The notes beneath the pieces were generated by a model. The model was not told the origin of the DNA. It searched no databases and worked only from the letters and a program-made list of their open reading frames with translations. From Mycolicibacterium insubricum (GTDB lineage Bacteria > Actinomycetota > Actinomycetes > Mycobacteriales > Mycobacteriaceae), in the NCBI RefSeq assembly GCF_010731615.1, contig NZ_AP022618.1, positions 682,001-746,000 on the forward strand: a stretch of DNA of 64,000 bases, written 5' to 3'. Below are positions 1 to 64,000 of this stretch, one piece after another. Each line of letters begins with the position of its first letter. Position 1 is the stretch's first letter. A program made the position numbers and the translations under genes.

Positions 1-1032
1 TTCGACGAGGCGGTGCACCTGGCGCTGGGCGCCGCGGGCTACCTCGCCGCCGACTACCGCAGCGAGGACGACGGGGGCTTCACCCCGGTGCGCCGCCGGA
101 TCTGGCAACTGGAGCTGGGCCGCTCGCGGGCCCCGTGGTTCCACTCGGGCACCACGTTCATGGCCGCCCGCACGGTGGAGGCCTTCGCCGATTCCGACCT
201 GCGCGAGCAGGTGCTGCCCGGGGTGCTCACCGGCGAGATCCGGATCTGTCTGGGCTATACCGAGCCCGAGGGCGGCTCCGACGTGGCGACCTGCAAGACC
301 CGGGCGGTGCGCGACGGCGACGAGTGGATCATCAACGGCGCCAAGATGTTCACCTCCAACGCGCAGAACGCGCGGTACGTCTTCCTGCTGACCAACACCG
401 ACCCGTCGGCACCGAAACACCGCAGCCTCACCATGTTCCTGGTGCCGCTGGACACCGACGGCGTGGAGATCCAGCCGATCCGCACCGTCGACGGAGACCG
501 CACCAACATCGTCTACTACAGCGACGTCCGCGTTCCCGACTCCTACCGGATCGGCGGCGTCAACGACGGCTGGACCGTCATGCGGCACGCGCTGGACGCC
601 GAACACGGTGTGGTAGAAGCTGATTCGGCCGGACTGCAGAAGATCGCGGTGATGTCCGAACACGCCACCCTGCTGGCCGAGGCGCTCGACGCCACCGCCG
701 CGGTCGTCGACGTCGACGACGACTCGATCGCCTACCGGCTCGGCCGGGACACGGCGCGCACCGAGGCCGCACTGAGCACCCCGGACATGTACGGCCGGGT
801 GGCCAACGCGACCGCACTGCGCGAGGTCGCGCCGGACCTGATGGAACTGTTGGGCGCCACCGCGGTACTGCCGACCGGGACGCCCGGCGCCGCCGACGAC
901 GGTCGCAGCGAATACGTCTTCCGGCTGGCGGGGCCGATGGGTATATACGGTGGAACCCTGGAGGTATTCCGCAATATGATCGCCCAGCACGCGCTGGGGC
1001 TGCCGCGCCCGACCTACACCGGACGGTCCTAG
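1..1032 (+). CDS. Acyl-CoA dehydrogenase, 5' end outside window
   Basis: The reading frame is open from the first base, so the N-terminal domain lies upstream of the window. Visible are the FAD-binding middle domain (GYTEPEGGSDVATCKTRA, then NGAKMFTS) and the C-terminal helical domain, ending with GPMGIYGGTLEVFRNMIAQ, the typical flavin-contacting stretch of FadE proteins. Such enzymes oxidise acyl-CoA to 2-enoyl-CoA with FAD; the substrate cannot be read here. Its TAG stop shares the CTAG palindrome with the stop of the convergent DUF427 gene, so the two genes overlap by 4 bases tail to tail. The family is secure; only the start is missing. Confidence 0.93.
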   Translation, partial: FDEAVHLALGAAGYLAADYRSEDDGGFTPVRRRIWQLELGRSRAPWFHSGTTFMAARTVEAFADSDLREQVLPGVLTGEIRICLGYTEPEGGSDVATCKTRAVRDGDEWIINGAKMFTSNAQNARYVFLLTNTDPSAPKHRSLTMFLVPLDTDGVEIQPIRTVDGDRTNIVYYSDVRVPDSYRIGGVNDGWTVMRHALDAEHGVVEADSAGLQKIAVMSEHATLLAEALDATAAVVDVDDDSIAYRLGRDTARTEAALSTPDMYGRVANATALREVAPDLMELLGATAVLPTGTPGAADDGRSEYVFRLAGPMGIYGGTLEVFRNMIAQHALGLPRPTYTGRS

Positions 1033-1739
1033 ACCGCGCAGCCGCAGTCGCCGGAAGGCCCTGCACTGCCCGGTAGTTCGGCCAGCACCTCGGCGCGGTC
1101 GGCGTCGAAACTGAAGAACCCGGCGATCGCCTGACTTTCCGGCAGTACGTCGTGGTAGCTCCACGCCACGTCGGGAACCAGCACGTCGCCGATCATCGCC
1201 GACCAGTAGGTCGCGTATCCCTTGTAATTGCAGTAAGAGGTGGTGTCCGAGCGGCGCAGCAGATCGGTGCGCACATGCTCGGGCGCCACGTACAGCCGCG
1301 GATCCAGTGCGGTCTCGAACAGGATCACGGTGTCGGTGGTGTCGACCAGTGTCTGGCCCCCGACGCTGACCCGCAGGCCGCGGTTGGTGGGCCGGCAGTC
1401 CACCCGGTGATAGGGGTTGGGCGGGTAATGCACCAGCACCCGGCCTTCCTCCAGCCAGGTGTCGACACCGTCCCACGGCACCCGGACGTAGCCGGGCGCC
1501 AACGGTTCCGGCTCACCCGGCAGATCGCCGACGATGTCGGCGGGAAACAGGTAGCTCAGCGGCCGGCCGGCCTGATGTGCCATCAGCGCGGCCTCGGTGT
1601 CGATCACCGTCGCACCGGCCTTGATTGCCTGAACCCGCCGGGGATGCGGTTCGATGTAAACCAGCCCGTCGGGCACGGGCTTCGAAAACCAGCCGGCCCG
1701 ATCCGGGCCCAGCGGCCCGCGTCCGAACACCAGGGTCAT
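1029..1739 (-). CDS. DUF427 domain protein
   Basis: A 236-residue soluble protein. It contains DUF427-type repeats: conserved runs VYIEPHPRRVQAI near the N-terminus and a second module with SYCNYKGYATYWS and DVAWSYHDVLPES, the Tyr/Trp-rich signature of this family. The biochemical role of DUF427 is not established. The start is supported by AAGGAG about 8 bases upstream. It ends in GDCGCAV, a Cys pair of unknown meaning. It lies 33 bases downstream of the sulfotransferase gene on the same strand and is probably cotranscribed with it. Confidence 0.85.
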   Translation of the reverse strand: MTLVFGRGPLGPDRAGWFSKPVPDGLVYIEPHPRRVQAIKAGATVIDTEAALMAHQAGRPLSYLFPADIVGDLPGEPEPLAPGYVRVPWDGVDTWLEEGRVLVHYPPNPYHRVDCRPTNRGLRVSVGGQTLVDTTDTVILFETALDPRLYVAPEHVRTDLLRRSDTTSYCNYKGYATYWSAMIGDVLVPDVAWSYHDVLPESQAIAGFFSFDADRAEVLAELPGSAGPSGDCGCAV

Positions 1740-1772
1740 CGTCGTAACTCCTTGTCAGGCAAACATATTGGA

Positions 1773-3032
1773 TCAGACATTCACGAAACGCTCGACATAC
1801 GGCGAGAACCGGGCGCGCAGCTCCTCGCGGTCCAGACCAAGATCGGCCGGCCGGTAGTCCACGCTGCCGAGCCGCCCACGGGTATGACCGGCCAGATAGT
1901 CGGCCACGGCCCGCCTCGACCGGGCATCGGGGGAGTAGCCGGCGACATCCCAAACCCGCTGCACCATCGCCAGATCGTCGGCCATGAACTCGTCGAACCG
2001 GACATCGATGGTGCGTTCTGCGGGCAGCTTGTCGTGATCGCGCAGGCAGGCCGACAGCATTTCGTCGATGCGGCCGATCCAGTACGAGGCGACGGTCTGG
2101 ACGTCGACCACGTCGACACTCATCCGCATCGTGTAGGTCATCATCGTCGCCATCGACACCGACACGTCGACGGGATCGCGGTGGGTGATGATCATCGTCG
2201 CGTCCGGGAAGACGTTCATGATCGGCACGAACTGTTCCAGGTGCTGCGGGCTTTTCAGCACCCAGCGCCGCGGCACCCCGCCGTCCTGGTGGGCCAGCAC
2301 CTGCAGCATCATCCGCAGGAACTGGTAGCCCGGCGTCTGGTCGTGGTCGCGCAGATAGTCCGACCAGCGCGGCAGGTGCGTCAGCGTGGTAAAGAAGCCG
2401 CTGGCGAAGTCCTGCACCATCAGACCGATGTCCTCGTGGATGTGGTCGGTGGTCATCTCGTGCATGAGCTGGAAGTACGGCATCAGCGTGTTGGAGATGT
2501 TCAGCGCCTCGCCGGTGCGCCGGCGCCGCGGTTCGATGGTGCCCTCCTCGCCCGGCGGCGGCAGCGGCTCCTGGGCTTCCCAGTACGGCAGTGCCCGCAG
2601 AGCGGGATCGGCGGCCAGCATGCTGTGCAGGTGCGTGGTTCCGGTGCGCGGCAGCCCGGCGATGATCATCGGTGCGGCGATGTCGATGTCGAAGATCTCC
2701 GGGTGCCGTTTGAGGTGGTCGATGACCCGCAGCCGGCCCTTGAGGAAGGTCAGCATCAACGAGAACGCATAGGTCCGGCCGAATGCGGTGAAGTGCGGGA
2801 TCTCCTCGAATGCCTGCAGCAGCAACGACATTCGCTCGCGGTAGTCCTGTTCACCGAAGTCGGTCAGGCCGGTCTGCGCGGTCGCGGCCTCGTGCAGGCC
2901 GTCGGCGGTGAGCGGACAGTAGTCGGCCATGGCGGCCATCCCGTCGATGATCGCCTGGGCCTCGGGGGAAAACCGTGGGCGGGCCAGATCGTCGATGTGT
3001 ACGCGGGCGGCCGGAGCTGCGGATGAACTCAC
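1773..3032 (-). CDS. Sulfotransferase-family protein
   Basis: A 419-residue protein of the large mycobacterial sulfotransferase (Stf-like) family. The PAPS-binding 5' loop is GLPRTGTTH at about residues 126-134. The 3'-phosphate-binding region follows at HRDPVDVSVS after a long helical segment (WVLKSPQHLEQF). These enzymes move a sulfuryl group from PAPS to a hydroxyl or amine acceptor; the acceptor here is unknown. The start is a GTG. The upstream region is divergent from the DUF1214 gene, and TTACA/TGTAA arms (3063-3067 and 3081-3085) lie between them as a possible operator. Confidence 0.85.
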   Translation of the reverse strand: MSSSAAPAARVHIDDLARPRFSPEAQAIIDGMAAMADYCPLTADGLHEAATAQTGLTDFGEQDYRERMSLLLQAFEEIPHFTAFGRTYAFSLMLTFLKGRLRVIDHLKRHPEIFDIDIAAPMIIAGLPRTGTTHLHSMLAADPALRALPYWEAQEPLPPPGEEGTIEPRRRRTGEALNISNTLMPYFQLMHEMTTDHIHEDIGLMVQDFASGFFTTLTHLPRWSDYLRDHDQTPGYQFLRMMLQVLAHQDGGVPRRWVLKSPQHLEQFVPIMNVFPDATMIITHRDPVDVSVSMATMMTYTMRMSVDVVDVQTVASYWIGRIDEMLSACLRDHDKLPAERTIDVRFDEFMADDLAMVQRVWDVAGYSPDARSRRAVADYLAGHTRGRLGSVDYRPADLGLDREELRARFSPYVERFVNV

Positions 3033-3096
3033 CGGTCGGACGCTACGCGCGGGCCCCCAACTTTACAAGTATTGATGATCTGTAACGCCGGGCCAC

Positions 3097-3102
3097 TATC
3101 AT
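3097..3102 (+). promoter_or_regulatory. -10 box of a leaderless transcript
   Basis: TATCAT fits the mycobacterial TANNNT -10 pattern and ends 6 bases before the ATG at 3109. This places the predicted first transcribed base at the A of the start codon. No Shine-Dalgarno sequence precedes the gene, which agrees with a leaderless mRNA. A weak TTGATG lies at 3072-3077. Confidence 0.5.
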
Positions 3103-3108
3103 GGCGGC

Positions 3109-4218
3109 ATGCCCGACACCGAGAGTGCACAGGCCTGGCGGGAACTACTGTCCGCATTCGCCGACCTCGACCAGAACTTCCTCGCCGGGCCCAAGGAGGT
3201 GCGCGGACAGACCGCCGTCGCCGAGGGCTACCGCAACCTCGCGACCATCCTCGGCGTCGCCCTGGACATGAATCTGTTCGCCGACCCGGTGGCGCCGCGA
3301 TTCATCGACAACCTCACCCCGACGCGCCCCGACCGGCGCTGGGGCGGGGACAACACCGACTGCTACTACAGCTACGCAGTCATCGATCCCCGTCGTACCT
3401 ACCGGGTCAGTGGCACCCCGGGCGACAGCGCCATGTACTCGGTCACCGTCTACAACGAACCCGAACCGGGCGCCTGGCCCAACAAGACCGTCGGCCTGCT
3501 GTACGACACCGATATGCTGCCCGGCGACGACGGCAGGTTCTCCTGCCTGCTCGGCCCCCGCCGCCCCGACGGCTACGACGGCCCGTTCATCGAGCTGAGC
3601 GCGGACGCCCACGGCGTGCTCACCCGCGACTACCACCGGTTCCCGGCCGAGGAGGCCCGGGTGGACTGGCACATCGAGGTCGTCGACCACGCCGGGCTCG
3701 ACGTCGTGCCCGACCACACCGATGCGGGCGTGGCCCGGTCGCTGCGGGCGGCGTTGCGCTTCGCCCAGGACGTCTACGCGCTGACCCCGCTGATCCTGGC
3801 CGGCCAGAACTTCCTGGCCCCGCCGTATCGGGCCGGCGATGCCACCCACGGCTACTCGATGGCCGACGCCTGCTACTGCTTGGGAGGGTTCAACCTCGAA
3901 CCCGGCCAGGCCGCGGTGATCACCGTTCGACACCCGCGGTCGCGGTTCTGGAACTTCACCCTGTGGAACCAGTACATGGCGGCGCTGGACGTGGAATACG
4001 GCCGCGGCGGAATCAATATCGGCACCGCCGTACCCAACAGCGACGGCAGCGTCACCATCGTCATCGCCCGCGAACAGCTCGAGCACCCCAACGCCCTGTC
4101 CACCAAGGACCACACCGAGGGCCTCATGTCGTTCCGCTGGTTCCACGCCGACGAGCTCCCCGACCAACCCACCCTGGACGTCGTCGCGATCGCCGATGCA
4201 CCCCGCACCGTGAGCTGA
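3109..4218 (+). CDS. DUF1214 domain protein
   Basis: A 369-residue protein with the DUF1214 fold in its C-terminal half, where an NFTLWNQY-type motif is followed by a beta-rich region, and a variable N-terminal helical part. Members are often found beside lipid or aromatic catabolism genes, but no reaction is established. No signal peptide or membrane segment is visible. The start is chosen because a -10 box sits 6 bases upstream, which predicts leaderless translation. It is divergent from the sulfotransferase and followed 31 bases later by hrpA. Confidence 0.85.
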   Translation: MPDTESAQAWRELLSAFADLDQNFLAGPKEVRGQTAVAEGYRNLATILGVALDMNLFADPVAPRFIDNLTPTRPDRRWGGDNTDCYYSYAVIDPRRTYRVSGTPGDSAMYSVTVYNEPEPGAWPNKTVGLLYDTDMLPGDDGRFSCLLGPRRPDGYDGPFIELSADAHGVLTRDYHRFPAEEARVDWHIEVVDHAGLDVVPDHTDAGVARSLRAALRFAQDVYALTPLILAGQNFLAPPYRAGDATHGYSMADACYCLGGFNLEPGQAAVITVRHPRSRFWNFTLWNQYMAALDVEYGRGGINIGTAVPNSDGSVTIVIAREQLEHPNALSTKDHTEGLMSFRWFHADELPDQPTLDVVAIADAPRTVS

Positions 4219-4236
4219 CCGGCCGGAATCGCCCAC

Positions 4237-4242
4237 TACCCT
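4237..4242 (+). promoter_or_regulatory. -10 box of hrpA
   Basis: TACCCT fits TANNNT. Counting 7 bases on gives the G of the GTG at 4250, which favours that codon over the GTG at 4244 and predicts a leaderless hrpA mRNA. The -35 region falls inside the end of the preceding gene and is weak. Confidence 0.45.
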
Positions 4243-4249
4243 GGTGACG

Positions 4250-7200
4250 GTGTCCGAATCGTCGCGCCGGGAGATCCGCGTCCTGCGGGATCGCCTGGAC
4301 ACGCTGACCCTGGCGGACGCCGCCCGGCTCGGGCGACGGCTGCGCGGCCTGCGCGACCCCGGCCCGCAACAGCTGGAACGCCTCACCGAAGCGTTCGTCA
4401 CCGCCGAGGCCCGCATCGCCGCCCGGCTGGCCGCGATGCCGACCATCAACTACCCGGAGCTGCCGGTCAGCGAATTCCGCGACGAGATCGCCGCCGCGAT
4501 CACCGCCCACCAGGTCGTGGTGGTCGCCGGCGAGACCGGATCCGGCAAGACCACCCAGCTGCCGAAGATCTGCCTGGAGGCAGGTCGGGGGATTCGCGGC
4601 ACCATCGGCCACACTCAGCCGCGGCGCCTGGCCGCCCGCACCGTCGCGCAACGGATCGCCGACGAACTCGGCGCCCCGTTGGGTGGGGCTGTCGGCTACA
4701 CCGTCCGATTCACCGACCAGGCCAGCGACGCCACCCTGATCAAGCTGATGACCGACGGCATCCTGCTCGCCGAGATCCAGCGCGACCCCCGGCTGCTGCG
4801 CTACGACACCCTCATTCTCGACGAGGCTCACGAACGCAGCCTCAACATCGACTTCCTGCTCGGCTACCTGCGCGATCTCCTCCCGCGCCGCCCCGACCTG
4901 AAGGTGATCGTCACCTCCGCGACCATCGAGCCGGCCCGGTTCGCCGCGCACTTCGCCGACTCGGCCGGGACTCCGGCCCCGATCATCGAGGTCTCCGGAC
5001 GCAGCTACCCGGTGGAAATCCGTTACCGTCCACTGGAAGTCGAAATCCCCGCCGCCGCGACGGGCGCCGAAGACGATGTTGATGATCCCGACGGGGAAAT
5101 CGTGCGCACCGTGCTGCGCGACCAGACCGAAGCGATCATCGACGCCGTCGTCGAGCTGGAAGCCGAACCGGCCGGTGACGTCCTGGTGTTCCTCTCCGGT
5201 GAACGCGAAATTCGCGACACCGCAGAGGCATTGAACGCCGCGCTGGCCGACCGGGTATTCGGCGTCGAGGTGCTGCCGCTCTATGCCCGGCTGCCCACCG
5301 CCGAACAGCAACGGGTTTTCGCGCCGCACACCAACCGACGGGTGGTGCTGGCGACCAACGTCGCCGAGACCTCGCTCACCGTGCCGGGCATCCGCTACGT
5401 CGTCGATCCCGGCACCGCCCGGATCTCGCGCTACAGCCGCCGAACCAAGGTGCAGCGGCTGCCGATCGAACCGATCTCGCAGGCCTCCGCCGCGCAGCGA
5501 GCCGGCCGCGCCGGCCGCACCGCCCCCGGGGTGTGCATCCGGCTCTACGCGCAAGACGACTTCGACGTCCGCCCGCGCTATACCGACCCCGAGATCCTGC
5601 GCACCAACCTGGCCGCCGTCACTTTGCAGATGGCCGCCCTGCGGCTGGGAAACATCGCCGATTTCGGTTTCCTCGACCCGCCGGACCCGCGCGCCATCCG
5701 AGACGGCGTGGCACTGCTGGTCGAACTCGGCGCCTTCGACGACGCCGGGACGATCACCGAGCTGGGCCGGCAGCTTGCCCGGCTGCCCGTCGACCCCCGG
5801 CTGGGCCGGATGATCCTGGCCGCCGACGCCGAGGGCTGCCTGGACGAGGTGCTGGTGATCGCCGCGGTGCTGGCGATCCCCGACCCGCGGGAGCGGCCCA
5901 CCGGCGCCGAGGAGGCCGCGCGTGCCAAACACGCCCGCTTTGCCGACCCGAACTCCGACTTCCTGGCGTTCCTCAACCTGTGGGACTATCTCGGCGAGCA
6001 ACGAAACCAGCGCTCCGGCAGCTCGTTTCGGCGGATGTGCCGGGATGACTACCTGCACTACCTGCGGATCCGGGAGTGGCAGGACCTGGTCGGCCAGTTG
6101 CGCAGCATCAGTCGTGACGTGGGGCTGGGCGGTTCGGCGAGGCTCAGCGGAGTGGACGGGAGCGTAGCGAGTGGCCGCGGAGCCGAGGGGAAGCCGGGAC
6201 CGCCCACAAATAAACAGGGCGGTTCGGCGAGGCGCAGCAGCGCCACCGAACAACCGGCCGACCGCATTCACGCCGCGCTGCTGGCCGGGTTGCTCTCCCA
6301 CATCGGGACGCTGCCCGAACGCAGCCGCGACGGCCGCCGGGACTCGCGTGAATACCTGGGCGCCCGCAACGCCAAATTCACCCTGGTGCCCGGATCGACA
6401 CTGGCCAAACGCCCGCCAGCCTGGGTGATGGTCGCCGAACTGGTGGAGACTTCCCGGCTCTACGGCCGCATCGCCGCCCGGGTGAACCCCGACGCCGTCG
6501 AACGCGCCGCCGGGCACCTGGTCACCCGCAGCTATTCCGAACCGCACTGGGATGCCGAGCGCGGCGCGGTGATGGCTTATGAGCGTGTGCTGCTCTACGG
6601 CCTGACGCTGGTGGCCCGCCGCCGGATCTCCTATGCCCCCGTCGATCCGGTACTGGCCCGGGAGATATTCATCCGCGCCGCCCTGGTCGACGGGCAGTGG
6701 CAGACCCGGCACCACTTCTTCGCCGACAACACCGCATTGCGCGCCGAACTCGCCGAGATCGAGGAACGCTCCCGGCGCCGCGACCTGCTCGCCGAAGACG
6801 ACGAGGTGTACGCCTTCTACGACGCCCGGGTGCCGGCCGAGATCGTCTCCACCCGGACCTTCGACGGCTGGTGGCGCAAACAACGCCACGCCACCCCGGA
6901 CCTGCTCACCATGACCCGAGCCGACCTGCTTCGCACCGAGGTCGACGACGCCCACCCGGACAGCTGGCACTCCGACGGCCTGGATCTGCCGCTGAGCTAC
7001 CGGTTCGAACCCGGCGCCACCGACGACGGCGTCACCGTGCACGTACCGGTCGCCGTGCTGGCGCGCCTCGGCGGCGAGCAATTCGCCTGGGCGGTACCGG
7101 CATTGCGCCAGGAACTCATCGTCGCCCTGCTCAAGTCCCTGCCCAAGGACCTGCGCCGAAACTTCGTTCCGGTCCCCGACACCGCCCGCATACTGCTGGA

Positions 7201-8308
7201 TACCCTGGACCCCGGCACCGGCTCGCTGCCCGACGCCCTGGCCGCCGAACTACGCCGGCGCAGCGGCGTTTCCGTCACCGCCGAGGACTTCGACCCGGAG
7301 AAGATCCCCACGCACCTGCGGCTGACGTTCGCCGTCCAAGGGGCCGACGGGACCGAGGTCGCCCGCGGCAAGGACCTCGCCGAACTGCAGCACCAACTGG
7401 CCGCATCGACCCGGACCGCGGTCACCGAAGCCGTCGACCACGGACTGACCCGCACCGGCCTGCGCGACTGGCCCGAGGATCTCGACGAACTGCCCACCGT
7501 CGTCGAAACCGAGCGGGACGGACACACCGTGCGCGGCTACCCGGCGCTGGTCGACGACGGCGACGCCGGAGTATCCGTCGCGGTATTCGCCACCGCCGCC
7601 GAGGCGGCGAGCAACCAGAAACCGGGCCTGCGGCGGCTACTGCGGCTGTCGACCCCCTCGCCGGTCAAGGCCGTCGAACGCGGCCTGGCCCCCGGACCCC
7701 GGCTGATGCTCGGCAACAACCCCGACGGGTCGGCGGGCGCCCTGATCGAGGACTGCGCGGACGCCGCCGTCGACACCCTGGTCACCGCGCCGGTGCGCAC
7801 CCGCGCCGAATTCGCCGCCGCCCGCATGACCGTCGCCGACCACCTGGTCGCGCGCACCACCGACCTCCTGGGCCGCGTCACCGCCGTCCTCACCGCCGCC
7901 CACCAGGTTGCCGTCGCGATCCCCGACGCGCCTAGTGCCGGCCAGCGTGCCGCGATCGCGGATATCCGCTCACAACGCGACCGGCTGCTGCCGCCGGGAT
8001 TCGTCACCGCCACCGGTGCGGCACGGCTGCCGGATCTGACCCGCTACCTGACCGCCATCGTGCGCCGACTCGAGCGGCTAGCGCAGGCGCCGAGCGCCGA
8101 CACCGAACGAATGACCCGGGTGCACGCCGTCGAGGACGCTTATGACGAACTGTGCCAACGACTCTCGCCGCAGCGGCGGGACTCCGACGCGGTTCGGGCC
8201 ATCGGCTGGCAGATCGAGGAGCTTCGGGTCAGCCTGTGGGCGCAGCAACTCGGCACCCCGCGCCCGGTCAGTGAGCAGCGCATCTACAAGGCCATCGACG
8301 CCATCTGA
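4250..8308 (+). CDS. hrpA: ATP-dependent RNA helicase HrpA
   Basis: A 1352-residue DEAH-box helicase, the usual length for bacterial HrpA (about 1300). Walker A GETGSGKT is at residues 94-101, DEAH near 190 (LDEAHERS), motif III SAT near 222, and motif VI QRAGRAGRT near 416. The HA2, OB-fold and DUF3418 regions follow. HrpA enzymes unwind RNA and act on stalled ribosomes and mRNA. The oddity is residues of about 626-664, a Gly/Ser/Arg-rich stretch between the HA2-region helices. It is encoded by the structured repeat at 6127-6236, keeps the frame, and looks like an insertion absent from the normal family. GTG 4250 is preferred over GTG 4244. Confidence 0.95.
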   Translation: MSESSRREIRVLRDRLDTLTLADAARLGRRLRGLRDPGPQQLERLTEAFVTAEARIAARLAAMPTINYPELPVSEFRDEIAAAITAHQVVVVAGETGSGKTTQLPKICLEAGRGIRGTIGHTQPRRLAARTVAQRIADELGAPLGGAVGYTVRFTDQASDATLIKLMTDGILLAEIQRDPRLLRYDTLILDEAHERSLNIDFLLGYLRDLLPRRPDLKVIVTSATIEPARFAAHFADSAGTPAPIIEVSGRSYPVEIRYRPLEVEIPAAATGAEDDVDDPDGEIVRTVLRDQTEAIIDAVVELEAEPAGDVLVFLSGEREIRDTAEALNAALADRVFGVEVLPLYARLPTAEQQRVFAPHTNRRVVLATNVAETSLTVPGIRYVVDPGTARISRYSRRTKVQRLPIEPISQASAAQRAGRAGRTAPGVCIRLYAQDDFDVRPRYTDPEILRTNLAAVTLQMAALRLGNIADFGFLDPPDPRAIRDGVALLVELGAFDDAGTITELGRQLARLPVDPRLGRMILAADAEGCLDEVLVIAAVLAIPDPRERPTGAEEAARAKHARFADPNSDFLAFLNLWDYLGEQRNQRSGSSFRRMCRDDYLHYLRIREWQDLVGQLRSISRDVGLGGSARLSGVDGSVASGRGAEGKPGPPTNKQGGSARRSSATEQPADRIHAALLAGLLSHIGTLPERSRDGRRDSREYLGARNAKFTLVPGSTLAKRPPAWVMVAELVETSRLYGRIAARVNPDAVERAAGHLVTRSYSEPHWDAERGAVMAYERVLLYGLTLVARRRISYAPVDPVLAREIFIRAALVDGQWQTRHHFFADNTALRAELAEIEERSRRRDLLAEDDEVYAFYDARVPAEIVSTRTFDGWWRKQRHATPDLLTMTRADLLRTEVDDAHPDSWHSDGLDLPLSYRFEPGATDDGVTVHVPVAVLARLGGEQFAWAVPALRQELIVALLKSLPKDLRRNFVPVPDTARILLDTLDPGTGSLPDALAAELRRRSGVSVTAEDFDPEKIPTHLRLTFAVQGADGTEVARGKDLAELQHQLAASTRTAVTEAVDHGLTRTGLRDWPEDLDELPTVVETERDGHTVRGYPALVDDGDAGVSVAVFATAAEAASNQKPGLRRLLRLSTPSPVKAVERGLAPGPRLMLGNNPDGSAGALIEDCADAAVDTLVTAPVRTRAEFAAARMTVADHLVARTTDLLGRVTAVLTAAHQVAVAIPDAPSAGQRAAIADIRSQRDRLLPPGFVTATGAARLPDLTRYLTAIVRRLERLAQAPSADTERMTRVHAVEDAYDELCQRLSPQRRDSDAVRAIGWQIEELRVSLWAQQLGTPRPVSEQRIYKAIDAI
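6127..6236. repeat. Structured repeat inserted in frame within hrpA
   Basis: One complete 90-base unit (6127-6216) is followed by the first 20 or so bases of a second copy. The hairpin unit spans 6127-6205: outer arms GGGCGGT (6127-6133) and ACCGCCC (6199-6205), then CGGC/GCCG, then CTCAGC against GCCGAG. The core GCGAGTGGCCGCGGAGCCGA is identical to the copies at 58.8 and 62.5 kb. The whole insertion is free of stops in the hrpA frame and its length leaves the downstream frame intact. Confidence 0.9.
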
Positions 8309-8323
8309 TGGATCACCCGCCCT

Positions 8324-8339
8324 AGCTCCGTTGGGAGCT
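8324..8339. terminator. Short hairpin between convergent hrpA and tetR
   Basis: AGCTCC and GGAGCT pair around a 4-base loop just after the hrpA stop and touch the stop of the convergent TetR gene. There is no U-tract, so termination is only a suggestion. Confidence 0.35.
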
Positions 8340-8998
8340 CAGTCCTGCCGGTGCAGGAAGCCGTGCAGGGTGGCCGCCACCAGCTCGTCGACCATGGCCT
8401 CCCGCGGTGGGGGCTGGTCGCCGAAGAAGGTGGACCGCAGGGCGACCATCCCGACGATCGTCGCCACCACCGAATGGGCGGGCAGATCCGTTTGGTCGGA
8501 ACGTATTCCGCGCAAGCTCATGCCCTCGCCGCTGATCCGGCCGAGCAGGCTCAGGGACCGGCGGATGTCGGTGATGCCGGTGCTCTCCAACTCCTCGTCG
8601 CCGAGCCCGTCGGCTGCGACCAGGGTGAGCAGCAGGCCCTTGTGGTCGACGAGCACGTCGTAGAGACGACCGACGAACTGGCGGGCCAGCTCCTTTTCGT
8701 CGGTTTCCTCGGGGACCACCGCGGCCCAGGTGGCGCCGAACTCGTCGATGAAATCGGTGAACGGCAGCACCAGCGCTTCCCGGAACAGCCCCGCCTTGGC
8801 ACCGAAGTGCCGGAACAGCAGGTACTCGGCGACCCCGGCGGCTTCGGCGACCTCGCGGGTGGTGACCGCTCGGTAGTCGCGGCGGCCGAACAGCTCACGG
8901 GCCGCGCCGAGCAGCAGTTTGCGTGCCTCGCCGGGCGGCCGGCGGGTCGCCGGCTTGGCGCCGGTGGGCCGCTTCCCGGTCGAACTTCCCTGGGGCAC
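8339..8998 (-). CDS. TetR-family regulator
   Basis: A 219-residue protein with a basic N-terminal tail of about 25 residues, then a TetR helix-turn-helix (TTREVAEAAGVAEYLLFRHF at about residues 45-65) and an all-helical ligand domain. It is divergent from the small membrane protein, AveC-like and P450 operon. A perfect 18-base palindrome at 9070-9087 lies between them. The simplest reading is that this protein represses that operon and itself in the absence of a hydrophobic ligand; the ligand is not evident. Confidence 0.9.
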   Translation of the reverse strand: MPQGSSTGKRPTGAKPATRRPPGEARKLLLGAARELFGRRDYRAVTTREVAEAAGVAEYLLFRHFGAKAGLFREALVLPFTDFIDEFGATWAAVVPEETDEKELARQFVGRLYDVLVDHKGLLLTLVAADGLGDEELESTGITDIRRSLSLLGRISGEGMSLRGIRSDQTDLPAHSVVATIVGMVALRSTFFGDQPPPREAMVDELVAATLHGFLHRQD

Positions 8999-9069
8999 GG
9001 TTCATCACTTTCTCCGCCGCGGTGTGCGGTCGCATGTTCACGATAGGCGCATCCTTGACCCGCCCCGAT

Positions 9070-9087
9070 TAATAGTGTCCACTATTA
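9070..9087. promoter_or_regulatory. Perfect palindromic TetR operator candidate
   Basis: TAATAGTG-TC-CACTATTA is an exact inverted repeat of two 8-base arms, between the TetR gene and the operon starting at 9119. Its size and symmetry are typical for TetR dimers. A TTGACC at 9056-9061 may be part of an overlapped promoter. Confidence 0.75.
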
Positions 9088-9118
9088 CGTGGTGAACGGC
9101 CCGGTTTAGGAGGCGGCG

Positions 9119-9235
9119 GTGGGTGCAATCGTCATGCTCGGCACACTGTTCGGACTGATAGCGCTGATTGCGGCGCTGGTGTGCTACTTCGATCCGGAGG
9201 CGCGCGGCGCCGCGGCCCCGGAGGGTGACCGGTGA
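9119..9235 (+). CDS. Small single-span membrane protein
   Basis: A 38-residue reading frame beginning at GTG, 5 bases after a strong TAGGAGG ribosome-binding site (9107-9113). Residues of about 4-22 are hydrophobic (MLGTLFGLIALIAALVCY), followed by an acidic/Ala-rich tail. The stop overlaps the GTG of the AveC-like gene (GTGA), indicating translational coupling. It is probably a small partner or translational leader of the AveC-like membrane enzyme. The coding status rests on the RBS and overlap; the function is unknown. Confidence 0.65.
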   Translation: MGAIVMLGTLFGLIALIAALVCYFDPEARGAAAPEGDR

Positions 9236-10017
9236 ACGTCAGCACGCAGTTCCTGGTCACCTCCGGTGTGGCCTGGGCGTACATCAGCGGTGTGGTGTTC
9301 CTGTCCATCGGGATCTACCTGAGTTACCGGCGCGGCCGCCTGCATCCCCTGCTGCTGCTGTCCATCTCGGCGATCTCCTTCTCCTGGATCGAGGCGCCCT
9401 ACGACTGGGCGATGTACGCCCAGTTCCCGCCGGAACTGCCGCGCATGCCGTCGTGGTGGCCGCTGAACATGACCTGGGGAGGGCTGCCCTCGTCCGTCCC
9501 GATCGGCTACATCGGTTACTTCGTGCTGCCGGCCGTGATCGGCGCGGCACTCGGCCGCCGAGCAGCCCGCCGTTTCGGGTGGCGACGACCGCAGACCCTG
9601 CTGGCCGTCGGGTTCACCGTCGGCTTCTGCTGGGCGTTCGTCTTCAACGCGATGATCGGCGCCCGGCTGGGACTGTTCCACTACGGCTACGTGATCCCCG
9701 GACTGGCGATCGCGGAAGGAACGACACACCAGTACCCGATCTACGACTCCGTCGCCATGGGCGTGCAGATGATGACGTTCACCTACCTGCTCGGACGCAC
9801 CGATGAGCAGGGCCGCAACGTGATCGACATGCTGGCCGACCGGCTGTCGAAGACCCGGCTGCAGTCGGCGCTGATCTCGATCGCCTCGGTCATCGTCATC
9901 GGAAACGTCCTCTACCTGGCGGTGTTTGCACCGCATCTGCTGGCTAAGGAGAAGGGCTGGGCCACGGTCGGGCCCACCGAGCAGTACTATCCCGGCGTCC
10001 CCAACCAGCCCCGGTGA
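9232..10017 (+). CDS. Spirocyclase AveC-family membrane protein
   Basis: A 261-residue integral membrane protein with about six hydrophobic segments. Conserved family features include FSWIEAPYDWAMYAQFPPEL after the second span, a central WWPLNMTWGGLPSSV loop, and Asn/Tyr-rich motifs near residues 140-180. AveC of avermectin biosynthesis is the namesake (spiroketal formation and dehydration); mycobacterial members have no established reaction. It sits between a coupled small membrane protein and a P450 whose start also overlaps (GTGA), so oxidised or cyclised lipid chemistry at the membrane is likely. Confidence 0.82.
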   Translation: MNVSTQFLVTSGVAWAYISGVVFLSIGIYLSYRRGRLHPLLLLSISAISFSWIEAPYDWAMYAQFPPELPRMPSWWPLNMTWGGLPSSVPIGYIGYFVLPAVIGAALGRRAARRFGWRRPQTLLAVGFTVGFCWAFVFNAMIGARLGLFHYGYVIPGLAIAEGTTHQYPIYDSVAMGVQMMTFTYLLGRTDEQGRNVIDMLADRLSKTRLQSALISIASVIVIGNVLYLAVFAPHLLAKEKGWATVGPTEQYYPGVPNQPR

Positions 10018-11231
10018 CGAAAGACGATGGTGCCGTGACGATTCCGACCGAAGATCGCCTCTACTATGACCCCTTCGACTACGACATCGACGACAACCCC
10101 TACCCGGTGTGGCAGCGCATGCGGGCCGAGGCGCCGCTGTACTACAACGAGAAGTACAACTTCTACGCACTGAGCCGCTACGACGACGTCGCGACCGCGT
10201 TGCCGGACTGGCACACCTACCGTTCGGGACACGGCACCACCGCCGACATCCTGTTCAGCGGACTGGAGGTGCCGCCGGGAATCCTGCTCTGGGAGGACCC
10301 GCCGATGCACGATCTGCACCGACGGCTGCTGTCGCGGGTCTTCACCCCGCGGCGGATGCTCGCCGTCGAGGGCCTGGTCCGCGAATTGTGCGTTCGCGCA
10401 CTGGATCCGCTGCGCGACGCCGACGGGTTTGACTTCGTCGCCGACCTCGGGGCGATCATGCCGATGCGCACCATCGGCTATCTCCTGGGTATCCCCGAGG
10501 GAGAACAGGAACACATCCGGGCCACCACCGACGAGAAGATCGCGGTCGGGGAGGCCGGGGGTGACGTCAGCGCAGCGATCTTCGTCGAGTCCCTCGCGCT
10601 GTTCGCCGACTACATCGACTGGCGGGCCACCCACCCCTCCGACGACCTGATGACCGACCTCTTGGGCGCCGAAATCGAGGAACCCGATGGCACCCGCCGA
10701 CGGCTGGACCGTACCGAAGTACTCGCCTACACCGCGATGATCGCCGGGGCGGGCGGTGAAACCACCGCCCGGCTCATCGGATTCCTGGGGGAGCTCCTCG
10801 GCGGCCACCCCGACCAGCGACGCGAACTCGTCGACGCCCCGTCGCTGATCCCCTCGGCCGTCGAAGAGGCACTGCGCTACGAGCCCCCGTCACCGGTGCA
10901 GGGGCGCTACGTCGCCGACGATGTGCAGCTGTACGGACGGACTGTCGCGGAGGGGTCCTACATGTTGCTGCTCAACGGATCCGCCAACCGCGACGAATCC
11001 AAGTACGAAAACCCCGACCGCTTCGACATCCACCGTCAAGGCGGTCATCTGAGCTTCGGCCAGGGTATCCACTTCTGCCTGGGTGCGGCGCTGGCCCGGA
11101 TGGAGGCGCGCGTCGCAGTGGAAGAGGTGCTCAAGCGCTGGACTGACTGGCAGGTCGACTACGACAACGCCGCCCGGGCACGGACCTCCAGCGTGCGGGG
11201 CTGGTCCCGACTACCGGTGAAAACCGGCTAA
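10014..11231 (+). CDS. Cytochrome P450
   Basis: A 405-residue soluble P450. The I-helix oxygen-activation motif AGAGGETTAR is near residue 244, ExxR lies in the K-helix (EEALRY), and the heme-Cys loop FGQGIHFCLG is near 347-356. The start GTG overlaps the AveC-like stop; a second GTG at 10035 is possible. No ferredoxin is adjacent. It probably hydroxylates the substrate or product of the AveC-like protein. It is convergent with the serine hydrolase, with stops overlapping by 4 bases. The CYP family number cannot be assigned by eye. Confidence 0.95.
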   Translation: MTKDDGAVTIPTEDRLYYDPFDYDIDDNPYPVWQRMRAEAPLYYNEKYNFYALSRYDDVATALPDWHTYRSGHGTTADILFSGLEVPPGILLWEDPPMHDLHRRLLSRVFTPRRMLAVEGLVRELCVRALDPLRDADGFDFVADLGAIMPMRTIGYLLGIPEGEQEHIRATTDEKIAVGEAGGDVSAAIFVESLALFADYIDWRATHPSDDLMTDLLGAEIEEPDGTRRRLDRTEVLAYTAMIAGAGGETTARLIGFLGELLGGHPDQRRELVDAPSLIPSAVEEALRYEPPSPVQGRYVADDVQLYGRTVAEGSYMLLLNGSANRDESKYENPDRFDIHRQGGHLSFGQGIHFCLGAALARMEARVAVEEVLKRWTDWQVDYDNAARARTSSVRGWSRLPVKTG

Positions 11232-12466
11232 CGAATCGGGGCCAACTCGGCCGAAATCGAGTTCAATACCGCGGGATAGAGCTTCGGCTCCGGATTGCTT
11301 CCGGGCTTTCCGCTGCTCACGATCGCCGCCGACAGCCGGCGCGCCGGATCAACCCACACCGCGATGTCGACCAGGCCGGTGTGCCCGAACGCGGCGGCGG
11401 TATCCCGGCCAAACGGACCGAAACGCTTGTCGCCCAACATGTACCCGGTGCCCCAGGCCATCGGTTTCCCGCCGGTGGCCATATCCGGGCGCAGTCGCCG
11501 GCTCGGCGCGACGGCAGCGGCCAGGGTCTGCGCACCGATCACCCGGACGCCTTCGAGCTCACCGCCGCGGCGCAGCACCTCGGCGAACCGGGACAGCTCG
11601 GCGGCGTTGGACACCGTCGTCGACGACGGGACGACGCTGGTCAGGAACAACGGCGTGTTGGTCAGCGGGATCGTCTCGTACAGGGTGCCGCCGATGGCCT
11701 TGCGGAACGCGGCCGCCATCGGCGCGGGCAGCGGCTTTCCGGTCGCGTAGCTCGGCGCCACCAGCGCGACGTCGTCGTCGGAGACGCCGAAGTTGGTCCA
11801 CCGGAAACCCAGCGGGTCGAGAATCTCGGTGGCGGTGATGTCGCGGATGCTGCGACCGGTGGCGGCGGCCACGATCTCCCGGATCAGCGGCCCCCAGGTC
11901 AACCCGTGGTACATGTGCAGCAGGCCCGGCGGATACAACGGCCGCATCGCGGCGAGCTGCTCGCGGGTGTACTCGCTGTCGCCGACCCGTTTCACATCCG
12001 GGCGGGGACCGAAGAAGAACGGCACCCCGGCGCTGTGGGTCAGCACGTGACGGATGGTGGTGCGGCCCTTGCCGTGGCGGCCGTAGTGCGGCAGATAGTC
12101 GGTGACCAGGTCGTCGAGGGAGAAGTAGCCCTGCTCGACCAGCATGTGCACGACTGTGCCGGCGACGAACTTAGCCGCCGAATACACGCAGAATGGGGTG
12201 TCGGGGGTGGACAGGACCTTTTCGGCATCGGGGTCGTCGGACGGGCCGTTGCCCCAGCCGTGCCCGATCGACCGGTTCAGGATCACCTCGCCGTCGCGGC
12301 GCAGACACACCTGGATCGCCGGGTGCATGCCGCCGCGGTACCAATCGCGCACCGAATCCCAGATCCGCTCGACGGCGGCGCGGTCGCCGGGTCCGGCGCT
12401 CTCGGCGCCGAGGGTGCTCACCTCGTCGAGGTCCGCGGGAACCCGGATCCGCCCGTCGTTGTCCAT
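11228..12466 (-). CDS. Serine hydrolase, beta-lactamase/class C fold
   Basis: A 412-residue protein of the beta-lactamase-related esterase family. The SxxK nucleophile motif is in VYSAAKFVAG near residue 95, the Tyr motif in YHGLTWG, and a KTG-like HTG in FGHTGLVDIAVW. No clear signal peptide is present, so a cytoplasmic esterase (LipL/EstB-like) is more likely than a secreted penicillin-binding enzyme. A -10 box lies 7 bases before the ATG, so the message may be leaderless. The substrate is unknown. Confidence 0.88.
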   Translation of the reverse strand: MDNDGRIRVPADLDEVSTLGAESAGPGDRAAVERIWDSVRDWYRGGMHPAIQVCLRRDGEVILNRSIGHGWGNGPSDDPDAEKVLSTPDTPFCVYSAAKFVAGTVVHMLVEQGYFSLDDLVTDYLPHYGRHGKGRTTIRHVLTHSAGVPFFFGPRPDVKRVGDSEYTREQLAAMRPLYPPGLLHMYHGLTWGPLIREIVAAATGRSIRDITATEILDPLGFRWTNFGVSDDDVALVAPSYATGKPLPAPMAAAFRKAIGGTLYETIPLTNTPLFLTSVVPSSTTVSNAAELSRFAEVLRRGGELEGVRVIGAQTLAAAVAPSRRLRPDMATGGKPMAWGTGYMLGDKRFGPFGRDTAAAFGHTGLVDIAVWVDPARRLSAAIVSSGKPGSNPEPKLYPAVLNSISAELAPIR

Positions 12467-12473
12467 GGCGGTC

Positions 12474-12479
12474 AGCGTA
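12474..12479 (-). promoter_or_regulatory. -10 box of the serine hydrolase gene
   Basis: On the minus strand this reads TACGCT (TANNNT), 7 bases before the ATG at 12466, with no Shine-Dalgarno sequence. This is consistent with a leaderless transcript. Confidence 0.4.
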
Positions 12480-12531
12480 CGGGGCGCGTACGCAGACGAC
12501 GTTCCAGGAATTTCGCGTGAGCATCGCCGGA

Positions 12532-12549
12532 ATGTAAGCTACATTACAT
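12532..12549. promoter_or_regulatory. Inverted repeat upstream of LLM oxidoreductase
   Basis: ATGTAA-GCTACA-TTACAT has exact 6-base arms in the divergent region between the hydrolase and the LLM gene. It is the right size for a dimeric regulator. The same TTACA/TGTAA half-sites occur at 3063-3085, oppositely arranged. Confidence 0.5.
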
Positions 12550-12587
12550 ATCTGTTCTTAGTTGTAATGTCAGCGAGAGGCAACAGC

Positions 12588-13526
12588 GTGGTCCAACCGG
12601 TGCGGTTCGCCGTGACATATCCGATCGTCGCCCACCCGGCGAATCCTGAGCTGCTCACCGGGGCATCGGTCGGTGCCGTCGCTGAGGCGCTGGAAGCGGC
12701 CGGCTTCGGATCCCTGGGATTCACCGACCACCCGGCGCCCACCCAGCGCTGGCTCGACGCGGGCGGCCACGACAGTCTCGACCCGTTCTCCGCGATGGGC
12801 TTCGCCGCCGCGCGCACCTCGACCCTGCGGCTCATCCCGAACATTGTGGTACTGCCCTACTACAGCCCGTTCACGGTGGCCAAGGCCGGCGCGACGCTGG
12901 ACCGGCTGTCCGGCGGACGTTTCGTCCTCTCGGTCGGGGTCGGCTACCTCAAACGCGAATTCGCCGCATTGGGAGTCGATTTCGATACCCGGGCGCAACG
13001 CTTCGACGAGGCGCTGGCCGTCATCCGGGCGATCTGGACCGGTGACGACGTGACGGTGACCGGCGAACATTTCAACGCCTCCGGCATCACCGCGCACCCG
13101 CGGCCGGTCAGTGCGCCGCACCCTCCGATCTGGATCGGCGGTAACACCGGAAGTGCCCGCCGCCGCGTCGCCGAGTACGGCGAGGGCTGGGCACCGTTCC
13201 CTGCGCCACCCGGACTGGCCAAGACGGCCGGGACCGCCGCACTCGATTCCCTGGACGCGCTGCGCGCCGGTATCGCGGACCTGCGCCGCCGCTTCGACAT
13301 CGCCGGGCGGGACTTCACCGGCACCGACGTCAGCTTCACCAACTTCGCTGGCGGGCGGCCCGGCGAACCGGACTTCGACGCCGACGCCTACTTGGCCGGT
13401 GTCGACGAGTTGGCCGCCGCGGGAGTGACCTGGATCCAGGTGTCGCTGCCCGGCGACAATCTCGGCCGACTACTGGACACCATCGGCGAATTCGGCGAGC
13501 GGATCATCACCCGCGCGGGAGGATGA
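12588..13526 (+). CDS. LLM-class F420-dependent oxidoreductase
   Basis: A 312-residue TIM-barrel protein of the luciferase-like/F420-dependent family (TIGR03619-like). Signs are the N-terminal FAVTYPIV strand, GFGSLGFTDH (cofactor-proximal), LDRLSGGRFVLSVGVGY, and the C-terminal QVSLPGDN region. It would use F420H2 or F420 to reduce or oxidise an unknown substrate. Start GTG 12588 is chosen because GAGAGG lies 7 bases before it; ATG 12567 is an alternative. The stop overlaps the next ATG by 4 bases, coupling it to the phosphotransferase. Confidence 0.88.
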   Translation: MVQPVRFAVTYPIVAHPANPELLTGASVGAVAEALEAAGFGSLGFTDHPAPTQRWLDAGGHDSLDPFSAMGFAAARTSTLRLIPNIVVLPYYSPFTVAKAGATLDRLSGGRFVLSVGVGYLKREFAALGVDFDTRAQRFDEALAVIRAIWTGDDVTVTGEHFNASGITAHPRPVSAPHPPIWIGGNTGSARRRVAEYGEGWAPFPAPPGLAKTAGTAALDSLDALRAGIADLRRRFDIAGRDFTGTDVSFTNFAGGRPGEPDFDADAYLAGVDELAAAGVTWIQVSLPGDNLGRLLDTIGEFGERIITRAGG

Positions 13527-14683
13527 GTTTGGACGTCGCGAAGCAGATTGGCCCGGCCTATCGACTGGGCGCGCACCTGGCCCACGGCATCGCGCGGGTC
13601 GGGGTGGACGCCGCGCTGGGCGCCCGTCGCTCCTTCCCGCGCGCGGTCGCCGACCTGGACGCCGCGTGCCTGTCGGCGGTGCTCGGGAAAGAAGTCGAGT
13701 CGGTCACCGTGCTCGACGGCGCCGACGGCACGTCCACCCGGGCGCGGTTATGGCTGACCGGCCCGGACGTGCCCCAGACGGTCTTCGTCAAGATGCCCGC
13801 GGCCACCGCGGCCACTCGGATGCTCGGCGAGCTCGCCCGGCTCGCCGAGACCGAATGCCGCTTCTACCGCAATCTCGCCGAGGAGCTGGGTGACGGCGTG
13901 CCGGTCAGCCACGGCAGTGCCTTCGACGAGTTGACCGGGCGCTACGTCGTCGTCCTTGAGGACATGACCGTCTCCGAGTGTGTCTTTCCCGATACCCTGC
14001 ACCCGCTGAGCGCCGACCAGATGGCCGGGCTGATGCAGACCCTGGCGAACCTGCACGGCACCTTCTGGAGCCGGATGCCGGCACAGCCCGGCGGACCCGG
14101 GCCGCTGGGCTGGCTGTGGCCGCCGTCGAGCGACCCGGCCAATCCGCTGACCCCGATGCTGATGCGCAAGTCCGCCGAAAAGCTGTCGCAGCGCACCGAC
14201 ATCGACGTCTACCGCGGCCGATACCTGTGGGAGAACCTCCAGCGGATCGTCACGTTCAACGACCGCGGGCCGCACGTGGTGCTGCACGGGGATTCGCACC
14301 CGGGAAACACCTTCCTCCGCAACGGCGTTGCGGGACTGCTGGATTGGCAGGTGGTCCGCCGCGGTCACCCGTCGCGCGATCTGGCCTACACCCTGGTGCT
14401 CGGCATGACACCGGAGGACCGCCGCGAACATCAGCAGGAGCTACTGGATGTGTACCGGGATGCGTTGCCCGCCAACGGTGGACCGCAGCTGGATCGCGAC
14501 GAGTTGTTCAACCGCTACCGGCAGGGGATGGTCTATTCATTCGTCTCGGCACTGACGACGGCGGGCCTGGGTGGCATGCAGACGGAGAACATCGCGCTGG
14601 AAGGACTGCGACGGTCGGTGGCGGCGATGGAGGACCTGGCGACCGTCGCCTCGCTGAGCGCCGAAATGTCTAGCCAGCTTTGA
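13523..14683 (+). CDS. Phosphotransferase, APH/ecdysteroid-kinase-like
   Basis: A 386-residue protein with the aminoglycoside-phosphotransferase kinase fold. The catalytic loop HGDSHPGNTF is near residue 255 and the metal-binding LDWQ follows about 18 residues later. The N-terminal ATP lobe contains FVKMPA and YVVVLEDM hinge features. In mycobacteria such proteins sit beside lipid-catabolism genes and are not antibiotic-resistance enzymes. It is translationally coupled to the LLM oxidoreductase and convergent with a TetR gene, overlapping it by 14 bases at the 3' end. Confidence 0.87.
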   Translation: MSLDVAKQIGPAYRLGAHLAHGIARVGVDAALGARRSFPRAVADLDAACLSAVLGKEVESVTVLDGADGTSTRARLWLTGPDVPQTVFVKMPAATAATRMLGELARLAETECRFYRNLAEELGDGVPVSHGSAFDELTGRYVVVLEDMTVSECVFPDTLHPLSADQMAGLMQTLANLHGTFWSRMPAQPGGPGPLGWLWPPSSDPANPLTPMLMRKSAEKLSQRTDIDVYRGRYLWENLQRIVTFNDRGPHVVLHGDSHPGNTFLRNGVAGLLDWQVVRRGHPSRDLAYTLVLGMTPEDRREHQQELLDVYRDALPANGGPQLDRDELFNRYRQGMVYSFVSALTTAGLGGMQTENIALEGLRRSVAAMEDLATVASLSAEMSSQL

Positions 14684-15263
14684 TCCCGACGGCGTGCCGC
14701 AGCTGGGCCAGGAACTGGTCGGGGTCGTCGCTGCGAACCACGTAGTGTGACACCGCCACCCGGGTCGCGGTCGCCGCCGCGATGGCCGCGTCCGGGCCCG
14801 ACATCAACCGCTCCAAACGGTCCCGCATGATCGGCAGCACCTCGGCGATCCGGGCGATCACCAGTTCGGGCTCGATGTCGATCATCCGCACCCCGGAGTA
14901 GGACTGCTGGAACTCGACGATGAATTTCAGTGCGGCATCGAGACGTTCGGACCCGCGCAGTCCGGCCGTCGCATTGGCGATGCCGCTTTCGAACAGGTCG
15001 CGTTCATAGCGGGTAAACGCGTCGATCAGTTCTTCCTTGGATGCGAACCAGCGGTACAGGGTGGGGCGTGACACTCCCGCCTCCTGGGCCACATCCGACA
15101 GGCTGAGCTTGCTCATTCCGTTGCGGCTCATGACCTCGGCGGTGGCATCCAGAATCCGACGGCTGGTGTGTACCGATGAAGGATCGGCGCCGGGCCGGCC
15201 GCCCCCGGGCTTCGCCACGGCATGCGGCTGCGTACCGACTCCGCCCCGCTTTTTTGCTGTCAC
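14670..15263 (-). CDS. TetR-family regulator
   Basis: A 197-residue regulator. The HTH LSLSDVAQEAGVSRPTLYRW at about residues 51-70 is followed by FASKEELIDAF, which is highly typical of TetR. GTG 15263 is preferred because AAGG lies upstream; an upstream ATG at 15320 would add 19 residues but has no ribosome site. It is divergent from the P450 at 15411, and the promoter between carries a box found again at 23060-23098. The protein may therefore control both loci (inference). Confidence 0.85.
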   Translation of the reverse strand: MTAKKRGGVGTQPHAVAKPGGGRPGADPSSVHTSRRILDATAEVMSRNGMSKLSLSDVAQEAGVSRPTLYRWFASKEELIDAFTRYERDLFESGIANATAGLRGSERLDAALKFIVEFQQSYSGVRMIDIEPELVIARIAEVLPIMRDRLERLMSGPDAAIAAATATRVAVSHYVVRSDDPDQFLAQLRHAVGIKAG

Positions 15264-15374
15264 CAGCCACCGACCTTCATTTAGCCCCGTCCCGCTTGCC
15301 GACCTGATGGTAGCTGGCATGTGTTCGAGCCGGGTCTGGAGCCGGTCGAATTCGCCGCGGAATCATTCGCATAA

Positions 15375-15413
15375 CTTTACATCTCTACGGGTAACTGTCA
15401 CGCTTTTCGGGTG
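15375..15413 (+). promoter_or_regulatory. Promoter/operator box shared with 23.1 kb locus
   Basis: CTTTACA (15375-15381), 14 bases, then TGTCACGCTTTTCGGGTG (15396-15413), whose last three bases are the P450 start codon. The same two blocks with the same spacing occur at 23060-23098. If TTTACA is a -35, CACGCT at 15399-15404 is the -10 at a 17-base spacing, and the first transcribed base would be the G of GTG 15411, giving a leaderless mRNA. Confidence 0.65.
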
Positions 15414-16664
15414 ACTTCCATCGACGCTCCGGACCGCACGTACAGCCAGTGGGACCTCTCGGCCCGGGAGTTCTGGGCGCAGCCCTTCGCGACGCGCGAC
15501 GAGACGTTCGCCCGGCTGCGCGCCGAGCCGGGTCTGAGCTGGCAGCGCGCCCTGCCGTCGCTGTTCGACATCACCGAACCCGGGTACTGGGCGGTCACCC
15601 GACGCGCCGACATCATTGAGGCCAGCCTGCACCCGGAGCTGTTCTGCTCGGGCCAGGGTGTGGCGCTGGACCCGATGCCGGTCGAGGTGCAGCGCATCGC
15701 CACCTTCTTCCTCACCATGGACCCGCCGCAGCAGACCGTGTACCGCCGGCTGGTCTCGTCGGCGTTCACCCCGCGCAATGTGCGCCGCATCGAAGAACAG
15801 ATCCAGGCCAACGCCGTGCGGATCGTCGACGACCTGGTCGGCGCCGGTGACGTCGACTTCGTCGAGGCCTGCTCGGCGCGGCTGCCGATGATGACGATCT
15901 CGGAGATGCTCGGGGTGCCCGAGTCCGACCGCAAGGCCGTCGCGCACGCCGCCGAGAAGCTGTTCTCGATGAGCGACGACGAGTACAGCACGCTGGAGGA
16001 GCGGGCGACCGCCACCATCAACGAGATGCTGCTGCTGTCAGGCACCGGGATCGAGCTGGCCAAGCACCGGCGCGTGCATCCGGCCGACGATCTGATGACC
16101 GCCATCGTCAACGCCGAGGTCGACGGGCAGCGGCTGACCGACGAGGAGGTCGGCGCGTTCCTGGTGCTGCTGGCCTCGGCCGGCAACGACACCACCAAGC
16201 AGACCACCACCCACGCCATGCTGGCGCTGGCCGCCCACCCCGAGCAGCGGGAGTGGCTGATGGCCGACTTCGATGCCAGGATCGGTTCTGCCATCGAAGA
16301 ATTCGTGCGGTGGGCCACCCCGGTCATGCAGTTCGCCCGGACCGCCACCTGCGATACCGAGCTCGGCGGCCAGCAGGTGCGCGCCGGCGACAAGATCGGA
16401 CTGTTCTACTGCTCGGCCAACCGCGACGAGGCGGCGTTCGACCGCCCCGGACAGCTCGACCTGAGCCGCTCGCCGAACCCGCATCTGGGCTTCGGCGGCG
16501 GGGGACCGCACTACTGCCTGGGTGCAAGCCTGGCCAAAACCGAACTGCGCCACCTGCTTCGGGAACTGCTGACCCGCATCGACGACATCGAGTTCGGGCA
16601 GCCGGTGTTCCTGCAGTCCGGATTCGTCCATGGCATCAAGCGGGTGCCCGCCCGGATCGGATAG
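15411..16664 (+). CDS. Cytochrome P450
   Basis: A 417-residue P450. The I-helix reads LLASAGNDTTKQTT near residue 257, the K-helix ExxR is EEFVRW, and the heme loop FGGGGPHYCLG is near 360. The N-terminal region and length match bacterial class I enzymes that need a separate ferredoxin and reductase. Start GTG 15411 has no ribosome site and coincides with the predicted transcription start. It is divergent from a TetR gene. The substrate is not known; some mycobacterial sterol/fatty-acid P450s have a similar layout. Confidence 0.94.
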   Translation: MTSIDAPDRTYSQWDLSAREFWAQPFATRDETFARLRAEPGLSWQRALPSLFDITEPGYWAVTRRADIIEASLHPELFCSGQGVALDPMPVEVQRIATFFLTMDPPQQTVYRRLVSSAFTPRNVRRIEEQIQANAVRIVDDLVGAGDVDFVEACSARLPMMTISEMLGVPESDRKAVAHAAEKLFSMSDDEYSTLEERATATINEMLLLSGTGIELAKHRRVHPADDLMTAIVNAEVDGQRLTDEEVGAFLVLLASAGNDTTKQTTTHAMLALAAHPEQREWLMADFDARIGSAIEEFVRWATPVMQFARTATCDTELGGQQVRAGDKIGLFYCSANRDEAAFDRPGQLDLSRSPNPHLGFGGGGPHYCLGASLAKTELRHLLRELLTRIDDIEFGQPVFLQSGFVHGIKRVPARIG

Positions 16665-16722
16665 CGACCGCCATAAACGCGAATACGGTGACTATCGGTG
16701 AACAGGCTGCAAAACTGGTGCA

Positions 16723-18033
16723 ATGTCACAAGCTGCCGCGCACAGCTACTCGACGGCTTTCGATGACCCCGCTTCCGTGGCTCCCCCAGAGTCGGCGGCT
16801 CACGGCAGGGGCGCCACGCACACCGGGAGCGCAGCGGTGAGGCTGGCGAGCTGGCTGGGCCTGGCCGCGATGGCCAGCCCCCTGGTAGCGGCCGGTATGG
16901 CCGGGGCTCGCGAGGTGGTGCGCGCGGATACGGCGCGCCGGCGTGGCGTCATGATGCGCGACGGCGTGCCGGTGCCTGAGCCGTCGATCGGGCTCGGGAT
17001 GGCCGCAGCCGTCGACGCGCTGCTGGCAGCCCCGATGCCGCTGCTGTCTTCGTTCGGGTCACCGCAGCAGTACGCGGCCGCATCGGCCGAACTCGATGCC
17101 GCCGTCCGCCACTACCGTGACGCGGGTTGGCTCGACGCCCCGGAGCTGCGGCACCGACGTCCGGACGCGCCGGACGACGTTGCAATCGAAACGCGTTCGC
17201 CCGAGCTGGAAGTCGCCCGCTTCGACAGTGGGTGGCGACCCGAGGCGGGCGAACCCGGCGGCGAGCGCTGGCTGACGTTCTTGGCCAACGAACGGGTGCC
17301 GGTCCGGCTGCTGCGCCATCCCGGCGGTCCGCGTCCGTGGCTGGTCGCCGTGCACGGGCAGGGGATGGGACGGCCGTCGGACATCAATATGCTGCGCGTG
17401 CGCCGGCTCCACGACGAGCTCGGCGTCAACGTCGCGCTGCCCGTACTCCCACTGCACGGCCCCCGCTCCTGCGGCTTCTCCCCGACACGGCAGTTTGCGT
17501 CCAACGTCTTCGCGACGAACAACGTGCTGGGGCTCACCCAGGCGGTGTGGGACATCCGCCGGCTGCTGCGGTGGCTGCGCGAAGACCAGCAGGCACCGTC
17601 GGTCGGCCTGCTCGGCGTGTCGCTGGGCTCCTACGTCGGCAACCTGCTGTCCACCCTCGAGGGTGACCTGGCCTGCCTGGTCGCCGTCGTCCCGACGAGC
17701 GACCTGGCCGCCTCGATGCGCGACGCGGAGCCGGTCACACCGGCGAGACGGCGACTGCACCGCCAGGTGCACGACCACCGCTCGACGCTCGTGCACCGGG
17801 TCGTCTCGCCACTTGCCCGGCCGTGTCTGGTCCCACATGAGCGGCGGTTCATCGTGGCGGGACAGGTCGACCGAATCGCGCCGCCGCGCGGTGCCGCCGA
17901 ACTCTGGCAGCACTGGGACGAGCCGTCGATCGCCTGGTGCCCCCGGGGTCACGTCACCGCGTGGCGCGGGTCGGACTACGACGACTACATCGCCTCGGTC
18001 CTGCGCTCGTCCGGTCTGCGGCACCAATCCTGA
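16723..18033 (+). CDS. Alpha/beta-hydrolase
   Basis: A 436-residue alpha/beta-hydrolase. An N-terminal extension of about 190 residues precedes the fold. The HGQGMGRP segment near residue 209 forms the oxyanion-hole strand, and the nucleophile elbow is GVSLGSY near 299. A late Asp (GQVDRI) and His (RGHVTAW) complete a plausible triad. It lies 18 bases upstream of the WS/DGAT gene on the same strand, so lipase or acyl-transfer work in neutral-lipid turnover is the best inference. No signal peptide is evident. Confidence 0.85.
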   Translation: MSQAAAHSYSTAFDDPASVAPPESAAHGRGATHTGSAAVRLASWLGLAAMASPLVAAGMAGAREVVRADTARRRGVMMRDGVPVPEPSIGLGMAAAVDALLAAPMPLLSSFGSPQQYAAASAELDAAVRHYRDAGWLDAPELRHRRPDAPDDVAIETRSPELEVARFDSGWRPEAGEPGGERWLTFLANERVPVRLLRHPGGPRPWLVAVHGQGMGRPSDINMLRVRRLHDELGVNVALPVLPLHGPRSCGFSPTRQFASNVFATNNVLGLTQAVWDIRRLLRWLREDQQAPSVGLLGVSLGSYVGNLLSTLEGDLACLVAVVPTSDLAASMRDAEPVTPARRRLHRQVHDHRSTLVHRVVSPLARPCLVPHERRFIVAGQVDRIAPPRGAAELWQHWDEPSIAWCPRGHVTAWRGSDYDDYIASVLRSSGLRHQS

Positions 18034-18051
18034 GGAAGCGGAGGAGGAACA

Positions 18052-19638
18052 ATGCGCCAACTTTCCAGTGCCGACTGGACGATGGTGGCACTCGACACCT
18101 CGACCGCCCACAACACCATCGGCATCGTCGGCATCTACGACCCGTCGACGCGCGGTGAGTCGCGCGGCCCGGTCACCTACGAGGAGGTGCTGAAGTACCT
18201 CGAAGCGCGCCTGCACGTCGCCGAAAGCTTCCGGGAACGGCTCGTCGAAGTCCCGTTCGGGCTGGACCGGCCCTGGTGGATCCGGGACGGGGACTTCGAC
18301 CTGGAGTACCACCTTCGGGAGATCGCGCTGCCCGCGCCGGGCAGTTGGCGGCAGCTGTGCACTCAGATCGCCCGGATCCACGCGCGACCCCTGGACCTCA
18401 GCAGGCCGCCCTGGGAGCTGTACCTGATCGACGGGCTCGACGGGGTCGACCACCTGCCGCAGGGTGCCTTCGCGGTATTCCTGCGGATACACCACTCCGC
18501 CATCGACGGTGTCGCCGGCGCCGAGATCCTCACCGCGATCCACAGCCAGGAACCCGGGGACAGTGCACCGCCGATCCCGGAGGGTTACCACTGGGAACCG
18601 GACACCGTCCCGTCCGACCTGGACCTGCTGAGCCGCGCGGCGCTGCACGGTGTCGCCCGGCCGGTCGACGTCCTGCGCCAGGTCGTCTCGGTGGCGCCAC
18701 AACTACCCGCGCTGGTATCCGACACCCGCGACCCGTCCGTGACGTCGCCGGCGACGCTGCCCAAGGCGACCCGGTTCAACCAGGTGGTGTCGCCACACCG
18801 GGTGTTCGGCACCGCGTACACGACACTGGACGTCCTCAAAGAGATCCGCGCGGCGGTGCCGAACGCGACGATCAACGACGTCGGTGTCGCCGTCGTCGGC
18901 GGGGCCATCCGGCGCTACCTCCTGGACAAGGACGAGTTGCCCGACGAGGCCATGGTGGCGATGATGCCGATCTCGGTCCGCCCGACGGCCACCCGCGCCA
19001 GCGGCACGGCAACCTCGGAGACCAGCACTCAGACCAGCGGAAACGAGTATTCCGTCGCGCCCATCACAATGGCGACCGACGAGGAGGACCCGCTGGTCCG
19101 GCTGGCGCGCATCGTGACCTCGACCGCGCACGTCAAGGAGTCAGGAGCCCACCCCGTCCGAGCGCTGATCGCGATGTCGGAGGAGGCCATCGGCGGGCTG
19201 ATGGGCACGGTGCAACGGGCCGCGGTGCGTGCCCTGAGCCGGCGGGGGCGCGCCGTCGCCGCCCACACCCTGGTGAGCAACGTCCCCGGACCGCAGACCC
19301 CGATGTACTTCTGCGGCGCACAGATGGTCGACACCACCGGCCTGGGCCCGGTGCTCGACGGCATGGGGCTCAACAACGGCATCGGCAGCTACGGCAACCG
19401 GGTGACGTTCTGCTTCACCGCCGACCGCAAGGCCCTCCCCGACCCCGAGGTGTACGAGCAGTGCCTGAGCGGCGCCGTCGAGGAACTGCTCGATGCCGCC
19501 CGCGCGAAGGTGCAAGCCGAGCCGGCGAAGAGAGCGCCGGCCAAGAAGGCGCCGGCTAAGGCAGCACCCGTCAAGGCAGCAGCGGCCAAGCAAGCCCCGG
19601 CCAAGAAAACGGCCGTCAAGAAGGCGCCGGCCAAGTAA
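18052..19638 (+). CDS. Wax ester synthase/diacylglycerol acyltransferase
   Basis: A 528-residue WS/DGAT. The catalytic motif HHSAIDG is near residues 147-153, with PLDLSRPPWELYLIDGL just before it and SNVPGP in the C-terminal condensation-like domain. It makes triacylglycerol or wax ester from acyl-CoA. The unusual part is the last 40 residues or so, made of AKKAPAK/AAPVK repeats: a Lys/Ala/Pro-rich tail like that of histone H1 or mycobacterial HupB, not needed in most family members. GGAGG precedes the ATG. The gene is probably cotranscribed with the alpha/beta-hydrolase upstream. Confidence 0.94.
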   Translation: MRQLSSADWTMVALDTSTAHNTIGIVGIYDPSTRGESRGPVTYEEVLKYLEARLHVAESFRERLVEVPFGLDRPWWIRDGDFDLEYHLREIALPAPGSWRQLCTQIARIHARPLDLSRPPWELYLIDGLDGVDHLPQGAFAVFLRIHHSAIDGVAGAEILTAIHSQEPGDSAPPIPEGYHWEPDTVPSDLDLLSRAALHGVARPVDVLRQVVSVAPQLPALVSDTRDPSVTSPATLPKATRFNQVVSPHRVFGTAYTTLDVLKEIRAAVPNATINDVGVAVVGGAIRRYLLDKDELPDEAMVAMMPISVRPTATRASGTATSETSTQTSGNEYSVAPITMATDEEDPLVRLARIVTSTAHVKESGAHPVRALIAMSEEAIGGLMGTVQRAAVRALSRRGRAVAAHTLVSNVPGPQTPMYFCGAQMVDTTGLGPVLDGMGLNNGIGSYGNRVTFCFTADRKALPDPEVYEQCLSGAVEELLDAARAKVQAEPAKRAPAKKAPAKAAPVKAAAAKQAPAKKTAVKKAPAK

Positions 19639-19724
19639 GCGCCCAGCTCCTCGCGGGCGTGCGCGGGGGCTGCGGAGTCCTGGGATTGCCGGCCCGGTCG
19701 ATCCTGAATCGCGGTGGGTTCGGC

Positions 19725-19753
19725 TTGACGGCGGGGGAGGTGCCTTTTAGCGT
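19725..19753 (+). promoter_or_regulatory. SigA-like promoter, copy 1
   Basis: TTGACG, 17 bases, TAGCGT (a TANNNT -10). The spacer (GGGGGAGGTGCC...) matches the promoter at 20529-20557 almost base for base. Predicted initiation is near 19760, about 40 bases before the gene at 19802. Confidence 0.7.
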
Positions 19754-19801
19754 CGCGGGCGACAGGCCCCGAACACATCGGGGTCGACGGCAGGGGGCGT
19801 G

Positions 19802-20443
19802 ATGGCGGAGTCCGGGGACCCGGGTGAGGAATCGCCGCAGCCCGGAGTGGCTCCGGATGCCGAGAAGGGCGCGCCGGACGGGCGCTCGCCCAGGTTCTGG
19901 TTGGTCGGTGGCGGGCTGGTCCTGGTCGTCGTTGCCATTGCGCTCACGCTGCTCGGTTCCGACAAGCCCAAGCCCGACATCATCACCCTGACCGACACCA
20001 TGTTCCTGACCGCAACCGAGTTCCCCGTCGTCGACGGCGGTCGGTACCGGCTGTCGTCGGTGATCACGATGCGTGACGAGCAGGACCCCAAATGCGGCTG
20101 GGGAGGCATGGTGCAGCGCGGCGAGGCCGGCGTCGCCACCGATTCCCGGGACAAGACCATGGAAGTGCTGCTGGTGGTTGCCGAACGCAAGCCCGACCTG
20201 GGCGCGTTTCCCGATTGCCTCCCCGACAGCGTGCACACGTTCGATGTCCCCGGGCTGCCGTCGGGGGCCGTGGCCTTCTCATTGGCCGGCGATGGCGAGG
20301 GAGCCAACCTCAGCGCCTTCGGGTATGTCCGCGGAGTGCTCATGCGTGTTGCGGTGAAGGACCGGGGTGGCGCCATGGACCAGGTCAAAGCGGATCTGGT
20401 GACCGTCTACAACCGACAGGCCGACAAGCTCGACAAGGCCTGA
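19802..20443 (+). CDS. Membrane-anchored protein, duplicate A
   Basis: A 213-residue protein. An acidic/Pro N-terminus of about 30 residues precedes one transmembrane helix (FWLVGGGLVLVVVAIALTLL) and an extracytoplasmic domain of about 160 residues. That domain starts KPKPDIITLTDTMFLTATEF and has two or more Cys (CGWGG, DCLPDS) that could form a disulfide. The domain is homologous to the next gene (DGGRY, CxWGG, GLPSG, GxVRGVL, VYNxQADKL). No known function is recognised. Start ATG 19802 (RBS AGGGGG) is preferred over the overlapping GTG 19799. Confidence 0.78.
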   Translation: MAESGDPGEESPQPGVAPDAEKGAPDGRSPRFWLVGGGLVLVVVAIALTLLGSDKPKPDIITLTDTMFLTATEFPVVDGGRYRLSSVITMRDEQDPKCGWGGMVQRGEAGVATDSRDKTMEVLLVVAERKPDLGAFPDCLPDSVHTFDVPGLPSGAVAFSLAGDGEGANLSAFGYVRGVLMRVAVKDRGGAMDQVKADLVTVYNRQADKLDKA

Positions 20444-20528
20444 TCGTCACGCCTCGAGCGTTGGCTTGCGTTCGATGACCCGCCGGCGCGGTGGGACACA
20501 AGGCAAGACTGGACGCCCGGCGGGCCGC

Positions 20529-20557
20529 TTGACGAGGGGGGAGGAGCCTCTTAGCGT
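20529..20557 (+). promoter_or_regulatory. SigA-like promoter, copy 2
   Basis: TTGACG, 17 bases, TAGCGT, with a spacer nearly identical to that at 19725-19753. Predicted initiation is near 20564, exactly where the triple 14-base repeat starts, leaving a leader of about 118 bases before ATG 20682. Confidence 0.7.
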
Positions 20558-20563
20558 CGCTGG

Positions 20564-20605
20564 GAAGTGGCTGTGAAGAAGTGGCTGTGAAGAAGTGGCT
20601 GTGAA
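20564..20605 (+). repeat. Three perfect 14-base direct repeats
   Basis: GAAGTGGCTGTGAA is repeated three times without a mismatch at 20564-20577, 20578-20591 and 20592-20605. It lies at the predicted 5' end of the mRNA for duplicate B and is absent from duplicate A. The unit is not a multiple of three, so copy-number change would shift any reading frame through it. Confidence 0.9.
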
Positions 20606-20681
20606 ACTGTCCCGGGAGCGCGGGGCGGAGACGGGAGAGCGTCGTGACGGTGCTGACTGCGGTGACGGCGGGGTGGGTTCG

Positions 20682-21416
20682 ATGACGGGTCCGTGGGATC
20701 CGCAGGCGGGTGGACCGTCGGGGAACCCCTGGCCGGGCCAGCCGGGCGCGCCGCAACCGGGGCCGGATCAGCCGGGTGACCCGAGTGCGCAGTACCCACC
20801 GGGCTGGCAGCCGGCACCCGGTACGGCACCGCCGCCCGCGGCCAAGGGGCGCTCCACCAAGTTTTGGCTGATCGGCGGCGGGGTGGTCTTCGTTGTCGCC
20901 GCCGTGGTGATCGCAATGATCGCGGTCCTGACGGCGACGAAGTCCAAGCCCGACATCACCGACCTGACCGCGTCGATGCTGTTGACCGAGAACGAGTTTC
21001 CGTCGGTCGATGGCGGCAGATACAAGCAGCGGGGTGTGAAATCAGTCGACGAGGAATCAACGGATAGGTGCCCGTGGGGCGGCAAGGGCCAGACCGCCCA
21101 GGCAACCCTGGACGGTTCTGGTAAGACGCGGGAGTTCCGTACGATGCTGGCCCTCATCGATCCGACACCCGACCCCGCGGCAGCACCCCGATGTGTGTCC
21201 AGTGATGCGGAGACGATCAATGTCACGGGGCTGCCGTCGGGGGTGGTTGCCGTGTCAGACCCGCAAGATGCGAGCGTCGAGCTCACGGCGGTTGGTTTGG
21301 TTCGCGGCGTTCTCGTTGCGGCCGAGGTCCACAATCCGGACAACTCCATGGACCAAGCCAAATCGGACCTGGTGGCCGTCTACAACGCGCAGGCGAACAA
21401 GCTCAACAAGGCTTAG
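20682..21416 (+). CDS. Membrane-anchored protein, duplicate B
   Basis: A 244-residue paralogue of the preceding gene. The N-terminal half is Pro/Gly/Gln-rich (PGQPGAPQPGPDQPG) and cytoplasmic, followed by one membrane helix (FWLIGGGVVFVVAAVVIAMI) and an outer domain with the same landmarks as duplicate A (DGGRYK, CPWGGKG, GLPSGVV, VRGVLVA, VYNAQANKL). Pro-rich tails of this type in mycobacteria often contact partner proteins. ATG 20682 is chosen by analogy with duplicate A; GTG 20595 inside the repeats would add 29 residues. Function unknown. Confidence 0.78.
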   Translation: MTGPWDPQAGGPSGNPWPGQPGAPQPGPDQPGDPSAQYPPGWQPAPGTAPPPAAKGRSTKFWLIGGGVVFVVAAVVIAMIAVLTATKSKPDITDLTASMLLTENEFPSVDGGRYKQRGVKSVDEESTDRCPWGGKGQTAQATLDGSGKTREFRTMLALIDPTPDPAAAPRCVSSDAETINVTGLPSGVVAVSDPQDASVELTAVGLVRGVLVAAEVHNPDNSMDQAKSDLVAVYNAQANKLNKA

Positions 21417-21420
21417 CGGC

Positions 21421-22251
21421 TCACGCTTTGGGCGGGCGGGGCCGCACCAGCACCGACTGCGCGATGGCACCGACCGGGCCGTCGTCGTCGAACAGGGTGC
21501 CGACCGTCGTCCCGATGCCGTCGGGACCGTAGAACGTCTCGGCGCGGATACCGGTCCACTCACCCGTGGGCACCCGGTACAGGTGCACCGACATGTCGGT
21601 GTTCAGGAACGTCCAGCGCCGGATGTCGATCTTGGTGCCCAGGCCGTTGGCGCAGTCGGCGACGGTGAACAACCGCTGGATCGGGGTCAGCGGCTCGTCG
21701 TCGACCAACGTCACCCGCGGGCGCATCCACGATTCTCCCGGTCCGTCGTGCGGCGGAACTTTGCACCACAGCCAATCCACGCTGTGCACGTAGTTGGGAT
21801 CCCACTTGGCGTCCAGCTTGCGGTCGACGGCATCCGCGCGATCGCCCAGAGCAACGTCAGGAGCCGAACCCAGCTCCGCGGTGTCCAGGGTCTGCAACCG
21901 CCAGCCGCTGGCCCGGGCCGCGGGGCGGGGCTCGCCGTCGGGGCCCGGCGCCCACAATGTCGCGCCGACCAACTCGATCTGCTTGCCGGAGCGCTCCAGT
22001 TCTGATGTCAGCCAGAGGTTTTCGGCCATCGGGACGGGACCGATCAGGTCGACGACCACCCGGGACAGCCGGGTGTCTTCCCGCGGTTGGCACTGCTCCA
22101 GGCCGCGGACCAGCAGCGCCGAGACGGGTGCGCCGTGCTGGATGGCCGAGGTCCAGGTGCTGATCGCCATCTCGGTCGGGCGCAGGCGCTGGCCCACCGT
22201 GCCGGCGACCGTTGCCCGGTCGTCGAGGAGTTGGTAGTAGGACACGGTCAC
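21421..22251 (-). CDS. Acyl-CoA thioesterase family, double hotdog
   Basis: A 276-residue protein resembling TesB-like thioesterases with two hotdog halves. The first half has SALLVRGLEQCQPRED and the Asp-containing RVVVDLIGPVP strand; the second has a DTSVHLYR-type strand (TDMSVHLYRVPTGEW) and GTTVGTLFDDDGPVG. It would hydrolyse acyl-CoA to acid and CoA. The GTG start overlaps the stop of the SMP-30 gene upstream by 4 bases, so the two are translated together. It is convergent with duplicate B. Confidence 0.8.
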   Translation of the reverse strand: MTVSYYQLLDDRATVAGTVGQRLRPTEMAISTWTSAIQHGAPVSALLVRGLEQCQPREDTRLSRVVVDLIGPVPMAENLWLTSELERSGKQIELVGATLWAPGPDGEPRPAARASGWRLQTLDTAELGSAPDVALGDRADAVDRKLDAKWDPNYVHSVDWLWCKVPPHDGPGESWMRPRVTLVDDEPLTPIQRLFTVADCANGLGTKIDIRRWTFLNTDMSVHLYRVPTGEWTGIRAETFYGPDGIGTTVGTLFDDDGPVGAIAQSVLVRPRPPKA

Positions 22252-23072
22252 GCTTTCTCCGGGGCGGGATGGGTCACGTCCAGCACATCGACCCGGGACA
22301 GGGCCGTGCCGATCAGCTGCTCGGGATAGGCCGATGTGCTCGACAGCAGGAACAGGGTGCGGCCGTCCGGCCCGCCGAGCGCGCCGGCGATGGCCACCCG
22401 GTCGCCGAGCTCGATCCGGTCGGTGACAGTGCCGCCGTAGGTGATCCGGTCGAACCGGTGAGCCAGGGTCAGCGCCGTCCAGATCCCGCCGTCGGCATCG
22501 ATGGCCAGCCCGTCGGGCGGGCCATCGAGCCCTTCGGCGAACACCCGCGGGCCGGACAGCTCACCGTCGGACAGGGTGAACGCGGTCAGCCGCCGCCCCG
22601 TCGACTCGGCGACGACCAGCGTCGTGCCGTCGGGGGTGATGACCATGCCGTTGGGGAACTCGAGCCCGGATGCGACGACGTCTGCCGTCCCGTCGGGATC
22701 CACCCGGACGACGACGCCGTCGGTGCGGGCCTGCGCGCCGACGTAGACCCGGCCCGCGCCGTCGACGACCATGTCGCCGAGGTTCGCCGGCGCCAGGGCG
22801 GCCAGATCGGCCAGCACCGACACCTCGCCGTCGGCGTAACGCAGCAGCTGCCGGTCCTCGGTCGAGACGATCAGCAGGGACCCGTCGGGCGCGAAACCCA
22901 GACCCGAGGGCGCCCGTCCGGGCAGCGGGAGCGTCGTCACGGCACCGGTGAGATCCACGGTGTGCACCGCCGCCCCCAGCATGTCGGAGAACCACAGCGC
23001 GCCGTCGTGCCAGCGGGGTCCCTCGCCGAAGCAGAAGCCACCCGCCAACGGCTCCGCTTCTTTACAAATCAC
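22248..23072 (-). CDS. SMP-30/gluconolactonase-like protein
   Basis: A 274-residue beta-propeller of the SMP-30/lactonase family. The metal-site Glu is in GFCFGEGPRWHDG at the N-terminus, FPNGMVITPDGTTLVVAES holds the conserved Asn, and GPPDGLAIDADGGIW carries the last Asp ligand. It probably opens a lactone. Start GTG 23072 is chosen; longer forms would run into the divergent promoter. It is coupled to the thioesterase, and with the P450/aldolase operon across the promoter it suggests lactone-forming catabolism. Confidence 0.85.
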   Translation of the reverse strand: MICKEAEPLAGGFCFGEGPRWHDGALWFSDMLGAAVHTVDLTGAVTTLPLPGRAPSGLGFAPDGSLLIVSTEDRQLLRYADGEVSVLADLAALAPANLGDMVVDGAGRVYVGAQARTDGVVVRVDPDGTADVVASGLEFPNGMVITPDGTTLVVAESTGRRLTAFTLSDGELSGPRVFAEGLDGPPDGLAIDADGGIWTALTLAHRFDRITYGGTVTDRIELGDRVAIAGALGGPDGRTLFLLSSTSAYPEQLIGTALSRVDVLDVTHPAPEKA

Positions 23073-23098
23073 GGTCCAAGTGTCACGCTTTTCGGGTG
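23060..23098 (+). promoter_or_regulatory. Promoter/operator box shared with 15.4 kb locus
   Basis: CTTTACA (23060-23066), 14 bases, TGTCACGCTTTTCGGGTG (23081-23098): the same blocks and spacing as at 15375-15413. By analogy the transcript would begin at the G of GTG 23096. The left block lies within the first codons of the minus-strand SMP-30 gene, so the regulator could affect both directions. Confidence 0.65.
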
Positions 23099-23143
23099 TC
23101 GTTGTCAATGAAGACGGGTGCGCGTCAGGTGAAGAAGCGATGA
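23096..23143 (+). CDS. Candidate leaderless small ORF
   Basis: A 15-codon frame, GTG to TGA, that starts at the predicted first base of the transcript and whose TGA overlaps the ATG of the next gene (ATGA at 23140). It encodes a short Lys/Arg-rich peptide ending KTGARQVKKR. Mycobacteria translate leaderless GTG/ATG frames efficiently, so it could deliver ribosomes to the downstream gene or act as a leader peptide. No sequence relative is recognised; the support is positional only. Confidence 0.4.
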   Translation: MSLSMKTGARQVKKR

Positions 23144-23850
23144 CCATGAAGAAGTACTACGGCCACACCCTGCTGTATCTGCACGAGACGATATCCCTGG
23201 GCTCCGGTGACAGCGCCGAATTCACCGAGAGGTTCACCGCGATCTACCAGCCGATGATGACCGAGCTCGGTGCCCGGCTGTTCGCCCTCTGGGAGACCAC
23301 GACCTACAACGGGCACTGGCCGCAGGTCACCGTCATCTGGGAGATCGACTCCTTCGCCGACTACGCCCGCATCGGCCGCGCCCAGGCCGCCGGCGGCAGC
23401 GCCCACGCGCAGGCGAACGCGTGGAAGGCCTACCTCCGGACGATCGGTGCACATGGCGAGGGCCGGATCATGTACGCCGGCAAGTACAACAAGACGCTGG
23501 CCCAGCTGACCGCCGACGGCTTCGGCGCCGGACTGGTGATCCAGGAGATCATGGAAACCAAACCCGGCCGCCAGGACGACTACATCCGCGAGCTGGAGCG
23601 GCTGTACGTGCCGTGGTCGGAATCCACCGGGAAACGTTGGCTGGGCTCGTTCATCACCACGTTCCGGTTCAACGAGGTCATCCACTACTGGGCCCTCGAC
23701 GGAGACTGGGACTGCTTCGAAAACCACTACCCGTCCTGGAAGGGACAACCGCCGGCCGAGATCGTCACCTGGATGAGCGTGGCGCCCGCGCTGCGCGACG
23801 GCTGGGAAGACTCGATCCTCTCCGCGCTGCCCCCCTCGCCGCTAAAGTAG
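23140..23850 (+). CDS. NIPSNAP-like dimeric alpha/beta-barrel protein
   Basis: A 236-residue protein with two ferredoxin-like (ABM/NIPSNAP-type) halves. The first has YGHTLLYLHETISLGSGDSA and a TVIWEIDSFADYARIGRAQ strand-helix; the second has VIQEIMETKPGRQDDYI and NEVIHYWALDGDWDCFE. It is likely a small catabolic enzyme or ligand-binding protein; no catalytic residue can be named. ATG 23140 overlaps the upstream small frame. The P450 gene follows 8 bases later, so it heads the P450-MDR-aldolase-SDR-hydrolase operon. Confidence 0.75.
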   Translation: MTMKKYYGHTLLYLHETISLGSGDSAEFTERFTAIYQPMMTELGARLFALWETTTYNGHWPQVTVIWEIDSFADYARIGRAQAAGGSAHAQANAWKAYLRTIGAHGEGRIMYAGKYNKTLAQLTADGFGAGLVIQEIMETKPGRQDDYIRELERLYVPWSESTGKRWLGSFITTFRFNEVIHYWALDGDWDCFENHYPSWKGQPPAEIVTWMSVAPALRDGWEDSILSALPPSPLK

Positions 23851-23858
23851 GCGACCCG

Positions 23859-25079
23859 ATGACTCACACGGTATTTCGGTACAACCCGTTCGACCCGGAC
23901 GTGATGGCCGACCCGCTGCCCTACTACCGGGTGCTGCGCGACGAGCACCCGGTGTACTACATCGATGAGTTGGACACCTTCGCGCTGTCGCGGTTCGACG
24001 ACATCTGGACCGTGCTGGGCACCACCGACGGGACCTTCGTCGCTTCCGAGGGCACCCTGCCGTCGGCGGCGGTGCTGGAACACCGCAACTCTGGTCCGGT
24101 GCCCGATCCGCCGTTGCACCCCATGGTTTTTCACGCGAACTACGATTCGCCGGTCTACGAGAACGTGCGCCGGTGCACGTCCGCGCAGTTCCGGCCGCGG
24201 TCGGCGGCCAAGCTCGCCGACCGGATCCGCACCCTGGCCAACGAGCGGCTCGACGAACTGCTGCCCCGCGGCCGGTTCGACCTCACCCAGGACTTCGGCG
24301 GCATCGTCGCCGCGACCATGACGTGCGACTTCCTCGGCCTGCCGGAGGAACTCGCGCCCGAGGTGCTGGCCACCGTCAACGGCGGCACGCTGGCTCAGCC
24401 CGGTGAAGGGGTAGAGATCGCCAACGCCCGCCCCGGCTACCTGTCCTATCTCACTCCCATCATCGAAAAACGCCGCGCCGCCGGCGCCGACGGCTCCGAA
24501 CCCATCGCCGACGCGCTGATCAACTTCCGTCTCGACGACGGCTCGGCGCTGGGCGACGTCGAGGCCGCCACCCAGATGCTGGCGGTGTTCATCGGCGCCA
24601 CCGAAACCGTGCCCAAGGTGACCGCGACCGGGCTGTGGCACCTCAGCCGTCACCCCGACCAGCTGGCCGCCGTGCGCGCAGACCTGGACGCCAACGTGCC
24701 CGTCGCCCGCGAGGAGATCATCCGCTACAGCGCGCCCGCGCAGTGGTTCGCCCGCACCGTGCGACACCCCTACGAAATCCACGGCGTCACGCTGCAACCC
24801 GGTCAGCGGGTGATCGCCCTGCTCGGCTCGGCGGCCCGCGACGAACGCGAATACCCGGACCCGGACAGCTTCATCTGGAACCGGCCCATCGAGCGGCTGC
24901 TGTCCTTCGGTCACGGCCAGCACTTCTGCATGGGCGTGCACGTAGCGCGGCTGGAGATCGCCATCATGATCACCGAATTCCTCAAGCGGGTAGGCGAATA
25001 CCGCATCGACGCCGAAGCGGCGTCGCGCCCCCCGTCGAGCTTCCAGTGGGGCTGGAACAACATCCCGGTGGAGGTCTGA
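23859..25079 (+). CDS. Cytochrome P450
   Basis: A 406-residue P450. The I-helix reads VFIGATETVPKV near residue 246 with Ala/Thr/Glu in place of the common AGxDTT. ExxR lies in REEIIRY and the heme loop FGHGQHFCMG is near 349-358. GATET-type I helices occur in some mycobacterial families and may reflect unusual oxygen activation or substrate. It is second in the operon, 2 bases before the dehydrogenase gene, suggesting hydroxylation followed by alcohol oxidation. Confidence 0.94.
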   Translation: MTHTVFRYNPFDPDVMADPLPYYRVLRDEHPVYYIDELDTFALSRFDDIWTVLGTTDGTFVASEGTLPSAAVLEHRNSGPVPDPPLHPMVFHANYDSPVYENVRRCTSAQFRPRSAAKLADRIRTLANERLDELLPRGRFDLTQDFGGIVAATMTCDFLGLPEELAPEVLATVNGGTLAQPGEGVEIANARPGYLSYLTPIIEKRRAAGADGSEPIADALINFRLDDGSALGDVEAATQMLAVFIGATETVPKVTATGLWHLSRHPDQLAAVRADLDANVPVAREEIIRYSAPAQWFARTVRHPYEIHGVTLQPGQRVIALLGSAARDEREYPDPDSFIWNRPIERLLSFGHGQHFCMGVHVARLEIAIMITEFLKRVGEYRIDAEAASRPPSSFQWGWNNIPVEV

Positions 25080-25081
25080 GC

Positions 25082-26050
25082 ATGTGGTGCCACCGGGTCA
25101 TCGCGCCCTACACCTTCGAGAAAATCGAACTGCCCGAACCGGATCCGGCCACCCTGGATCCCGGCCAGGTACTGCTGAAGTTCGCCGCCGCCGCCATCTG
25201 CGGCAGCGACATGCCGGGCTTCCGCGGCACCCAGGGCAAGCTGCCCGCCGACACCGGCCCGTGCGCGGCCGACATCGACGGGTTCCCGATCCACGAGATC
25301 GTCGGCGAGGTGATCGCCAGTGCCCACCCCGAGCACCAGGTCGGCACCATGGTGGTCGGCTGGGCCTCGGCATTCGACGGACTCAAGGAGCAGGTGGTCT
25401 CCGACGGGGAGGGCCTGGCCCGCTACCACCCGGCACTGAGCCCCGAGCAGGCGGTCGCGCTGCAGCCCTTGGCCTGTGTGCTCTACGCCGTCGAACAACT
25501 ACCCCCGCTGGCCGGCAAACACGTCGCGGTGATCGGACAGGGCTCGATCGGCCTGCTATTCAGCTACGTCGCCAAGGCCGCCGGCGCCGCACGGGTCACC
25601 GGCGTCGATCCGGTGGACCGCAGCGCGGTCGCGGCGAATTTCGGCGTCGATAACGCGGTGCGCGCCACCAGCGATCGCTGGATCGCACACCTGGACGCGT
25701 GGGACAAACCCGACATCGTGATCGAAGCCGTCGGGCACCAGGTCGCCACCCTCACCCACGCCATCGAAGCCGCCGCGTGGCGCGGCACGGTGTTCTACTT
25801 CGGCGTCCCCGACGACGACTGCTACCCGATCAGCATGCGCGCCATGCTGCGTTCCAACCTGACCCTGATGTCCGGGGTCACCCTGGACCGGCGCCGGGTG
25901 CTGGCCGCTGCGGACGCCTTCGCCCGCGAGCACCCCCAACTGCTGCCGGCGTATGTCACCCACACCTTCCCCGTCGACGAGGTCCAGCAGGCCTTCGAAC
26001 TCGCCGCCCGCCCCACCCCGGGGCGCATCAAGATCGTGCTGGTGCCGTGA
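25082..26050 (+). CDS. MDR-superfamily alcohol dehydrogenase
   Basis: A 322-residue medium-chain dehydrogenase/reductase. The N-terminal GroES-like domain has AAICGSDMPGF, where Cys and nearby residues match the catalytic-zinc position. The Rossmann domain has VIGQGSIGLLFSYVAKAAGA near residue 150 and a VDP strand end that suggests NAD. The four-Cys structural-zinc loop is absent, so it is a short, single-zinc type. It probably oxidises the alcohol made by the preceding P450. The stop overlaps the aldolase GTG by 4 bases. Confidence 0.88.
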   Translation: MWCHRVIAPYTFEKIELPEPDPATLDPGQVLLKFAAAAICGSDMPGFRGTQGKLPADTGPCAADIDGFPIHEIVGEVIASAHPEHQVGTMVVGWASAFDGLKEQVVSDGEGLARYHPALSPEQAVALQPLACVLYAVEQLPPLAGKHVAVIGQGSIGLLFSYVAKAAGAARVTGVDPVDRSAVAANFGVDNAVRATSDRWIAHLDAWDKPDIVIEAVGHQVATLTHAIEAAAWRGTVFYFGVPDDDCYPISMRAMLRSNLTLMSGVTLDRRRVLAAADAFAREHPQLLPAYVTHTFPVDEVQQAFELAARPTPGRIKIVLVP

Positions 26051-26787
26051 CCGGCCCGCAGTGGGGCGGCTGGATCACCGGACCCACCGCGCTGGGTCCC
26101 GAACAGTTCGCCGCCGCCGGCTACGACTACGTCGGAATCGACATCCAGCACGGCTATCTCGACGACGCCGACGCCGCGGTCCTGCTGCGCCGGTTGACCC
26201 ACGTCCCGATCCGGGCCCTGGTCCGCGTGCCCTCGGTGGACCCCGCACCGATCGGCCGGGTGCTGGATGCCGGCGCGGACGGGATCATCGTCGCGATGGT
26301 CGACTCGCCGGACCAGGCCGCCGCGGCCGTCGCCGCCACCCGCTACCCGCCGCACGGGTATCGCAGCTTCGGTCCGCTGCGCCCGGACCTCGGCTCGGAC
26401 CCCGCGGCGCTGGCCGCCCGCGCCGCGGTGTTCGTGATGATCGAGACCGCCGCCGGCCTGGCCGCCGTCGAGCAGATCTGCGCGGTCGACGGACTCACCG
26501 GCATCTACACCGGCCCCGCCGATCTCGCGCTGTCCCTGGGTTTCGGGATCCCCGACGCCCTGCGGGCACCGGAGATGCTGGACGCCATCGACCACATCGG
26601 CGCGACGGCAACGGCCGCCGGGCTGGTCGCCGGAATCCACGCCGGAACCGGGCCGGCCGGCCGGGCCCTGGCCGCCCGCGGCTACACCATGCTCACCCTG
26701 GCCGCCGAGTCCCAGGCGCTGCGCCACGGTGCCGCCGACATCCTCGCGCAGGCCCGAACGACCATCGAGACGAAGGAGCCGCAATGA
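26047..26787 (+). CDS. HpcH/HpaI-family aldolase
   Basis: A 246-residue class II aldolase of the HpcH/HpaI type. DYVGIDIQHGYLDD carries the loop that normally holds the catalytic His, FVMIETAAGLAAVEQI contains the metal-binding Glu, and TGPADLALSLG carries the metal-binding Asp. Such enzymes split 2-keto-4-hydroxy acids, typically giving pyruvate plus an aldehyde. That fits a ring- or chain-cleavage pathway fed by the P450 and dehydrogenase. Both ends overlap neighbours by 4 bases. Confidence 0.88.
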   Translation: MTGPQWGGWITGPTALGPEQFAAAGYDYVGIDIQHGYLDDADAAVLLRRLTHVPIRALVRVPSVDPAPIGRVLDAGADGIIVAMVDSPDQAAAAVAATRYPPHGYRSFGPLRPDLGSDPAALAARAAVFVMIETAAGLAAVEQICAVDGLTGIYTGPADLALSLGFGIPDALRAPEMLDAIDHIGATATAAGLVAGIHAGTGPAGRALAARGYTMLTLAAESQALRHGAADILAQARTTIETKEPQ

Positions 26788-27509
26788 TCGAACACGGGAT
26801 CGTGCTGGTCACCGGAGCGGCGCGCGGCCAGGGCGCCGAGATCGTAAAACGTCTGGTGGCAGCCGGATACCGGGTCGCCGCCGCCGATGTACTGACCGCC
26901 GAGCTCGCCGAGACCGTGCAACCCCTCGGCGACGCGGTGATCCCGGTCGCCCTCGATGTCAGCTCGGCCGAGCACTGGCAGGCCGCCGTCGCCGACACCC
27001 GAGCGGCATTCGGCACCCTCACCGCCCTGGTCAACAACGCCGGGGTGCTGCACCGCGCCCCGGTGTCCGAGGAGACCGAGGAGGCCTTCGAACGCAGTTG
27101 GCGGATCAACTGCCTGGGCCCGTTCCTCGGCGTGCAGGCCGCCCTGCCCGAACTGCGGCGCAACCCGGGCGCGTCGATCGTCAACACCTGCAGCACCGGG
27201 GCGATCCGTCCGTTCCCCAACCACGCGGCGTACGGCGCGGCGAAGTGGGGACTGCGCGGACTCACCCAGATCCTGGCCGCCGAACTGGCGCCGGAGGTCC
27301 GGGTCAATGCCGTGCTGCCCGGACCGGTGGCCACCGACATGCTCGACGCCGCAACGCAATCCCGGCTGGCGCAACGGGTTCCGGCCGGGCGTCTGGGTAC
27401 GCCCGCCGACATCGCCGACGCCGTGGTGTTCCTGCTGTCCGAGCACGCGTCCTTCATCACCGGTGCCGAACTCGTCGTCGACGGCGGCCAGTCGCTGACG
27501 ATCGGCTGA
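26784..27509 (+). CDS. Short-chain dehydrogenase/reductase
   Basis: A 241-residue classical SDR. It has the cofactor motif TGAARGQG at about residues 10-17, NNAG near 86, catalytic Ser in NTCSTGA, and YGAAK (Tyr/Lys) near 150. An acidic residue after strand 2 (AAADV) suggests NAD. It oxidises or reduces a secondary alcohol/ketone in the operon pathway. The ATG overlaps the aldolase stop by 4 bases. Confidence 0.92.
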   Translation: MIEHGIVLVTGAARGQGAEIVKRLVAAGYRVAAADVLTAELAETVQPLGDAVIPVALDVSSAEHWQAAVADTRAAFGTLTALVNNAGVLHRAPVSEETEEAFERSWRINCLGPFLGVQAALPELRRNPGASIVNTCSTGAIRPFPNHAAYGAAKWGLRGLTQILAAELAPEVRVNAVLPGPVATDMLDAATQSRLAQRVPAGRLGTPADIADAVVFLLSEHASFITGAELVVDGGQSLTIG

Positions 27510-27513
27510 CCCG

Positions 27514-28407
27514 GTGCGCGACCGGCTCGCACCGCGGCTGCGTGAATTCGCTGACCTCCGAACGGTTATCGACGCCGAGGTCCTCGACGGCGTGCGCGCG
27601 GGCATCGATGCCCGCCGCCGCACCGAAGCCGCGGGCATGGATGTCACCGGGCTGACCGTGAGCGACGCGGTGGTGCCCGTCGGCGACCGTGAGATCGCGG
27701 TGCGGATCTACCGCCCGGCCGACCCGGTAGCGTCCGCGTTGTTCTGCCACTCCGGTGCGTTCGTGCTGGGCAACCTCGACATCGACCATCGCCTGTGTGT
27801 GGAGCTGGCCCGCCGCGCCGGGGTGTCCGTCATCTCGGTCGACTACCGGCTGGCACCGGAGCACCCGTACCCCGCCGCGCTGACCGATGCCCTGGACGCG
27901 CTGTCCTGGATCGCCGACACCGCGGCGGGCCCGGTCGGGGTGATCGGCAGCAGCGCCGGGGGATGCCTGGCCGCGACGGTGGCCCAGCGCAGCGCCGACG
28001 GGCACGCGCCGACCCTGGCCTTTCAGGTGCTGCACCAACCGGTGCTCGACGACCGGCCCAGCCCGGCCAAGGAGGAGTTCACCGCGGCGCCGGGCTTCGA
28101 CGGGCCGGCCGCGGTACAGATGTGGCGGTACTACCTGGGTGCCCACCAGCCGGAGGCGGCGTCGGTTCCCGGCCGCCGGGAGGACCTGACCGGGCTGGCC
28201 CCGGCGTTCGTCAGCTGCGCCGAACTCGACCCGCTGCGCGACGAGGCCCTGGACTACGCCATCCGACTGACCTGGGCGCAGGTGCCGACCGAACTGCACT
28301 TGTTCCCCGGCGCCTGCCACGGTTTCGACGCCCTGGCGCCGGACTGGGAACTGAGCAGAACGCTGTTCGAGCTGGTGGCGGCGTTCATCCGCAGGCGGGT
28401 CGGTTGA
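27514..28407 (+). CDS. HSL-type alpha/beta-hydrolase
   Basis: A 297-residue hormone-sensitive-lipase-type esterase. The oxyanion-hole motif is CHSGAFVLG instead of the usual HGGG. The nucleophile elbow is GSSAGG near residue 150 (normally GDSAGG), the acid is Asp in CAELDPLRDE, and the base is His in GACHGFD. It probably hydrolyses an ester or lactone product. The GTG start lies 4 bases after the SDR stop, so it closes the operon. It is convergent with a TetR gene. Confidence 0.88.
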   Translation: MRDRLAPRLREFADLRTVIDAEVLDGVRAGIDARRRTEAAGMDVTGLTVSDAVVPVGDREIAVRIYRPADPVASALFCHSGAFVLGNLDIDHRLCVELARRAGVSVISVDYRLAPEHPYPAALTDALDALSWIADTAAGPVGVIGSSAGGCLAATVAQRSADGHAPTLAFQVLHQPVLDDRPSPAKEEFTAAPGFDGPAAVQMWRYYLGAHQPEAASVPGRREDLTGLAPAFVSCAELDPLRDEALDYAIRLTWAQVPTELHLFPGACHGFDALAPDWELSRTLFELVAAFIRRRVG

Positions 28408-28412
28408 CCGCG

Positions 28413-29024
28413 CTACCGGTGGGCGGCGGCGCTGCGGGCGGCCGCCAGGATCGCGGCGTGCGCCAGCTCGGCGGCGGTGCGCCAGTCCTTGCCGCCCTCG
28501 ATCTGCACCGCCGCGGTGAAGTGCGGGCTCAGGTGCGCGCCGACGGTGTCGACCAGGATCGCCGGGGGCGGCTGCGCCGAATCGGACACCGCCAGCCATA
28601 CCGTCTCCGCGACCCGCGTGGCGACCTCGCGAAAATCCCTGCGGCGCTGGCGTTCCGAACGCGCCAGGTCGACCGGGAGATCCGACCGCGACGCCAGCTC
28701 GAAGAAACCGGGCCCGATGACGGCATTCATCCGGTGCGCCTCGGCGCAGGTGATCTGCAGCCAGCCGTCCAGGTCCCCGTCGTAGCGGGGGAGTTGGCGG
28801 CCGTAATTCTCCATGCCCGCGTCGAACGCGGCGGCGATCAGTGCCTCGCGGCTGTTGAACATCCGGAACAGCGTGCGGCGGCTGACCCCGGACGCCTCGG
28901 CCAGCTGGTCCATGGTGACGTCGAGACCGGTGTCGAGCACCAGGCGCCGGCTCGCGGCCAGGACGTGTTCGGCCGCGGCTCGGCGTTTGGCCTCGGTCAG
29001 CGACCGCGCGGTCGATTCGGACAC
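28413..29024 (-). CDS. TetR-family regulator
   Basis: A 203-residue regulator. The HTH TMDQLAEASGVSRRTLFRMF (about residues 39-58) is preceded by the usual first helix. The GTG start has a TANNNT -10 box 6 bases upstream and no ribosome site, so the mRNA is probably leaderless. It is divergent from the Baeyer-Villiger-type monooxygenase, with an inverted repeat at 29053-29070 between; it most likely represses that operon. Confidence 0.88.
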   Translation of the reverse strand: MSESTARSLTEAKRRAAAEHVLAASRRLVLDTGLDVTMDQLAEASGVSRRTLFRMFNSREALIAAAFDAGMENYGRQLPRYDGDLDGWLQITCAEAHRMNAVIGPGFFELASRSDLPVDLARSERQRRRDFREVATRVAETVWLAVSDSAQPPPAILVDTVGAHLSPHFTAAVQIEGGKDWRTAAELAHAAILAAARSAAAHR

Positions 29025-29030
29025 CGGGGC

Positions 29031-29036
29031 AGCCTA
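29031..29036 (-). promoter_or_regulatory. -10 box of tetR at 28413
   Basis: Minus-strand TAGGCT (TANNNT), 6 bases before GTG 29024: a leaderless arrangement. Confidence 0.4.
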
Positions 29037-29052
29037 TCCGAAAACCACTTCT

Positions 29053-29070
29053 TGACACTAAGCAGTGCCA
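29053..29070. promoter_or_regulatory. TetR operator candidate
   Basis: TGACACT-AAGC-AGTGCCA is an inverted repeat with 6 of 7 arm positions matching. It overlaps a TTGACA (29052-29057) that may be the -35 of the monooxygenase operon. Confidence 0.5.
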
Positions 29071-29107
29071 TAAAAGACACTCTGAGATGTCACAGAAAGG
29101 GGTGCGC

Positions 29108-31078
29108 ATGGACACCGCGCAGCTCGACGGCATCCGGATAGGCCGGCGCCACCTACGGTTCGACCCGATCACCGACGACGACGCCACCATCGCCGCCCAC
29201 CTGGAGCAGCTGTCGGTACCCGCGCTGATCGCATCGGTCGTCGGTATCACCGGCGACCCGTCCCTGCTGCGCACCGCGATCCGGCCGCGGGAATTCATCC
29301 AGAACGAGTTCCAGGGCAAGATGACCCCCGCCGAACTGGCCGAGCTGCGGCGCCGGGCGCTGGCCGGCGTCACCGCTTGGCGCGACGCCGGCTGCCCGCA
29401 ACCACGCGACCCCAGCCCGGAGCTGATCCGCGAGACCATGGAGTGGATCAACTGCGGCCCGGTGCCCGACGACTACGCGGCGCTGTACGCCGAGGAGATG
29501 GACCTGGCCGGCGCCAACCCCCGGGCGATCGGCCTGGCCGGCGACGCCGTCATCCCGCCGGGCTTCTCGGTGCTCATCATCGGACTCGGCGAGGCCGGGC
29601 TGCTGGCCGCGCTGCGGCTGCAGGAGGCCGGGATCGCCTTCGAGATCATCGAGAAGAACGACGACGTCGGCGGCACCTGGTACGAAAACTCCTATCCCGG
29701 CTGTCGGGTGGACGTCGCCAGCCACTTCTACTCCTACTCGTTCACCCATGCCGACCAGTTCTCCGACTACTACGCGCGCCAGCCGGAACTACACCGCTAC
29801 TTTCGCGCCCTGATGGACGAGTTCGGCATCGGCGAGCACGTGCACTGGGGGCACGAGGTCACCCGCGCCGAATGGGACGAGGACGCCGGGCGGTGGACCG
29901 TCACCGCGACCGCAGCCGATGGGACACGTCTGACCCGCAGTGCGACTGTCGTTTTCGCCGGTGTCGGGTTCCTCAATCGGCCGCTCATCCCGGATCTTCC
30001 GGGCCTGGAGCGTTTCGCCGGGCCGGTGTTCCACGCCGCCCGGTGGGACCACGACGTCGACCTGACCGACGCCAGGGTGGCGCTGGTGGGCGCCGGTGCC
30101 AGCGGCTTCCAGATCGGCCCCGCCATCGTCGACGACGTCGCCGCGCTCACGGTGTTCCAGCGCACGCCGCAGTGGATGGCCCCCAATCCGCGCTACCACG
30201 CCGCCGTCGGCGACGGGGAGCACTGGGCGATGCGGCACCTGCCCGGCTATTCCCGCTGGTATCGGTTCATGCTGATGCTGCAATCCAGCGACAAGATGCT
30301 GGATCTGGTTCGCGCCGACGAGAACTGGCCCGACTTCCCGCGCACCGCCAACGCCGCCAGCGCCGCGCGCCGCGAAGTGTTCGTCAACTGGATCACCGAC
30401 CAGCTCGGCGAGGATCCGGCGCTGATGGCCAAGGTCACGCCGAACTACCCGCCGATGGCCAAGCGAATGCTGCAGGACAACGGAAGCTGGCTGCGCTGCC
30501 TGCGCCGCGACCACGTCGAACTGGTCACCGACCCCATCCTGGGCATCGACGAGACCGGAATCCTCACCGAGTCCGGGCATCACGACACCGACGTCATCGT
30601 GCTGGCCACCGGGTTCCGGGCCAGCGAGATGCTCTGGCCGATGGATATCATCGGCCGCGACGGTGTCTCGATCGCAGACTGGTGGGACGGAAAACCGGCC
30701 GCCTACAACGGAATCTCGGTCCCCGGGTTCCCCAACTTCTTCATCTTCTCCGGGCCCGGCACCGGACTCGCGCACGCCGGCAGCGTCATGTTCATGACCG
30801 AATGCCAGATGCGTTACGCCGGAGCGGCATTGCAGACGCTGATCGAGGGCGGTCACCGCAGCATCGAACCCAGCGAGGCTGCCTACCACCGGTACCGCGA
30901 CCGGCTGCAGACCGAGATCTCGGCGCTGATGTGGGGCCACCCGAGCATCGAGCACTCCTGGTACAAAGCCGCCGACGGCAACGTCTACGTGCTGAGCCCG
31001 TGGCGCTCGGTGGACTACTGGACGATGACCGGCGCCGTCGACCCGGACGATCACGTGCTGAACGGAGCGCACCGATGA
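29108..31078 (+). CDS. FAD-dependent Baeyer-Villiger-type monooxygenase
   Basis: A 656-residue flavoprotein monooxygenase. The first Rossmann motif GLGEAG is near residue 159, the Baeyer-Villiger fingerprint FAGPVFHAARW near 302 (FxGxxxHxxxW), and the second nucleotide motif GAGASG near 327. About 150 residues of helical sequence precede the first Rossmann motif, longer than in cyclohexanone monooxygenase (about 540 residues) and as in N-terminally extended mycobacterial relatives. It inserts oxygen beside a ketone using NADPH. ATG 29108 is chosen (GAAAGGGG upstream); ATG 29087 is also in frame. It is coupled by a 4-base overlap to the next gene. Confidence 0.9.
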   Translation: MDTAQLDGIRIGRRHLRFDPITDDDATIAAHLEQLSVPALIASVVGITGDPSLLRTAIRPREFIQNEFQGKMTPAELAELRRRALAGVTAWRDAGCPQPRDPSPELIRETMEWINCGPVPDDYAALYAEEMDLAGANPRAIGLAGDAVIPPGFSVLIIGLGEAGLLAALRLQEAGIAFEIIEKNDDVGGTWYENSYPGCRVDVASHFYSYSFTHADQFSDYYARQPELHRYFRALMDEFGIGEHVHWGHEVTRAEWDEDAGRWTVTATAADGTRLTRSATVVFAGVGFLNRPLIPDLPGLERFAGPVFHAARWDHDVDLTDARVALVGAGASGFQIGPAIVDDVAALTVFQRTPQWMAPNPRYHAAVGDGEHWAMRHLPGYSRWYRFMLMLQSSDKMLDLVRADENWPDFPRTANAASAARREVFVNWITDQLGEDPALMAKVTPNYPPMAKRMLQDNGSWLRCLRRDHVELVTDPILGIDETGILTESGHHDTDVIVLATGFRASEMLWPMDIIGRDGVSIADWWDGKPAAYNGISVPGFPNFFIFSGPGTGLAHAGSVMFMTECQMRYAGAALQTLIEGGHRSIEPSEAAYHRYRDRLQTEISALMWGHPSIEHSWYKAADGNVYVLSPWRSVDYWTMTGAVDPDDHVLNGAHR

Positions 31079-31611
31079 CCCACTCACCGATGACCGGCGA
31101 CCCGGAAGAGGAGTCCATGACAGACCGACTGAGTTACCGGCTCGACGTCATCGGTGCCGACGTGGCCGACGTCGTCACCGGCACCGGCGGGTGGATATTC
31201 GACCGGTCGATGGACGGCTGGACCGTCACCGTCCTGTGCCGGACCGACCCCACCGACTCCGATGCCCGGGCGCTGCACATCCTGGGCGCGCAGGCCGAAC
31301 GGATTACCGCCGGGCTCGCCGGCCGACGCCCGGACGCCGTCGCCGTCTCGGCGGCCGTGCTGCGGGAGGTTCCCGCGATCCGCGAGCAGCTACTGGGCCT
31401 GCAGGCCACCGGTTCGGTGGCGATCACCGTGTGGGGCGGCGACGGTCCCGGCACCCCGCCGTGGCAGGGCTCCCATCGGCTGAGTGCGGCCGCTCGCGCC
31501 TTCAAGGCGCAGGCGTTGTTGGCCGCGGCCGGCGGGCGGGGCCCGGCCGGCGCCGACGAGCCGTACCGCCGCGGGATCGCGCAGCGCGCCGACGTCGAAA
31601 ACGCCGGTTGA
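31075..31611 (+). CDS. Conserved-looking hypothetical protein
   Basis: A 178-residue protein with no family recognised. It reads as a soluble alpha/beta protein: RLDVIGADVADVV, a Trp-rich strand (GGWIFDRSMDGWTVTVL), a helix (RALHILGAQAERITAGLAG), then EIREQLL-type helices and a Gly/Arg tail. It overlaps the monooxygenase stop by 4 bases, so the two are cotranslated and it may be an accessory factor. An internal ATG at 31117 with GAAGAGGAG before it is an equally good start and gives 164 residues. Confidence 0.65.
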   Translation: MTHSPMTGDPEEESMTDRLSYRLDVIGADVADVVTGTGGWIFDRSMDGWTVTVLCRTDPTDSDARALHILGAQAERITAGLAGRRPDAVAVSAAVLREVPAIREQLLGLQATGSVAITVWGGDGPGTPPWQGSHRLSAAARAFKAQALLAAAGGRGPAGADEPYRRGIAQRADVENAG

Positions 31612-31666
31612 GCCGACTTCGGCGAAAATCCGGCCAAAACGCCTGATTTCGGGGTGATATGGATCC

Positions 31667-31915
31667 ATGAGGTCGATGGTGCGGCGGGTGCTCGGTCACC
31701 GGGTGAGCGTCGAGGCGCTGATCGAGGTCGGGCTCTGGCTGGCGCTGCCGTACCTGCTGATCGGGATCGGCTACTCGTTCCTGACGGCCGACCGGGTGGA
31801 CTTCATGGAGGCCCAGCTCAGCCACTACCTTCCGGCCGGCGCCAATGTCGCGGCCTTCGGGGAATCGATTCTGCTGTGGCCGTTGCTGGTGCTGCACCCG
31901 CTGTTCTGCATCTGA
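31667..31915 (+). CDS. Small membrane protein upstream of rhomboid
   Basis: An 82-residue protein with two hydrophobic segments, residues of about 20-40 (EVGLWLALPYLLIGIGYSFL) and 65-81 (ESILLWPLLVLHPLF), joined by an amphipathic loop. It has no recognised domain. It lies 59 bases upstream of the rhomboid protease gene and may be its partner or substrate (inference). Confidence 0.7.
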   Translation: MRSMVRRVLGHRVSVEALIEVGLWLALPYLLIGIGYSFLTADRVDFMEAQLSHYLPAGANVAAFGESILLWPLLVLHPLFCI

Positions 31916-31974
31916 GCACCCGAGGACGAAGTCCTGACCCGATCCGGGTCCCTCCCGGGCTATGTTTGATCCCG

Positions 31975-32820
31975 ATGAGCACACCGAATACCCCGCCGGC
32001 CTGCTATCGGCATTCCGGTGCACCGGCCCGGGTCGCCTGCACCCGCTGCAACCGCCCGATCTGCCCGGACTGCATGACGACGGCCGCGGTCGGTTTCCAG
32101 TGCCCGGACTGTGTGCAGGAGGGCAAGAAGTCGGTGCGCGCGGTGCGGACGGTGTTCGGCGGCCGGGTGCACGACGGCCGGCCGTTGGTGACCTACACGC
32201 TGATGGCCGCCTGCGCGGTGGTCGGGGTGCTGCAGATCGTCATCCCGGGTTTCACCCAAGACTTCAGCATGTGGCCGCTGCGCGTCGCGTTCTTCGACCA
32301 GTGGTACCGGATGATCACCTCCGGATTCCTGCACTACGGCGTCGTGCACCTGCTGTTCAACATGTGGGCGCTCTACGTGGTGGGCCCGCCGCTGGAGTCC
32401 TGGCTGGGCCGCGCGCGATTCTCGGTGCTCTACGGCGTGAGCTTGCTCGGCGGGTCGACGCTGATCTATCTGATGGCCCCGCTGAACACCGCGCACGCCG
32501 GGGCGTCCGGTGCGATCTTCGGGCTCTTCGCCGCGACCTACGTGGTCGCCAAGCGGCTGCAGTTCGATGTGCGGTCGGTGACGATGCTGATCGTGCTCAA
32601 CCTGGTCATCACCTTCGCCATCCCGGGCATCAGCTGGCAGGGACACGTCGGCGGCCTGATCACCGGCGCACTGATCGCCTGCGCCTACGCCTTCAGTCCC
32701 GAGCGCTACCGCACCCTGTTCCACGTCGGGGTTCCCGTCGCCCTGCTGGCGGTATTCGTCACCCTCACCGTGTGGCGCACCGAGCAACTGCGTTCCCTGA
32801 TCACGATCGTCAGTTCCTGA
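31975..32820 (+). CDS. Rhomboid-family intramembrane serine protease
   Basis: A 281-residue protein. The N-terminal 45 residues hold a B-box-like zinc module (CYRHSG, CTRCNRPICPDC, CPDC), followed by a six- or seven-span rhomboid core. HLLFNMWAL carries the oxyanion Asn, the nucleophile Ser is in GASGAIFG near residue 180, and the catalytic His is in WQGHVGGL near 225. It cuts transmembrane segments of unknown substrates. TATGTT at 31961-31966 lies 8 bases before the ATG and could give a nearly leaderless mRNA. It is convergent with the ligase operon. Confidence 0.93.
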   Translation: MSTPNTPPACYRHSGAPARVACTRCNRPICPDCMTTAAVGFQCPDCVQEGKKSVRAVRTVFGGRVHDGRPLVTYTLMAACAVVGVLQIVIPGFTQDFSMWPLRVAFFDQWYRMITSGFLHYGVVHLLFNMWALYVVGPPLESWLGRARFSVLYGVSLLGGSTLIYLMAPLNTAHAGASGAIFGLFAATYVVAKRLQFDVRSVTMLIVLNLVITFAIPGISWQGHVGGLITGALIACAYAFSPERYRTLFHVGVPVALLAVFVTLTVWRTEQLRSLITIVSS

Positions 32821-32824
32821 GGCG

Positions 32825-34321
32825 TTAAAGCCGGTCCCGCAGTTCCCGTTTGAGCACCTTGCCGTAGGAGCTCTTCGGCAACTCGTCGACCAGCACGTAC
32901 CGTTTCGGCCGCTTGAACCGGGCGATGCGGTCCAGCAGATGCGCATCGAGTTCGTCGGTGAGGCCATCGCCCGCCGCGGGACCGGGCACCACGAACGCCA
33001 CCACCACCTCGCCCCACTCGGGATCCGGCGCCCCGACGACGGCGGCCTCGACGACGCCGGCGTGTGCGATCAGCGCCTCCTCCACCTCACGGGGATAGAT
33101 GTTGGAGCCGCCGCTGATCACCACATCCTTGGAGCGGTCCCGCAGGGTGAGATTGCCACGTTCGTCGAAGGTACCCATGTCGCCGGTGTGCAGCCAGCCG
33201 TCGACCAGGGTCGCCGCGGTGGCCGCGGGATTGCGCCAGTAGCCCGACATCACCACGTCGCCGCGACAGACGATCTCGCCGATTTCCCCGATATCGGCGG
33301 GGCTGCCGTCGCCGCGGAGCACCGCAACCTCGACACCCGAGCGGGGATACCCGACCGAGCCGAGCACCGCATCCTCGGCCCACCCGCCGTCGGGCCCGAG
33401 GTGATCGCGACGGCGCAGGCCGGTGATGGTCATCGGTGCCTCGCCCTGGCCGTAGAGCTGGGTGAAGACCGGGCCGAACGCGGCCATCGCGGCCTTGAGG
33501 CTCTCCACGTACATCGGGCCGCCGCCGTAGACGATCGTGCGCAGGTGCGCGGGTCGTTGCCGCCCGGTGGCGACCAGCCGGCCGACCATGGTGGGCGCGA
33601 GGAACGCCGCGCACCCCGGATGGTGTCCGCACAGGTCGAGGAACTCCTCGGCGTCGAACACCCCCGACGCCGGGATCACCTGGCGCGCCCCGCGCAGCAC
33701 GTACGGTGGGATGTAGAGCCCCGAGCCGTGCGACATCGGTGCGGCGTGCACCAACGCGGCGTGCTCGTCGGGATCGTCGAAATCGGCCAGATGCGCCACC
33801 GTCATCGCCATCAGGTTCCGGTGCGAGAGCATCGCGCCCTTGGACCGCCCGGTGGTGCCGCTGGTGTAGAACAGCCAGGCCAGCGCGGCCGGGTCGGTGT
33901 TCGGCGGGAGGGTGGGGGATTCGGCGAACCACTGTCGGTACTCGTCGCCGCCGATTCGGCACACGGGTGCACAGTCCTGTTCGACCAGCCCGGCGGCGAG
34001 CTTGTCCGAGGTGAAAACCATTGCTGCACCAGAGTCTTCGAGGATCTGGCCCATCTCGCTCGCGTGCAGTTTGTAGTTGATCGGCACGTACACGCATTCG
34101 GCCGCCCAGATGCCGAACATCAACTCCAGGATCTCGGGACGGTTCTCGGCGGCCACCGCGATCCGCGCACCCGGCCCGAAACGCTCGCGCAGCGCCGCGG
34201 CCAGCCGCAATGCCCGGTCCCGCAGCTGCGCCCAGGTCGCCACCTGCCGGGCGCCGTGGAACACCGCACCGGCATCGGGGAACCGGGCGGCGGCCTGATC
34301 CAGCACCGCGAACACGTTCAC
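32825..34321 (-). CDS. Acyl-CoA synthetase (ANL superfamily)
   Basis: A 498-residue adenylate-forming ligase. The P-loop-like motif is LFYTSGTTGRSKG near residue 155. A5 is YGQGEAP, A7/A8 read HTGDMGTFDERGNLTLRDRS, and the acceptor Lys is in SSYGKVLKREL at the C-terminus. It activates an acid as acyl-AMP and then acyl-CoA. The GTG start overlaps the stop of the SDR upstream by 4 bases. It is the last gene of the leftward operon controlled by the GntR protein, and the second ligase of that operon. Confidence 0.93.
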   Translation of the reverse strand: MNVFAVLDQAAARFPDAGAVFHGARQVATWAQLRDRALRLAAALRERFGPGARIAVAAENRPEILELMFGIWAAECVYVPINYKLHASEMGQILEDSGAAMVFTSDKLAAGLVEQDCAPVCRIGGDEYRQWFAESPTLPPNTDPAALAWLFYTSGTTGRSKGAMLSHRNLMAMTVAHLADFDDPDEHAALVHAAPMSHGSGLYIPPYVLRGARQVIPASGVFDAEEFLDLCGHHPGCAAFLAPTMVGRLVATGRQRPAHLRTIVYGGGPMYVESLKAAMAAFGPVFTQLYGQGEAPMTITGLRRRDHLGPDGGWAEDAVLGSVGYPRSGVEVAVLRGDGSPADIGEIGEIVCRGDVVMSGYWRNPAATAATLVDGWLHTGDMGTFDERGNLTLRDRSKDVVISGGSNIYPREVEEALIAHAGVVEAAVVGAPDPEWGEVVVAFVVPGPAAGDGLTDELDAHLLDRIARFKRPKRYVLVDELPKSSYGKVLKRELRDRL

Positions 34322-35103
34322 GGCTGCTCCCACCGGCTGGAAAGGGCATATTCGGACAGGTATTTCGTCGAACTCCAGCCACCGTCGACAACGATGGTCT
34401 GCCCGTTGATGAAACTCCCGCCCGGCGAGCACAGGAACGCCACCGTCGCGGCGATGTCCTCGACCCGGCCGAGCCGGGTGTGCGGCGTCATCTCGGTGTT
34501 GATCCGGCGGAACCGGTCGTCGTCGAGGCGGTGCTCGACCATGGGGGTGACGGTGACCCCCGGCGCCACGGCGTTGCACCGGATGCCCTGGGCGCCGTAC
34601 TGGCAGGCGATATGGGTGGTCAGCGCGGTCAACCCGCCCTTGGCCGCCGAGTACGCGCCGCCGCGCAGGCCGCCGACGACGGCGAACGTCGAGGTGATGT
34701 TGATGATCGCCGAACCCGGCTGCAGGTGCCCGATGACCTCGCGGGCCAACCGGAACGGCGCCCGCAGCATCACCCCGAGGAACCGGTCGAGGGTCTCATC
34801 GTCGGTCTCGTGCAACGGTTTCGGGCTGCCCAGCCCGGCATTGTTGACCAGCACGTCGATCCGGCCCCAGCGCGCAAGTGCCGCCGCGGTCACCCGCGCC
34901 GGTGCGTCGTCGTCGGTTAGGTCGACGGCCACCGTCGCGACCGAGTTCGGGTCGCCGGTCGCCTCGGTCACCGCCTCGGCCAGGGCGGCCAACCGTGGCT
35001 GGTCCCGGCCGGTGCCCAGCACCGCGTAGCCCTGACGCGCAAGTTCGACGGCGCAGCCGAATCCGATGCCGCTGCTGGCACCGGTGACAATGGCGACCGG
35101 CAT
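34318..35103 (-). CDS. Short-chain dehydrogenase/reductase
   Basis: A 261-residue SDR with TGASSGIG at residues 7-14, NNAG near 86, Ser in INITSTFAV and YSAAK near 153. An Arg after strand 2 (GTGRD) suggests NADP(H). The ATG is preceded by GGGGAGG and lies 2 bases after the ligase stop. It acts in the same pathway as the two flanking acyl-CoA ligases; which hydroxyl it handles is unknown. Confidence 0.92.
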   Translation of the reverse strand: MPVAIVTGASSGIGFGCAVELARQGYAVLGTGRDQPRLAALAEAVTEATGDPNSVATVAVDLTDDDAPARVTAAALARWGRIDVLVNNAGLGSPKPLHETDDETLDRFLGVMLRAPFRLAREVIGHLQPGSAIINITSTFAVVGGLRGGAYSAAKGGLTALTTHIACQYGAQGIRCNAVAPGVTVTPMVEHRLDDDRFRRINTEMTPHTRLGRVEDIAATVAFLCSPGGSFINGQTIVVDGGWSSTKYLSEYALSSRWEQP

Positions 35104-35105
35104 GT

Positions 35106-36623
35106 TCACCCCTCCCCGGTCTCCGGGCACAGTGTCGCCCGGATCTGCTGCTTGAGAATCTTCCCGGCGTCGTTGCGCGGCAGTGACTCCCAGATCTCCA
35201 CCCGTTCCGGCACTTTGAACAGCGCGAGCCCGGCTTCGGTCAGCACGGTGCGCAGTGCGGAGACGTCGGGCACCGGCGCGCGGTCATCGGGCACGATGAC
35301 CGCGCACGCCCGCTCGCCGGTCCGCCGGTCGGGGATACCCACCACGGCCACCTCGCTGATGCCCGGTGCGGTGGCGAGAATATCCTCGATCTCCTTGGGG
35401 GAGATGTTCTCCCCGTTGCGGATGATGAGGTCCTTGCACCGGCCGGTGACCACCAGATAGCCGTTGTCGATCCGACCCAGGTCCCCGGTCCGGAAGAACC
35501 CGTCGTCGTCGAAGGCGTCGGCGGTGTCGCGATTGTGCCGGTAGCCGAGCAGCATCTGCGGTCCGCGGGCCCGGATCTCGCCGTCGACGATGCGGAGCTC
35601 GGCGATGCCGGCGCGACCGTCGGTGTGCGCGGCGTGCTCGGTGTCCCCGGGGTCGGGCGAACCGACGGTGGTGACCGGAACCTCGGTGGACCCGTACACC
35701 CGGGTGACGACGGCGTTGTCGAAGAAGTCGGTCGCGTCCAGGATCAACGACGGCGGCACCGACGCCCCGCCACAGATGAACACCTTCAGATCCGGCAGCC
35801 GACTGCCGGCGCGCCGGGCGGCTTCCAACAGACCGGTCAAAAACGGTGTGGCCCCGGCCATATGGCTGCACCGGTGAGTCTGCATGAGTGCGACGGCGAC
35901 GTCGGGGTCCCAGCGTTGCATCAGCACCGCGGTGCTGCCCAGCAGTAGCGGAGCCTCGAATGCGTAGATGGATCCGCCGATGTGGGCGATCGGCGACGGC
36001 ACCAGGAAGGTGTCACCGGACTCGACGCGCCAGTAGTGCCCGATCTGGGTCAGCAGGGCGCGCAGTCCACGTTGGCTGTGCAGCACACCCTTGGGCGCCG
36101 CCGTGGTACCCGAGGTGTACAGCAGCAGTGCCACGGCATCCGGATCGACGTCGGGCAGCGTGACCGCGGGCGTACCGCTGAAAAGTTCTTCGTACCCGGT
36201 GAATCCGGTCTCGGCGCCGCGGACCACCACCACCTCCGGCGGGGTGGGCAGATCCGCGGTCACCCGGGCCAGCATCGCCGGATAGTCCTGGCCGCGATAG
36301 AGCCCGGGGATGACGATCATCGCCGCCCCGGTGTCTTCGAGGATGTAGCGCAGTTCGCGGTCCCGCAACGACGGCAGGATCGGATTGACCACCATGCCCG
36401 CCAGCGTCGCGCCGAGATAGACGATGGCGGCCTCGTGCCAGTTCGGCAGCATGAACGACACCACCGAGCCCGGTTCGAACCGGCGCAGCAGCGCCGCGGA
36501 CAGGGTGCGGGCCGCGCGGTCGGTACCGGCGGCGTCCAGGCGCACGTCGTCGTCGATCAGCAGAACCCGTTGTGGGGTAAGGATGGCTGCGGTGGCCAGT
36601 GCGTCGGCGAGCGCGGTAGCCAC
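35106..36623 (-). CDS. Acyl-CoA synthetase (ANL superfamily)
   Basis: A 505-residue ligase. It has LLLYTSGTTAAPKG near residue 170, VYGSTEVP, RTGDLGRIDNGYLVVTGR, and catalytic Lys in NDAGKILKQQ. It differs enough from the other ligase in the operon that they probably act on different acids (for example ring-derived and side-chain acids). GTG 36623 lies 3 bases after the GntR stop, so the genes are cotranscribed. Confidence 0.93.
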   Translation of the reverse strand: MATALADALATAAILTPQRVLLIDDDVRLDAAGTDRAARTLSAALLRRFEPGSVVSFMLPNWHEAAIVYLGATLAGMVVNPILPSLRDRELRYILEDTGAAMIVIPGLYRGQDYPAMLARVTADLPTPPEVVVVRGAETGFTGYEELFSGTPAVTLPDVDPDAVALLLYTSGTTAAPKGVLHSQRGLRALLTQIGHYWRVESGDTFLVPSPIAHIGGSIYAFEAPLLLGSTAVLMQRWDPDVAVALMQTHRCSHMAGATPFLTGLLEAARRAGSRLPDLKVFICGGASVPPSLILDATDFFDNAVVTRVYGSTEVPVTTVGSPDPGDTEHAAHTDGRAGIAELRIVDGEIRARGPQMLLGYRHNRDTADAFDDDGFFRTGDLGRIDNGYLVVTGRCKDLIIRNGENISPKEIEDILATAPGISEVAVVGIPDRRTGERACAVIVPDDRAPVPDVSALRTVLTEAGLALFKVPERVEIWESLPRNDAGKILKQQIRATLCPETGEG

Positions 36624-36626
36624 GGC

Positions 36627-37361
36627 TCAGCCCGAAATCCGGCGCAAGGTCATGGAATACCGGTAACGCGACGCCGGGTGGGTGTTGATGGTGACCTGGG
36701 CGGTCTCGCCGTCGGAGGTGATGTAAGTGCGGCGGACCTCCAGGGCCGCGGTACCCGGATCGACGTCCAGACGGGCGGCCAGGTCGGTGCGCATCAGCAC
36801 CGCCGAGATCTCCTGGTGCACTTCGGTGATGGTGCGGCCGAACATGTCTTCGATCAGCGGGAACACCGGACCGTTGTGCCGGTGCAGCAGCCGGCCGACC
36901 GACGCGAACTCGCGGTTGATGTAGTACTCGGTGAAGCACACCGGGTGCGAGGCTCCGTCGGCCTGCCGGTAGCCGCCGATACCCAGCCACTCCTGCCCGA
37001 CCGCCAGGCCGGTGCGCTGGGCCAGATCGGCGTCGACGGTCAGCATCCGGCTGGCCTGGATGACCAGGTGCGCCCCGGAGGCGAACGCCATCAGATCATC
37101 GATGGACATCACGTCCTGGGCGTAGGAACTGATGGAGGTCCGCGGTACCACCATGGTGCCGGCGCGCGGCTTGGAGGAGATCAGATTGTCCTCCCGCAGC
37201 CGGCGCAAAGCCTCGCGGACGGTGTACCGGCTCACCGAAAACCGGTCGCACAGTGCATGTTCGGTGGGCAGCTGGGATCCGACGGGATAGACCCCGTCGA
37301 CGATCTCCTGCCGCAGCGCCCGGGCGACCTGGAGATATCGGGGATCGGCGGCGGTGTTCAC
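36627..37361 (-). CDS. GntR/HutC-type regulator with UTRA domain
   Basis: A 244-residue regulator. The N-terminal winged helix covers about residues 5-75 (LPTEHALCDRFSVSRYTVRE, then RRLREDNLISSKPRAGTMV). The C-terminal UTRA effector domain is about residues 95-240 (YYINREFASVG, RRTYITSDGETAQVTINTHP). HutC-type regulators release DNA on binding a small acid or sugar-like metabolite. It is placed inside the leftward operon and close to the rightward promoter, so it probably controls both. GTGA overlap with the SMP-30 gene. Confidence 0.92.
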   Translation of the reverse strand: MNTAADPRYLQVARALRQEIVDGVYPVGSQLPTEHALCDRFSVSRYTVREALRRLREDNLISSKPRAGTMVVPRTSISSYAQDVMSIDDLMAFASGAHLVIQASRMLTVDADLAQRTGLAVGQEWLGIGGYRQADGASHPVCFTEYYINREFASVGRLLHRHNGPVFPLIEDMFGRTITEVHQEISAVLMRTDLAARLDVDPGTAALEVRRTYITSDGETAQVTINTHPASRYRYSMTLRRISG

Positions 37362-38983
37362 GGACGGGGCTTATCGGGACGCAGTGCCAGCACGCTGCCG
37401 TCGGCGTCGGCCGAGACGAACAGGGTGCCGTCGGCGCCGGCGGCGATCCCGGCGAACGGTCCCTGCGGCCCGGAGAACGGCGGCATGCCCAGCAGCGGCT
37501 TCGGGGTCACCCCGGTCGGCGCTCCCACCGGCAGCCCGGCGGCGATGACGCTGCGGGTGCCCTCTGCCAGGTCGACGGCGATGACCTCCTTGCTGCCGGC
37601 GTCGACGACATAGACCGTGCCGTCGCGCACCAGCAGCCCCTGGGGCTGAACCAATCCCTCGATCAACGGGCGAGAGCGGCCGCCGGCCACCGTTACCACG
37701 CGGCCGGCCCCGGACTCGCTGACCAGTACCTCCCCGACGGGGGTGATCGCGATGCCGACGGGCGTGTCCAGGCCGTCGGCCAGGATCTCGGTGTCGCCGT
37801 CGCGCACCGCCAGCACCCGTCCGGTGCCCTGCTCCACGGCGAGCGCGGCGCCGTCGGGTGCCAGGGCGACGCCGTAGAGCTGATCGAATCCGCTTGCCAG
37901 TACCTCGGTTTCGCTGGTCGCCGGCCGCCACCGTGCCACGTCTCCGTTGGCGGTGGTGACCAGGAACTGCCCCGGTCCGGCGGGGGTGAGACCGCGCAGG
38001 AACCCGGGGTAGCCGGGGGTGAACAGCATGCCCGCGATCTCTTTCTCCCCTTTGTCGCCGGGGGAGCCGGTGGACAGCCGGTAGGTGAACGTCCCGTCGG
38101 CCACATACAGCGCGCCGTCGTCACCGACGGCCAGATCCAGCGGCCAGTTCAGGCCGCCGGGCAGTGCGGTCCGCACACCGCCGTCGGCGCCGATCTCGGT
38201 GATCTCCCCGGTGAAGTTGGAGACGAACAGCCGGTCGCCGACGAGGGTGCAGTTGTCCAGGCCGGGGGACAGCTGCGCCAGCAACGTCTGCGACCCGGTC
38301 TGCGGGTCGATCTGCAGCACCTGCCCGCTGAACACCTGGGTGGAGACGATCTGTCCGTCCGGGCCGAACTTCACCGAGTCGGGAACGCCGAGGCCGCCGG
38401 CGACGGTCTGCGGCCCGGAGTCGCCGTCGACGTCGATGCGCCAGATCTCGTTGGCGTCCATCACCGGGAAGTACAGCAGGCCGTCCGGGCCGAACTCCAT
38501 GGCATTCGGTGACGGCAGGTTCTCGCAGATGACCCGGGGTGCGCCGCCGGCCAGGTCGAGCTCCAGCAGCCGGCCGCCGGGCCGGCACTCGCCGACGAAC
38601 AGCCGCCCGCGGTGCACGGTGATGCCGTTGGCCGACGGGACGTCGTCGCGCAGCACCCGGGTGACGCCGCCGTCGAGCATGCTGACCCGGCCGTTCATCA
38701 CCTCGGTGGCGATCAGCCGGCCGGCGTCGTCGAAGGCGACGTCGTCGGGACCGACGATGCCACCGCCCTTGGGGCTGATGGCCTCGACCGTGCCGGCGTC
38801 GATGTCGAGTGCGCTGACCTGGCTGCCGGTGACCTGCGCGATGTAGACGCGGCCGTCCGGCCCGGTGCGCAGACCGTTGGCGCCGAACACCCGGCTGGGT
38901 GGGGTCAGTCGGTGCAGCGTCCAGCCGAAAGCGGTGCTCGAGGGCACGGTGTTGGGATAACGCGTGGTTGATCCGCGGCTCAC
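37358..38983 (-). CDS. SMP-30/NHL-type beta-propeller, lactonase-like
   Basis: A protein of about 541 residues, twice the usual lactonase length, made of two propeller-like halves. The first half has FGANGLRTGPDGRVYIA, NAMEFGPDGLLYFPVMDANE and FGPDGQIVSTQ; the second has LYGVALAPDGAALAVEQ, TPVGIAITPVGEVLVSES and GADGTLFVSADADG. The repeated Asn/Asp motifs fit the SMP-30/strictosidine-synthase-like metal propellers. It may hydrolyse the lactone made by the Baeyer-Villiger enzyme of the divergent operon. GTG 38983 is chosen; a TTG at 39001 would add six residues. Confidence 0.8.
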   Translation of the reverse strand: MSRGSTTRYPNTVPSSTAFGWTLHRLTPPSRVFGANGLRTGPDGRVYIAQVTGSQVSALDIDAGTVEAISPKGGGIVGPDDVAFDDAGRLIATEVMNGRVSMLDGGVTRVLRDDVPSANGITVHRGRLFVGECRPGGRLLELDLAGGAPRVICENLPSPNAMEFGPDGLLYFPVMDANEIWRIDVDGDSGPQTVAGGLGVPDSVKFGPDGQIVSTQVFSGQVLQIDPQTGSQTLLAQLSPGLDNCTLVGDRLFVSNFTGEITEIGADGGVRTALPGGLNWPLDLAVGDDGALYVADGTFTYRLSTGSPGDKGEKEIAGMLFTPGYPGFLRGLTPAGPGQFLVTTANGDVARWRPATSETEVLASGFDQLYGVALAPDGAALAVEQGTGRVLAVRDGDTEILADGLDTPVGIAITPVGEVLVSESGAGRVVTVAGGRSRPLIEGLVQPQGLLVRDGTVYVVDAGSKEVIAVDLAEGTRSVIAAGLPVGAPTGVTPKPLLGMPPFSGPQGPFAGIAAGADGTLFVSADADGSVLALRPDKPRP

Positions 38984-39048
38984 GGTTACCGACCCTATCA
39001 ACCATATTTGGTCCAGACAATAGAGCCGAACATTCCGGACTAGCCCCC

Positions 39049-39078
39049 TTGACTCGCCGCTGAACTGTAGAGAATGAT
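39049..39078 (+). promoter_or_regulatory. Candidate promoter of the rightward operon
   Basis: TTGACT (39049-39054), an 18-base gap, AATGAT (39073-39078). The -10 is imperfect. It is the best match between the divergent operons. Confidence 0.3.
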
Positions 39079-39105
39079 GTTCTTCACTACGGCGAAGGGC
39101 ATTAA

Positions 39106-39117
39106 TTGTCCGTACAA
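39106..39117. promoter_or_regulatory. Possible GntR half-palindrome operator
   Basis: TTGTCCGTACAA has 5 of 6 arm positions symmetrical and lies between the candidate promoter and the ribosome site of the rightward operon. The family assignment of the site is a guess from context. Confidence 0.35.
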
Positions 39118-39129
39118 AAAGGGGTTTGT

Positions 39130-40080
39130 GTGGCGGATCAGCTGGGCCTGTCGGGGCGTGTGGTGCTGGTCGCCGGCGCGTCCGGCGGCGGCATCGGCAC
39201 CGCGGTCACCGAGGCCGTCGCCCGCGCCGGCGCCACCGTGGTGGCCCTGGGACGGTCCGCCGAGAAGCTGGAGCGCGACCTCGGTCCCCTGGTCGACGCC
39301 GGCCTGCCGATCGTTCCGGTGGCCGCCGACGTCGGCACCGACGAGGGGATCGCCACCGCGATGGCCGCCGCGCGCGCCGCCGACGGCACGCTCTACGGAC
39401 TGGTGAACATCGCCGGCGGCGCCGACCCGTCGACCTGGATGCCGTGCACCCGGGTCAGCCGCGCGGACTGGCGAAACCTGTTCGCGCAGAACCTGGAGAC
39501 CATGTTCTTCATGAGTCAGGCGGTGGCCGCCGAACTGCACGCGGCCGGGCTGCCCGGATCCATTGTCTCGGTCTCCTCGATCAGCGGCATGAACAGCGCG
39601 CCGCTGCACATCGGATACGGCACCGCCAAGGCCGCGATCGTCGCCGCCACACGCACCATGGCCGTCGAACTGGCCTCCTCGGGCATCCGGGTCAACGCCG
39701 TGGCGCCCGGGGTCACCGAGACCCCCGCCTCGGGCACCTACGTCGCCGCCGACCCCGACCGCGACGCCCGCGCCATCGCCATGGGCCGCCGCGGCCGGCC
39801 CGCCGAGCAGGCCGGCGCCATCCTGTTCCTGCTGTCCGACCTGGCCGGCTATGTCACCGGGCAGACCCTGTTGGTCGACGGGGGCCTGAACCTGCGCTGG
39901 ACGCACCTGGGCGCCGACAACACCTCGCTGTTCCTCGCCGACGAGGGGTTCCGCGCCGCCATCACGAGTTGGGATAGGGGTGGCCCCGGTTTCGCCTCGA
40001 CTCCACCGGCACTCGCTCCGCTCGTGCCACCTCCGTCGAGCCTCGCCGAACCACCCCGTTGGGAGAACCCGAATGACTGA
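39130..40080 (+). CDS. Short-chain dehydrogenase with repeat-encoded C-terminus
   Basis: A 316-residue SDR with a GASGGGIG cofactor loop at residues of about 14-21, Ser in VSVSSISGM and Tyr/Lys in YGTAK near 165. The normal fold ends soon after TLLVDGG; about 30 further residues after SWDRGG, rich in Pro, Ser and Ala, are encoded by the structured repeat at 39975-40057. Start GTG 39130 has AAAAAGGGG 5 bases before it. The stop overlaps the Rieske gene start by 8 bases. It probably oxidises an alcohol at the head of the rightward operon. Confidence 0.88.
   Translation: MADQLGLSGRVVLVAGASGGGIGTAVTEAVARAGATVVALGRSAEKLERDLGPLVDAGLPIVPVAADVGTDEGIATAMAAARAADGTLYGLVNIAGGADPSTWMPCTRVSRADWRNLFAQNLETMFFMSQAVAAELHAAGLPGSIVSVSSISGMNSAPLHIGYGTAKAAIVAATRTMAVELASSGIRVNAVAPGVTETPASGTYVAADPDRDARAIAMGRRGRPAEQAGAILFLLSDLAGYVTGQTLLVDGGLNLRWTHLGADNTSLFLADEGFRAAITSWDRGGPGFASTPPALAPLVPPPSSLAEPPRWENPND
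39975..40057. repeat. Structured repeat at the SDR/Rieske junction
   Basis: Outer arms GGGGTGG (39977-39983) and CCACCCC (40051-40057) pair exactly. Inside, GTCGAG-type and GGCAC/GTGCC arms also pair. It is in the opposite orientation to the hrpA copy and is the most diverged member of the family. GTTGGGA occurs directly on both sides (39968-39974 and 40058-40064), as a target duplication would. Confidence 0.8.
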
Positions 40081-41440
40081 CACCGCGGAGCCGCTCTCCG
40101 AGCCGATGACCATCGACGTCGCGGCCTACATCAGCCCCGAATACGCCCGCGCCGAGCGAGACCGGTTGTGGCGCAAGGTCTGGCAGCAGGTCGGGCGGGT
40201 CGAGGAACTGCCCGAGGTGGGCAGCTACCTGACCCACGACATCCTCGACGACTCGATCATCGTGGTCCGCACCGCGCCCGGAACCGGAGGCGAAAGCTTC
40301 ACCGCGCACCACAACGTCTGCATGCACCGCGGGCGACGGCTGATCGACGTCCCCGAGGGCGCCAAGCAGGCCGCCGGGCGGGCCCGCAAGTCCTTCGTCT
40401 GCGGGTTCCACGGCTGGACCTACGGTCTGGACGGCGCCTGCACCCACATCCGGGAGTGCGACGACTGGCAGGGCGCGCTGACCGCCGCCAACACCCATCT
40501 CGCGCCGGTGCGGGTGGACACCTGGGGCGGGTGGGTGTGGATCAACATGGATCCCGACGCCGAGCAGCTGGCCGACTACCTGTTTCCCGCCGCGAAGATC
40601 CTCGACCCGTTCGGTCTGGAGAACATGCGCTGCAAGTGGCGCAAGTGGGTGCACTTCGACTGCAACTGGAAAGTCGCCCTGGAGGCGTTCAACGAGACCT
40701 ACCACGTCTTCACCACCCACCCGGAGTTCAACCGGTTCGGCGAGTTCAAGGGCTGGGCGCGAGCCCAGGGCCGGCACAGCAACATCGGCTACGACGCGCC
40801 CAAAGATCTGGAGGAGACCCAGTCCAAGATCCGCCTCGGCACCGGCGATCCCCGGATCTCCACCGCTGAGATGCAGATCTACACCATGGAGGAGACCAAC
40901 GCGACGACCACCGAGACGCTGGTCAACGCGGCCCGGCGGCTGGTCGACGAACTGCCCGAGGGCACCCCGGCGGACAAGGTGCTGGAACACTGGCTGGCCT
41001 CCGCGCGTGCCGACGACGCCGCCCGCGGCGTGGTCTGGCCGACCATCCCGGCCGACATCCTCGGGCAGAGCGGAACCGCCTGGCAGATCTTCCCGAACTT
41101 CCAGATCGGCCAGGGCCTGACCAGCGCGCTGTGCTACTCGGCGCGGCCCGACCCGAGCTACAACCCCGACAAGTGCATCTTCGAGGTTTCGGTCTTCGAG
41201 CTGTACCCCGACGGCGCCGAACCCGAAACCGATTGGGAATACACGCCGGTCGGCGACCCGCGGTGGCGATCCGTGCTGCCCCAGGACTTCTCGAACATGG
41301 CGGCCGTGCAGCAGGGCATGAAGTCGGCCGGCTTCCCAGGGACCCTGCCCAACCCCTATCGCGAACGCAGCACCGTCAACCTGCACTACCAACTCTCGAC
41401 CTATATGGGGACCGGTGTGCCCCGCGAGCTCGACCACTGA
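40073..41440 (+). CDS. Rieske non-heme iron oxygenase, alpha subunit
   Basis: A 455-residue ring-hydroxylating oxygenase. The Rieske [2Fe-2S] ligands are CMHRGR near residue 83 and CGFHGW near 110. The mononuclear iron site is in the C-terminal domain (NETYHVFTTH near 206, giving two His, with a later Asp/Glu). It hydroxylates or cleaves a ring with O2 and electrons from a reductase not encoded nearby; no beta subunit is present, as in KshA-type or O-demethylase systems. It starts inside the end of the SDR gene, just past the repeat. Confidence 0.95.
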   Translation: MTDTAEPLSEPMTIDVAAYISPEYARAERDRLWRKVWQQVGRVEELPEVGSYLTHDILDDSIIVVRTAPGTGGESFTAHHNVCMHRGRRLIDVPEGAKQAAGRARKSFVCGFHGWTYGLDGACTHIRECDDWQGALTAANTHLAPVRVDTWGGWVWINMDPDAEQLADYLFPAAKILDPFGLENMRCKWRKWVHFDCNWKVALEAFNETYHVFTTHPEFNRFGEFKGWARAQGRHSNIGYDAPKDLEETQSKIRLGTGDPRISTAEMQIYTMEETNATTTETLVNAARRLVDELPEGTPADKVLEHWLASARADDAARGVVWPTIPADILGQSGTAWQIFPNFQIGQGLTSALCYSARPDPSYNPDKCIFEVSVFELYPDGAEPETDWEYTPVGDPRWRSVLPQDFSNMAAVQQGMKSAGFPGTLPNPYRERSTVNLHYQLSTYMGTGVPRELDH

Positions 41441-41471
41441 ACCGCGTAACGCCCAAAGCTTAGGAGCAGAA

Positions 41472-42644
41472 ATGTTAGTCAACCTCGGAACCGGAGCGCA
41501 GAACTCCCAGGACTGGGACCGTGTGCTGGCCGGGGACTTCTCCCGCCCGCCGGTGACTCCGGACTACAAATGCGTGCAGGCCGCGTTGGCGCTGGGCGAC
41601 CTCGCCGAACCCCTGGGTTTCGATGGCATCTGGTTCCCGGAGCATCACGGCACGCCCTACGGCATGACCCCCAACCCCCTGCAGGCACTCACCTACTTCG
41701 CCGGGCGCACCGAGCGGGTCAGCCTGGGCACTTTCGTCGCTGTCGCGCCGTGGTGGAATCCGATCCGGCTGGCCACCCAGATTGCCTACCTGGACATCGT
41801 TTCGGGCGGCCGCTACACCACCATCGGCATCGGGCGCGGTGTCTCCAAGAGTGAATTCGACGCCGTCGGCGTACCGCGGGAGGAGAGCCGGGACCGGTTC
41901 AACGAAACCCTCGACATCCTGGAACTGGCCTTCTCCGGCGAGCGGTTCTCCTACGACGGCAAGATCTTCTCCTTCCCGGAGATGTCGCTGCGCCCCGAAC
42001 CGCTCAGCAAGGATCTGTTCTCCCGGATCTACAGCTCGTCGTCGACCGCGGAATCACTGGAGATCCTGTCCCGGCGCGGCATGGTGCCGCTGTTCGTCGG
42101 CAACAAGCCGATCTGGGACGCCGGCGAGGAGGTGCGCAAGGTCAACACCTTCCGCGCCGAGGAGGGCTTCGCCCCGTGCCAGCCCAAGAACGTCATGTTC
42201 ATGTACTGCGTCGCCGACGAGGACGAGGTCGCCGCGACCGAGGAATGGATCTGGACCGCCAACCGGGATGTCAACGTGCACTACGGTTTTGCCGACGCCT
42301 CCAACTTCACTGGGGTCAAGGGCTATGAGGCCTACGCCGCCCGGGAAGCCTCGGCGACCGCGCTGCTGGCCTCCGAGGTGGGCAACCAGAAGAAGGGCGG
42401 ACCGCCCGGATACCACGCGTCGAACCTGCTGATCGGCACCCCGGAGACGGTGTTCGACAAGCTCAAGGCCGCCCAGGAGGCCTGCTCGTTCAGCGAGGTC
42501 ACCATCGTCCCGCAGTTCGGCACCATGCCGTATGAGAAGGCGATGGAATCCACCCGGCTGTTCGCCGCCGAGGTGCTGCCGGCCGTGCACGACATGCCCG
42601 CCCCGCTGCACGCCGCCGCGCTGCCCGAGGGCGTCCGCGCATGA
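41472..42644 (+). CDS. LLM-class flavin-dependent monooxygenase
   Basis: A 390-residue luciferase-like TIM barrel. It has GFDGIWFPEHHGTPYG near residue 50 (the His pair typical of bacterial luciferase-like monooxygenases), TYFAGRTERVSLGTFV, and VSGGRYTTIGIGRGV. It would use FMNH2 and O2, or F420. Its strong AGGAG site lies 6 bases before the ATG. The stop overlaps the next ATG by 4 bases, pairing it with the Baeyer-Villiger-type enzyme. Confidence 0.9.
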   Translation: MLVNLGTGAQNSQDWDRVLAGDFSRPPVTPDYKCVQAALALGDLAEPLGFDGIWFPEHHGTPYGMTPNPLQALTYFAGRTERVSLGTFVAVAPWWNPIRLATQIAYLDIVSGGRYTTIGIGRGVSKSEFDAVGVPREESRDRFNETLDILELAFSGERFSYDGKIFSFPEMSLRPEPLSKDLFSRIYSSSSTAESLEILSRRGMVPLFVGNKPIWDAGEEVRKVNTFRAEEGFAPCQPKNVMFMYCVADEDEVAATEEWIWTANRDVNVHYGFADASNFTGVKGYEAYAAREASATALLASEVGNQKKGGPPGYHASNLLIGTPETVFDKLKAAQEACSFSEVTIVPQFGTMPYEKAMESTRLFAAEVLPAVHDMPAPLHAAALPEGVRA

Positions 42645-44509
42645 CCGTGCAGGGCTGTGGTCCCACCGACACCCCGCAGGACATCGACATCGAGGCGATG
42701 CGGGCGAAGTACGCCGTCGAGCGGGAGAAGCGCGTCCGTACCGAGGGCGCGTCGCAATACCTGGAGCTGAAGGACGATTTCGCGGAGTTCGCGGAAGTAG
42801 ACCCGCACACGACGGTGACGCCGCGGGACCCCATCGATGCCGATATCGAGGTCGCGGTGCTCGGCGGCGGCATCGCCGGACTGCTCGCCGGCGCCTACCT
42901 GAAGAAGGCCGGGGTCGAGGACGTCCGGGTCATCGAGATGGCCGGCGACTTCGGCGGCGTGTGGTACTGGAACCGGTTCCCCGGAATCCAGTGCGACAAC
43001 GACGCCTACTGCTATATACCGCTGCTCGAAGAACTCGACTTCATCCCGTCCAAGAAGTACGCCGACGGCGCCGAGATCTTTGCGCACTGTCAGAACATCG
43101 GCAAGCACTTCGGCCTCTACGACGGGGCGATCTTCTCCACGCAGGTGCGTACTGTCCGCTGGGACGAGGAGATCAAGCGTTGGCGGCTGACCACCAACCG
43201 CGGCGATGACATCCGCGCCCGGTTCGTGGTCATGGCGCAGGGTTCCTACAACAAGCCGAAGCTGCCCGGTATCCCCGGGATCAAGGACTTCAAGGACGCC
43301 GGCGGGCATGTGTTCCACAGTGCCCGCTGGGATTACGACTACACCGGAGGCGACGCCGACGGTGGCCTGGACAAGCTGGCCGACAAGCGGGTCGCGCTGG
43401 TCGGGACCGGAGCGACGGGAGTGCAGCTGGTACCGCACCTGGGGCGGGATGCCAAGCAGCTCTTCGTGTTCCAGCGAACTCCGTCGTCGGTCGACTTCCG
43501 GGGGAACGAGCCGACCGATCCCGAATGGGCGGCGTCGCTGCAGCCGGGCTGGCAGGCCGAACGCAAACGCAACTTCCACCGCTGGTCGCCGTTCGAAGGT
43601 GTGGTTTTCGACGCCGCCGACATGGTGTGCGACTTCTGGACCGAGTTGGGCCGCAACCTCACTGCGCGCATCGGCGCCAGCCCCGATCCCACCGCGCTGG
43701 GCATCGAAGAGATCATGGCGATGCGGGAGGAAGAGGACTACCGGATCATGGAGCGGCTGCGCCGCCGGATCGCCGACATCGTCGATGATCCGGACACGGC
43801 GGAGGCGCTCAAGCCCTACTACCGGTTCATGTGCAAGCGGCCGACCTCCAGTGACACTTACCTCCCCGCGTTCAACCTGCCGAACGTGACCCTGGTCGAC
43901 GTAGCCGAATCCAAGGGTATCGACAAGCTGACGCCGAACGGCATCGTCGCCAACGGTGTTGAGTACGAGGTCGATTGCGTCATCTTCGCCAGCGGCTTCG
44001 AGATTTCCACGGAGATCAGCCGCCGGTACGCGATGGACGTCATCGAGGGCCGGGACGGGGTGTCGCTGTTCGACCACTGGCGCGACGGCTACCAGACGCT
44101 GCACGGGATCACCAGCCGTGGATTCCCCAACCAGTTCCACACCGGCTTCATCCAGGGCGGTGTTTCGGCCAACACCACCGCGATGTTCGAGCAGCAGGCC
44201 GAGCACATCGCCTACATCATCGCCGAGGCGATCAACCGGGGCGCCACTGTCGTGGAGCCCAGCGCGGAGAGCCAGGACGCCTGGGTGGCGACCATCCGGG
44301 AACTCGCGTTCGACAACTCGGCCTTCGACCTGTCCTGCACGCCGGGTTACTACAACAACGAGGGGCGCGGGTTCGGCGACGCCAGCCGCTCGTTCCTCGG
44401 TGAGGTGTACTCACCCGGTTTCTACGCCTTCGACGACCTGTTGAGGCAATGGCGCGACGCCGGTGACCTCGCCGGACTGACGCTGGTCTGCGACGACGCC
44501 GGACAGTGA
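42641..44509 (+). CDS. FAD-dependent Baeyer-Villiger-type monooxygenase
   Basis: A 622-residue flavoprotein. It has GGGIAGLLAG near residue 75, the fingerprint region FKDAGGHVFHSARW near 215 (FxxxGxxxHxxxW-like, one residue longer than FxGxxxHxxxW), and a second dinucleotide motif GTGATG near 255. It likely converts a cyclic ketone to a lactone. In this operon it follows Rieske and LLM oxygenases and is opposite a lactonase-like propeller, an order that makes chemical sense. Confidence 0.9.
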   Translation: MTVQGCGPTDTPQDIDIEAMRAKYAVEREKRVRTEGASQYLELKDDFAEFAEVDPHTTVTPRDPIDADIEVAVLGGGIAGLLAGAYLKKAGVEDVRVIEMAGDFGGVWYWNRFPGIQCDNDAYCYIPLLEELDFIPSKKYADGAEIFAHCQNIGKHFGLYDGAIFSTQVRTVRWDEEIKRWRLTTNRGDDIRARFVVMAQGSYNKPKLPGIPGIKDFKDAGGHVFHSARWDYDYTGGDADGGLDKLADKRVALVGTGATGVQLVPHLGRDAKQLFVFQRTPSSVDFRGNEPTDPEWAASLQPGWQAERKRNFHRWSPFEGVVFDAADMVCDFWTELGRNLTARIGASPDPTALGIEEIMAMREEEDYRIMERLRRRIADIVDDPDTAEALKPYYRFMCKRPTSSDTYLPAFNLPNVTLVDVAESKGIDKLTPNGIVANGVEYEVDCVIFASGFEISTEISRRYAMDVIEGRDGVSLFDHWRDGYQTLHGITSRGFPNQFHTGFIQGGVSANTTAMFEQQAEHIAYIIAEAINRGATVVEPSAESQDAWVATIRELAFDNSAFDLSCTPGYYNNEGRGFGDASRSFLGEVYSPGFYAFDDLLRQWRDAGDLAGLTLVCDDAGQ

Positions 44510-45450
44510 TGACAACTCCTGAGCTGCGCTTCGACGGCCGCGTCGTCGTCGTCACCGGCGCCGGCCGCGGGCTCGGCCGCGAATACGCGCTGCTGCTCGC
44601 CGCGCGCGGGGCACAGGTCGTCGTCAACGACGTCGGTGGCGCACTCACCGGCGCCGGAACCGATCCGGGTCCCGCGGCGGCCGTCGTCGACGAGATCACC
44701 GCCGCCGGCGGGTTCGCCGTCGCTTGCACGGCATCGGTGGTGACCCCGGAGGGTGGTGCGACGATCATCGACGCGGCGCTGTCCGCGTTCGGTCGCATCG
44801 ACGCGCTGATCCACAACGCCGGCAACGTGCGCCGGGCGCCGCTGGCGCAGATGACTCCCGAAGATTTCGACGCGGTCCTCGACGTGCACCTGCGCGGCGC
44901 GTTTCACGTGCTGCAACCCGCGTTCGCCCGCATGCAGCACGCCGGCTACGGCCGCATCGTGCTGACCTCGTCGATCGGTGGGTTGTACGGCAACCATCAG
45001 GTGGCCAACTACGCCGCGGCGAAGGCCGGCATCCTCGGCCTGTCCAATGTCGCCGCACTGGAGGGCGCCGCGCACAACGTCACCTGCAACGTGATCGTGC
45101 CCGCCGCCGTCACCCGGATGGCCGAGGGTATCGACACCAGCGCCTACCCCCCGATGGGCGCCGACCTGGTCGCCCCGGCCGTCGGCTGGCTGGCGCACGA
45201 AAGCTGCGGAATCACCGGGGAGGTGCTGGCCGCGATCGCCGGACGCATCGCCCGCATCGGGATCGCCGAATCCCGCGGCGTGTACCGCCCGCACTGGTCC
45301 ATCGAGGACGTCGCCGCCGATATCGACCGCATCCGCGACCTGGAAGACCCGGTGATCTATCCGGTGGTGCCCGATGCGCACAACCGGCACATCGCCGACA
45401 GCTTCGCCCTGGCGGCCGGAGGCGCGCCGACCGCGGAAGACCGCGCATGA
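44509..45450 (+). CDS. Short-chain dehydrogenase, hydroxyacyl-CoA type
   Basis: A 313-residue SDR resembling the dehydrogenase part of peroxisomal multifunctional enzyme 2. It has TGAGRGLGREYA at residues 15-26, an NDVGGALTG loop that reads the NAD adenosine, IHNAGNVRR near 104, Ser in LTSSIGG and YAAAK near 168. The tail after residue 230 is longer than in simple SDRs. A 3-hydroxyacyl-CoA dehydrogenase role would suit the CoA transferase and dehydrogenases downstream. The start is ATG 44509 in TGATG overlap; GTG 44506 is also possible. Confidence 0.9.
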   Translation: MTTPELRFDGRVVVVTGAGRGLGREYALLLAARGAQVVVNDVGGALTGAGTDPGPAAAVVDEITAAGGFAVACTASVVTPEGGATIIDAALSAFGRIDALIHNAGNVRRAPLAQMTPEDFDAVLDVHLRGAFHVLQPAFARMQHAGYGRIVLTSSIGGLYGNHQVANYAAAKAGILGLSNVAALEGAAHNVTCNVIVPAAVTRMAEGIDTSAYPPMGADLVAPAVGWLAHESCGITGEVLAAIAGRIARIGIAESRGVYRPHWSIEDVAADIDRIRDLEDPVIYPVVPDAHNRHIADSFALAAGGAPTAEDRA

Positions 45451-46583
45451 CCGGGCCGCTGCACGGGATCCGTGTCGTCGACCTGACCGCGATGGTGATG
45501 GGCCCGTACTGCACGCAGATCATGGCCGACATGGGCGCGGACGTCATCAAGGTCGAGCCGCCCGCGGGGGACAACACCCGCTACATCTCGGTGGGCCCGG
45601 CGCCGGGCATGTCCGGGGTGTTCGTCAACGTCAACCGCGGAAAGCGCGGCGTCGTCCTGGATCTGCGCACCGAGGAGGGCACCGAAGCGCTGCGGGCACT
45701 GATTGCTACCGCCGACGTTTTCATCCATTCCATGCGCGCCAAGGCCATCGCCAAGCTCGGGTTCGACTACGAGCAGGTGGCGCAGATCAATCCGGGCATC
45801 GTCTACACCAACTGCTACGGCTACAGCCGCCGCGGACCCGAAGCCGACCGGCCCGCCTACGACGACACCATCCAGGCCGAATGCGGATTACCCGCCGTGC
45901 AGGAGCAACTCACCGGCGAGGCCAACTACGTCGGCACCATCATGGCCGACAAGGTCGCCGGGCTGACCGCGCTGTATGCCACCATGATGGCGCTGTTCCA
46001 CCGCGAACGCACCGGCGAGGGCCAGGAAGTCGAGGTCTCGATGTTCGAGACGATGGCCGCCTTCATGCTGGTCGAACATGCCAACGGGGCGATGTTCGAC
46101 CCGCCGCTGGGTCCCGCGGTCTACCCGCGCACGGTCGCACCGAACCGGCGGCCGTACGCCACCAAAGACGGCCACATCGCAGCGCTGATCTACAACGACA
46201 AGCACTGGAACGCCTTCATCGAGGCCGTCGAACCCGCCTGGAACAGCGAGGAATACGCCACCCTCGCCGGCCGCGCGCGGCACATCGACACCGTCTACGG
46301 CCTGCTGGCCGAGACGCTGGTCGAACGGACCACCGCTGAATGGCTGGAACTGTTCCGGGAACTGGAGATACCGGCTGCGCCGATCCACACCCCGGATGCG
46401 TTGTTCGACGACCCGCAACTTGCCGCGTCGGGCCTGTTCGAAACGATCGACACCCAGCACGGAACGGTGCGCCTGCCGGGCGTGCCGACCTGGTTCTCCC
46501 GGACACCGGGCCGGGTTCGCGGCTACGCCCCGGAACTCGGCGCGGACACCGCGGCGGTACTCGACGAATTGGGAATGGGATAG
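45447..46583 (+). CDS. CaiB/BaiF family III CoA transferase
   Basis: A 378-residue CoA transferase. The N-terminus has GIRVVDLTAMVMGPYCTQ and DMGADVIKVEPPAGD. NRGKRGVVLDLR binds CoA, and a conserved Asp lies in the AYDDTIQAECG region near residue 150. It would move CoA onto a pathway acid without ATP, or act as a racemase of the Amacr type, which also belongs to this family and is needed for 2-methyl branched side chains. It is flanked by an SDR and a dehydrogenase with overlaps. Confidence 0.93.
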   Translation: MTGPLHGIRVVDLTAMVMGPYCTQIMADMGADVIKVEPPAGDNTRYISVGPAPGMSGVFVNVNRGKRGVVLDLRTEEGTEALRALIATADVFIHSMRAKAIAKLGFDYEQVAQINPGIVYTNCYGYSRRGPEADRPAYDDTIQAECGLPAVQEQLTGEANYVGTIMADKVAGLTALYATMMALFHRERTGEGQEVEVSMFETMAAFMLVEHANGAMFDPPLGPAVYPRTVAPNRRPYATKDGHIAALIYNDKHWNAFIEAVEPAWNSEEYATLAGRARHIDTVYGLLAETLVERTTAEWLELFRELEIPAAPIHTPDALFDDPQLAASGLFETIDTQHGTVRLPGVPTWFSRTPGRVRGYAPELGADTAAVLDELGMG

Positions 46584-46590
46584 GGGACAC

Positions 46591-47748
46591 ATGGACTTCG
46601 ACATGGGAGACGCCGCAGCCGAGCTGCGCACACAACTGCGCGAACTGATCGCCGCACAGGTACCGCACGACTACCTGGGCGCCTTCACCGACGACCCCGC
46701 CGACCTGGACATCGCGCAGAAGTTCTGCGCCACCCTCGCCGAGGACGGGCTGCTGTGCATGTCCTGGCCCCAGCAGTACGGCGGCCGCGACGCCTCCGTG
46801 TGGGAGCAGACCGTCGTTCGGGAAGAGATGTGGGCCCACCACGAACCCCGCGGCGCCCAGTACATGGGCGTCAACTGGGTGGGCCCGATCGTCATGAAAC
46901 ACGGCACCGGCGCCCAACGCGCCCAGCATCTTCCGCCGATCGCCGCCGGTGAGGTGATCTGGTGCCAGGGCTTCTCCGAACCCGAAGCCGGATCCGACCT
47001 GGCGTCGCTGCGCACCTTCGCCACCCGCGACAGCGACGGCTGGCGGATCAACGGCCAGAAGATCTGGACCTCCTACGCCACCATGGCCCAGTGGATCTTC
47101 TTGCTGGCCCGCACCACCAAACTCGAGCCCGGCGGACGAAAACAACAGGGCCTCACAATCTTCCTGGTCCCGATGGATGCCCCCGGCATCCAGGTCCGGC
47201 CGATCCGCACCATGCTCGGCCCCCACCACCTCAACGAGGTCTTCTTCGACGACCTGCGGGTCACCGACGCCGACATTCTCGGCGAGGTGGGCGCGGGCTG
47301 GTCGATCGTCGCCGACGTGCTGTCCTTCGAACGGGTCGGAATCGCCCGCTACGCCCGCTGCGAACGCCTGCTGCACGCCGCACCGCAGGTCCTCGGCGAC
47401 GCCTGGGAACAGCTGCCCGGTGAACTGCGGAGCCGTTGGGCGCGCATGCTGGTGCACTGCCGGCGGGCGCGGCTGCTGGCCTACCGGTTGGTGGCGGCCC
47501 AAGCCGCCGGAAACGTCGGCCCGGGAGATGCGGCCGGCTACCGCATCGCCGTCACCAAACTCGACCAGGACTCAGCGGAGGTGCTGATGGAAATCCTCGC
47601 CGAGGCGCCGAACAGCGCGCCCGACTACCACTGGTTCCGCGGCGAGGTGGAGGACCACTGGCGCTACTCGCAGGCGTCCACGGTGTCCTCGGGCAGCATC
47701 GAGATGCAGCGGATCCTGCTGTCGCGCGCAATGCTGGCGGCGTCATGA
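46591..47748 (+). CDS. Acyl-CoA dehydrogenase, long subunit 1
   Basis: A 385-residue FadE. It has QGFSEPEAGSDLASLRT near residue 130, NGQKIWTS near 152, and VSSGSIEMQRILLSRAML at the C-terminus. It contains the substrate and FAD middle-domain motifs that its short neighbour lacks. The next gene starts within its stop, so the two are probably one heteromeric enzyme, as with paired FadE subunits in mycobacterial cholesterol side-chain oxidation. Confidence 0.93.
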   Translation: MDFDMGDAAAELRTQLRELIAAQVPHDYLGAFTDDPADLDIAQKFCATLAEDGLLCMSWPQQYGGRDASVWEQTVVREEMWAHHEPRGAQYMGVNWVGPIVMKHGTGAQRAQHLPPIAAGEVIWCQGFSEPEAGSDLASLRTFATRDSDGWRINGQKIWTSYATMAQWIFLLARTTKLEPGGRKQQGLTIFLVPMDAPGIQVRPIRTMLGPHHLNEVFFDDLRVTDADILGEVGAGWSIVADVLSFERVGIARYARCERLLHAAPQVLGDAWEQLPGELRSRWARMLVHCRRARLLAYRLVAAQAAGNVGPGDAAGYRIAVTKLDQDSAEVLMEILAEAPNSAPDYHWFRGEVEDHWRYSQASTVSSGSIEMQRILLSRAMLAAS

Positions 47749-48659
47749 TCCTCGAACTCTCCGATGAGGCAGCCGAATACGGACGCCAGGCCCGCCGCGC
47801 ACTGGAGGCCGCCGGCGGCGACGACCTGCTGGTCGCCGCCGACGCCGAACCGCTGCGGCGCGAGCATCTGGGCGGACCCGCGCTGACCGAGCTGGGCGCC
47901 TGGGAACTGGAACCCTACGACGACACCGACAGCCTGGAAGCCGCAGCGGCGCTGTGCCGGGCCGCCGGCTACTGGGCGCTGCCGTATCCGGTCGCCGAGC
48001 GGTTGGCCCGCATCCCCGGATACGACGGGCTGGTGGTGGTCGCCGACACCAACCCGTCCGCCGCCATCGGCGGACTGGAATCAAACTGGGCTGCCGTCGA
48101 TCTCACCGGACACTGCCACGAAATCGGCGATATCGGCGAAATCCGGCCGGGCTTCGTCGTCGACCTGGAGCTCGGGCCGCCCGCGGCCCGCCTCGGCGTC
48201 GAACTTGCCGTGGCGCTCACCCTGCCGTGCTGGACGCTGCTGGGCATGCTGGATCGCGCCATCGAACTCACCGTGGCCCACGTGCAACTGCGTCAGCAGT
48301 TCGGCCAGCCGCTGGCGAAGTTCCAGGGCGTGCAGTTCCAGCTGACCGACGCCGAGGTGGAACGTAGCGGCCTGGACATGCTGGCCAAGTACGCACTCTG
48401 GAGCATCACCGCGACCCCGGAGGACGCCGTCGACGACGCGCTGGCGCTGCGGGCCGCGGCCATCGAGGCAGCCGAAGTTGTTTTCCGGGTGTGCCACCAA
48501 CTGCACGGGGCCGCCGGATTCTGCGACGAGACCACGCTGTCCTGGCTGTCCCGGCACAGCCAGCCGCTGCGCCGACTGCCGTTGGGCCTGTCGGCGACGC
48601 GGGATCTACTCGCCGCGCGGATCGGACGGCGCGGACTGACCGGGCTGTACACCCCGTGA
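47745..48659 (+). CDS. Acyl-CoA dehydrogenase, short subunit 1
   Basis: A 304-residue FadE-like protein. The N-terminal and middle domains are reduced and the usual GFSEPxAGSD stretch is missing. The C-terminal helical domain is kept, with LRQQFGQPLAKFQGVQFQLT near residue 182 and CHQLHGAAGFCDETTLSWLS near 245. This matches the short, partner-dependent subunit of heteromeric mycobacterial acyl-CoA dehydrogenases. 4-base overlaps on both sides. Confidence 0.9.
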   Translation: MILELSDEAAEYGRQARRALEAAGGDDLLVAADAEPLRREHLGGPALTELGAWELEPYDDTDSLEAAAALCRAAGYWALPYPVAERLARIPGYDGLVVVADTNPSAAIGGLESNWAAVDLTGHCHEIGDIGEIRPGFVVDLELGPPAARLGVELAVALTLPCWTLLGMLDRAIELTVAHVQLRQQFGQPLAKFQGVQFQLTDAEVERSGLDMLAKYALWSITATPEDAVDDALALRAAAIEAAEVVFRVCHQLHGAAGFCDETTLSWLSRHSQPLRRLPLGLSATRDLLAARIGRRGLTGLYTP

Positions 48660-49819
48660 CCGATATCGTGACGTTCCGCTCGCGGGTTCGGCAGTGGTGC
48701 GCCGAACACGTGCCCACCGACTGGCGGCAGACCCAGACCGGGGCCGACGACGCCGAGTTCGTGCGCTTCCAGAAGTGGTGGTTCGCCGAGCTGAACTCGG
48801 CCGGTTTTGCCGTTCCGCACTGGCCGGCCGAATGGGGCGGCGGGATGTCGGTGGCCGAACAGGTGGTGCTGTACTCCGAGCTGGCCGCCCACGACGCACC
48901 GCGGCTGGTGCTGGCGTTCGTCGGAATCCACCACGCCGCATCGACCCTGCTGGTCGCCGGCACCGAAGAACAGCGCAGCCGGCACCTGCCCGCGATCCTC
49001 GACGGTGAGATCTGGGTGCAGGGTTTCTCCGAGCCGGAGGCCGGATCCGACCTGGCGTCGCTGCGCACCACGGCGCGCCGGGACGGCGACCACTTCGTGG
49101 TCAACGGGCAGAAGCTGTGGGCCAGTGGCGGTGCTCATGCCGACTGGTGTCTGCTGCTGGCTCGCACCGATCCCGACGCGCCGAAACGTCGAGGCATCTC
49201 GTATTTCCTGATGGACATGCGCGCGCCCGGAATCGACGTGCGGCCCATCCGCAACGCCGTCGGCGACTCGCACTTCTGCGAGGTGTTCCTCAACGACGTT
49301 CGGATACCCGAGGTGAATCTGGTCGGGGCGGAGAACGCCGGATGGCAGGTCGCCCAGGAGACGCTGGGCGCCGAACGCGGTATGACGATGCTGGAGCTGG
49401 CCGAGCGGCTCGGCAACGCCGGCCTGGGCTGGCTGGCGCAGGCCTGCCCGGCGGGGGACGCGGTGGCCGCCGACCGGCTGGCCGGGTTCGAGATCGAGAT
49501 CGCCGGGCTGCGCGGGCTGTGCCGAGATCTGGTCGAACGCAGCCACGCCGGCACGGCCGGTGCCGCGGACGCATCGATCGTCAAGTTGTACTACAGCGAA
49601 CTGCTGCAGCGGATGACCGACTTCGGCGCCGAACTCGGCGGAGTCGCCGCGAGCACTGTGGTAACCAAGCCCGCCTCCAGCGGCTGGGAATCCGGCGCCT
49701 GGGTGCTGGATTTCGTCGGGTCGTGGGAGTGGACCATCCCGGGCGGGGCCAGTGAGATCCAGCGGACCATCATCGCCGAGCGCGGGCTGGGGTTGCCGCG
49801 GGAACCGGGTGTGGCATGA
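48656..49819 (+). CDS. Acyl-CoA dehydrogenase, long subunit 2
   Basis: A 387-residue FadE with QGFSEPEAGSDLASLRTTA near residue 120, NGQKLWAS and C-terminal WTIPGGASEIQRTIIAERGL. It is a full-length homologue of the long subunit at 46591 but clearly distinct. GTG start in a 4-base overlap. With the next gene it forms a second long/short pair, so the operon may carry out two successive dehydrogenations. Confidence 0.93.
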   Translation: MTDIVTFRSRVRQWCAEHVPTDWRQTQTGADDAEFVRFQKWWFAELNSAGFAVPHWPAEWGGGMSVAEQVVLYSELAAHDAPRLVLAFVGIHHAASTLLVAGTEEQRSRHLPAILDGEIWVQGFSEPEAGSDLASLRTTARRDGDHFVVNGQKLWASGGAHADWCLLLARTDPDAPKRRGISYFLMDMRAPGIDVRPIRNAVGDSHFCEVFLNDVRIPEVNLVGAENAGWQVAQETLGAERGMTMLELAERLGNAGLGWLAQACPAGDAVAADRLAGFEIEIAGLRGLCRDLVERSHAGTAGAADASIVKLYYSELLQRMTDFGAELGGVAASTVVTKPASSGWESGAWVLDFVGSWEWTIPGGASEIQRTIIAERGLGLPREPGVA

Positions 49820-50880
49820 CCGATTTCGCCGAACTGCACGACGAGTTGCGCGCGGTGGCCGCCGACGTGCTGGCCGCCCGCGTCGGTGAGCCGGTGGATT
49901 CCGCCGTGCTCGCCGAACTGGGCTGGACCGGGCTGGAAGTCGCCGATGAACTCGACGGCGCCGGTGCCTCCTTCCGCGAGGTCGCGGTGGTGGCCGAACA
50001 ACTCGGCCGAAACGTCAACGGGGGCGGCTACTTCGGGTCCGCCGTGCTCGGCGTCGGGCTGTTGAACCAGCTGACTGGCGGCGCTGTTCGCGACGGGCTG
50101 CTCACCGGCATCGCCGCCGGAACCACCACGGTCACCGTGGCGATCTCCTCCGAGGCCGGGGCGCAGCCGGGATTTGTCGTGGCGGAGACCGCCGACGGCC
50201 CGCGCATCACCGGGCGGGCGCCGCTGGTGCTCGACGCGGGGAGCGCCGACACGCTGTTGGTCCCGGTCCAACTGCCCGACGGCAGGTCCGCCGTCGCCGC
50301 GGTGGGGCGCGACGCGGTGGGGCTGGCCGTGAGGGCGCGTCCGGTGGTCGACGAAACCAGAAGCCTCGCTGATGTTTCCGCAGACTCGGTGTTGCTGGCC
50401 GCCGATGCGCTGCTCGGCTACACCGACGGCGTCGACGAGCCCGACGCACTGACGGCCCGCGCCCGCGCGGCAGTCGCCTGCGACAGCCTGGGCTTGTCCG
50501 CGGCGATGCTCGACGCCACCGTCGACTACGTCGCGGTACGACAGCAGTTCGGCCGGCCCATCGGCTCGTTCCAGGCCGTCAAACACGCGTGTGCGGACAT
50601 GGCCGTCCAGATCGCGGTATCGCGCCAGCTCGTCGCGACGGCCGTCGCCGCGGTGGCCGACGGGTCTACGGATGCGCCGCGGGCCGCGGCAATGGCCAAG
50701 GCCTACAGCACCGAAACCGGGGTCGCGGTGGCCGGCAAGGCCATGCAGCTGCACGGTGGCATCGGCTACACCTGGGAGGCGGGCATCCACCGCTACCTCA
50801 AGCGCGCGACGCTCAACCGGGCCCTGTTCGGCTCGCCGGCGCGGTTGCGACGGGAACTGTCGCGGTACCGGACCGGTTGA
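49816..50880 (+). CDS. Acyl-CoA dehydrogenase, short subunit 2
   Basis: A 354-residue FadE-like protein lacking the GFSEPxAGSD motif in its middle domain. It keeps VRQQFGRPIGSFQAVKHACAD near residue 240 and GKAMQLHGGIGYTWEAGIHR near 315, the FAD-binding C-terminal motifs. It is the probable partner of the preceding gene and ends the rightward operon. The next gene is convergent. Confidence 0.9.
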   Translation: MTDFAELHDELRAVAADVLAARVGEPVDSAVLAELGWTGLEVADELDGAGASFREVAVVAEQLGRNVNGGGYFGSAVLGVGLLNQLTGGAVRDGLLTGIAAGTTTVTVAISSEAGAQPGFVVAETADGPRITGRAPLVLDAGSADTLLVPVQLPDGRSAVAAVGRDAVGLAVRARPVVDETRSLADVSADSVLLAADALLGYTDGVDEPDALTARARAAVACDSLGLSAAMLDATVDYVAVRQQFGRPIGSFQAVKHACADMAVQIAVSRQLVATAVAAVADGSTDAPRAAAMAKAYSTETGVAVAGKAMQLHGGIGYTWEAGIHRYLKRATLNRALFGSPARLRRELSRYRTG

Positions 50881-50903
50881 GACAGCGGCTCTTCAGACCC
50901 TGT

Positions 50904-50922
50904 CCAGCATTGTCAATGTTGG
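50904..50922. terminator. Hairpin between convergent genes
   Basis: CCAGCATT-GTC-AATGTTGG pairs over 8 positions with one G-T pair, between the end of the dehydrogenase operon and the convergent SDR. There is no clear U-tract. Confidence 0.35.
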
Positions 50923-50972
50923 CGTTCCAGTGGCACAGTGCGATGTAATCCGTATCGGCGGCCCGCCCACGG

Positions 50973-51719
50973 TCAGAAGATGTTGTCCTTGTGGTTGACG
51001 TCGGTGACCAGTCCGCCGTCCACCACGAACTCGGCGCCGGTGGCAAACGACGACTCGTCGCTGATCAGGAACACCACGAAGGCGGCCACTTCCTCGGACT
51101 GTCCGGGGCGACCCAGTGGGGCGATGACCATGTCGTCGGGAAAGTGTTCGGTCATCGGCGTTTTGATGAAACCGGGGTGCACCGAGTTGACCCGGATATT
51201 GCGCCGTCCCAGTTCCAGGGCTGCAGACTTCGCCAGCCCGCGCACCGCCCATTTGGATGCCACGTAGGGGTGGACCATCGGCGCGCCGCGCAGGCCCTCG
51301 ATCGAGGACACATTGATGATCGACCCGCTGCCGGCCTTCTTCATCTCACCCACGACGGCCTGCATGCCCAGGAAGGTCCCGGTGAGGTTGACGTCGATCA
51401 CCTTCTGCCACTGGTCCATATCGAAACTGCCGATCTTGCCCAGCGCCACGATCCCGGCGTTGTTGACAAGCCCGGTCAGCGAGCCGAAGGCCTCGACGGC
51501 GGTGGCGACCGCGGCGTCCCACTGGCCGGCCTGGGTGACGTCGAGGTGGACGTAGCGGGCGGCATCGCCGAGCTCTTCGGCCAGCGCGCCCCCGGGCTCG
51601 TCGAGGATGTCGCCGATGACGACTTTGGCGCCCTCGGCGACCAGTGCCCGCGCGTGTGCGGCGCCCATGCCCTGCGCGCCGCCGCTGATCAGTACGACTT
51701 TTCCGGATACCCGTCCCAT
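50973..51719 (-). CDS. Short-chain dehydrogenase, 3-alpha/20-beta-HSD-like
   Basis: A 248-residue SDR. It has SGGAQGMGAAHARALVAEGA at the N-terminus, Asp after strand 2 (IGDIL, NAD), NNAG near 88, Ser in INVSSIEG and YVASK near 150. The GGAQGMG loop and overall shape resemble mycobacterial 3-alpha/20-beta-hydroxysteroid dehydrogenase (FabG3). ATG 51719 is chosen. It is divergent from the DapB-like gene across a KstR-type operator, so steroid-inducible expression is predicted. Confidence 0.88.
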   Translation of the reverse strand: MGRVSGKVVLISGGAQGMGAAHARALVAEGAKVVIGDILDEPGGALAEELGDAARYVHLDVTQAGQWDAAVATAVEAFGSLTGLVNNAGIVALGKIGSFDMDQWQKVIDVNLTGTFLGMQAVVGEMKKAGSGSIINVSSIEGLRGAPMVHPYVASKWAVRGLAKSAALELGRRNIRVNSVHPGFIKTPMTEHFPDDMVIAPLGRPGQSEEVAAFVVFLISDESSFATGAEFVVDGGLVTDVNHKDNIF

Positions 51720-51750
51720 ACGTCGCACGCTACCGAAGAAAGGCAGAAAT

Positions 51751-51764
51751 TAGAACCTGTTCCA
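51751..51764. promoter_or_regulatory. KstR-type operator
   Basis: TAGAACCTGTTCCA fits the known KstR consensus TNNAACNNGTTNNA at every fixed position, and the symmetry extends to AATT on each side. It lies in the divergent region between the SDR and the DapB-like gene, placing both as probable members of the cholesterol-responsive regulon. Confidence 0.85.
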
Positions 51765-51822
51765 ATTTTTGCTTTCGCCCCGCATACTGCCCAGTGAGAA
51801 CGAGCCATCGAGGAGACCCGAT

Positions 51823-52896
51823 ATGCCCATCCGCGTCGCACTGTTCGGCACCGGCAACTGCGGCCGCCTGGCCCTGATCCAGCTGATCGAGGACCCGCGC
51901 TTCGAGCTCGTCGCCGTCGGCGTCTCCAACCCGGACAAGGTGGGCCGCGACGCCGGACACCTGGCCGGGCTGGACGAGACCACCGGGATCACCGCCAGCC
52001 TCGGCCTGGACGCCATCCTGGCCGCCGCCTCGGACGCCGCGGTCTACTGCGCAATGGGCGACACCCGGCCCATCGAGGCGACCCGTGACGTCAAGGCACT
52101 GCTCGCCGCCGGCATCAACGTCGTCGGCTCCGCGCCGAACACCCTGCAGTTCCCCTGGGGCGCCGCCCCGCAGAAGGTCATCGACGGTGTGGAAGACGCG
52201 GCCCGGCAGGGTAATTCGAGCCTGTTCATCACCGGTGTGGACCCGGGGGTGGTCACCGACCTGATCCCGTTCGCACTGGCGTCGACCTGTCAACGCATCG
52301 AGCAGATCCGCACCATGGAGATCGCCGACTACGCCAGCTACGACGGCGTGGAGGTCATGGATGCGGTGATGGGCTTCGGCAAGCCGCTGGACCAGCCGGG
52401 ACTGCTGTTCCTGCCCGGGGTGCTGGGCCTGGCCTGGGGCACCGCGATCCGCGAACTCGCCGCGGGTCTGGGCGTCGAGGTCGACGAGATCGTGGAGAGC
52501 TTCGAGCTGGAGCCTGCGCCGGAGGACATCGAGGTCGCGATCGGGGTGATCAAGGCCGGTACCACGGCGGCCACCCGATTCGAGATCACCGGCATGGTCG
52601 GCGGCAAGCCCGCCATCGTCGTCGAGCACATCACCCGGGTGCGCGGCGATCTGCGGCCGGACTGGACCCAACCGGCGCAACCCGGAGGGTCCTACCGGAT
52701 CGAAATCACCGGGGAGCCTTCCTATGTCGTCGACATTTGCCCGTCCAGCAGCCGTGGTGACCACAACTACGCGGCGATCCTGCTGGCCGCCGGGCGCATC
52801 GTCAACGCCATTCCCGACGTCGTGGCCGCACCGGCCGGGCTGCGCACCACGCTGGACCTGCCGCTGGTCACCGGCCGGGGCACCTACCGCGGCTGA
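51823..52896 (+). CDS. DapB-fold NAD(P)-dependent reductase
   Basis: A 357-residue protein with an N-terminal dihydrodipicolinate-reductase-like Rossmann domain (VALFGTGNCGRLALIQLI at residues 4-21; YCAMGDTRP). The remaining C-terminal region is unrelated to true DapB. Mycobacterial members of this family are not lysine-biosynthesis enzymes; no substrate is established. GAGGAG precedes ATG 51823. The KstR box 59 bases upstream links it to steroid catabolism. Confidence 0.82.
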   Translation: MPIRVALFGTGNCGRLALIQLIEDPRFELVAVGVSNPDKVGRDAGHLAGLDETTGITASLGLDAILAAASDAAVYCAMGDTRPIEATRDVKALLAAGINVVGSAPNTLQFPWGAAPQKVIDGVEDAARQGNSSLFITGVDPGVVTDLIPFALASTCQRIEQIRTMEIADYASYDGVEVMDAVMGFGKPLDQPGLLFLPGVLGLAWGTAIRELAAGLGVEVDEIVESFELEPAPEDIEVAIGVIKAGTTAATRFEITGMVGGKPAIVVEHITRVRGDLRPDWTQPAQPGGSYRIEITGEPSYVVDICPSSSRGDHNYAAILLAAGRIVNAIPDVVAAPAGLRTTLDLPLVTGRGTYRG

Positions 52897-52923
52897 GCGT
52901 CCGGCTGCGATCGGCGCCGCCGG

Positions 52924-54594
52924 TCAGTCGGTGGCCGCGGCGACTTCCTTGGCCCACCGGTAGTCGGCCTTGCCGGCCGGGGAGCGCATCACCTTCTCGG
53001 TGCGCACGAATGCCTTGGGCACCTTGTAGCGGGCGATGTGGGTGCCGCAGACCTCGGCGAGCTCGTCGTCAGTGGCCTCGGCGCCTTCGGCCAGCTGCAC
53101 CACCGCAACGACTTCCGAACCCCAGCGCTCGGACGGGCGACCCACCACGACGACGTCGTAGATGGCCGGGTGTGAAGCCACCGCGCGCTCGACCTCCTCG
53201 GCAAAGATCTTCTCGCCGCCGGAGTTGATGGTCACCGAGTCCCGGCCCAGCAGCTCGATCCGGCCGTCGGGCAGGTAACGGGCCTTGTCGCCGGGCACGG
53301 ACCAACGGACCCCGTCGATCGTCGGGAAGGTCCGGGCGGTCTTGTCCGCGTCGCCGAGATAGCCCAGCGGGATGAGGTCGCGGCGGGCCAGCCAGCCGGT
53401 GTCCTCGTCGTCGCCGGGCTGCAAGATCCGGGAGAAGTCGCCAGCGACGATGGTGGTGTCGGCCTGCGGGGTGAACACCGCCGAGTGGGTCGAGTCGTCA
53501 CCGAGGACGGTGCTCATTTGCTGGCCGCCCTCCGAGGAGCCGACGGCGTCCATCAGCAGGATGTGCGGCAGCGCGGCGCGCAGCCGGTCGCGGATCGCCG
53601 GCGACAGCGGTGCGCCGCCGTTGGTGATGGACACCAGACACGAGAGGTCGTAGTCACCCTTTTCGATCTCGTCGGCCAGCGGGCGGGCCATCGCGTCGCC
53701 GACGACCGGGATGCTGACCACCTTCTCCCGCTCGACCAGTCGCAGCACCTCGTCGGCCCGCATCCGCTCGACGTCGTCGGGGATCACCATCCGGCCGCCC
53801 ATGGTCATGATGTTGTAGGCGGCCCACTGGGCGGCACCGTGCATCAGCGGCGGCAGCATCAGCAAAGACATGTGCCCGGCGGCCACGCGGACCCGGTCGG
53901 CGAGCTCGTCGTAGGAGCCCAGTGCGTCCGGGCTGCCGAACGGCCGGCCGCCCATGGCGGAGACGAAGATGTCGTGGTGGCGCCACAGCACGCCCTTGGG
54001 CATGCCGGTGGTGCCGCCGGTGTAGAGGATGTACAGGTCGTCGCCGGTGGGGGCGGGCAGTGCGTCGGCCGGCGCCGGGGTGTCCACGATGGATTCGTAG
54101 TCGACCGCGCCGGGCAGCAGGTCGTTGCCGGATTCGTCGGCGACCTGGATCAGCACTTTCAGGTCGGGCAGCTGGTCGCGGATGTGCGCGACCCGCGGCG
54201 CGAACTCGGCGTTGTAGACCAGCGCGGCGGCGTGGCTGTCCCTGAGGAGATAGAGCAGTTCCTCCTCGACGTAGCGGTAGCTGACGTTGAAGGGGGCGAC
54301 GCGGGCCTGGTAGCCGGCGATCATCGACTCCAGATACTCGTTGCCGTTGCGCAGGTACAGCCCGATGTGGTCCTGCCCGGATTCGTGGCCGGCCAGATCG
54401 GCGCGCTCGGCGCGCGCGCCGAGGCCCTGGGAGACCAGGAAGTTGGTGACGCCGTCGACCCGAGCGGCCAGCTGCGCGTAGGTGAACCGCTTGTCGCGCC
54501 ACACCAGGACCTCGTGATCGGGAATGGTCGCGGCGATGGTGCGAAACACCGTGGCCAGGTCGAAGTTCACCGGGTCAGCTGCGGTGTCGGCCAT
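52924..54594 (-). CDS. Acyl-CoA synthetase, FadD19-like
   Basis: A 556-residue ligase. LYILYTGGTTGMPKGVLWRH has the GG variant of the P-loop and the WRH extension shared with FadD19/FadD17-type steroid side-chain ligases. SINSGGEKIF-type (TINSGGEKIFAEEVERA) and SPAGKADYRWAKE with the catalytic Lys follow near the C-terminus. FadD19 activates the C26 acid of cholesterol side chains; this is a homologue by motif, not proven the orthologue. GAGGAGG precedes ATG 54594 and a KstR box lies about 50 bases upstream. Confidence 0.9.
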   Translation of the reverse strand: MADTAADPVNFDLATVFRTIAATIPDHEVLVWRDKRFTYAQLAARVDGVTNFLVSQGLGARAERADLAGHESGQDHIGLYLRNGNEYLESMIAGYQARVAPFNVSYRYVEEELLYLLRDSHAAALVYNAEFAPRVAHIRDQLPDLKVLIQVADESGNDLLPGAVDYESIVDTPAPADALPAPTGDDLYILYTGGTTGMPKGVLWRHHDIFVSAMGGRPFGSPDALGSYDELADRVRVAAGHMSLLMLPPLMHGAAQWAAYNIMTMGGRMVIPDDVERMRADEVLRLVEREKVVSIPVVGDAMARPLADEIEKGDYDLSCLVSITNGGAPLSPAIRDRLRAALPHILLMDAVGSSEGGQQMSTVLGDDSTHSAVFTPQADTTIVAGDFSRILQPGDDEDTGWLARRDLIPLGYLGDADKTARTFPTIDGVRWSVPGDKARYLPDGRIELLGRDSVTINSGGEKIFAEEVERAVASHPAIYDVVVVGRPSERWGSEVVAVVQLAEGAEATDDELAEVCGTHIARYKVPKAFVRTEKVMRSPAGKADYRWAKEVAAATD

Positions 54595-54645
54595 GATCCT
54601 CCTCGGCTGGGGACGCCCGGTTGATCGGACGGCATCCCTGCAATC

Positions 54646-54659
54646 TAGAACACGTTCTA
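54646..54659. promoter_or_regulatory. KstR-type operator
   Basis: TAGAACACGTTCTA is a perfect palindrome and a perfect TNNAACNNGTTNNA match, upstream of the FadD19-like gene and divergent from the DUF1330 gene. Confidence 0.9.
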
Positions 54660-54663
54660 CTCG

Positions 54664-54687
54664 CGCGTCGAGGGCGGCCTCGACGCG
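54664..54687. promoter_or_regulatory. Strong GC inverted repeat next to KstR box
   Basis: CGCGTCGAGG-GCGG-CCTCGACGCG: exact 10-base arms around a 4-base loop. It lies in the divergent promoter region, so it could be a second operator, a promoter insulator or an RNA hairpin at the 5' end of the ligase mRNA. A further pair, ACAGTA (54702) with TACTGT (54734), follows. Confidence 0.55.
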
Positions 54688-54763
54688 CCGGAAATGACGT
54701 GACAGTATCTGAGAGCGGGATTCTCGTAAACCGTACTGTCGAGTTTTCAGTTTGAGGAGTGAG

Positions 54764-55048
54764 ATGGCCAAGGCCTACATCGTCATCACCGAGGACATCA
54801 AGGATCCGGAGGGCTTCAAGGAGTACGCGAAGACCGCCGCCGGTGCCATGACGCCCGCCGTCAAGGTGCTCGCCGTCGCCCCGAAAGGTGAGGTGATCGA
54901 GGGCGAGTGGGTCGGCCAGACCATCATCATGGAATTCGAGTCGGTCGAGGCCGCCAGACAGTGGTACTACTCCGACGCCTACCAGGCCGCAGCCAAGCTG
55001 CGTCAGGCCGCCGCCGACTGCAACGGGGTCATCATTCCGGGTTTTTGA
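54764..55048 (+). CDS. DUF1330 protein
   Basis: A 94-residue dimeric ferredoxin-like (ABM-fold) protein. It has AYIVITEDIKDPEGFKEYAK at the start, TIIMEFESVEAARQWYYSD with the conserved Trp/Tyr/Ser, and YQAAAKLRQAAADC. DUF1330 proteins are small stress- or catabolism-associated proteins without a settled function. GAGGAG is 5 bases before ATG 54764, and TACTGT (54734-54739) may be its -10. It shares a promoter region holding a KstR box with the FadD19-like gene. Confidence 0.85.
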   Translation: MAKAYIVITEDIKDPEGFKEYAKTAAGAMTPAVKVLAVAPKGEVIEGEWVGQTIIMEFESVEAARQWYYSDAYQAAAKLRQAAADCNGVIIPGF

Positions 55049-55091
55049 GTCCACCGGCCGGTCGGAGGGATGGCTTGTCAGAATGGGTCGT

Positions 55092-55108
55092 CCCCCGATC
55101 GGCGGGGG
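55092..55108. terminator. GC hairpin after DUF1330 gene
   Basis: CCCCC and GGGGG arms around GATCGGC, 44 bases after the stop. No U-tract; a weak candidate. Confidence 0.3.
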
Positions 55109-55165
55109 CTGGAATCCCCCGGTTGATCCGCTGATCGGGTGAGGGGATCGGGCTCGTTGTCTTCC

Positions 55166-55171
55166 TAGCGT
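55166..55171 (+). promoter_or_regulatory. -10 box before secreted protein gene
   Basis: TAGCGT, the same -10 hexamer as at 19748 and 20552, about 45 bases before ATG 55216. No good -35 at 17 bases. Confidence 0.35.
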
Positions 55172-55215
55172 GAACGGTGCCCCGGGTGAACGCCCGGAAC
55201 GCCAAGGAGGCAATG

Positions 55216-55716
55216 ATGTCCAGCACACCGACTGCCTGCGGCCCCGTGGTCCGACTGACTGCTCTCGCTATCACCGTTGTTCCCGCGGGTATGGCCGTCG
55301 CCATGTTCGCGGCGGGTCCCGCCTCGGCTGCGGAGAGCACCGTGGAGACGCGCTACACCATCTCGCAAGGTTCGATGGCCACCGTCGGTGTGCGGGCGCA
55401 GAGTTGCCCGGCGGACACGCCCTACCTCAAGGATCAGAATTTCTCGCCCGGTCGTCTGGCGCCCAACGGTGTCGAGGTCATCGAGATGGGCGGGATCGGC
55501 GTCAGCATCGGCCCCGCGTATGGGCCGAAGATTCCGTACAACCCCCCGCAGGGCGCCGGTGGCTTCCCGGGAATCTCCAACCCGACGATTCAGTTGGCCA
55601 CCGGAATCGCCGGGGGAACGGCCACCAACTGGGGTACCGAGCCGCGGGACTTCATCGTCAAGCTGTGGTGCACCTCCGACACGCGGCAGGCGACCAGCAA
55701 GGTCAACGAGTACTGA
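55216..55716 (+). CDS. Secreted protein of unknown function
   Basis: A 166-residue protein with a Sec signal peptide: hydrophobic residues of about 10-36 ending in AGPASA-A, cleavage probably near residue 39. The mature part is beta-rich with two Cys (SCPAD and LWCTS) that could form a disulfide. It has Gly/Pro-rich runs (GIGVSIGPAYGPKIPYNPPQ) and no recognised domain. AAGGAGG is 5 bases before ATG 55216; ATG 55213 is too close to it. Confidence 0.78.
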   Translation: MSSTPTACGPVVRLTALAITVVPAGMAVAMFAAGPASAAESTVETRYTISQGSMATVGVRAQSCPADTPYLKDQNFSPGRLAPNGVEVIEMGGIGVSIGPAYGPKIPYNPPQGAGGFPGISNPTIQLATGIAGGTATNWGTEPRDFIVKLWCTSDTRQATSKVNEY

Positions 55717-55811
55717 GCGCGACGCAGTACCGATTTCGCCCCGGACCGGACCGAGGTTTCACCACGGCAAACTGCGCCCCGCTCCGGGGCCAGATCGGTA
55801 CAGTCGCGGGC

Positions 55812-56543
55812 TCAGGTGTTACGGCCCCCGTTGACGCCGAGGATCTGCCCGGTGATGTAACCGGCTTCCTCCGACGCCAGGAATGCCACCGCGGCGGCGA
55901 TGTCCTCCGGCCGGCCGATTCGGCGCACCGGAGTGGCCTCGATGCTCTTGTCAATGTCGCCCAGGTAGCCCTTGTCGGCGGCCTTGCGCAGCATCGGGGT
56001 GTCGATGAAGCCCGGCGGCACCGCGTTCACCGTCACACCGGCCGGGCCGAACTCCAGCGCCAGGGTCTTGGTCAGCCCGTTGACGCCGGACTTCGCCGAA
56101 ACATAGTGGGACATATAGGGAACCCCGGAGTGCGTCGATGACGACGAGATGTTGACGATCCGACCCCAGCCAGTGCCGAGCATGTCCGGCAGCACGGCCT
56201 GGCACATGTGGAAGACGCCGTGCAGGTTGACGCCCACCACCCGCTGCCAGTCCTCGAACGAGATCTTCAGGAACGGCTTGAACCCGTCGAGGCCGGCGGC
56301 GTTGACCAGGATGCCGACCGGGCCGAGGTCGGCGTGGATCTGCTGCAGCGCGGTATCGATCTGCCCGCGGTCGGTGACGTCGGCGGTGTAGGCGTACGGG
56401 CCGTCGCCGGGGACCAGGTCAAGGGTGGCGACGCGGTGGCCGTCGACGGCGAGCCGTTCGACGATGGCCTTGCCGATCCCGGATCCGCCGCCGGTCACCA
56501 GGGCGACGCGGGGCGTGTCGGTTTCGTTGCGGGCTGCTGACAT
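55812..56543 (-). CDS. Short-chain dehydrogenase/reductase
   Basis: A 243-residue SDR. It has TGGGSGIGKAIVERLAVDGH, an Asp after strand 2 (ATLDL, NAD), VNAAG near 80, Ser in ISSSSTH and YVSAK near 145. It is FabG-like and could be a 3-oxoacyl or hydroxysteroid dehydrogenase. It is 55 bases downstream of the TetR gene on the same strand and divergent from the P450/ferredoxin operon beyond it; the three may form one regulon. Confidence 0.9.
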   Translation of the reverse strand: MSAARNETDTPRVALVTGGGSGIGKAIVERLAVDGHRVATLDLVPGDGPYAYTADVTDRGQIDTALQQIHADLGPVGILVNAAGLDGFKPFLKISFEDWQRVVGVNLHGVFHMCQAVLPDMLGTGWGRIVNISSSSTHSGVPYMSHYVSAKSGVNGLTKTLALEFGPAGVTVNAVPPGFIDTPMLRKAADKGYLGDIDKSIEATPVRRIGRPEDIAAAVAFLASEEAGYITGQILGVNGGRNT

Positions 56544-56598
56544 TGGGGTTCCTTTCCCGTGGGCGCGACGGCCCGGCGGCATCTCAATCGGTTGGTGA

Positions 56599-57195
56599 TC
56601 AGTGCTTTTCGGAATCTGTGCGACGACGGGAGGTCCGCAGGCCCAGGGTTCGGCGGCCGGCGTCGACCAGCTGCCGGCTCAGTTCGGTGCGGTCCATGTC
56701 GTCGAACGCCGGCCCGGAGGCACCGGCGATGCCGGCCAGCACCATCGACGCTCGCACCCGGCCGGTGGGGCCGGGGTCGAGGTCGGTCAGCAGGGCCAGT
56801 TGCCGTTCGATGAGAGCACTCCAGTCGCGGTTGGCGCGCAGCATCAGCGCCACGGCGGGATCCGCGGCCAGCACGGCGACCGCGCGGTTGTGGACCGCGA
56901 GCTCGGCGAAACCGGCGAGCATGTGATCGGCGCGGGCATTGCTGCCGCGCAGCCCCTCGGCGGTCTCGACCACCGTGCGCAACTCGGCGAGGATCGGGGC
57001 CACCACCGCGTCCAGCAGTTGTTCGCGGGTCCGGAAGTGGTGGTAGATGGCGGCTTTGGTGAACCCGAGCTCGTCGGCGATCATCTGCAGCGACGTGCCG
57101 GCGAAGCTGTGCCGGGTGAACAGGTCGACGGCGACGTCGATCAGCCGGGCCCGGGTGTCGACGGCGCCGTCGGCGGCGTGCGCGGTAGCCGTCAT
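56599..57195 (-). CDS. TetR-family regulator
   Basis: A 198-residue regulator with HTH TSLQMIADELGFTKAAIYHHF (about residues 34-54) and a helical ligand domain. GGAGG precedes ATG 57195. It is divergent from the P450; a large inverted repeat (57236-57276) fills the promoter region between and is its likely operator. Confidence 0.92.
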   Translation of the reverse strand: MTATAHAADGAVDTRARLIDVAVDLFTRHSFAGTSLQMIADELGFTKAAIYHHFRTREQLLDAVVAPILAELRTVVETAEGLRGSNARADHMLAGFAELAVHNRAVAVLAADPAVALMLRANRDWSALIERQLALLTDLDPGPTGRVRASMVLAGIAGASGPAFDDMDRTELSRQLVDAGRRTLGLRTSRRRTDSEKH

Positions 57196-57235
57196 CGTCG
57201 CCTCCTTCGCCGGATCCTCGCCAATAGCCTTCTCG

Positions 57236-57276
57236 ACTTTACGATCGTATAGTAACTTCCTAGTCGATCGTAAAGT
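57236..57276. promoter_or_regulatory. Large inverted-repeat operator
   Basis: ACTTTACGATCG (57236-57247) and CGATCGTAAAGT (57265-57276) are exact 12-base arms separated by 17 bases. Each arm contains its own CGATCG palindrome, so two dimers could bind side by side. It lies between TetR (57195) and the P450 (57299). Confidence 0.8.
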
Positions 57277-57298
57277 TTTCACGAGAGGTGGGCGGCCG

Positions 57299-58588
57299 AT
57301 GGCCGAGCTTGAAGAGCTGGATTTTTTCACCGACCAGTCCCTGGTCGCCGACCCGTACCCGTACATGGAGGCCATGCGGGAGGGCTGCCCGGTGCGACGG
57401 GAGCCGCACAAGGACGTCCTGGTGGTCACCGGGTACGACGAGGCCGTCGCGGTGTTCGGCGATGCCGACACCTTCTCATCGTGCACCGCGGTGACCGGAC
57501 CGTTCCCCGGCTTCCCGATCCCGATCGAAGGCGCCGCCGACGACGTCTCCGACCTGATCGACCAGTACCGGGACCAGCTGCCGTTCAGTGACCAGGTCAC
57601 CGTGATGGACCCGCCCAAGCACACCGAGCACCGGGCGCTGCTGATGGGCCTGATCACGCCGAAGCGCCTCAAGGAGAACGAGGACTTCATGTGGCGGCAC
57701 GCCGACCGCGCTCTGGAGCCGTACCTGGCCGCCGGCGGCGGCGAATACATCGCCGACTTCGCCCAGCCGTTCACCCTGGCGATCATCGCCGACCTGCTCG
57801 GCGTCCCGGAGTCCGACCGCGCGGAGTTCGCGTCGAAGATGAGTCACCAGAACAGCGGCGGCGGCGTCGGAAGTACCTCCACCAGCTCGATCGGGCACAG
57901 CCCGCTGGAGTACCTCTACGAGAAGTTCTCCCGCTACATCAGCGACCGGCGGGCCAACCCGCGCGACGATGCGCTGACCGAGATGGCCAACGCCACATTC
58001 CCGGACGGTTCGACGCCGGAGGTGATGGACGTGGTGCGCATTGCGGCCAACCTCTACACCGCCGGCCAGGAGACCACCGTGCGGCTGTTGAGCACCGCGC
58101 TCAAACTGCTGGCCGAGGACCCCGAACTGCAGCAGCTGCTGCGCAACGAGCCCGAGCGCATCCCGAACTTCATCGAGGAGACGCTGCGCATCGAAAGCCC
58201 GGTCAAGGGCGACTTCCGGCTGGCTCGGCGCAACACCGTCGTCGGCGGCGTGGACGTCCCCGCCGGGGCGACCGTCATGGTGATGAACGGCGCGGCCAAT
58301 CGGGATCCCCGCCAGTTCGAGAACCCGGACGCCTTCGACGTCGACCGACCCAACGCCCGACGGCACATCGCGTTCGGGCGCGGCCCGCACAGTTGTCCGG
58401 GGGCGCCGCTGGCCCGAGCGGAGGCGAAGGTGGCCCTGGACCGGCTGCTGGCCGCCACCGCCGACATCCGGCTGTCCGAGGAGCATCACGGTCCGGCTGG
58501 GGCGCGCCGGTTCAATTACGTGCCGACGTTCATCCTGCGCGGGCTGACCGACCTGTATCTGGAAGTGACGCCGGCGGTGCAGCGATGA
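57299..58588 (+). CDS. Cytochrome P450
   Basis: A 429-residue P450. The I-helix reads YTAGQETTVRLL near residue 255, ExxR is in EETLRI, and the heme loop FGRGPHSCPG is near 359-368 with Pro after the Cys. It has a long flexible Gly/Ser segment before the I-helix (NSGGGVGSTSTSS). The ferredoxin gene overlaps its stop by 4 bases, so this pair is a self-contained monooxygenase apart from the reductase. It is regulated by the divergent TetR. Confidence 0.95.
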   Translation: MAELEELDFFTDQSLVADPYPYMEAMREGCPVRREPHKDVLVVTGYDEAVAVFGDADTFSSCTAVTGPFPGFPIPIEGAADDVSDLIDQYRDQLPFSDQVTVMDPPKHTEHRALLMGLITPKRLKENEDFMWRHADRALEPYLAAGGGEYIADFAQPFTLAIIADLLGVPESDRAEFASKMSHQNSGGGVGSTSTSSIGHSPLEYLYEKFSRYISDRRANPRDDALTEMANATFPDGSTPEVMDVVRIAANLYTAGQETTVRLLSTALKLLAEDPELQQLLRNEPERIPNFIEETLRIESPVKGDFRLARRNTVVGGVDVPAGATVMVMNGAANRDPRQFENPDAFDVDRPNARRHIAFGRGPHSCPGAPLARAEAKVALDRLLAATADIRLSEEHHGPAGARRFNYVPTFILRGLTDLYLEVTPAVQR

Positions 58589-58773
58589 TCGCCGTCGTCA
58601 ACGACGGCCTGTGCCGTGGGCACGGCGTCTGCGTGGGACTGTGCCCGGAGGTGTTCACCCTCACTGAGTGGGGCTACGCCGAGGCGATCGACACCCCGGT
58701 GCCGCCGGAACAGGCCGAGCGGGTCGCCGAGGCGATCGCCGCCTGTCCCGAACACGCCATCAGCGCCGAATAG
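58585..58773 (+). CDS. P450-associated 3Fe-4S ferredoxin, CxxHxxC type
   Basis: A 62-residue ferredoxin. The cluster motif is CRGHGVC (CxxHxxC) followed by CPEVF and CPEHAI. In the classical 4Fe-4S pattern the His position is Cys; mycobacterial P450 ferredoxins often carry His or another residue there. An additional Cys (GLCPE) lies just before the PEVF motif. It is translationally coupled to the P450 and is its probable electron donor. Confidence 0.93.
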   Translation: MIAVVNDGLCRGHGVCVGLCPEVFTLTEWGYAEAIDTPVPPEQAERVAEAIAACPEHAISAE

Positions 58774-58790
58774 CGGCCGGCGGATCGGGC

Positions 58791-58976
58791 AACCGCCGGG
58801 TTCTGCGCGGCGGTCCCGGCTTCCCCTCGGCTCCGCGGCCACTCGCTTCGCTCGCGCCCACTCCGCCGAGCATCGCCGAACCGCCGGGTTTTGCGCGGCG
58901 GTCCCGGCTTCCCCTCGGCTCCGCGGCCACTCGCTTCGCTCGCGCCCACTCCGCCGAGCATCGCCGAACCGCCGGG
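58791..58976. repeat. Two tandem structured repeats, 88-base period
   Basis: Units at 58791-58878 and 58879-58966 are identical but for one or two positions and are closed by a third AACCGCCGGG (58967-58976). Each hairpin spans 79 bases: CGGCGGT (58808) with ACCGCCG (58880), and CGGCGGT (58896) with ACCGCCG (58968). The minus strand carries the same core as the hrpA copy. The array fills the space between convergent ferredoxin and ldtA and ends at the ldtA stop codon. Confidence 0.93.
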
Positions 58977-59735
58977 TCAGGCGTTGACGATCACCGGGTC
59001 GCCGACGCCGACGGTGTTGTAGTACCAGGCCGCGTTGTCCGGGCTGATGTTGATGCAGCCGTGGCTGACGTTGGAGTAGCCCTGCTGGCCGACCGACCAC
59101 GGAGCGGAGTGCACGTAGACCCCGCCCCAGGTGATCCGCACGGCGTAGTTGACCGTCAGCTTGTAGCCCTCGGGGTCGTTGAGCGGGATGCCGATGGTGC
59201 GTGAATCCATCACCACCGGGTTCTGCTTCTCCAGCACGGTGAAGGAGCCGACCGGGGTCGGGTGCTTGGGCTTGCCCATCGAGGCGGGCATGGTGCGGGC
59301 GACTGCGCCGTCGATGCTGACGGTGAAGGTGTGCTTGGAGATGGAGGCCACGCCCAGCACGGCGGCACCGGTCTCGAAGTTCAGCGGCACCGCGCCCACC
59401 GACCCCTTGATCTGGGAGTGCGCCGGCCAGAACTCGGTCGGGACGAACTGCACGGTGTGATCGTCGAGCCACTCGAAGCTGCCGGTGGGATTGGCCGGCG
59501 CGGTGATCTTGATCGTGCTCTCGACGCCCGCGCGGGCGCTCTCGGCGACCGGGGCGGCGAAGGTGACGATCACCGGGTGCGCGACACCGACCGTCGAGCC
59601 GGTGGCCGGTTGCACCCGGACCACCGTCGCGCCGGTGTCACTGGCCACCGATGCGCTACCGACGGCTGCGGTGTTCAGCATGGCCAGCAGCAGTGCCGTC
59701 AGCAATGTGAGGGCCATACGCACAGGTCGCCGCAT
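58977..59735 (-). CDS. ldtA: L,D-transpeptidase LdtMt1-like
   Basis: A 252-residue exported enzyme that makes 3-3 crosslinks in peptidoglycan. It has a signal sequence (residues of about 7-28) and an immunoglobulin-like domain (about 35-125; VGVAHPVIVTFAAP). The YkuD catalytic domain includes the stretch VYVHSAPWSVGQQGYSNVSH and HGCIN, with the nucleophile at Cys227. Length and motif position match M. tuberculosis LdtMt1 (251 residues, Cys226). ATG 59735 is chosen; a longer frame reaches 59813 but adds non-signal sequence. Its stop abuts the tandem repeats. Confidence 0.93.
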   Translation of the reverse strand: MRRPVRMALTLLTALLLAMLNTAAVGSASVASDTGATVVRVQPATGSTVGVAHPVIVTFAAPVAESARAGVESTIKITAPANPTGSFEWLDDHTVQFVPTEFWPAHSQIKGSVGAVPLNFETGAAVLGVASISKHTFTVSIDGAVARTMPASMGKPKHPTPVGSFTVLEKQNPVVMDSRTIGIPLNDPEGYKLTVNYAVRITWGGVYVHSAPWSVGQQGYSNVSHGCINISPDNAAWYYNTVGVGDPVIVNA

Positions 59736-59760
59736 TGATCGGTATCCCTTCGACTTCGGT

Positions 59761-59782
59761 GAATCACCGATGGTAGTGATTC
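59761..59782. promoter_or_regulatory. Inverted repeat in ldtA leader
   Basis: GAATCAC and GTGATTC are exact arms around 8 bases, extendable by GG/CC with one wobble. It lies 26 bases upstream of the ldtA ATG and could be a leader hairpin or operator. Confidence 0.5.
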
Positions 59783-59975
59783 GCCCGGACTGAACAGTAA
59801 CGTCGCTGCTCACCTCTGTTTTGTTACCGCGGCTCGGGGGTGGGATCGGTCACACCGCCACCCCGGCCGCCCGGCTGCTGCGCGGAGACCCGCGACAAAT
59901 CTCGGTCGACGAACGATCGGATGAACCTGTGGCTAAGGGTCTGTAACGATCCGTGCGGGCCGCGGGACGCACCGA

Positions 59976-60012
59976 GAGTGGAATTTTGTGCCGATCGTGA
60001 GAAATTCCACTC
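59976..60012. promoter_or_regulatory. 11-base inverted repeat in fbp-ldtA intergenic region
   Basis: GAGTGGAATTT (59976-59986) and AAATTCCACTC (60002-60012) are exact arms separated by 15 bases. The surrounding 607-base divergent gap (59736-60342) has no convincing gene. The repeat is AT-rich compared with its surroundings and is a probable protein-binding site or transcript hairpin. Confidence 0.6.
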
Positions 60013-60188
60013 GGCCTCTGTTCGACCCTTCCCGATGCCTTCGCGGTCGGCAGTGGCGTTTCCGCTGGTGGAGGCGTAATCTTGCGCTCCCCGGCAGGTG
60101 CGGTGCGGCCGGAACCCAGGCTGATCACGCGGCGGATGTAACGCCAGGTCACCCCGCCGACGATGACCTGATCGGAGAGCCTGCGGCT

Positions 60189-60217
60189 TTCCCAGCGCGG
60201 GATGTCCCTGTTAGGGT
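60189..60217 (+). promoter_or_regulatory. Candidate fbp promoter
   Basis: TTCCCA, 17 bases, TAGGGT (TANNNT). It would give a leader of about 120 bases that includes the palindrome TTGGC-GCAT-GCCAA at 60237-60250. The ribosome site GCAAGG lies just before ATG 60343. Confidence 0.4.
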
Positions 60218-60321
60218 CAGCCCGCAAGCACTGCGGTTGGCGCATGCCAAAACTTCGTCAGTAGTCGTTTTCCGCAGCAGGTGTGGAAAGCATGAAGTCG
60301 CGACGGTTGTGCGTCGCATAA

Positions 60322-61326
<1,005 letters not shown>

Positions 61327-61337
61327 GTCCAGTAGTC

Positions 61338-61379
61338 ATCGAAAAGGTCCCTCACCCTCGGGTGAGGGACCTTTTCGAT
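61338..61379. terminator. Intrinsic terminator after fbp
   Basis: Exact 20-base arms (61338-61357 and 61360-61379) around a 2-base loop. The right arm ends CTTTTCGAT, giving a U-rich tail, and the left arm begins ATCGAAAAG, so it can also work in the other direction. Confidence 0.9.
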
Positions 61380-61437
61380 ATCCGGCGCCGGCCCGGGTGA
61401 TGTCGTCGCCGGCGCTCGATTGTGTTTGGCTAGAGGC

Positions 61438-62550
61438 ATGAGATTTCCCCGGCTTCGCGCCGTCGCCGCGGCCGCCGCGGCGCTGACCCTGATCCTGACG
61501 GGTTGCAGCCCCCCGTCGCACGACAACGACCGCGGCCCGGCCGCCACCGCCACTTCCGCGGCCGATCTGGGGGGACTCGACGGATTGATCGCCAAGGCCA
61601 AGGCCGAGGGGGAACTCAACGTCATCGCGCTGCCGACCCGGTGGGCCAACTACGGCGAGATCATTGACGCGTTCACCGCCAAGTACGGCATCAAGGTCAA
61701 CTCCGCGCTGCCGGACGCCAACAGCCAGGAGGAGATCAACGCAGCCGTCCAGCAGCGTGGCAAGAAGACCGCCCCCGACGTGTTCGACCTCGGGCAGGCC
61801 GTCACCCTGGCCAACGTCGACAAGTTCGCGCCGTACAAGGTCGCGACGTTCGCCGACATTGCCGACAAGCTGAAGGATTCCGAGGGCCGCTGGGTCGCCG
61901 ACTACGGCGGCTTCATGTCGATCGGCTACGACTCCGCCAAGGTGCCCACTGTGGGTTCCGTGGCTGACCTGCTGAAACCCGAGTTCAAGGGCAAGGTCGC
62001 CCTCAACGGCGACCCCACCCAGGCCGGCGCCGGGTTCTCCGGCGTGCTGATGGCCTCGCTGGCCCGCGGTGGGTCGGCCGATGACATCGGACCCGGCGTG
62101 GACTTCTTCCGGGATCTCAACCAGGCGGGCAACTTCCTGCCGGTCGACCCCACCCCGGCGACCATCGAAGCCGGCCAGACGCCGGTGGTGATCGACTGGA
62201 ACTATCTCAATGGCGCCGAGACCGAGCAGGTGCCGACGTGGCGGGTGTTCGTGCCCAACGACGCCGCGGTGGCCGGTTACTACTTCCAGGCCATCAATGC
62301 CGACGCCCCGCATCCGGCCGCCGCCCGGCTCTGGCAGGAGTTCCTGTTCAGCGACGAGGGGCAGAACCTGTTCGCCCACAGCGGGGTGCGGCCGGTGCGC
62401 GCCGACGTCATGATGATCAACCGGACCCTGGACCGCAAGGCCTTCGAAACGATGGTCACCATCGACGGGCCGATCACCATCCCCACCGAGGACCAGGTGC
62501 GCGCCGCCACCGTCTACCTCGCCGACAATTGGGCCAAGGCCATAGGGTGA
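61438..62550 (+). CDS. ABC transporter substrate-binding lipoprotein
   Basis: A 370-residue lipoprotein with signal peptide and lipobox LTGC (Cys23), then a type-2 periplasmic-binding fold. LIAKAKAEGELNVIALP and FTAKYGIKVNSALPDANSQEE are typical of spermidine/putrescine, iron or thiamine binding proteins. GFMSIGYDS, GDPTQAGAGFSG and WNYLNGAE line the ligand cleft. The ligand is not determinable by eye. Its last codons and TGA lie within the first bases of the tandem repeat at 62541. It is followed by two permeases. Confidence 0.9.
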   Translation: MRFPRLRAVAAAAAALTLILTGCSPPSHDNDRGPAATATSAADLGGLDGLIAKAKAEGELNVIALPTRWANYGEIIDAFTAKYGIKVNSALPDANSQEEINAAVQQRGKKTAPDVFDLGQAVTLANVDKFAPYKVATFADIADKLKDSEGRWVADYGGFMSIGYDSAKVPTVGSVADLLKPEFKGKVALNGDPTQAGAGFSGVLMASLARGGSADDIGPGVDFFRDLNQAGNFLPVDPTPATIEAGQTPVVIDWNYLNGAETEQVPTWRVFVPNDAAVAGYYFQAINADAPHPAAARLWQEFLFSDEGQNLFAHSGVRPVRADVMMINRTLDRKAFETMVTIDGPITIPTEDQVRAATVYLADNWAKAIG

Positions 62551-62720
62551 TTCGGCGAGACTCGGTGGAGTGGACGGGAGCGCAGCGAGTGGCCGCGGAG
62601 CCGAGGGGAGGCCGGGATCACCCGCAGAAACATAGGGTGATTCGGCGAGACTCGGTGGAGTGGACGGGAGCGCAGCGAGTGGCCGCGGAGCCGAGGGGAA
62701 GCCGGGATCACCCGCAGAAG
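62541..62720. repeat. Two tandem structured repeats, 90-base period
   Basis: Units 62541-62630 and 62631-62720 differ at two positions. Each contains a 79-base hairpin with outer arms GGGTGAT and ATCACCC (62545-62551 with 62617-62623). The core is identical to the hrpA and 58.8 kb copies. The array begins inside the stop of the binding-protein gene and ends 9 bases before the permease ATG, within a transporter operon. Confidence 0.93.
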
Positions 62721-62729
62721 TATCGGCTG

Positions 62730-63572
62730 ATGACGGTCCTTCGACGCGTGGTCGCGGCGGCTCCGCTGCTGCCGCTGCTGCTGTTCATCGCGGTATTCCT
62801 GGTGGTGCCGTCGGGAACCGTACTGATCAACGCGTTCGTCGACGACGGCTCGTTCACCTGGATCCATATCGAGGCGCTGTTCTCCTCCACCGCGCTGCAC
62901 GCGCTGGGCCGCAGCCTGGCGCTGTCGGCGGCCAGCGCGGCGCTCGGGGCGGTGTTCGGCGGACTGCTGGCCTGGCTGATCGTCGCGCTGCGGCCCACCT
63001 CCCTGGTGCGGCGCGCGGCGCTCGCGCTGTCCGGTGTGCTGGCCCAGTTCGGCGGGGTGGCGCTGGCATTCGCCTACCAGGCCGCGCTCGGGCTCCTCAC
63101 GCTGTGGGTGACGCAACTGTTCGGCGTGGATCTGGTGCCCGGTCGCTGGATGTACGGACCGGTCGGCCTGACCCTGGTCTATACCTTCTTCCAGATCCCG
63201 CTGATGGTGGTGATCTTTCTGCCGGCCCTGGAGGGGTTGCGACGACGGTGGCGTGAGGCGGCGGTCAACCTCGGAGCGACGGAATGGCAGTACTGGCGCG
63301 AGGTCGCCGTCCCGGTGCTGTGGCCGGTGTTCCTCGGCTCGACGCTGCTGCTGTTCGCCAACGCCTTCGCCGCCTATGCGACGGCGGCCGCCCTGATCAG
63401 CCAGGGCAACCTGATCCTGCCGCTGCTGATCCGCTCGGCGCTGACCAGCGAGGTGGTCCTCGGCCAGACCGGGATGGCCTATGCGCTGGCACTGGAGATG
63501 ATCGTCGTCGTCGGCGCGGTGATGTTCGGCTACACCCGTCTGGTCCGGCGTACCGCGCGGTGGCTGTCATGA
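62730..63572 (+). CDS. ABC transporter permease 1
   Basis: A 280-residue BPD-type permease with six hydrophobic segments (the first at residues of about 8-28, LLPLLLFIAVFLVVPSGTVL). The EAA loop, EAAVNLGATEWQYW, is near residue 175, where the ATPase docks. It forms the membrane channel with the next gene. No ribosome site of good strength is seen after the repeats, so its translation relative to the binding protein may be reduced. The ATPase gene must lie beyond the window. Confidence 0.9.
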   Translation: MTVLRRVVAAAPLLPLLLFIAVFLVVPSGTVLINAFVDDGSFTWIHIEALFSSTALHALGRSLALSAASAALGAVFGGLLAWLIVALRPTSLVRRAALALSGVLAQFGGVALAFAYQAALGLLTLWVTQLFGVDLVPGRWMYGPVGLTLVYTFFQIPLMVVIFLPALEGLRRRWREAAVNLGATEWQYWREVAVPVLWPVFLGSTLLLFANAFAAYATAAALISQGNLILPLLIRSALTSEVVLGQTGMAYALALEMIVVVGAVMFGYTRLVRRTARWLS

Positions 63573-64000
63573 TCAGGGAGCGGTGGATCCGCGGCAGTCT
63601 GGCGCTGGGGTTCGCGGTCTTCTTTCTGTTCCCGCTGTTCGCCATGGCCGACTTCTCCACCCGCGACCTGCGCACGGGCGGACGGACCCTGGCGTCCTGG
63701 CGGAACTTGGTATCCGACCCGGCGATGCTCGACGCCATCGGCGCCTCGCTAGGGCTGGCGGCGCTGACCTCCCTGGTGCTGCTGGTGGTGCTGTTGCCGA
63801 CACTGATCTGGGTGCGGCTGCGCGCCCGGTGGGCCCAGGGGCCGCTGGAATTCCTTTGCCTGCTGCCGCTGGTGGTGCCGGCGCTGGTGATCGTGGTCGG
63901 ACTGCGCAACGTCTACCTGTGGATCGCCTACCTGCTCGGTGACTCTCCGCTAACCCTGACGTTCGTGTACGTGGTGCTGGTGCTGCCGTTCGGCTACCGG
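63569..64000 (+). CDS. ABC transporter permease 2, truncated by window end
   Basis: The first 144 codons of a second BPD-type permease; the frame is open at the last base. It has membrane segments at residues of about 8-25 (GSLALGFAVFFLFPLFAM), 62-80 (AALTSLVLLVVLLPTLIWV) and 97-115 (CLLPLVVPALVIVVGLRNV). The EAA loop is not yet reached. ATG 63569 overlaps the permease 1 stop by 4 bases, as expected for heterodimer partners. Confidence 0.88.
   Translation, partial: MIRERWIRGSLALGFAVFFLFPLFAMADFSTRDLRTGGRTLASWRNLVSDPAMLDAIGASLGLAALTSLVLLVVLLPTLIWVRLRARWAQGPLEFLCLLPLVVPALVIVVGLRNVYLWIAYLLGDSPLTLTFVYVVLVLPFGYR

Follow-up and report, generated by a model that had tools for sequence, protein, structure and literature searches.

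Hairpin repeat units in the 64-kb window

The window analyzed here is a whole stretch of 64 kb (positions 682001 to 746000 of a genome assembled as one contig of 4,577,045 bases), and it carries full units of a short hairpin repeat at four loci. Direct reading, a repeat search, and covariance model R1 recovered six full units across the 64 kb. The first-pass annotation had counted seven near-complete or partial units at four loci; the loci hold, and the count is corrected to six full units plus two partial 5′ ends.

The first unit (6125 to 6207, plus strand) lies in frame inside hrpA (4244 to 8308, plus strand), the gene for a 1,354-amino-acid ATP-dependent RNA helicase, where it adds LGGSARLSGVDGSVASGRGAEGKPGPP and interrupts the match to the HrpA model. 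The 5′ end of a partial second unit (GGGCGGTTCGGCGAGG; 6217 to 6232, plus strand) follows approximately 90 nt past the first. At the second locus, a single minus-strand unit (39976 to 40058) is antisense relative to both neighboring genes. A short-chain dehydrogenase open reading frame (ORF) (39106 to 40080, plus strand) reads through this unit, whose antisense encodes the C-terminal extension of the protein, and the stop codon of the ORF (40078 to 40080) lies 8 nt into the downstream gene for a Rieske ring-hydroxylating oxygenase (40073 to 41440, plus strand; putative start ATG at 40073), giving the overlap ATGACTGA.

The two remaining loci hold pairs of full units. On the minus strand, the first unit of one pair (58894 to 58976) adjoins the stop codon of an L,D-transpeptidase gene (58977 to 59813, minus strand); the second (58806 to 58888, minus strand), seen by direct reading and with the covariance model, is followed by the partial 5′ arm CCCGGCGGTT (58791 to 58800, minus strand), which closes the array. 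In the other pair, the plus-strand unit at 62543 to 62625 supplies the TGA stop codon (62548 to 62550) of a solute-binding-protein ORF (61420 to 62550), and its plus-strand neighbor (62633 to 62715), one base apart from it in sequence, lies upstream of a permease gene with a putative start ATG at 62730. Local tandem copies are near identical. Three tandem loci with a period of 88 to 90 nt had been proposed earlier; two of them have full copies (spacing of 88 and 90 nt), and the third is the hrpA locus with its one full and one partial unit.

No tRNA was found in the window, and no Rfam family reached the gathering score there; membership in an Rfam family was rejected. Repeats of other kinds also occur: six overlapping copies in 15-nt steps at 19522 to 19644, apparently an Ala/Lys/Pro-rich coding tail, and a segment at 19964 to 21412 present in two adjacent copies, 73 to 84% identical and approximately 975 nt apart.

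Copy number and distribution

The family is present in this genome far above the number expected by chance. A blastn search of the 4.58-Mb genome yielded at least 53 matches (E ≤ 0.001; scoring covered the best 40 of 72 candidates), and the covariance model, built on 52 aligned units, gave at least 93 matches genome-wide (E ≤ 0.01; best 150 of 10,077 first-look candidates scored). Grouping these 93 matches gives 71 loci, of which 53 have a single match and 18 have two or three, so that the family has the short, dispersed, often tandem unit typical of mycobacterial interspersed repetitive units (MIRUs). Match length is mostly 83 nt (range, 37 to 111 nt), tandem spacing is 87 to 90 nt (most commonly 90 nt), and many loci have partial ends. 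The tandem loci and frequent partial ends are what would be expected if these were ordinary minisatellites sharing a GC-rich motif and never dispersed, but that explanation is made highly improbable by the scatter over 71 loci (just one match at 53) and by the empty orthologous sites described below.

Within the genus, at least 50 of 396 genomes have a match at an E value of ≤0.001, which is a minimum, since scoring covered 11 candidates in each genome; the first-pass view of an interspersed family is thus borne out in this genome and beyond it. Across the order, at least 7 of 298 genomes match at an E value of ≤0.0001, all of them within this genus, one of 76 (15 candidates scored). Matches occur in 14 of 16 chosen relatives, with 81, 57, 42, 41, 33, 31, 21, 20, 17, 14, 8, 7, 1, and 1 copies, and the other two (G394 and G162), which are near this genome at hrpA, have none. 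Among the 80 matches listed in a pattern scan, at least 71 are in records titled Mycolicibacter and at least 7 in records titled Mycobacterium sp. UM_WGJ, with at least one each under the titles Mycobacterium sp. 1274756.6 and Mycobacterium colombiense GF76. The GF76 unit (NZ_QMEU01000003.1) is 75 nt long; contamination or mislabeling is possible in this case, since GF74, an isolate of similar name, is recorded as Mycolicibacter senuensis. Relatives carry shorter versions of approximately 53 nt (period of 57 nt), 62 nt (period of 66 nt), and 73 to 77 nt (period of 78 to 79 nt).

Carriage on plasmids or phages was considered and set aside, the window unit having no match at an E value of ≤0.001 among 72,556 records of plasmids and 50,697 of phages. 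We found no description of the family in the open-access literature searched, which is not a claim of absence from print, and its 15-letter strings did not occur in the open-access papers searched.

Fold, covariation, and strand

Each unit is a hairpin with an 11-pair outer helix, inner helices, and a loop, followed by a short tail of approximately 4 to 10 nt; the two together make up one tandem period (87 to 90 nt here and 57, 66, 78, or 79 nt in relatives). Direct reading of the units agrees with the earlier description of outer arms that differ between loci yet stay complementary, and the second-helix swap of CTCGGC/GCCGAG for CTCGAC/GTCGAG is present.

Covariation exceeded that of shuffled and slid controls and was seen in two separate alignments, which upholds the covariation of the arms noted earlier. 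The first alignment takes in 52 of the 93 matches and represents 49 distinct units. Its cells are 97.7% paired, two-sided changes occur in 10 of 23 pairs, and covariation scores 0.244 versus 0.127 after shuffling. None of 500 shuffles reached the observed paired cells, two-sided changes, or score, and 1 of 500 reached the count of further pair types; structures slid along the alignment were 26 to 45% paired. The second alignment comprised 32 shorter units from other genomes (34 entries, from which L157 and L205 were dropped). It has the same architecture, with 97.9% of cells paired, two-sided changes in 8 of 24 pairs, and a score of 0.183 versus 0.119 (0 of 500 shuffles for these three measures and 8 of 500 for further pair types). 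Parsimony on trees built from one unit per locus, with the tested pair left out, counted, over 39 loci, 28 switches from one Watson-Crick type to another, and units have on average 0.57 broken pairs versus 2.15 expected under independent sides. These counts are inflated by kinship of the copies, which the shuffles leave in, and we claim no P value for covariation because the copies are related. The fold is conserved by compensatory change while its letters vary.

Template switching can rewrite hairpin arms without selection, and the covariation might accordingly be mutational, with quasipalindrome correction copying one arm onto the other. The outer arms do covary most (7 of 11 pairs), which fits such copying, but the inner helices covary too. 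In addition, conserved G·T pairs persist uncorrected at columns 10-74 (44 of 49 units) and 34-48 (45 of 49 units), which counts against correction because it should yield Watson-Crick pairs. We regard this explanation as quite unlikely.

Departures from Watson-Crick pairing are strongly asymmetric. In the window's family, there are 43 G·T versus 6 A·C departures (at 10 versus 5 of 23 pairs), and in relatives there are 21 versus 4 (at 9 versus 2 of 24 pairs). The minimum free energy of the sense strand is the lower one in 52 of 52 units (mean, −46.3 versus −34.2 kcal/mol). The excess of G·T over A·C departures and the lower sense-strand energy therefore point to one folded strand, either RNA or single-stranded DNA.

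Genomic placement

Placement and reading phase were assigned with a simple codon-score gene caller rather than from curated annotation. By these calls, 53 of the 71 loci are intergenic, 16 lie inside genes (13 sense and 3 antisense; hosts include hrpA, murD, and an M18 aminopeptidase gene), and 2 are unclear. The 12-nt left edge contains a stop triplet at 32 of 71 loci versus 13% of random windows, which were not matched for gene ends. Siting at gene junctions resembles that of MIRUs, as first proposed. In one relative, an ATGA was found at the junction (L136 versus L243; genes not called there).

Such placement could also be expected of host RNA elements, that is, bidirectional terminators or stabilizers of mRNA ends, for which selection for function would explain both position and covariation. 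Consistent with this, 18 of the 71 loci lie between convergent genes, many units begin a few bases from a stop codon, and the sense strand folds best. However, the excess of convergent over divergent sites (18 versus 10) is not significant (P = 0.18), and loci between codirectional genes are divided into 13 sense and 12 antisense despite the much better fold of one strand, so that the orientation data do not support a host RNA function. Copies within hrpA, murD, and other genes, the lack of any five-T run after a stem in the window, and empty orthologous sites in relatives also argue against such a function, which we consider unlikely.

Insertion at orthologous sites

The mobility suggested by the first-pass annotation is evident as insertion against empty orthologous sites. 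No unit is present at the hrpA site in the 29 relatives aligned. Among named relatives, 20 loci have empty orthologous alleles, 56 alleles in all. This set was reduced from 23 loci and 62 candidate alleles by taking out L226, L167, L208, and one allele with a piece of the element; one of the 56 (L252 at L186) still has a 13-nt remnant of the element, and for one L246 allele the gain is 55 nt. At 13 of the 20 loci, the most frequent net gain is exactly one period, 57 nt, and the remaining modal gains (45, 48, 51, 51, 54, 54, and 66 nt) are each a multiple of 3. Insertion at most of these loci therefore added one period.

For the loci of this genome, comparison with six relatives yielded 23 comparisons from 8 of the 22 loci queried. 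Single units account for 86 to 97 nt in 16 of 17 comparisons and for 36 nt in one, which is one of five comparisons at 2350153. Double units account for 178 and 180 nt at two loci and for 150 to 171 nt at 4385395. These empty sites are blurred because the closest relatives found are only approximately 83% identical at hrpA, and no close pair of strains with a fresh insertion was found.

Units in murD of this genome and in murD of UM_WGJ are no more than 12 nt apart, and in the relatives compared with either genome this position is empty, which suggests a permissive or preferred insertion site. The murD assignment comes from a model scan for this genome and from direct reading for UM_WGJ. In the M18 aminopeptidase gene, one site is occupied by a 62-nt unit in a relative (G175:437200-438000) and by two 83-nt units in this genome (4385395); either an old shared insertion has changed in internal length, or insertion happened there twice.

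At several loci, the target resembles the CCGGCG arm of the element. Likeness between the target and the element's own 5′ arm is weakly positive with nonindependent controls (Fisher P = 0.014; Kolmogorov-Smirnov P = 0.024) and is suggestive only; the repeats seen, at some junctions, are short CGG/CCGG ones. General target-site duplication, hinted at by L048 (CAAGGATTA on both sides) and L132, is not supported over 81 loci (P = 0.148). These observations bear on a possible origin as a miniature inverted-repeat transposable element of a DDE insertion sequence, for which a target-site duplication of fixed length and terminal inverted repeats like those of the insertion sequence would be expected.

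Reading phase inside genes

Units inside genes show a strong phase bias. In this genome, 11 of 13 sense insertions are in one phase (P = 0.0006), with the translation PGGSARLGG...GRGAEGKPGPP, and in relatives, 23 of 28 sense loci are in the matching phase (P = 5 × 10−7), encoding the peptide GGSARLDGGEAKLGPPH. Merging four pairs at the same or nearly the same site leaves 19 of 24 in the main phase. For relatives, 5 of 81 loci had no flank, 43 of the other 76 were unclear or outside genes, and a false pattern match (L145-5832) was removed from 29 sense loci.

The main phase encodes a hydrophilic linker rich in Gly and Ala (GGSARL...KxGPP). Two sense frames are free of stops in 48 of 52 units of the type found here and the third is free of stops in 32 of 52, and stops alone therefore do not explain the phase bias. 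The bias would instead reflect selection against the highly charged peptides of the other phases, perhaps together with codon-phased targets.

Relation to known repeats and proposed mechanism

MIRUs are units of approximately 50 to 100 bp that, to our knowledge, lack obvious palindromes; they and similar minirepeats underlie mycobacterial strain typing, and we know of no solution to how they move. According to PMC12548453, MIRUs, reported by Supply (1997) as cited there, are short repeats of many mycobacteria, apparently mobile, with insertion at start codons and −4-nt coupling. PMC4213456 describes 77-bp and 53-bp MIRU units in the senX3-regX3 gap and limits these to Mycobacterium leprae and the tuberculosis complex. 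By description, the family here is like MIRUs in genus, size class, tandem arrays, siting at gene junctions, apparent mobility, and lack of an encoded enzyme; it differs in its longer units (80 to 83 nt; period mostly of 90 nt), its strong covarying hairpin, and its frequent in-gene copies.

The family could be the MIRU family itself, the long units here and the 53- and 75-nt units of relatives being homologous to the MIRUs of Mycobacterium tuberculosis. Described MIRU mobility and start-codon coupling, the 77-bp and 53-bp senX3-regX3 units, and the 53- and 75-nt units of relatives (with tails such as GCATGAACC) favor this homology. Weighing against it are the periods of 57, 66, 78, 79, and 87 to 90 nt, the restricted host range of the senX3-regX3 MIRUs as given in that source, the overlap at 39976, which is not ATGA, the apparent lack of palindromes in MIRUs, and the 16 of 71 loci inside genes. 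A MIRU02 primer pattern occurred in 0 of 396 and 0 of 397 genomes, overlapping sets in which M. tuberculosis was not found. We put this homology at nearly even odds, and it is compatible with the explanation that we prefer.

Likeness extends to other small repeats. The Myt-1 family of M. tuberculosis (72 bp, 75 copies, predicted common structure) resembles the family here in size, copy number, predicted common structure, and mycobacterial host, going by the description in PMC2267715. Rickettsia palindromic elements (RPEs; Ogata 2000 and 2002, as described in PMC10969869) are palindromic mobile repeats of approximately 150 bp, many of which lie in frame within unrelated genes and encode a conserved peptide. 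The in-frame insertions into unrelated genes with a common peptide found here (11 of 13 and 23 of 28) parallel that description; the host phylum, smaller units, and tandem arrays differ, and we liken the two by description and claim no homology.

REP and BIME elements are short, dispersed, imperfect hairpins near gene ends that are moved in trans by RAYT (Y1) transposases. The family here is alike in form and position but has many in-gene copies and no Y1_Tnp gene in the 12 genomes searched. The units contain no transposase, as had been observed; the accompanying suggestion of a REP-type RAYT mover is not supported, since PF01797 was found in 0 of 12 genomes and in 5 of 14 controls. The RVT_1 reverse transcriptase domain (PF00078) was likewise rejected as a general mover, being present in 1 of 12 genomes, not in this genome, and in 3 of 14 controls. 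Its sole occurrence (G351:4205065-4205754) is an open frame of 569 amino acids. A likeness to integron attC sites was set aside on account of core sites that fail to match. A wider pattern matched at 0 of 126 loci.

We consider it probable (approximately 0.7) that these repeats are a MIRU-like, nonautonomous mobile hairpin family of this genus that also works in the manner of RPEs and inserts in trans one period at a time. Units would be inserted singly by a trans-acting, non-RAYT enzyme, and further units would arise by local tandem duplication. Most simply, the fold is kept by compensatory change because the mover recognizes the folded strand (RNA or single-stranded DNA), which we infer to be its substrate. 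Inserts may survive where they do the least harm, that is, beside stop codons, at gene junctions, and in one phase within genes, with purifying selection presumably behind the phase bias. The elements look like tiny mobile elements tuned for harmlessness. Strand-specific folding, one-period insertions, phase preference within genes, and the shorter 53-, 62-, and 75-nt relatives are additions to the first-pass reading.

A more specific proposal, which we hold tentatively, is that the family is the mycobacterial counterpart of RPEs: minute, recognized by structure, harmlessly translated as a benign linker in the main phase, and inserted one period at a time at CCGG-like targets, with a mover other than a RAYT or an RVT_1 reverse transcriptase. 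Periods would then often be whole codons (57, 66, 78, and 90 nt), with exceptions of 79 nt in relatives and 88 and 89 nt here. Protein-coding selfish hairpins would then be found outside Rickettsia as well, in actinobacterial enzymes such as MurD. The family yields simple predictions (one period gained and one reading phase), and these, together with the many sites occupied or empty between species and the covariance model, make the question of movement testable.

Some units in this genome depart from the usual length or composition. Those at 968460, 3241679, and 2923049 are longer (110 to 111 nt) and match the model over its full length. Units at 839293, 853317, 1906120, and 3922258 are chimeric, with a second repeated segment inside that resembles GGCGGAGCCTGCGGAGCCAGCGCTGGCCGGATCCGACC and may be a different element that nested in the hairpin unit or recombined with it.
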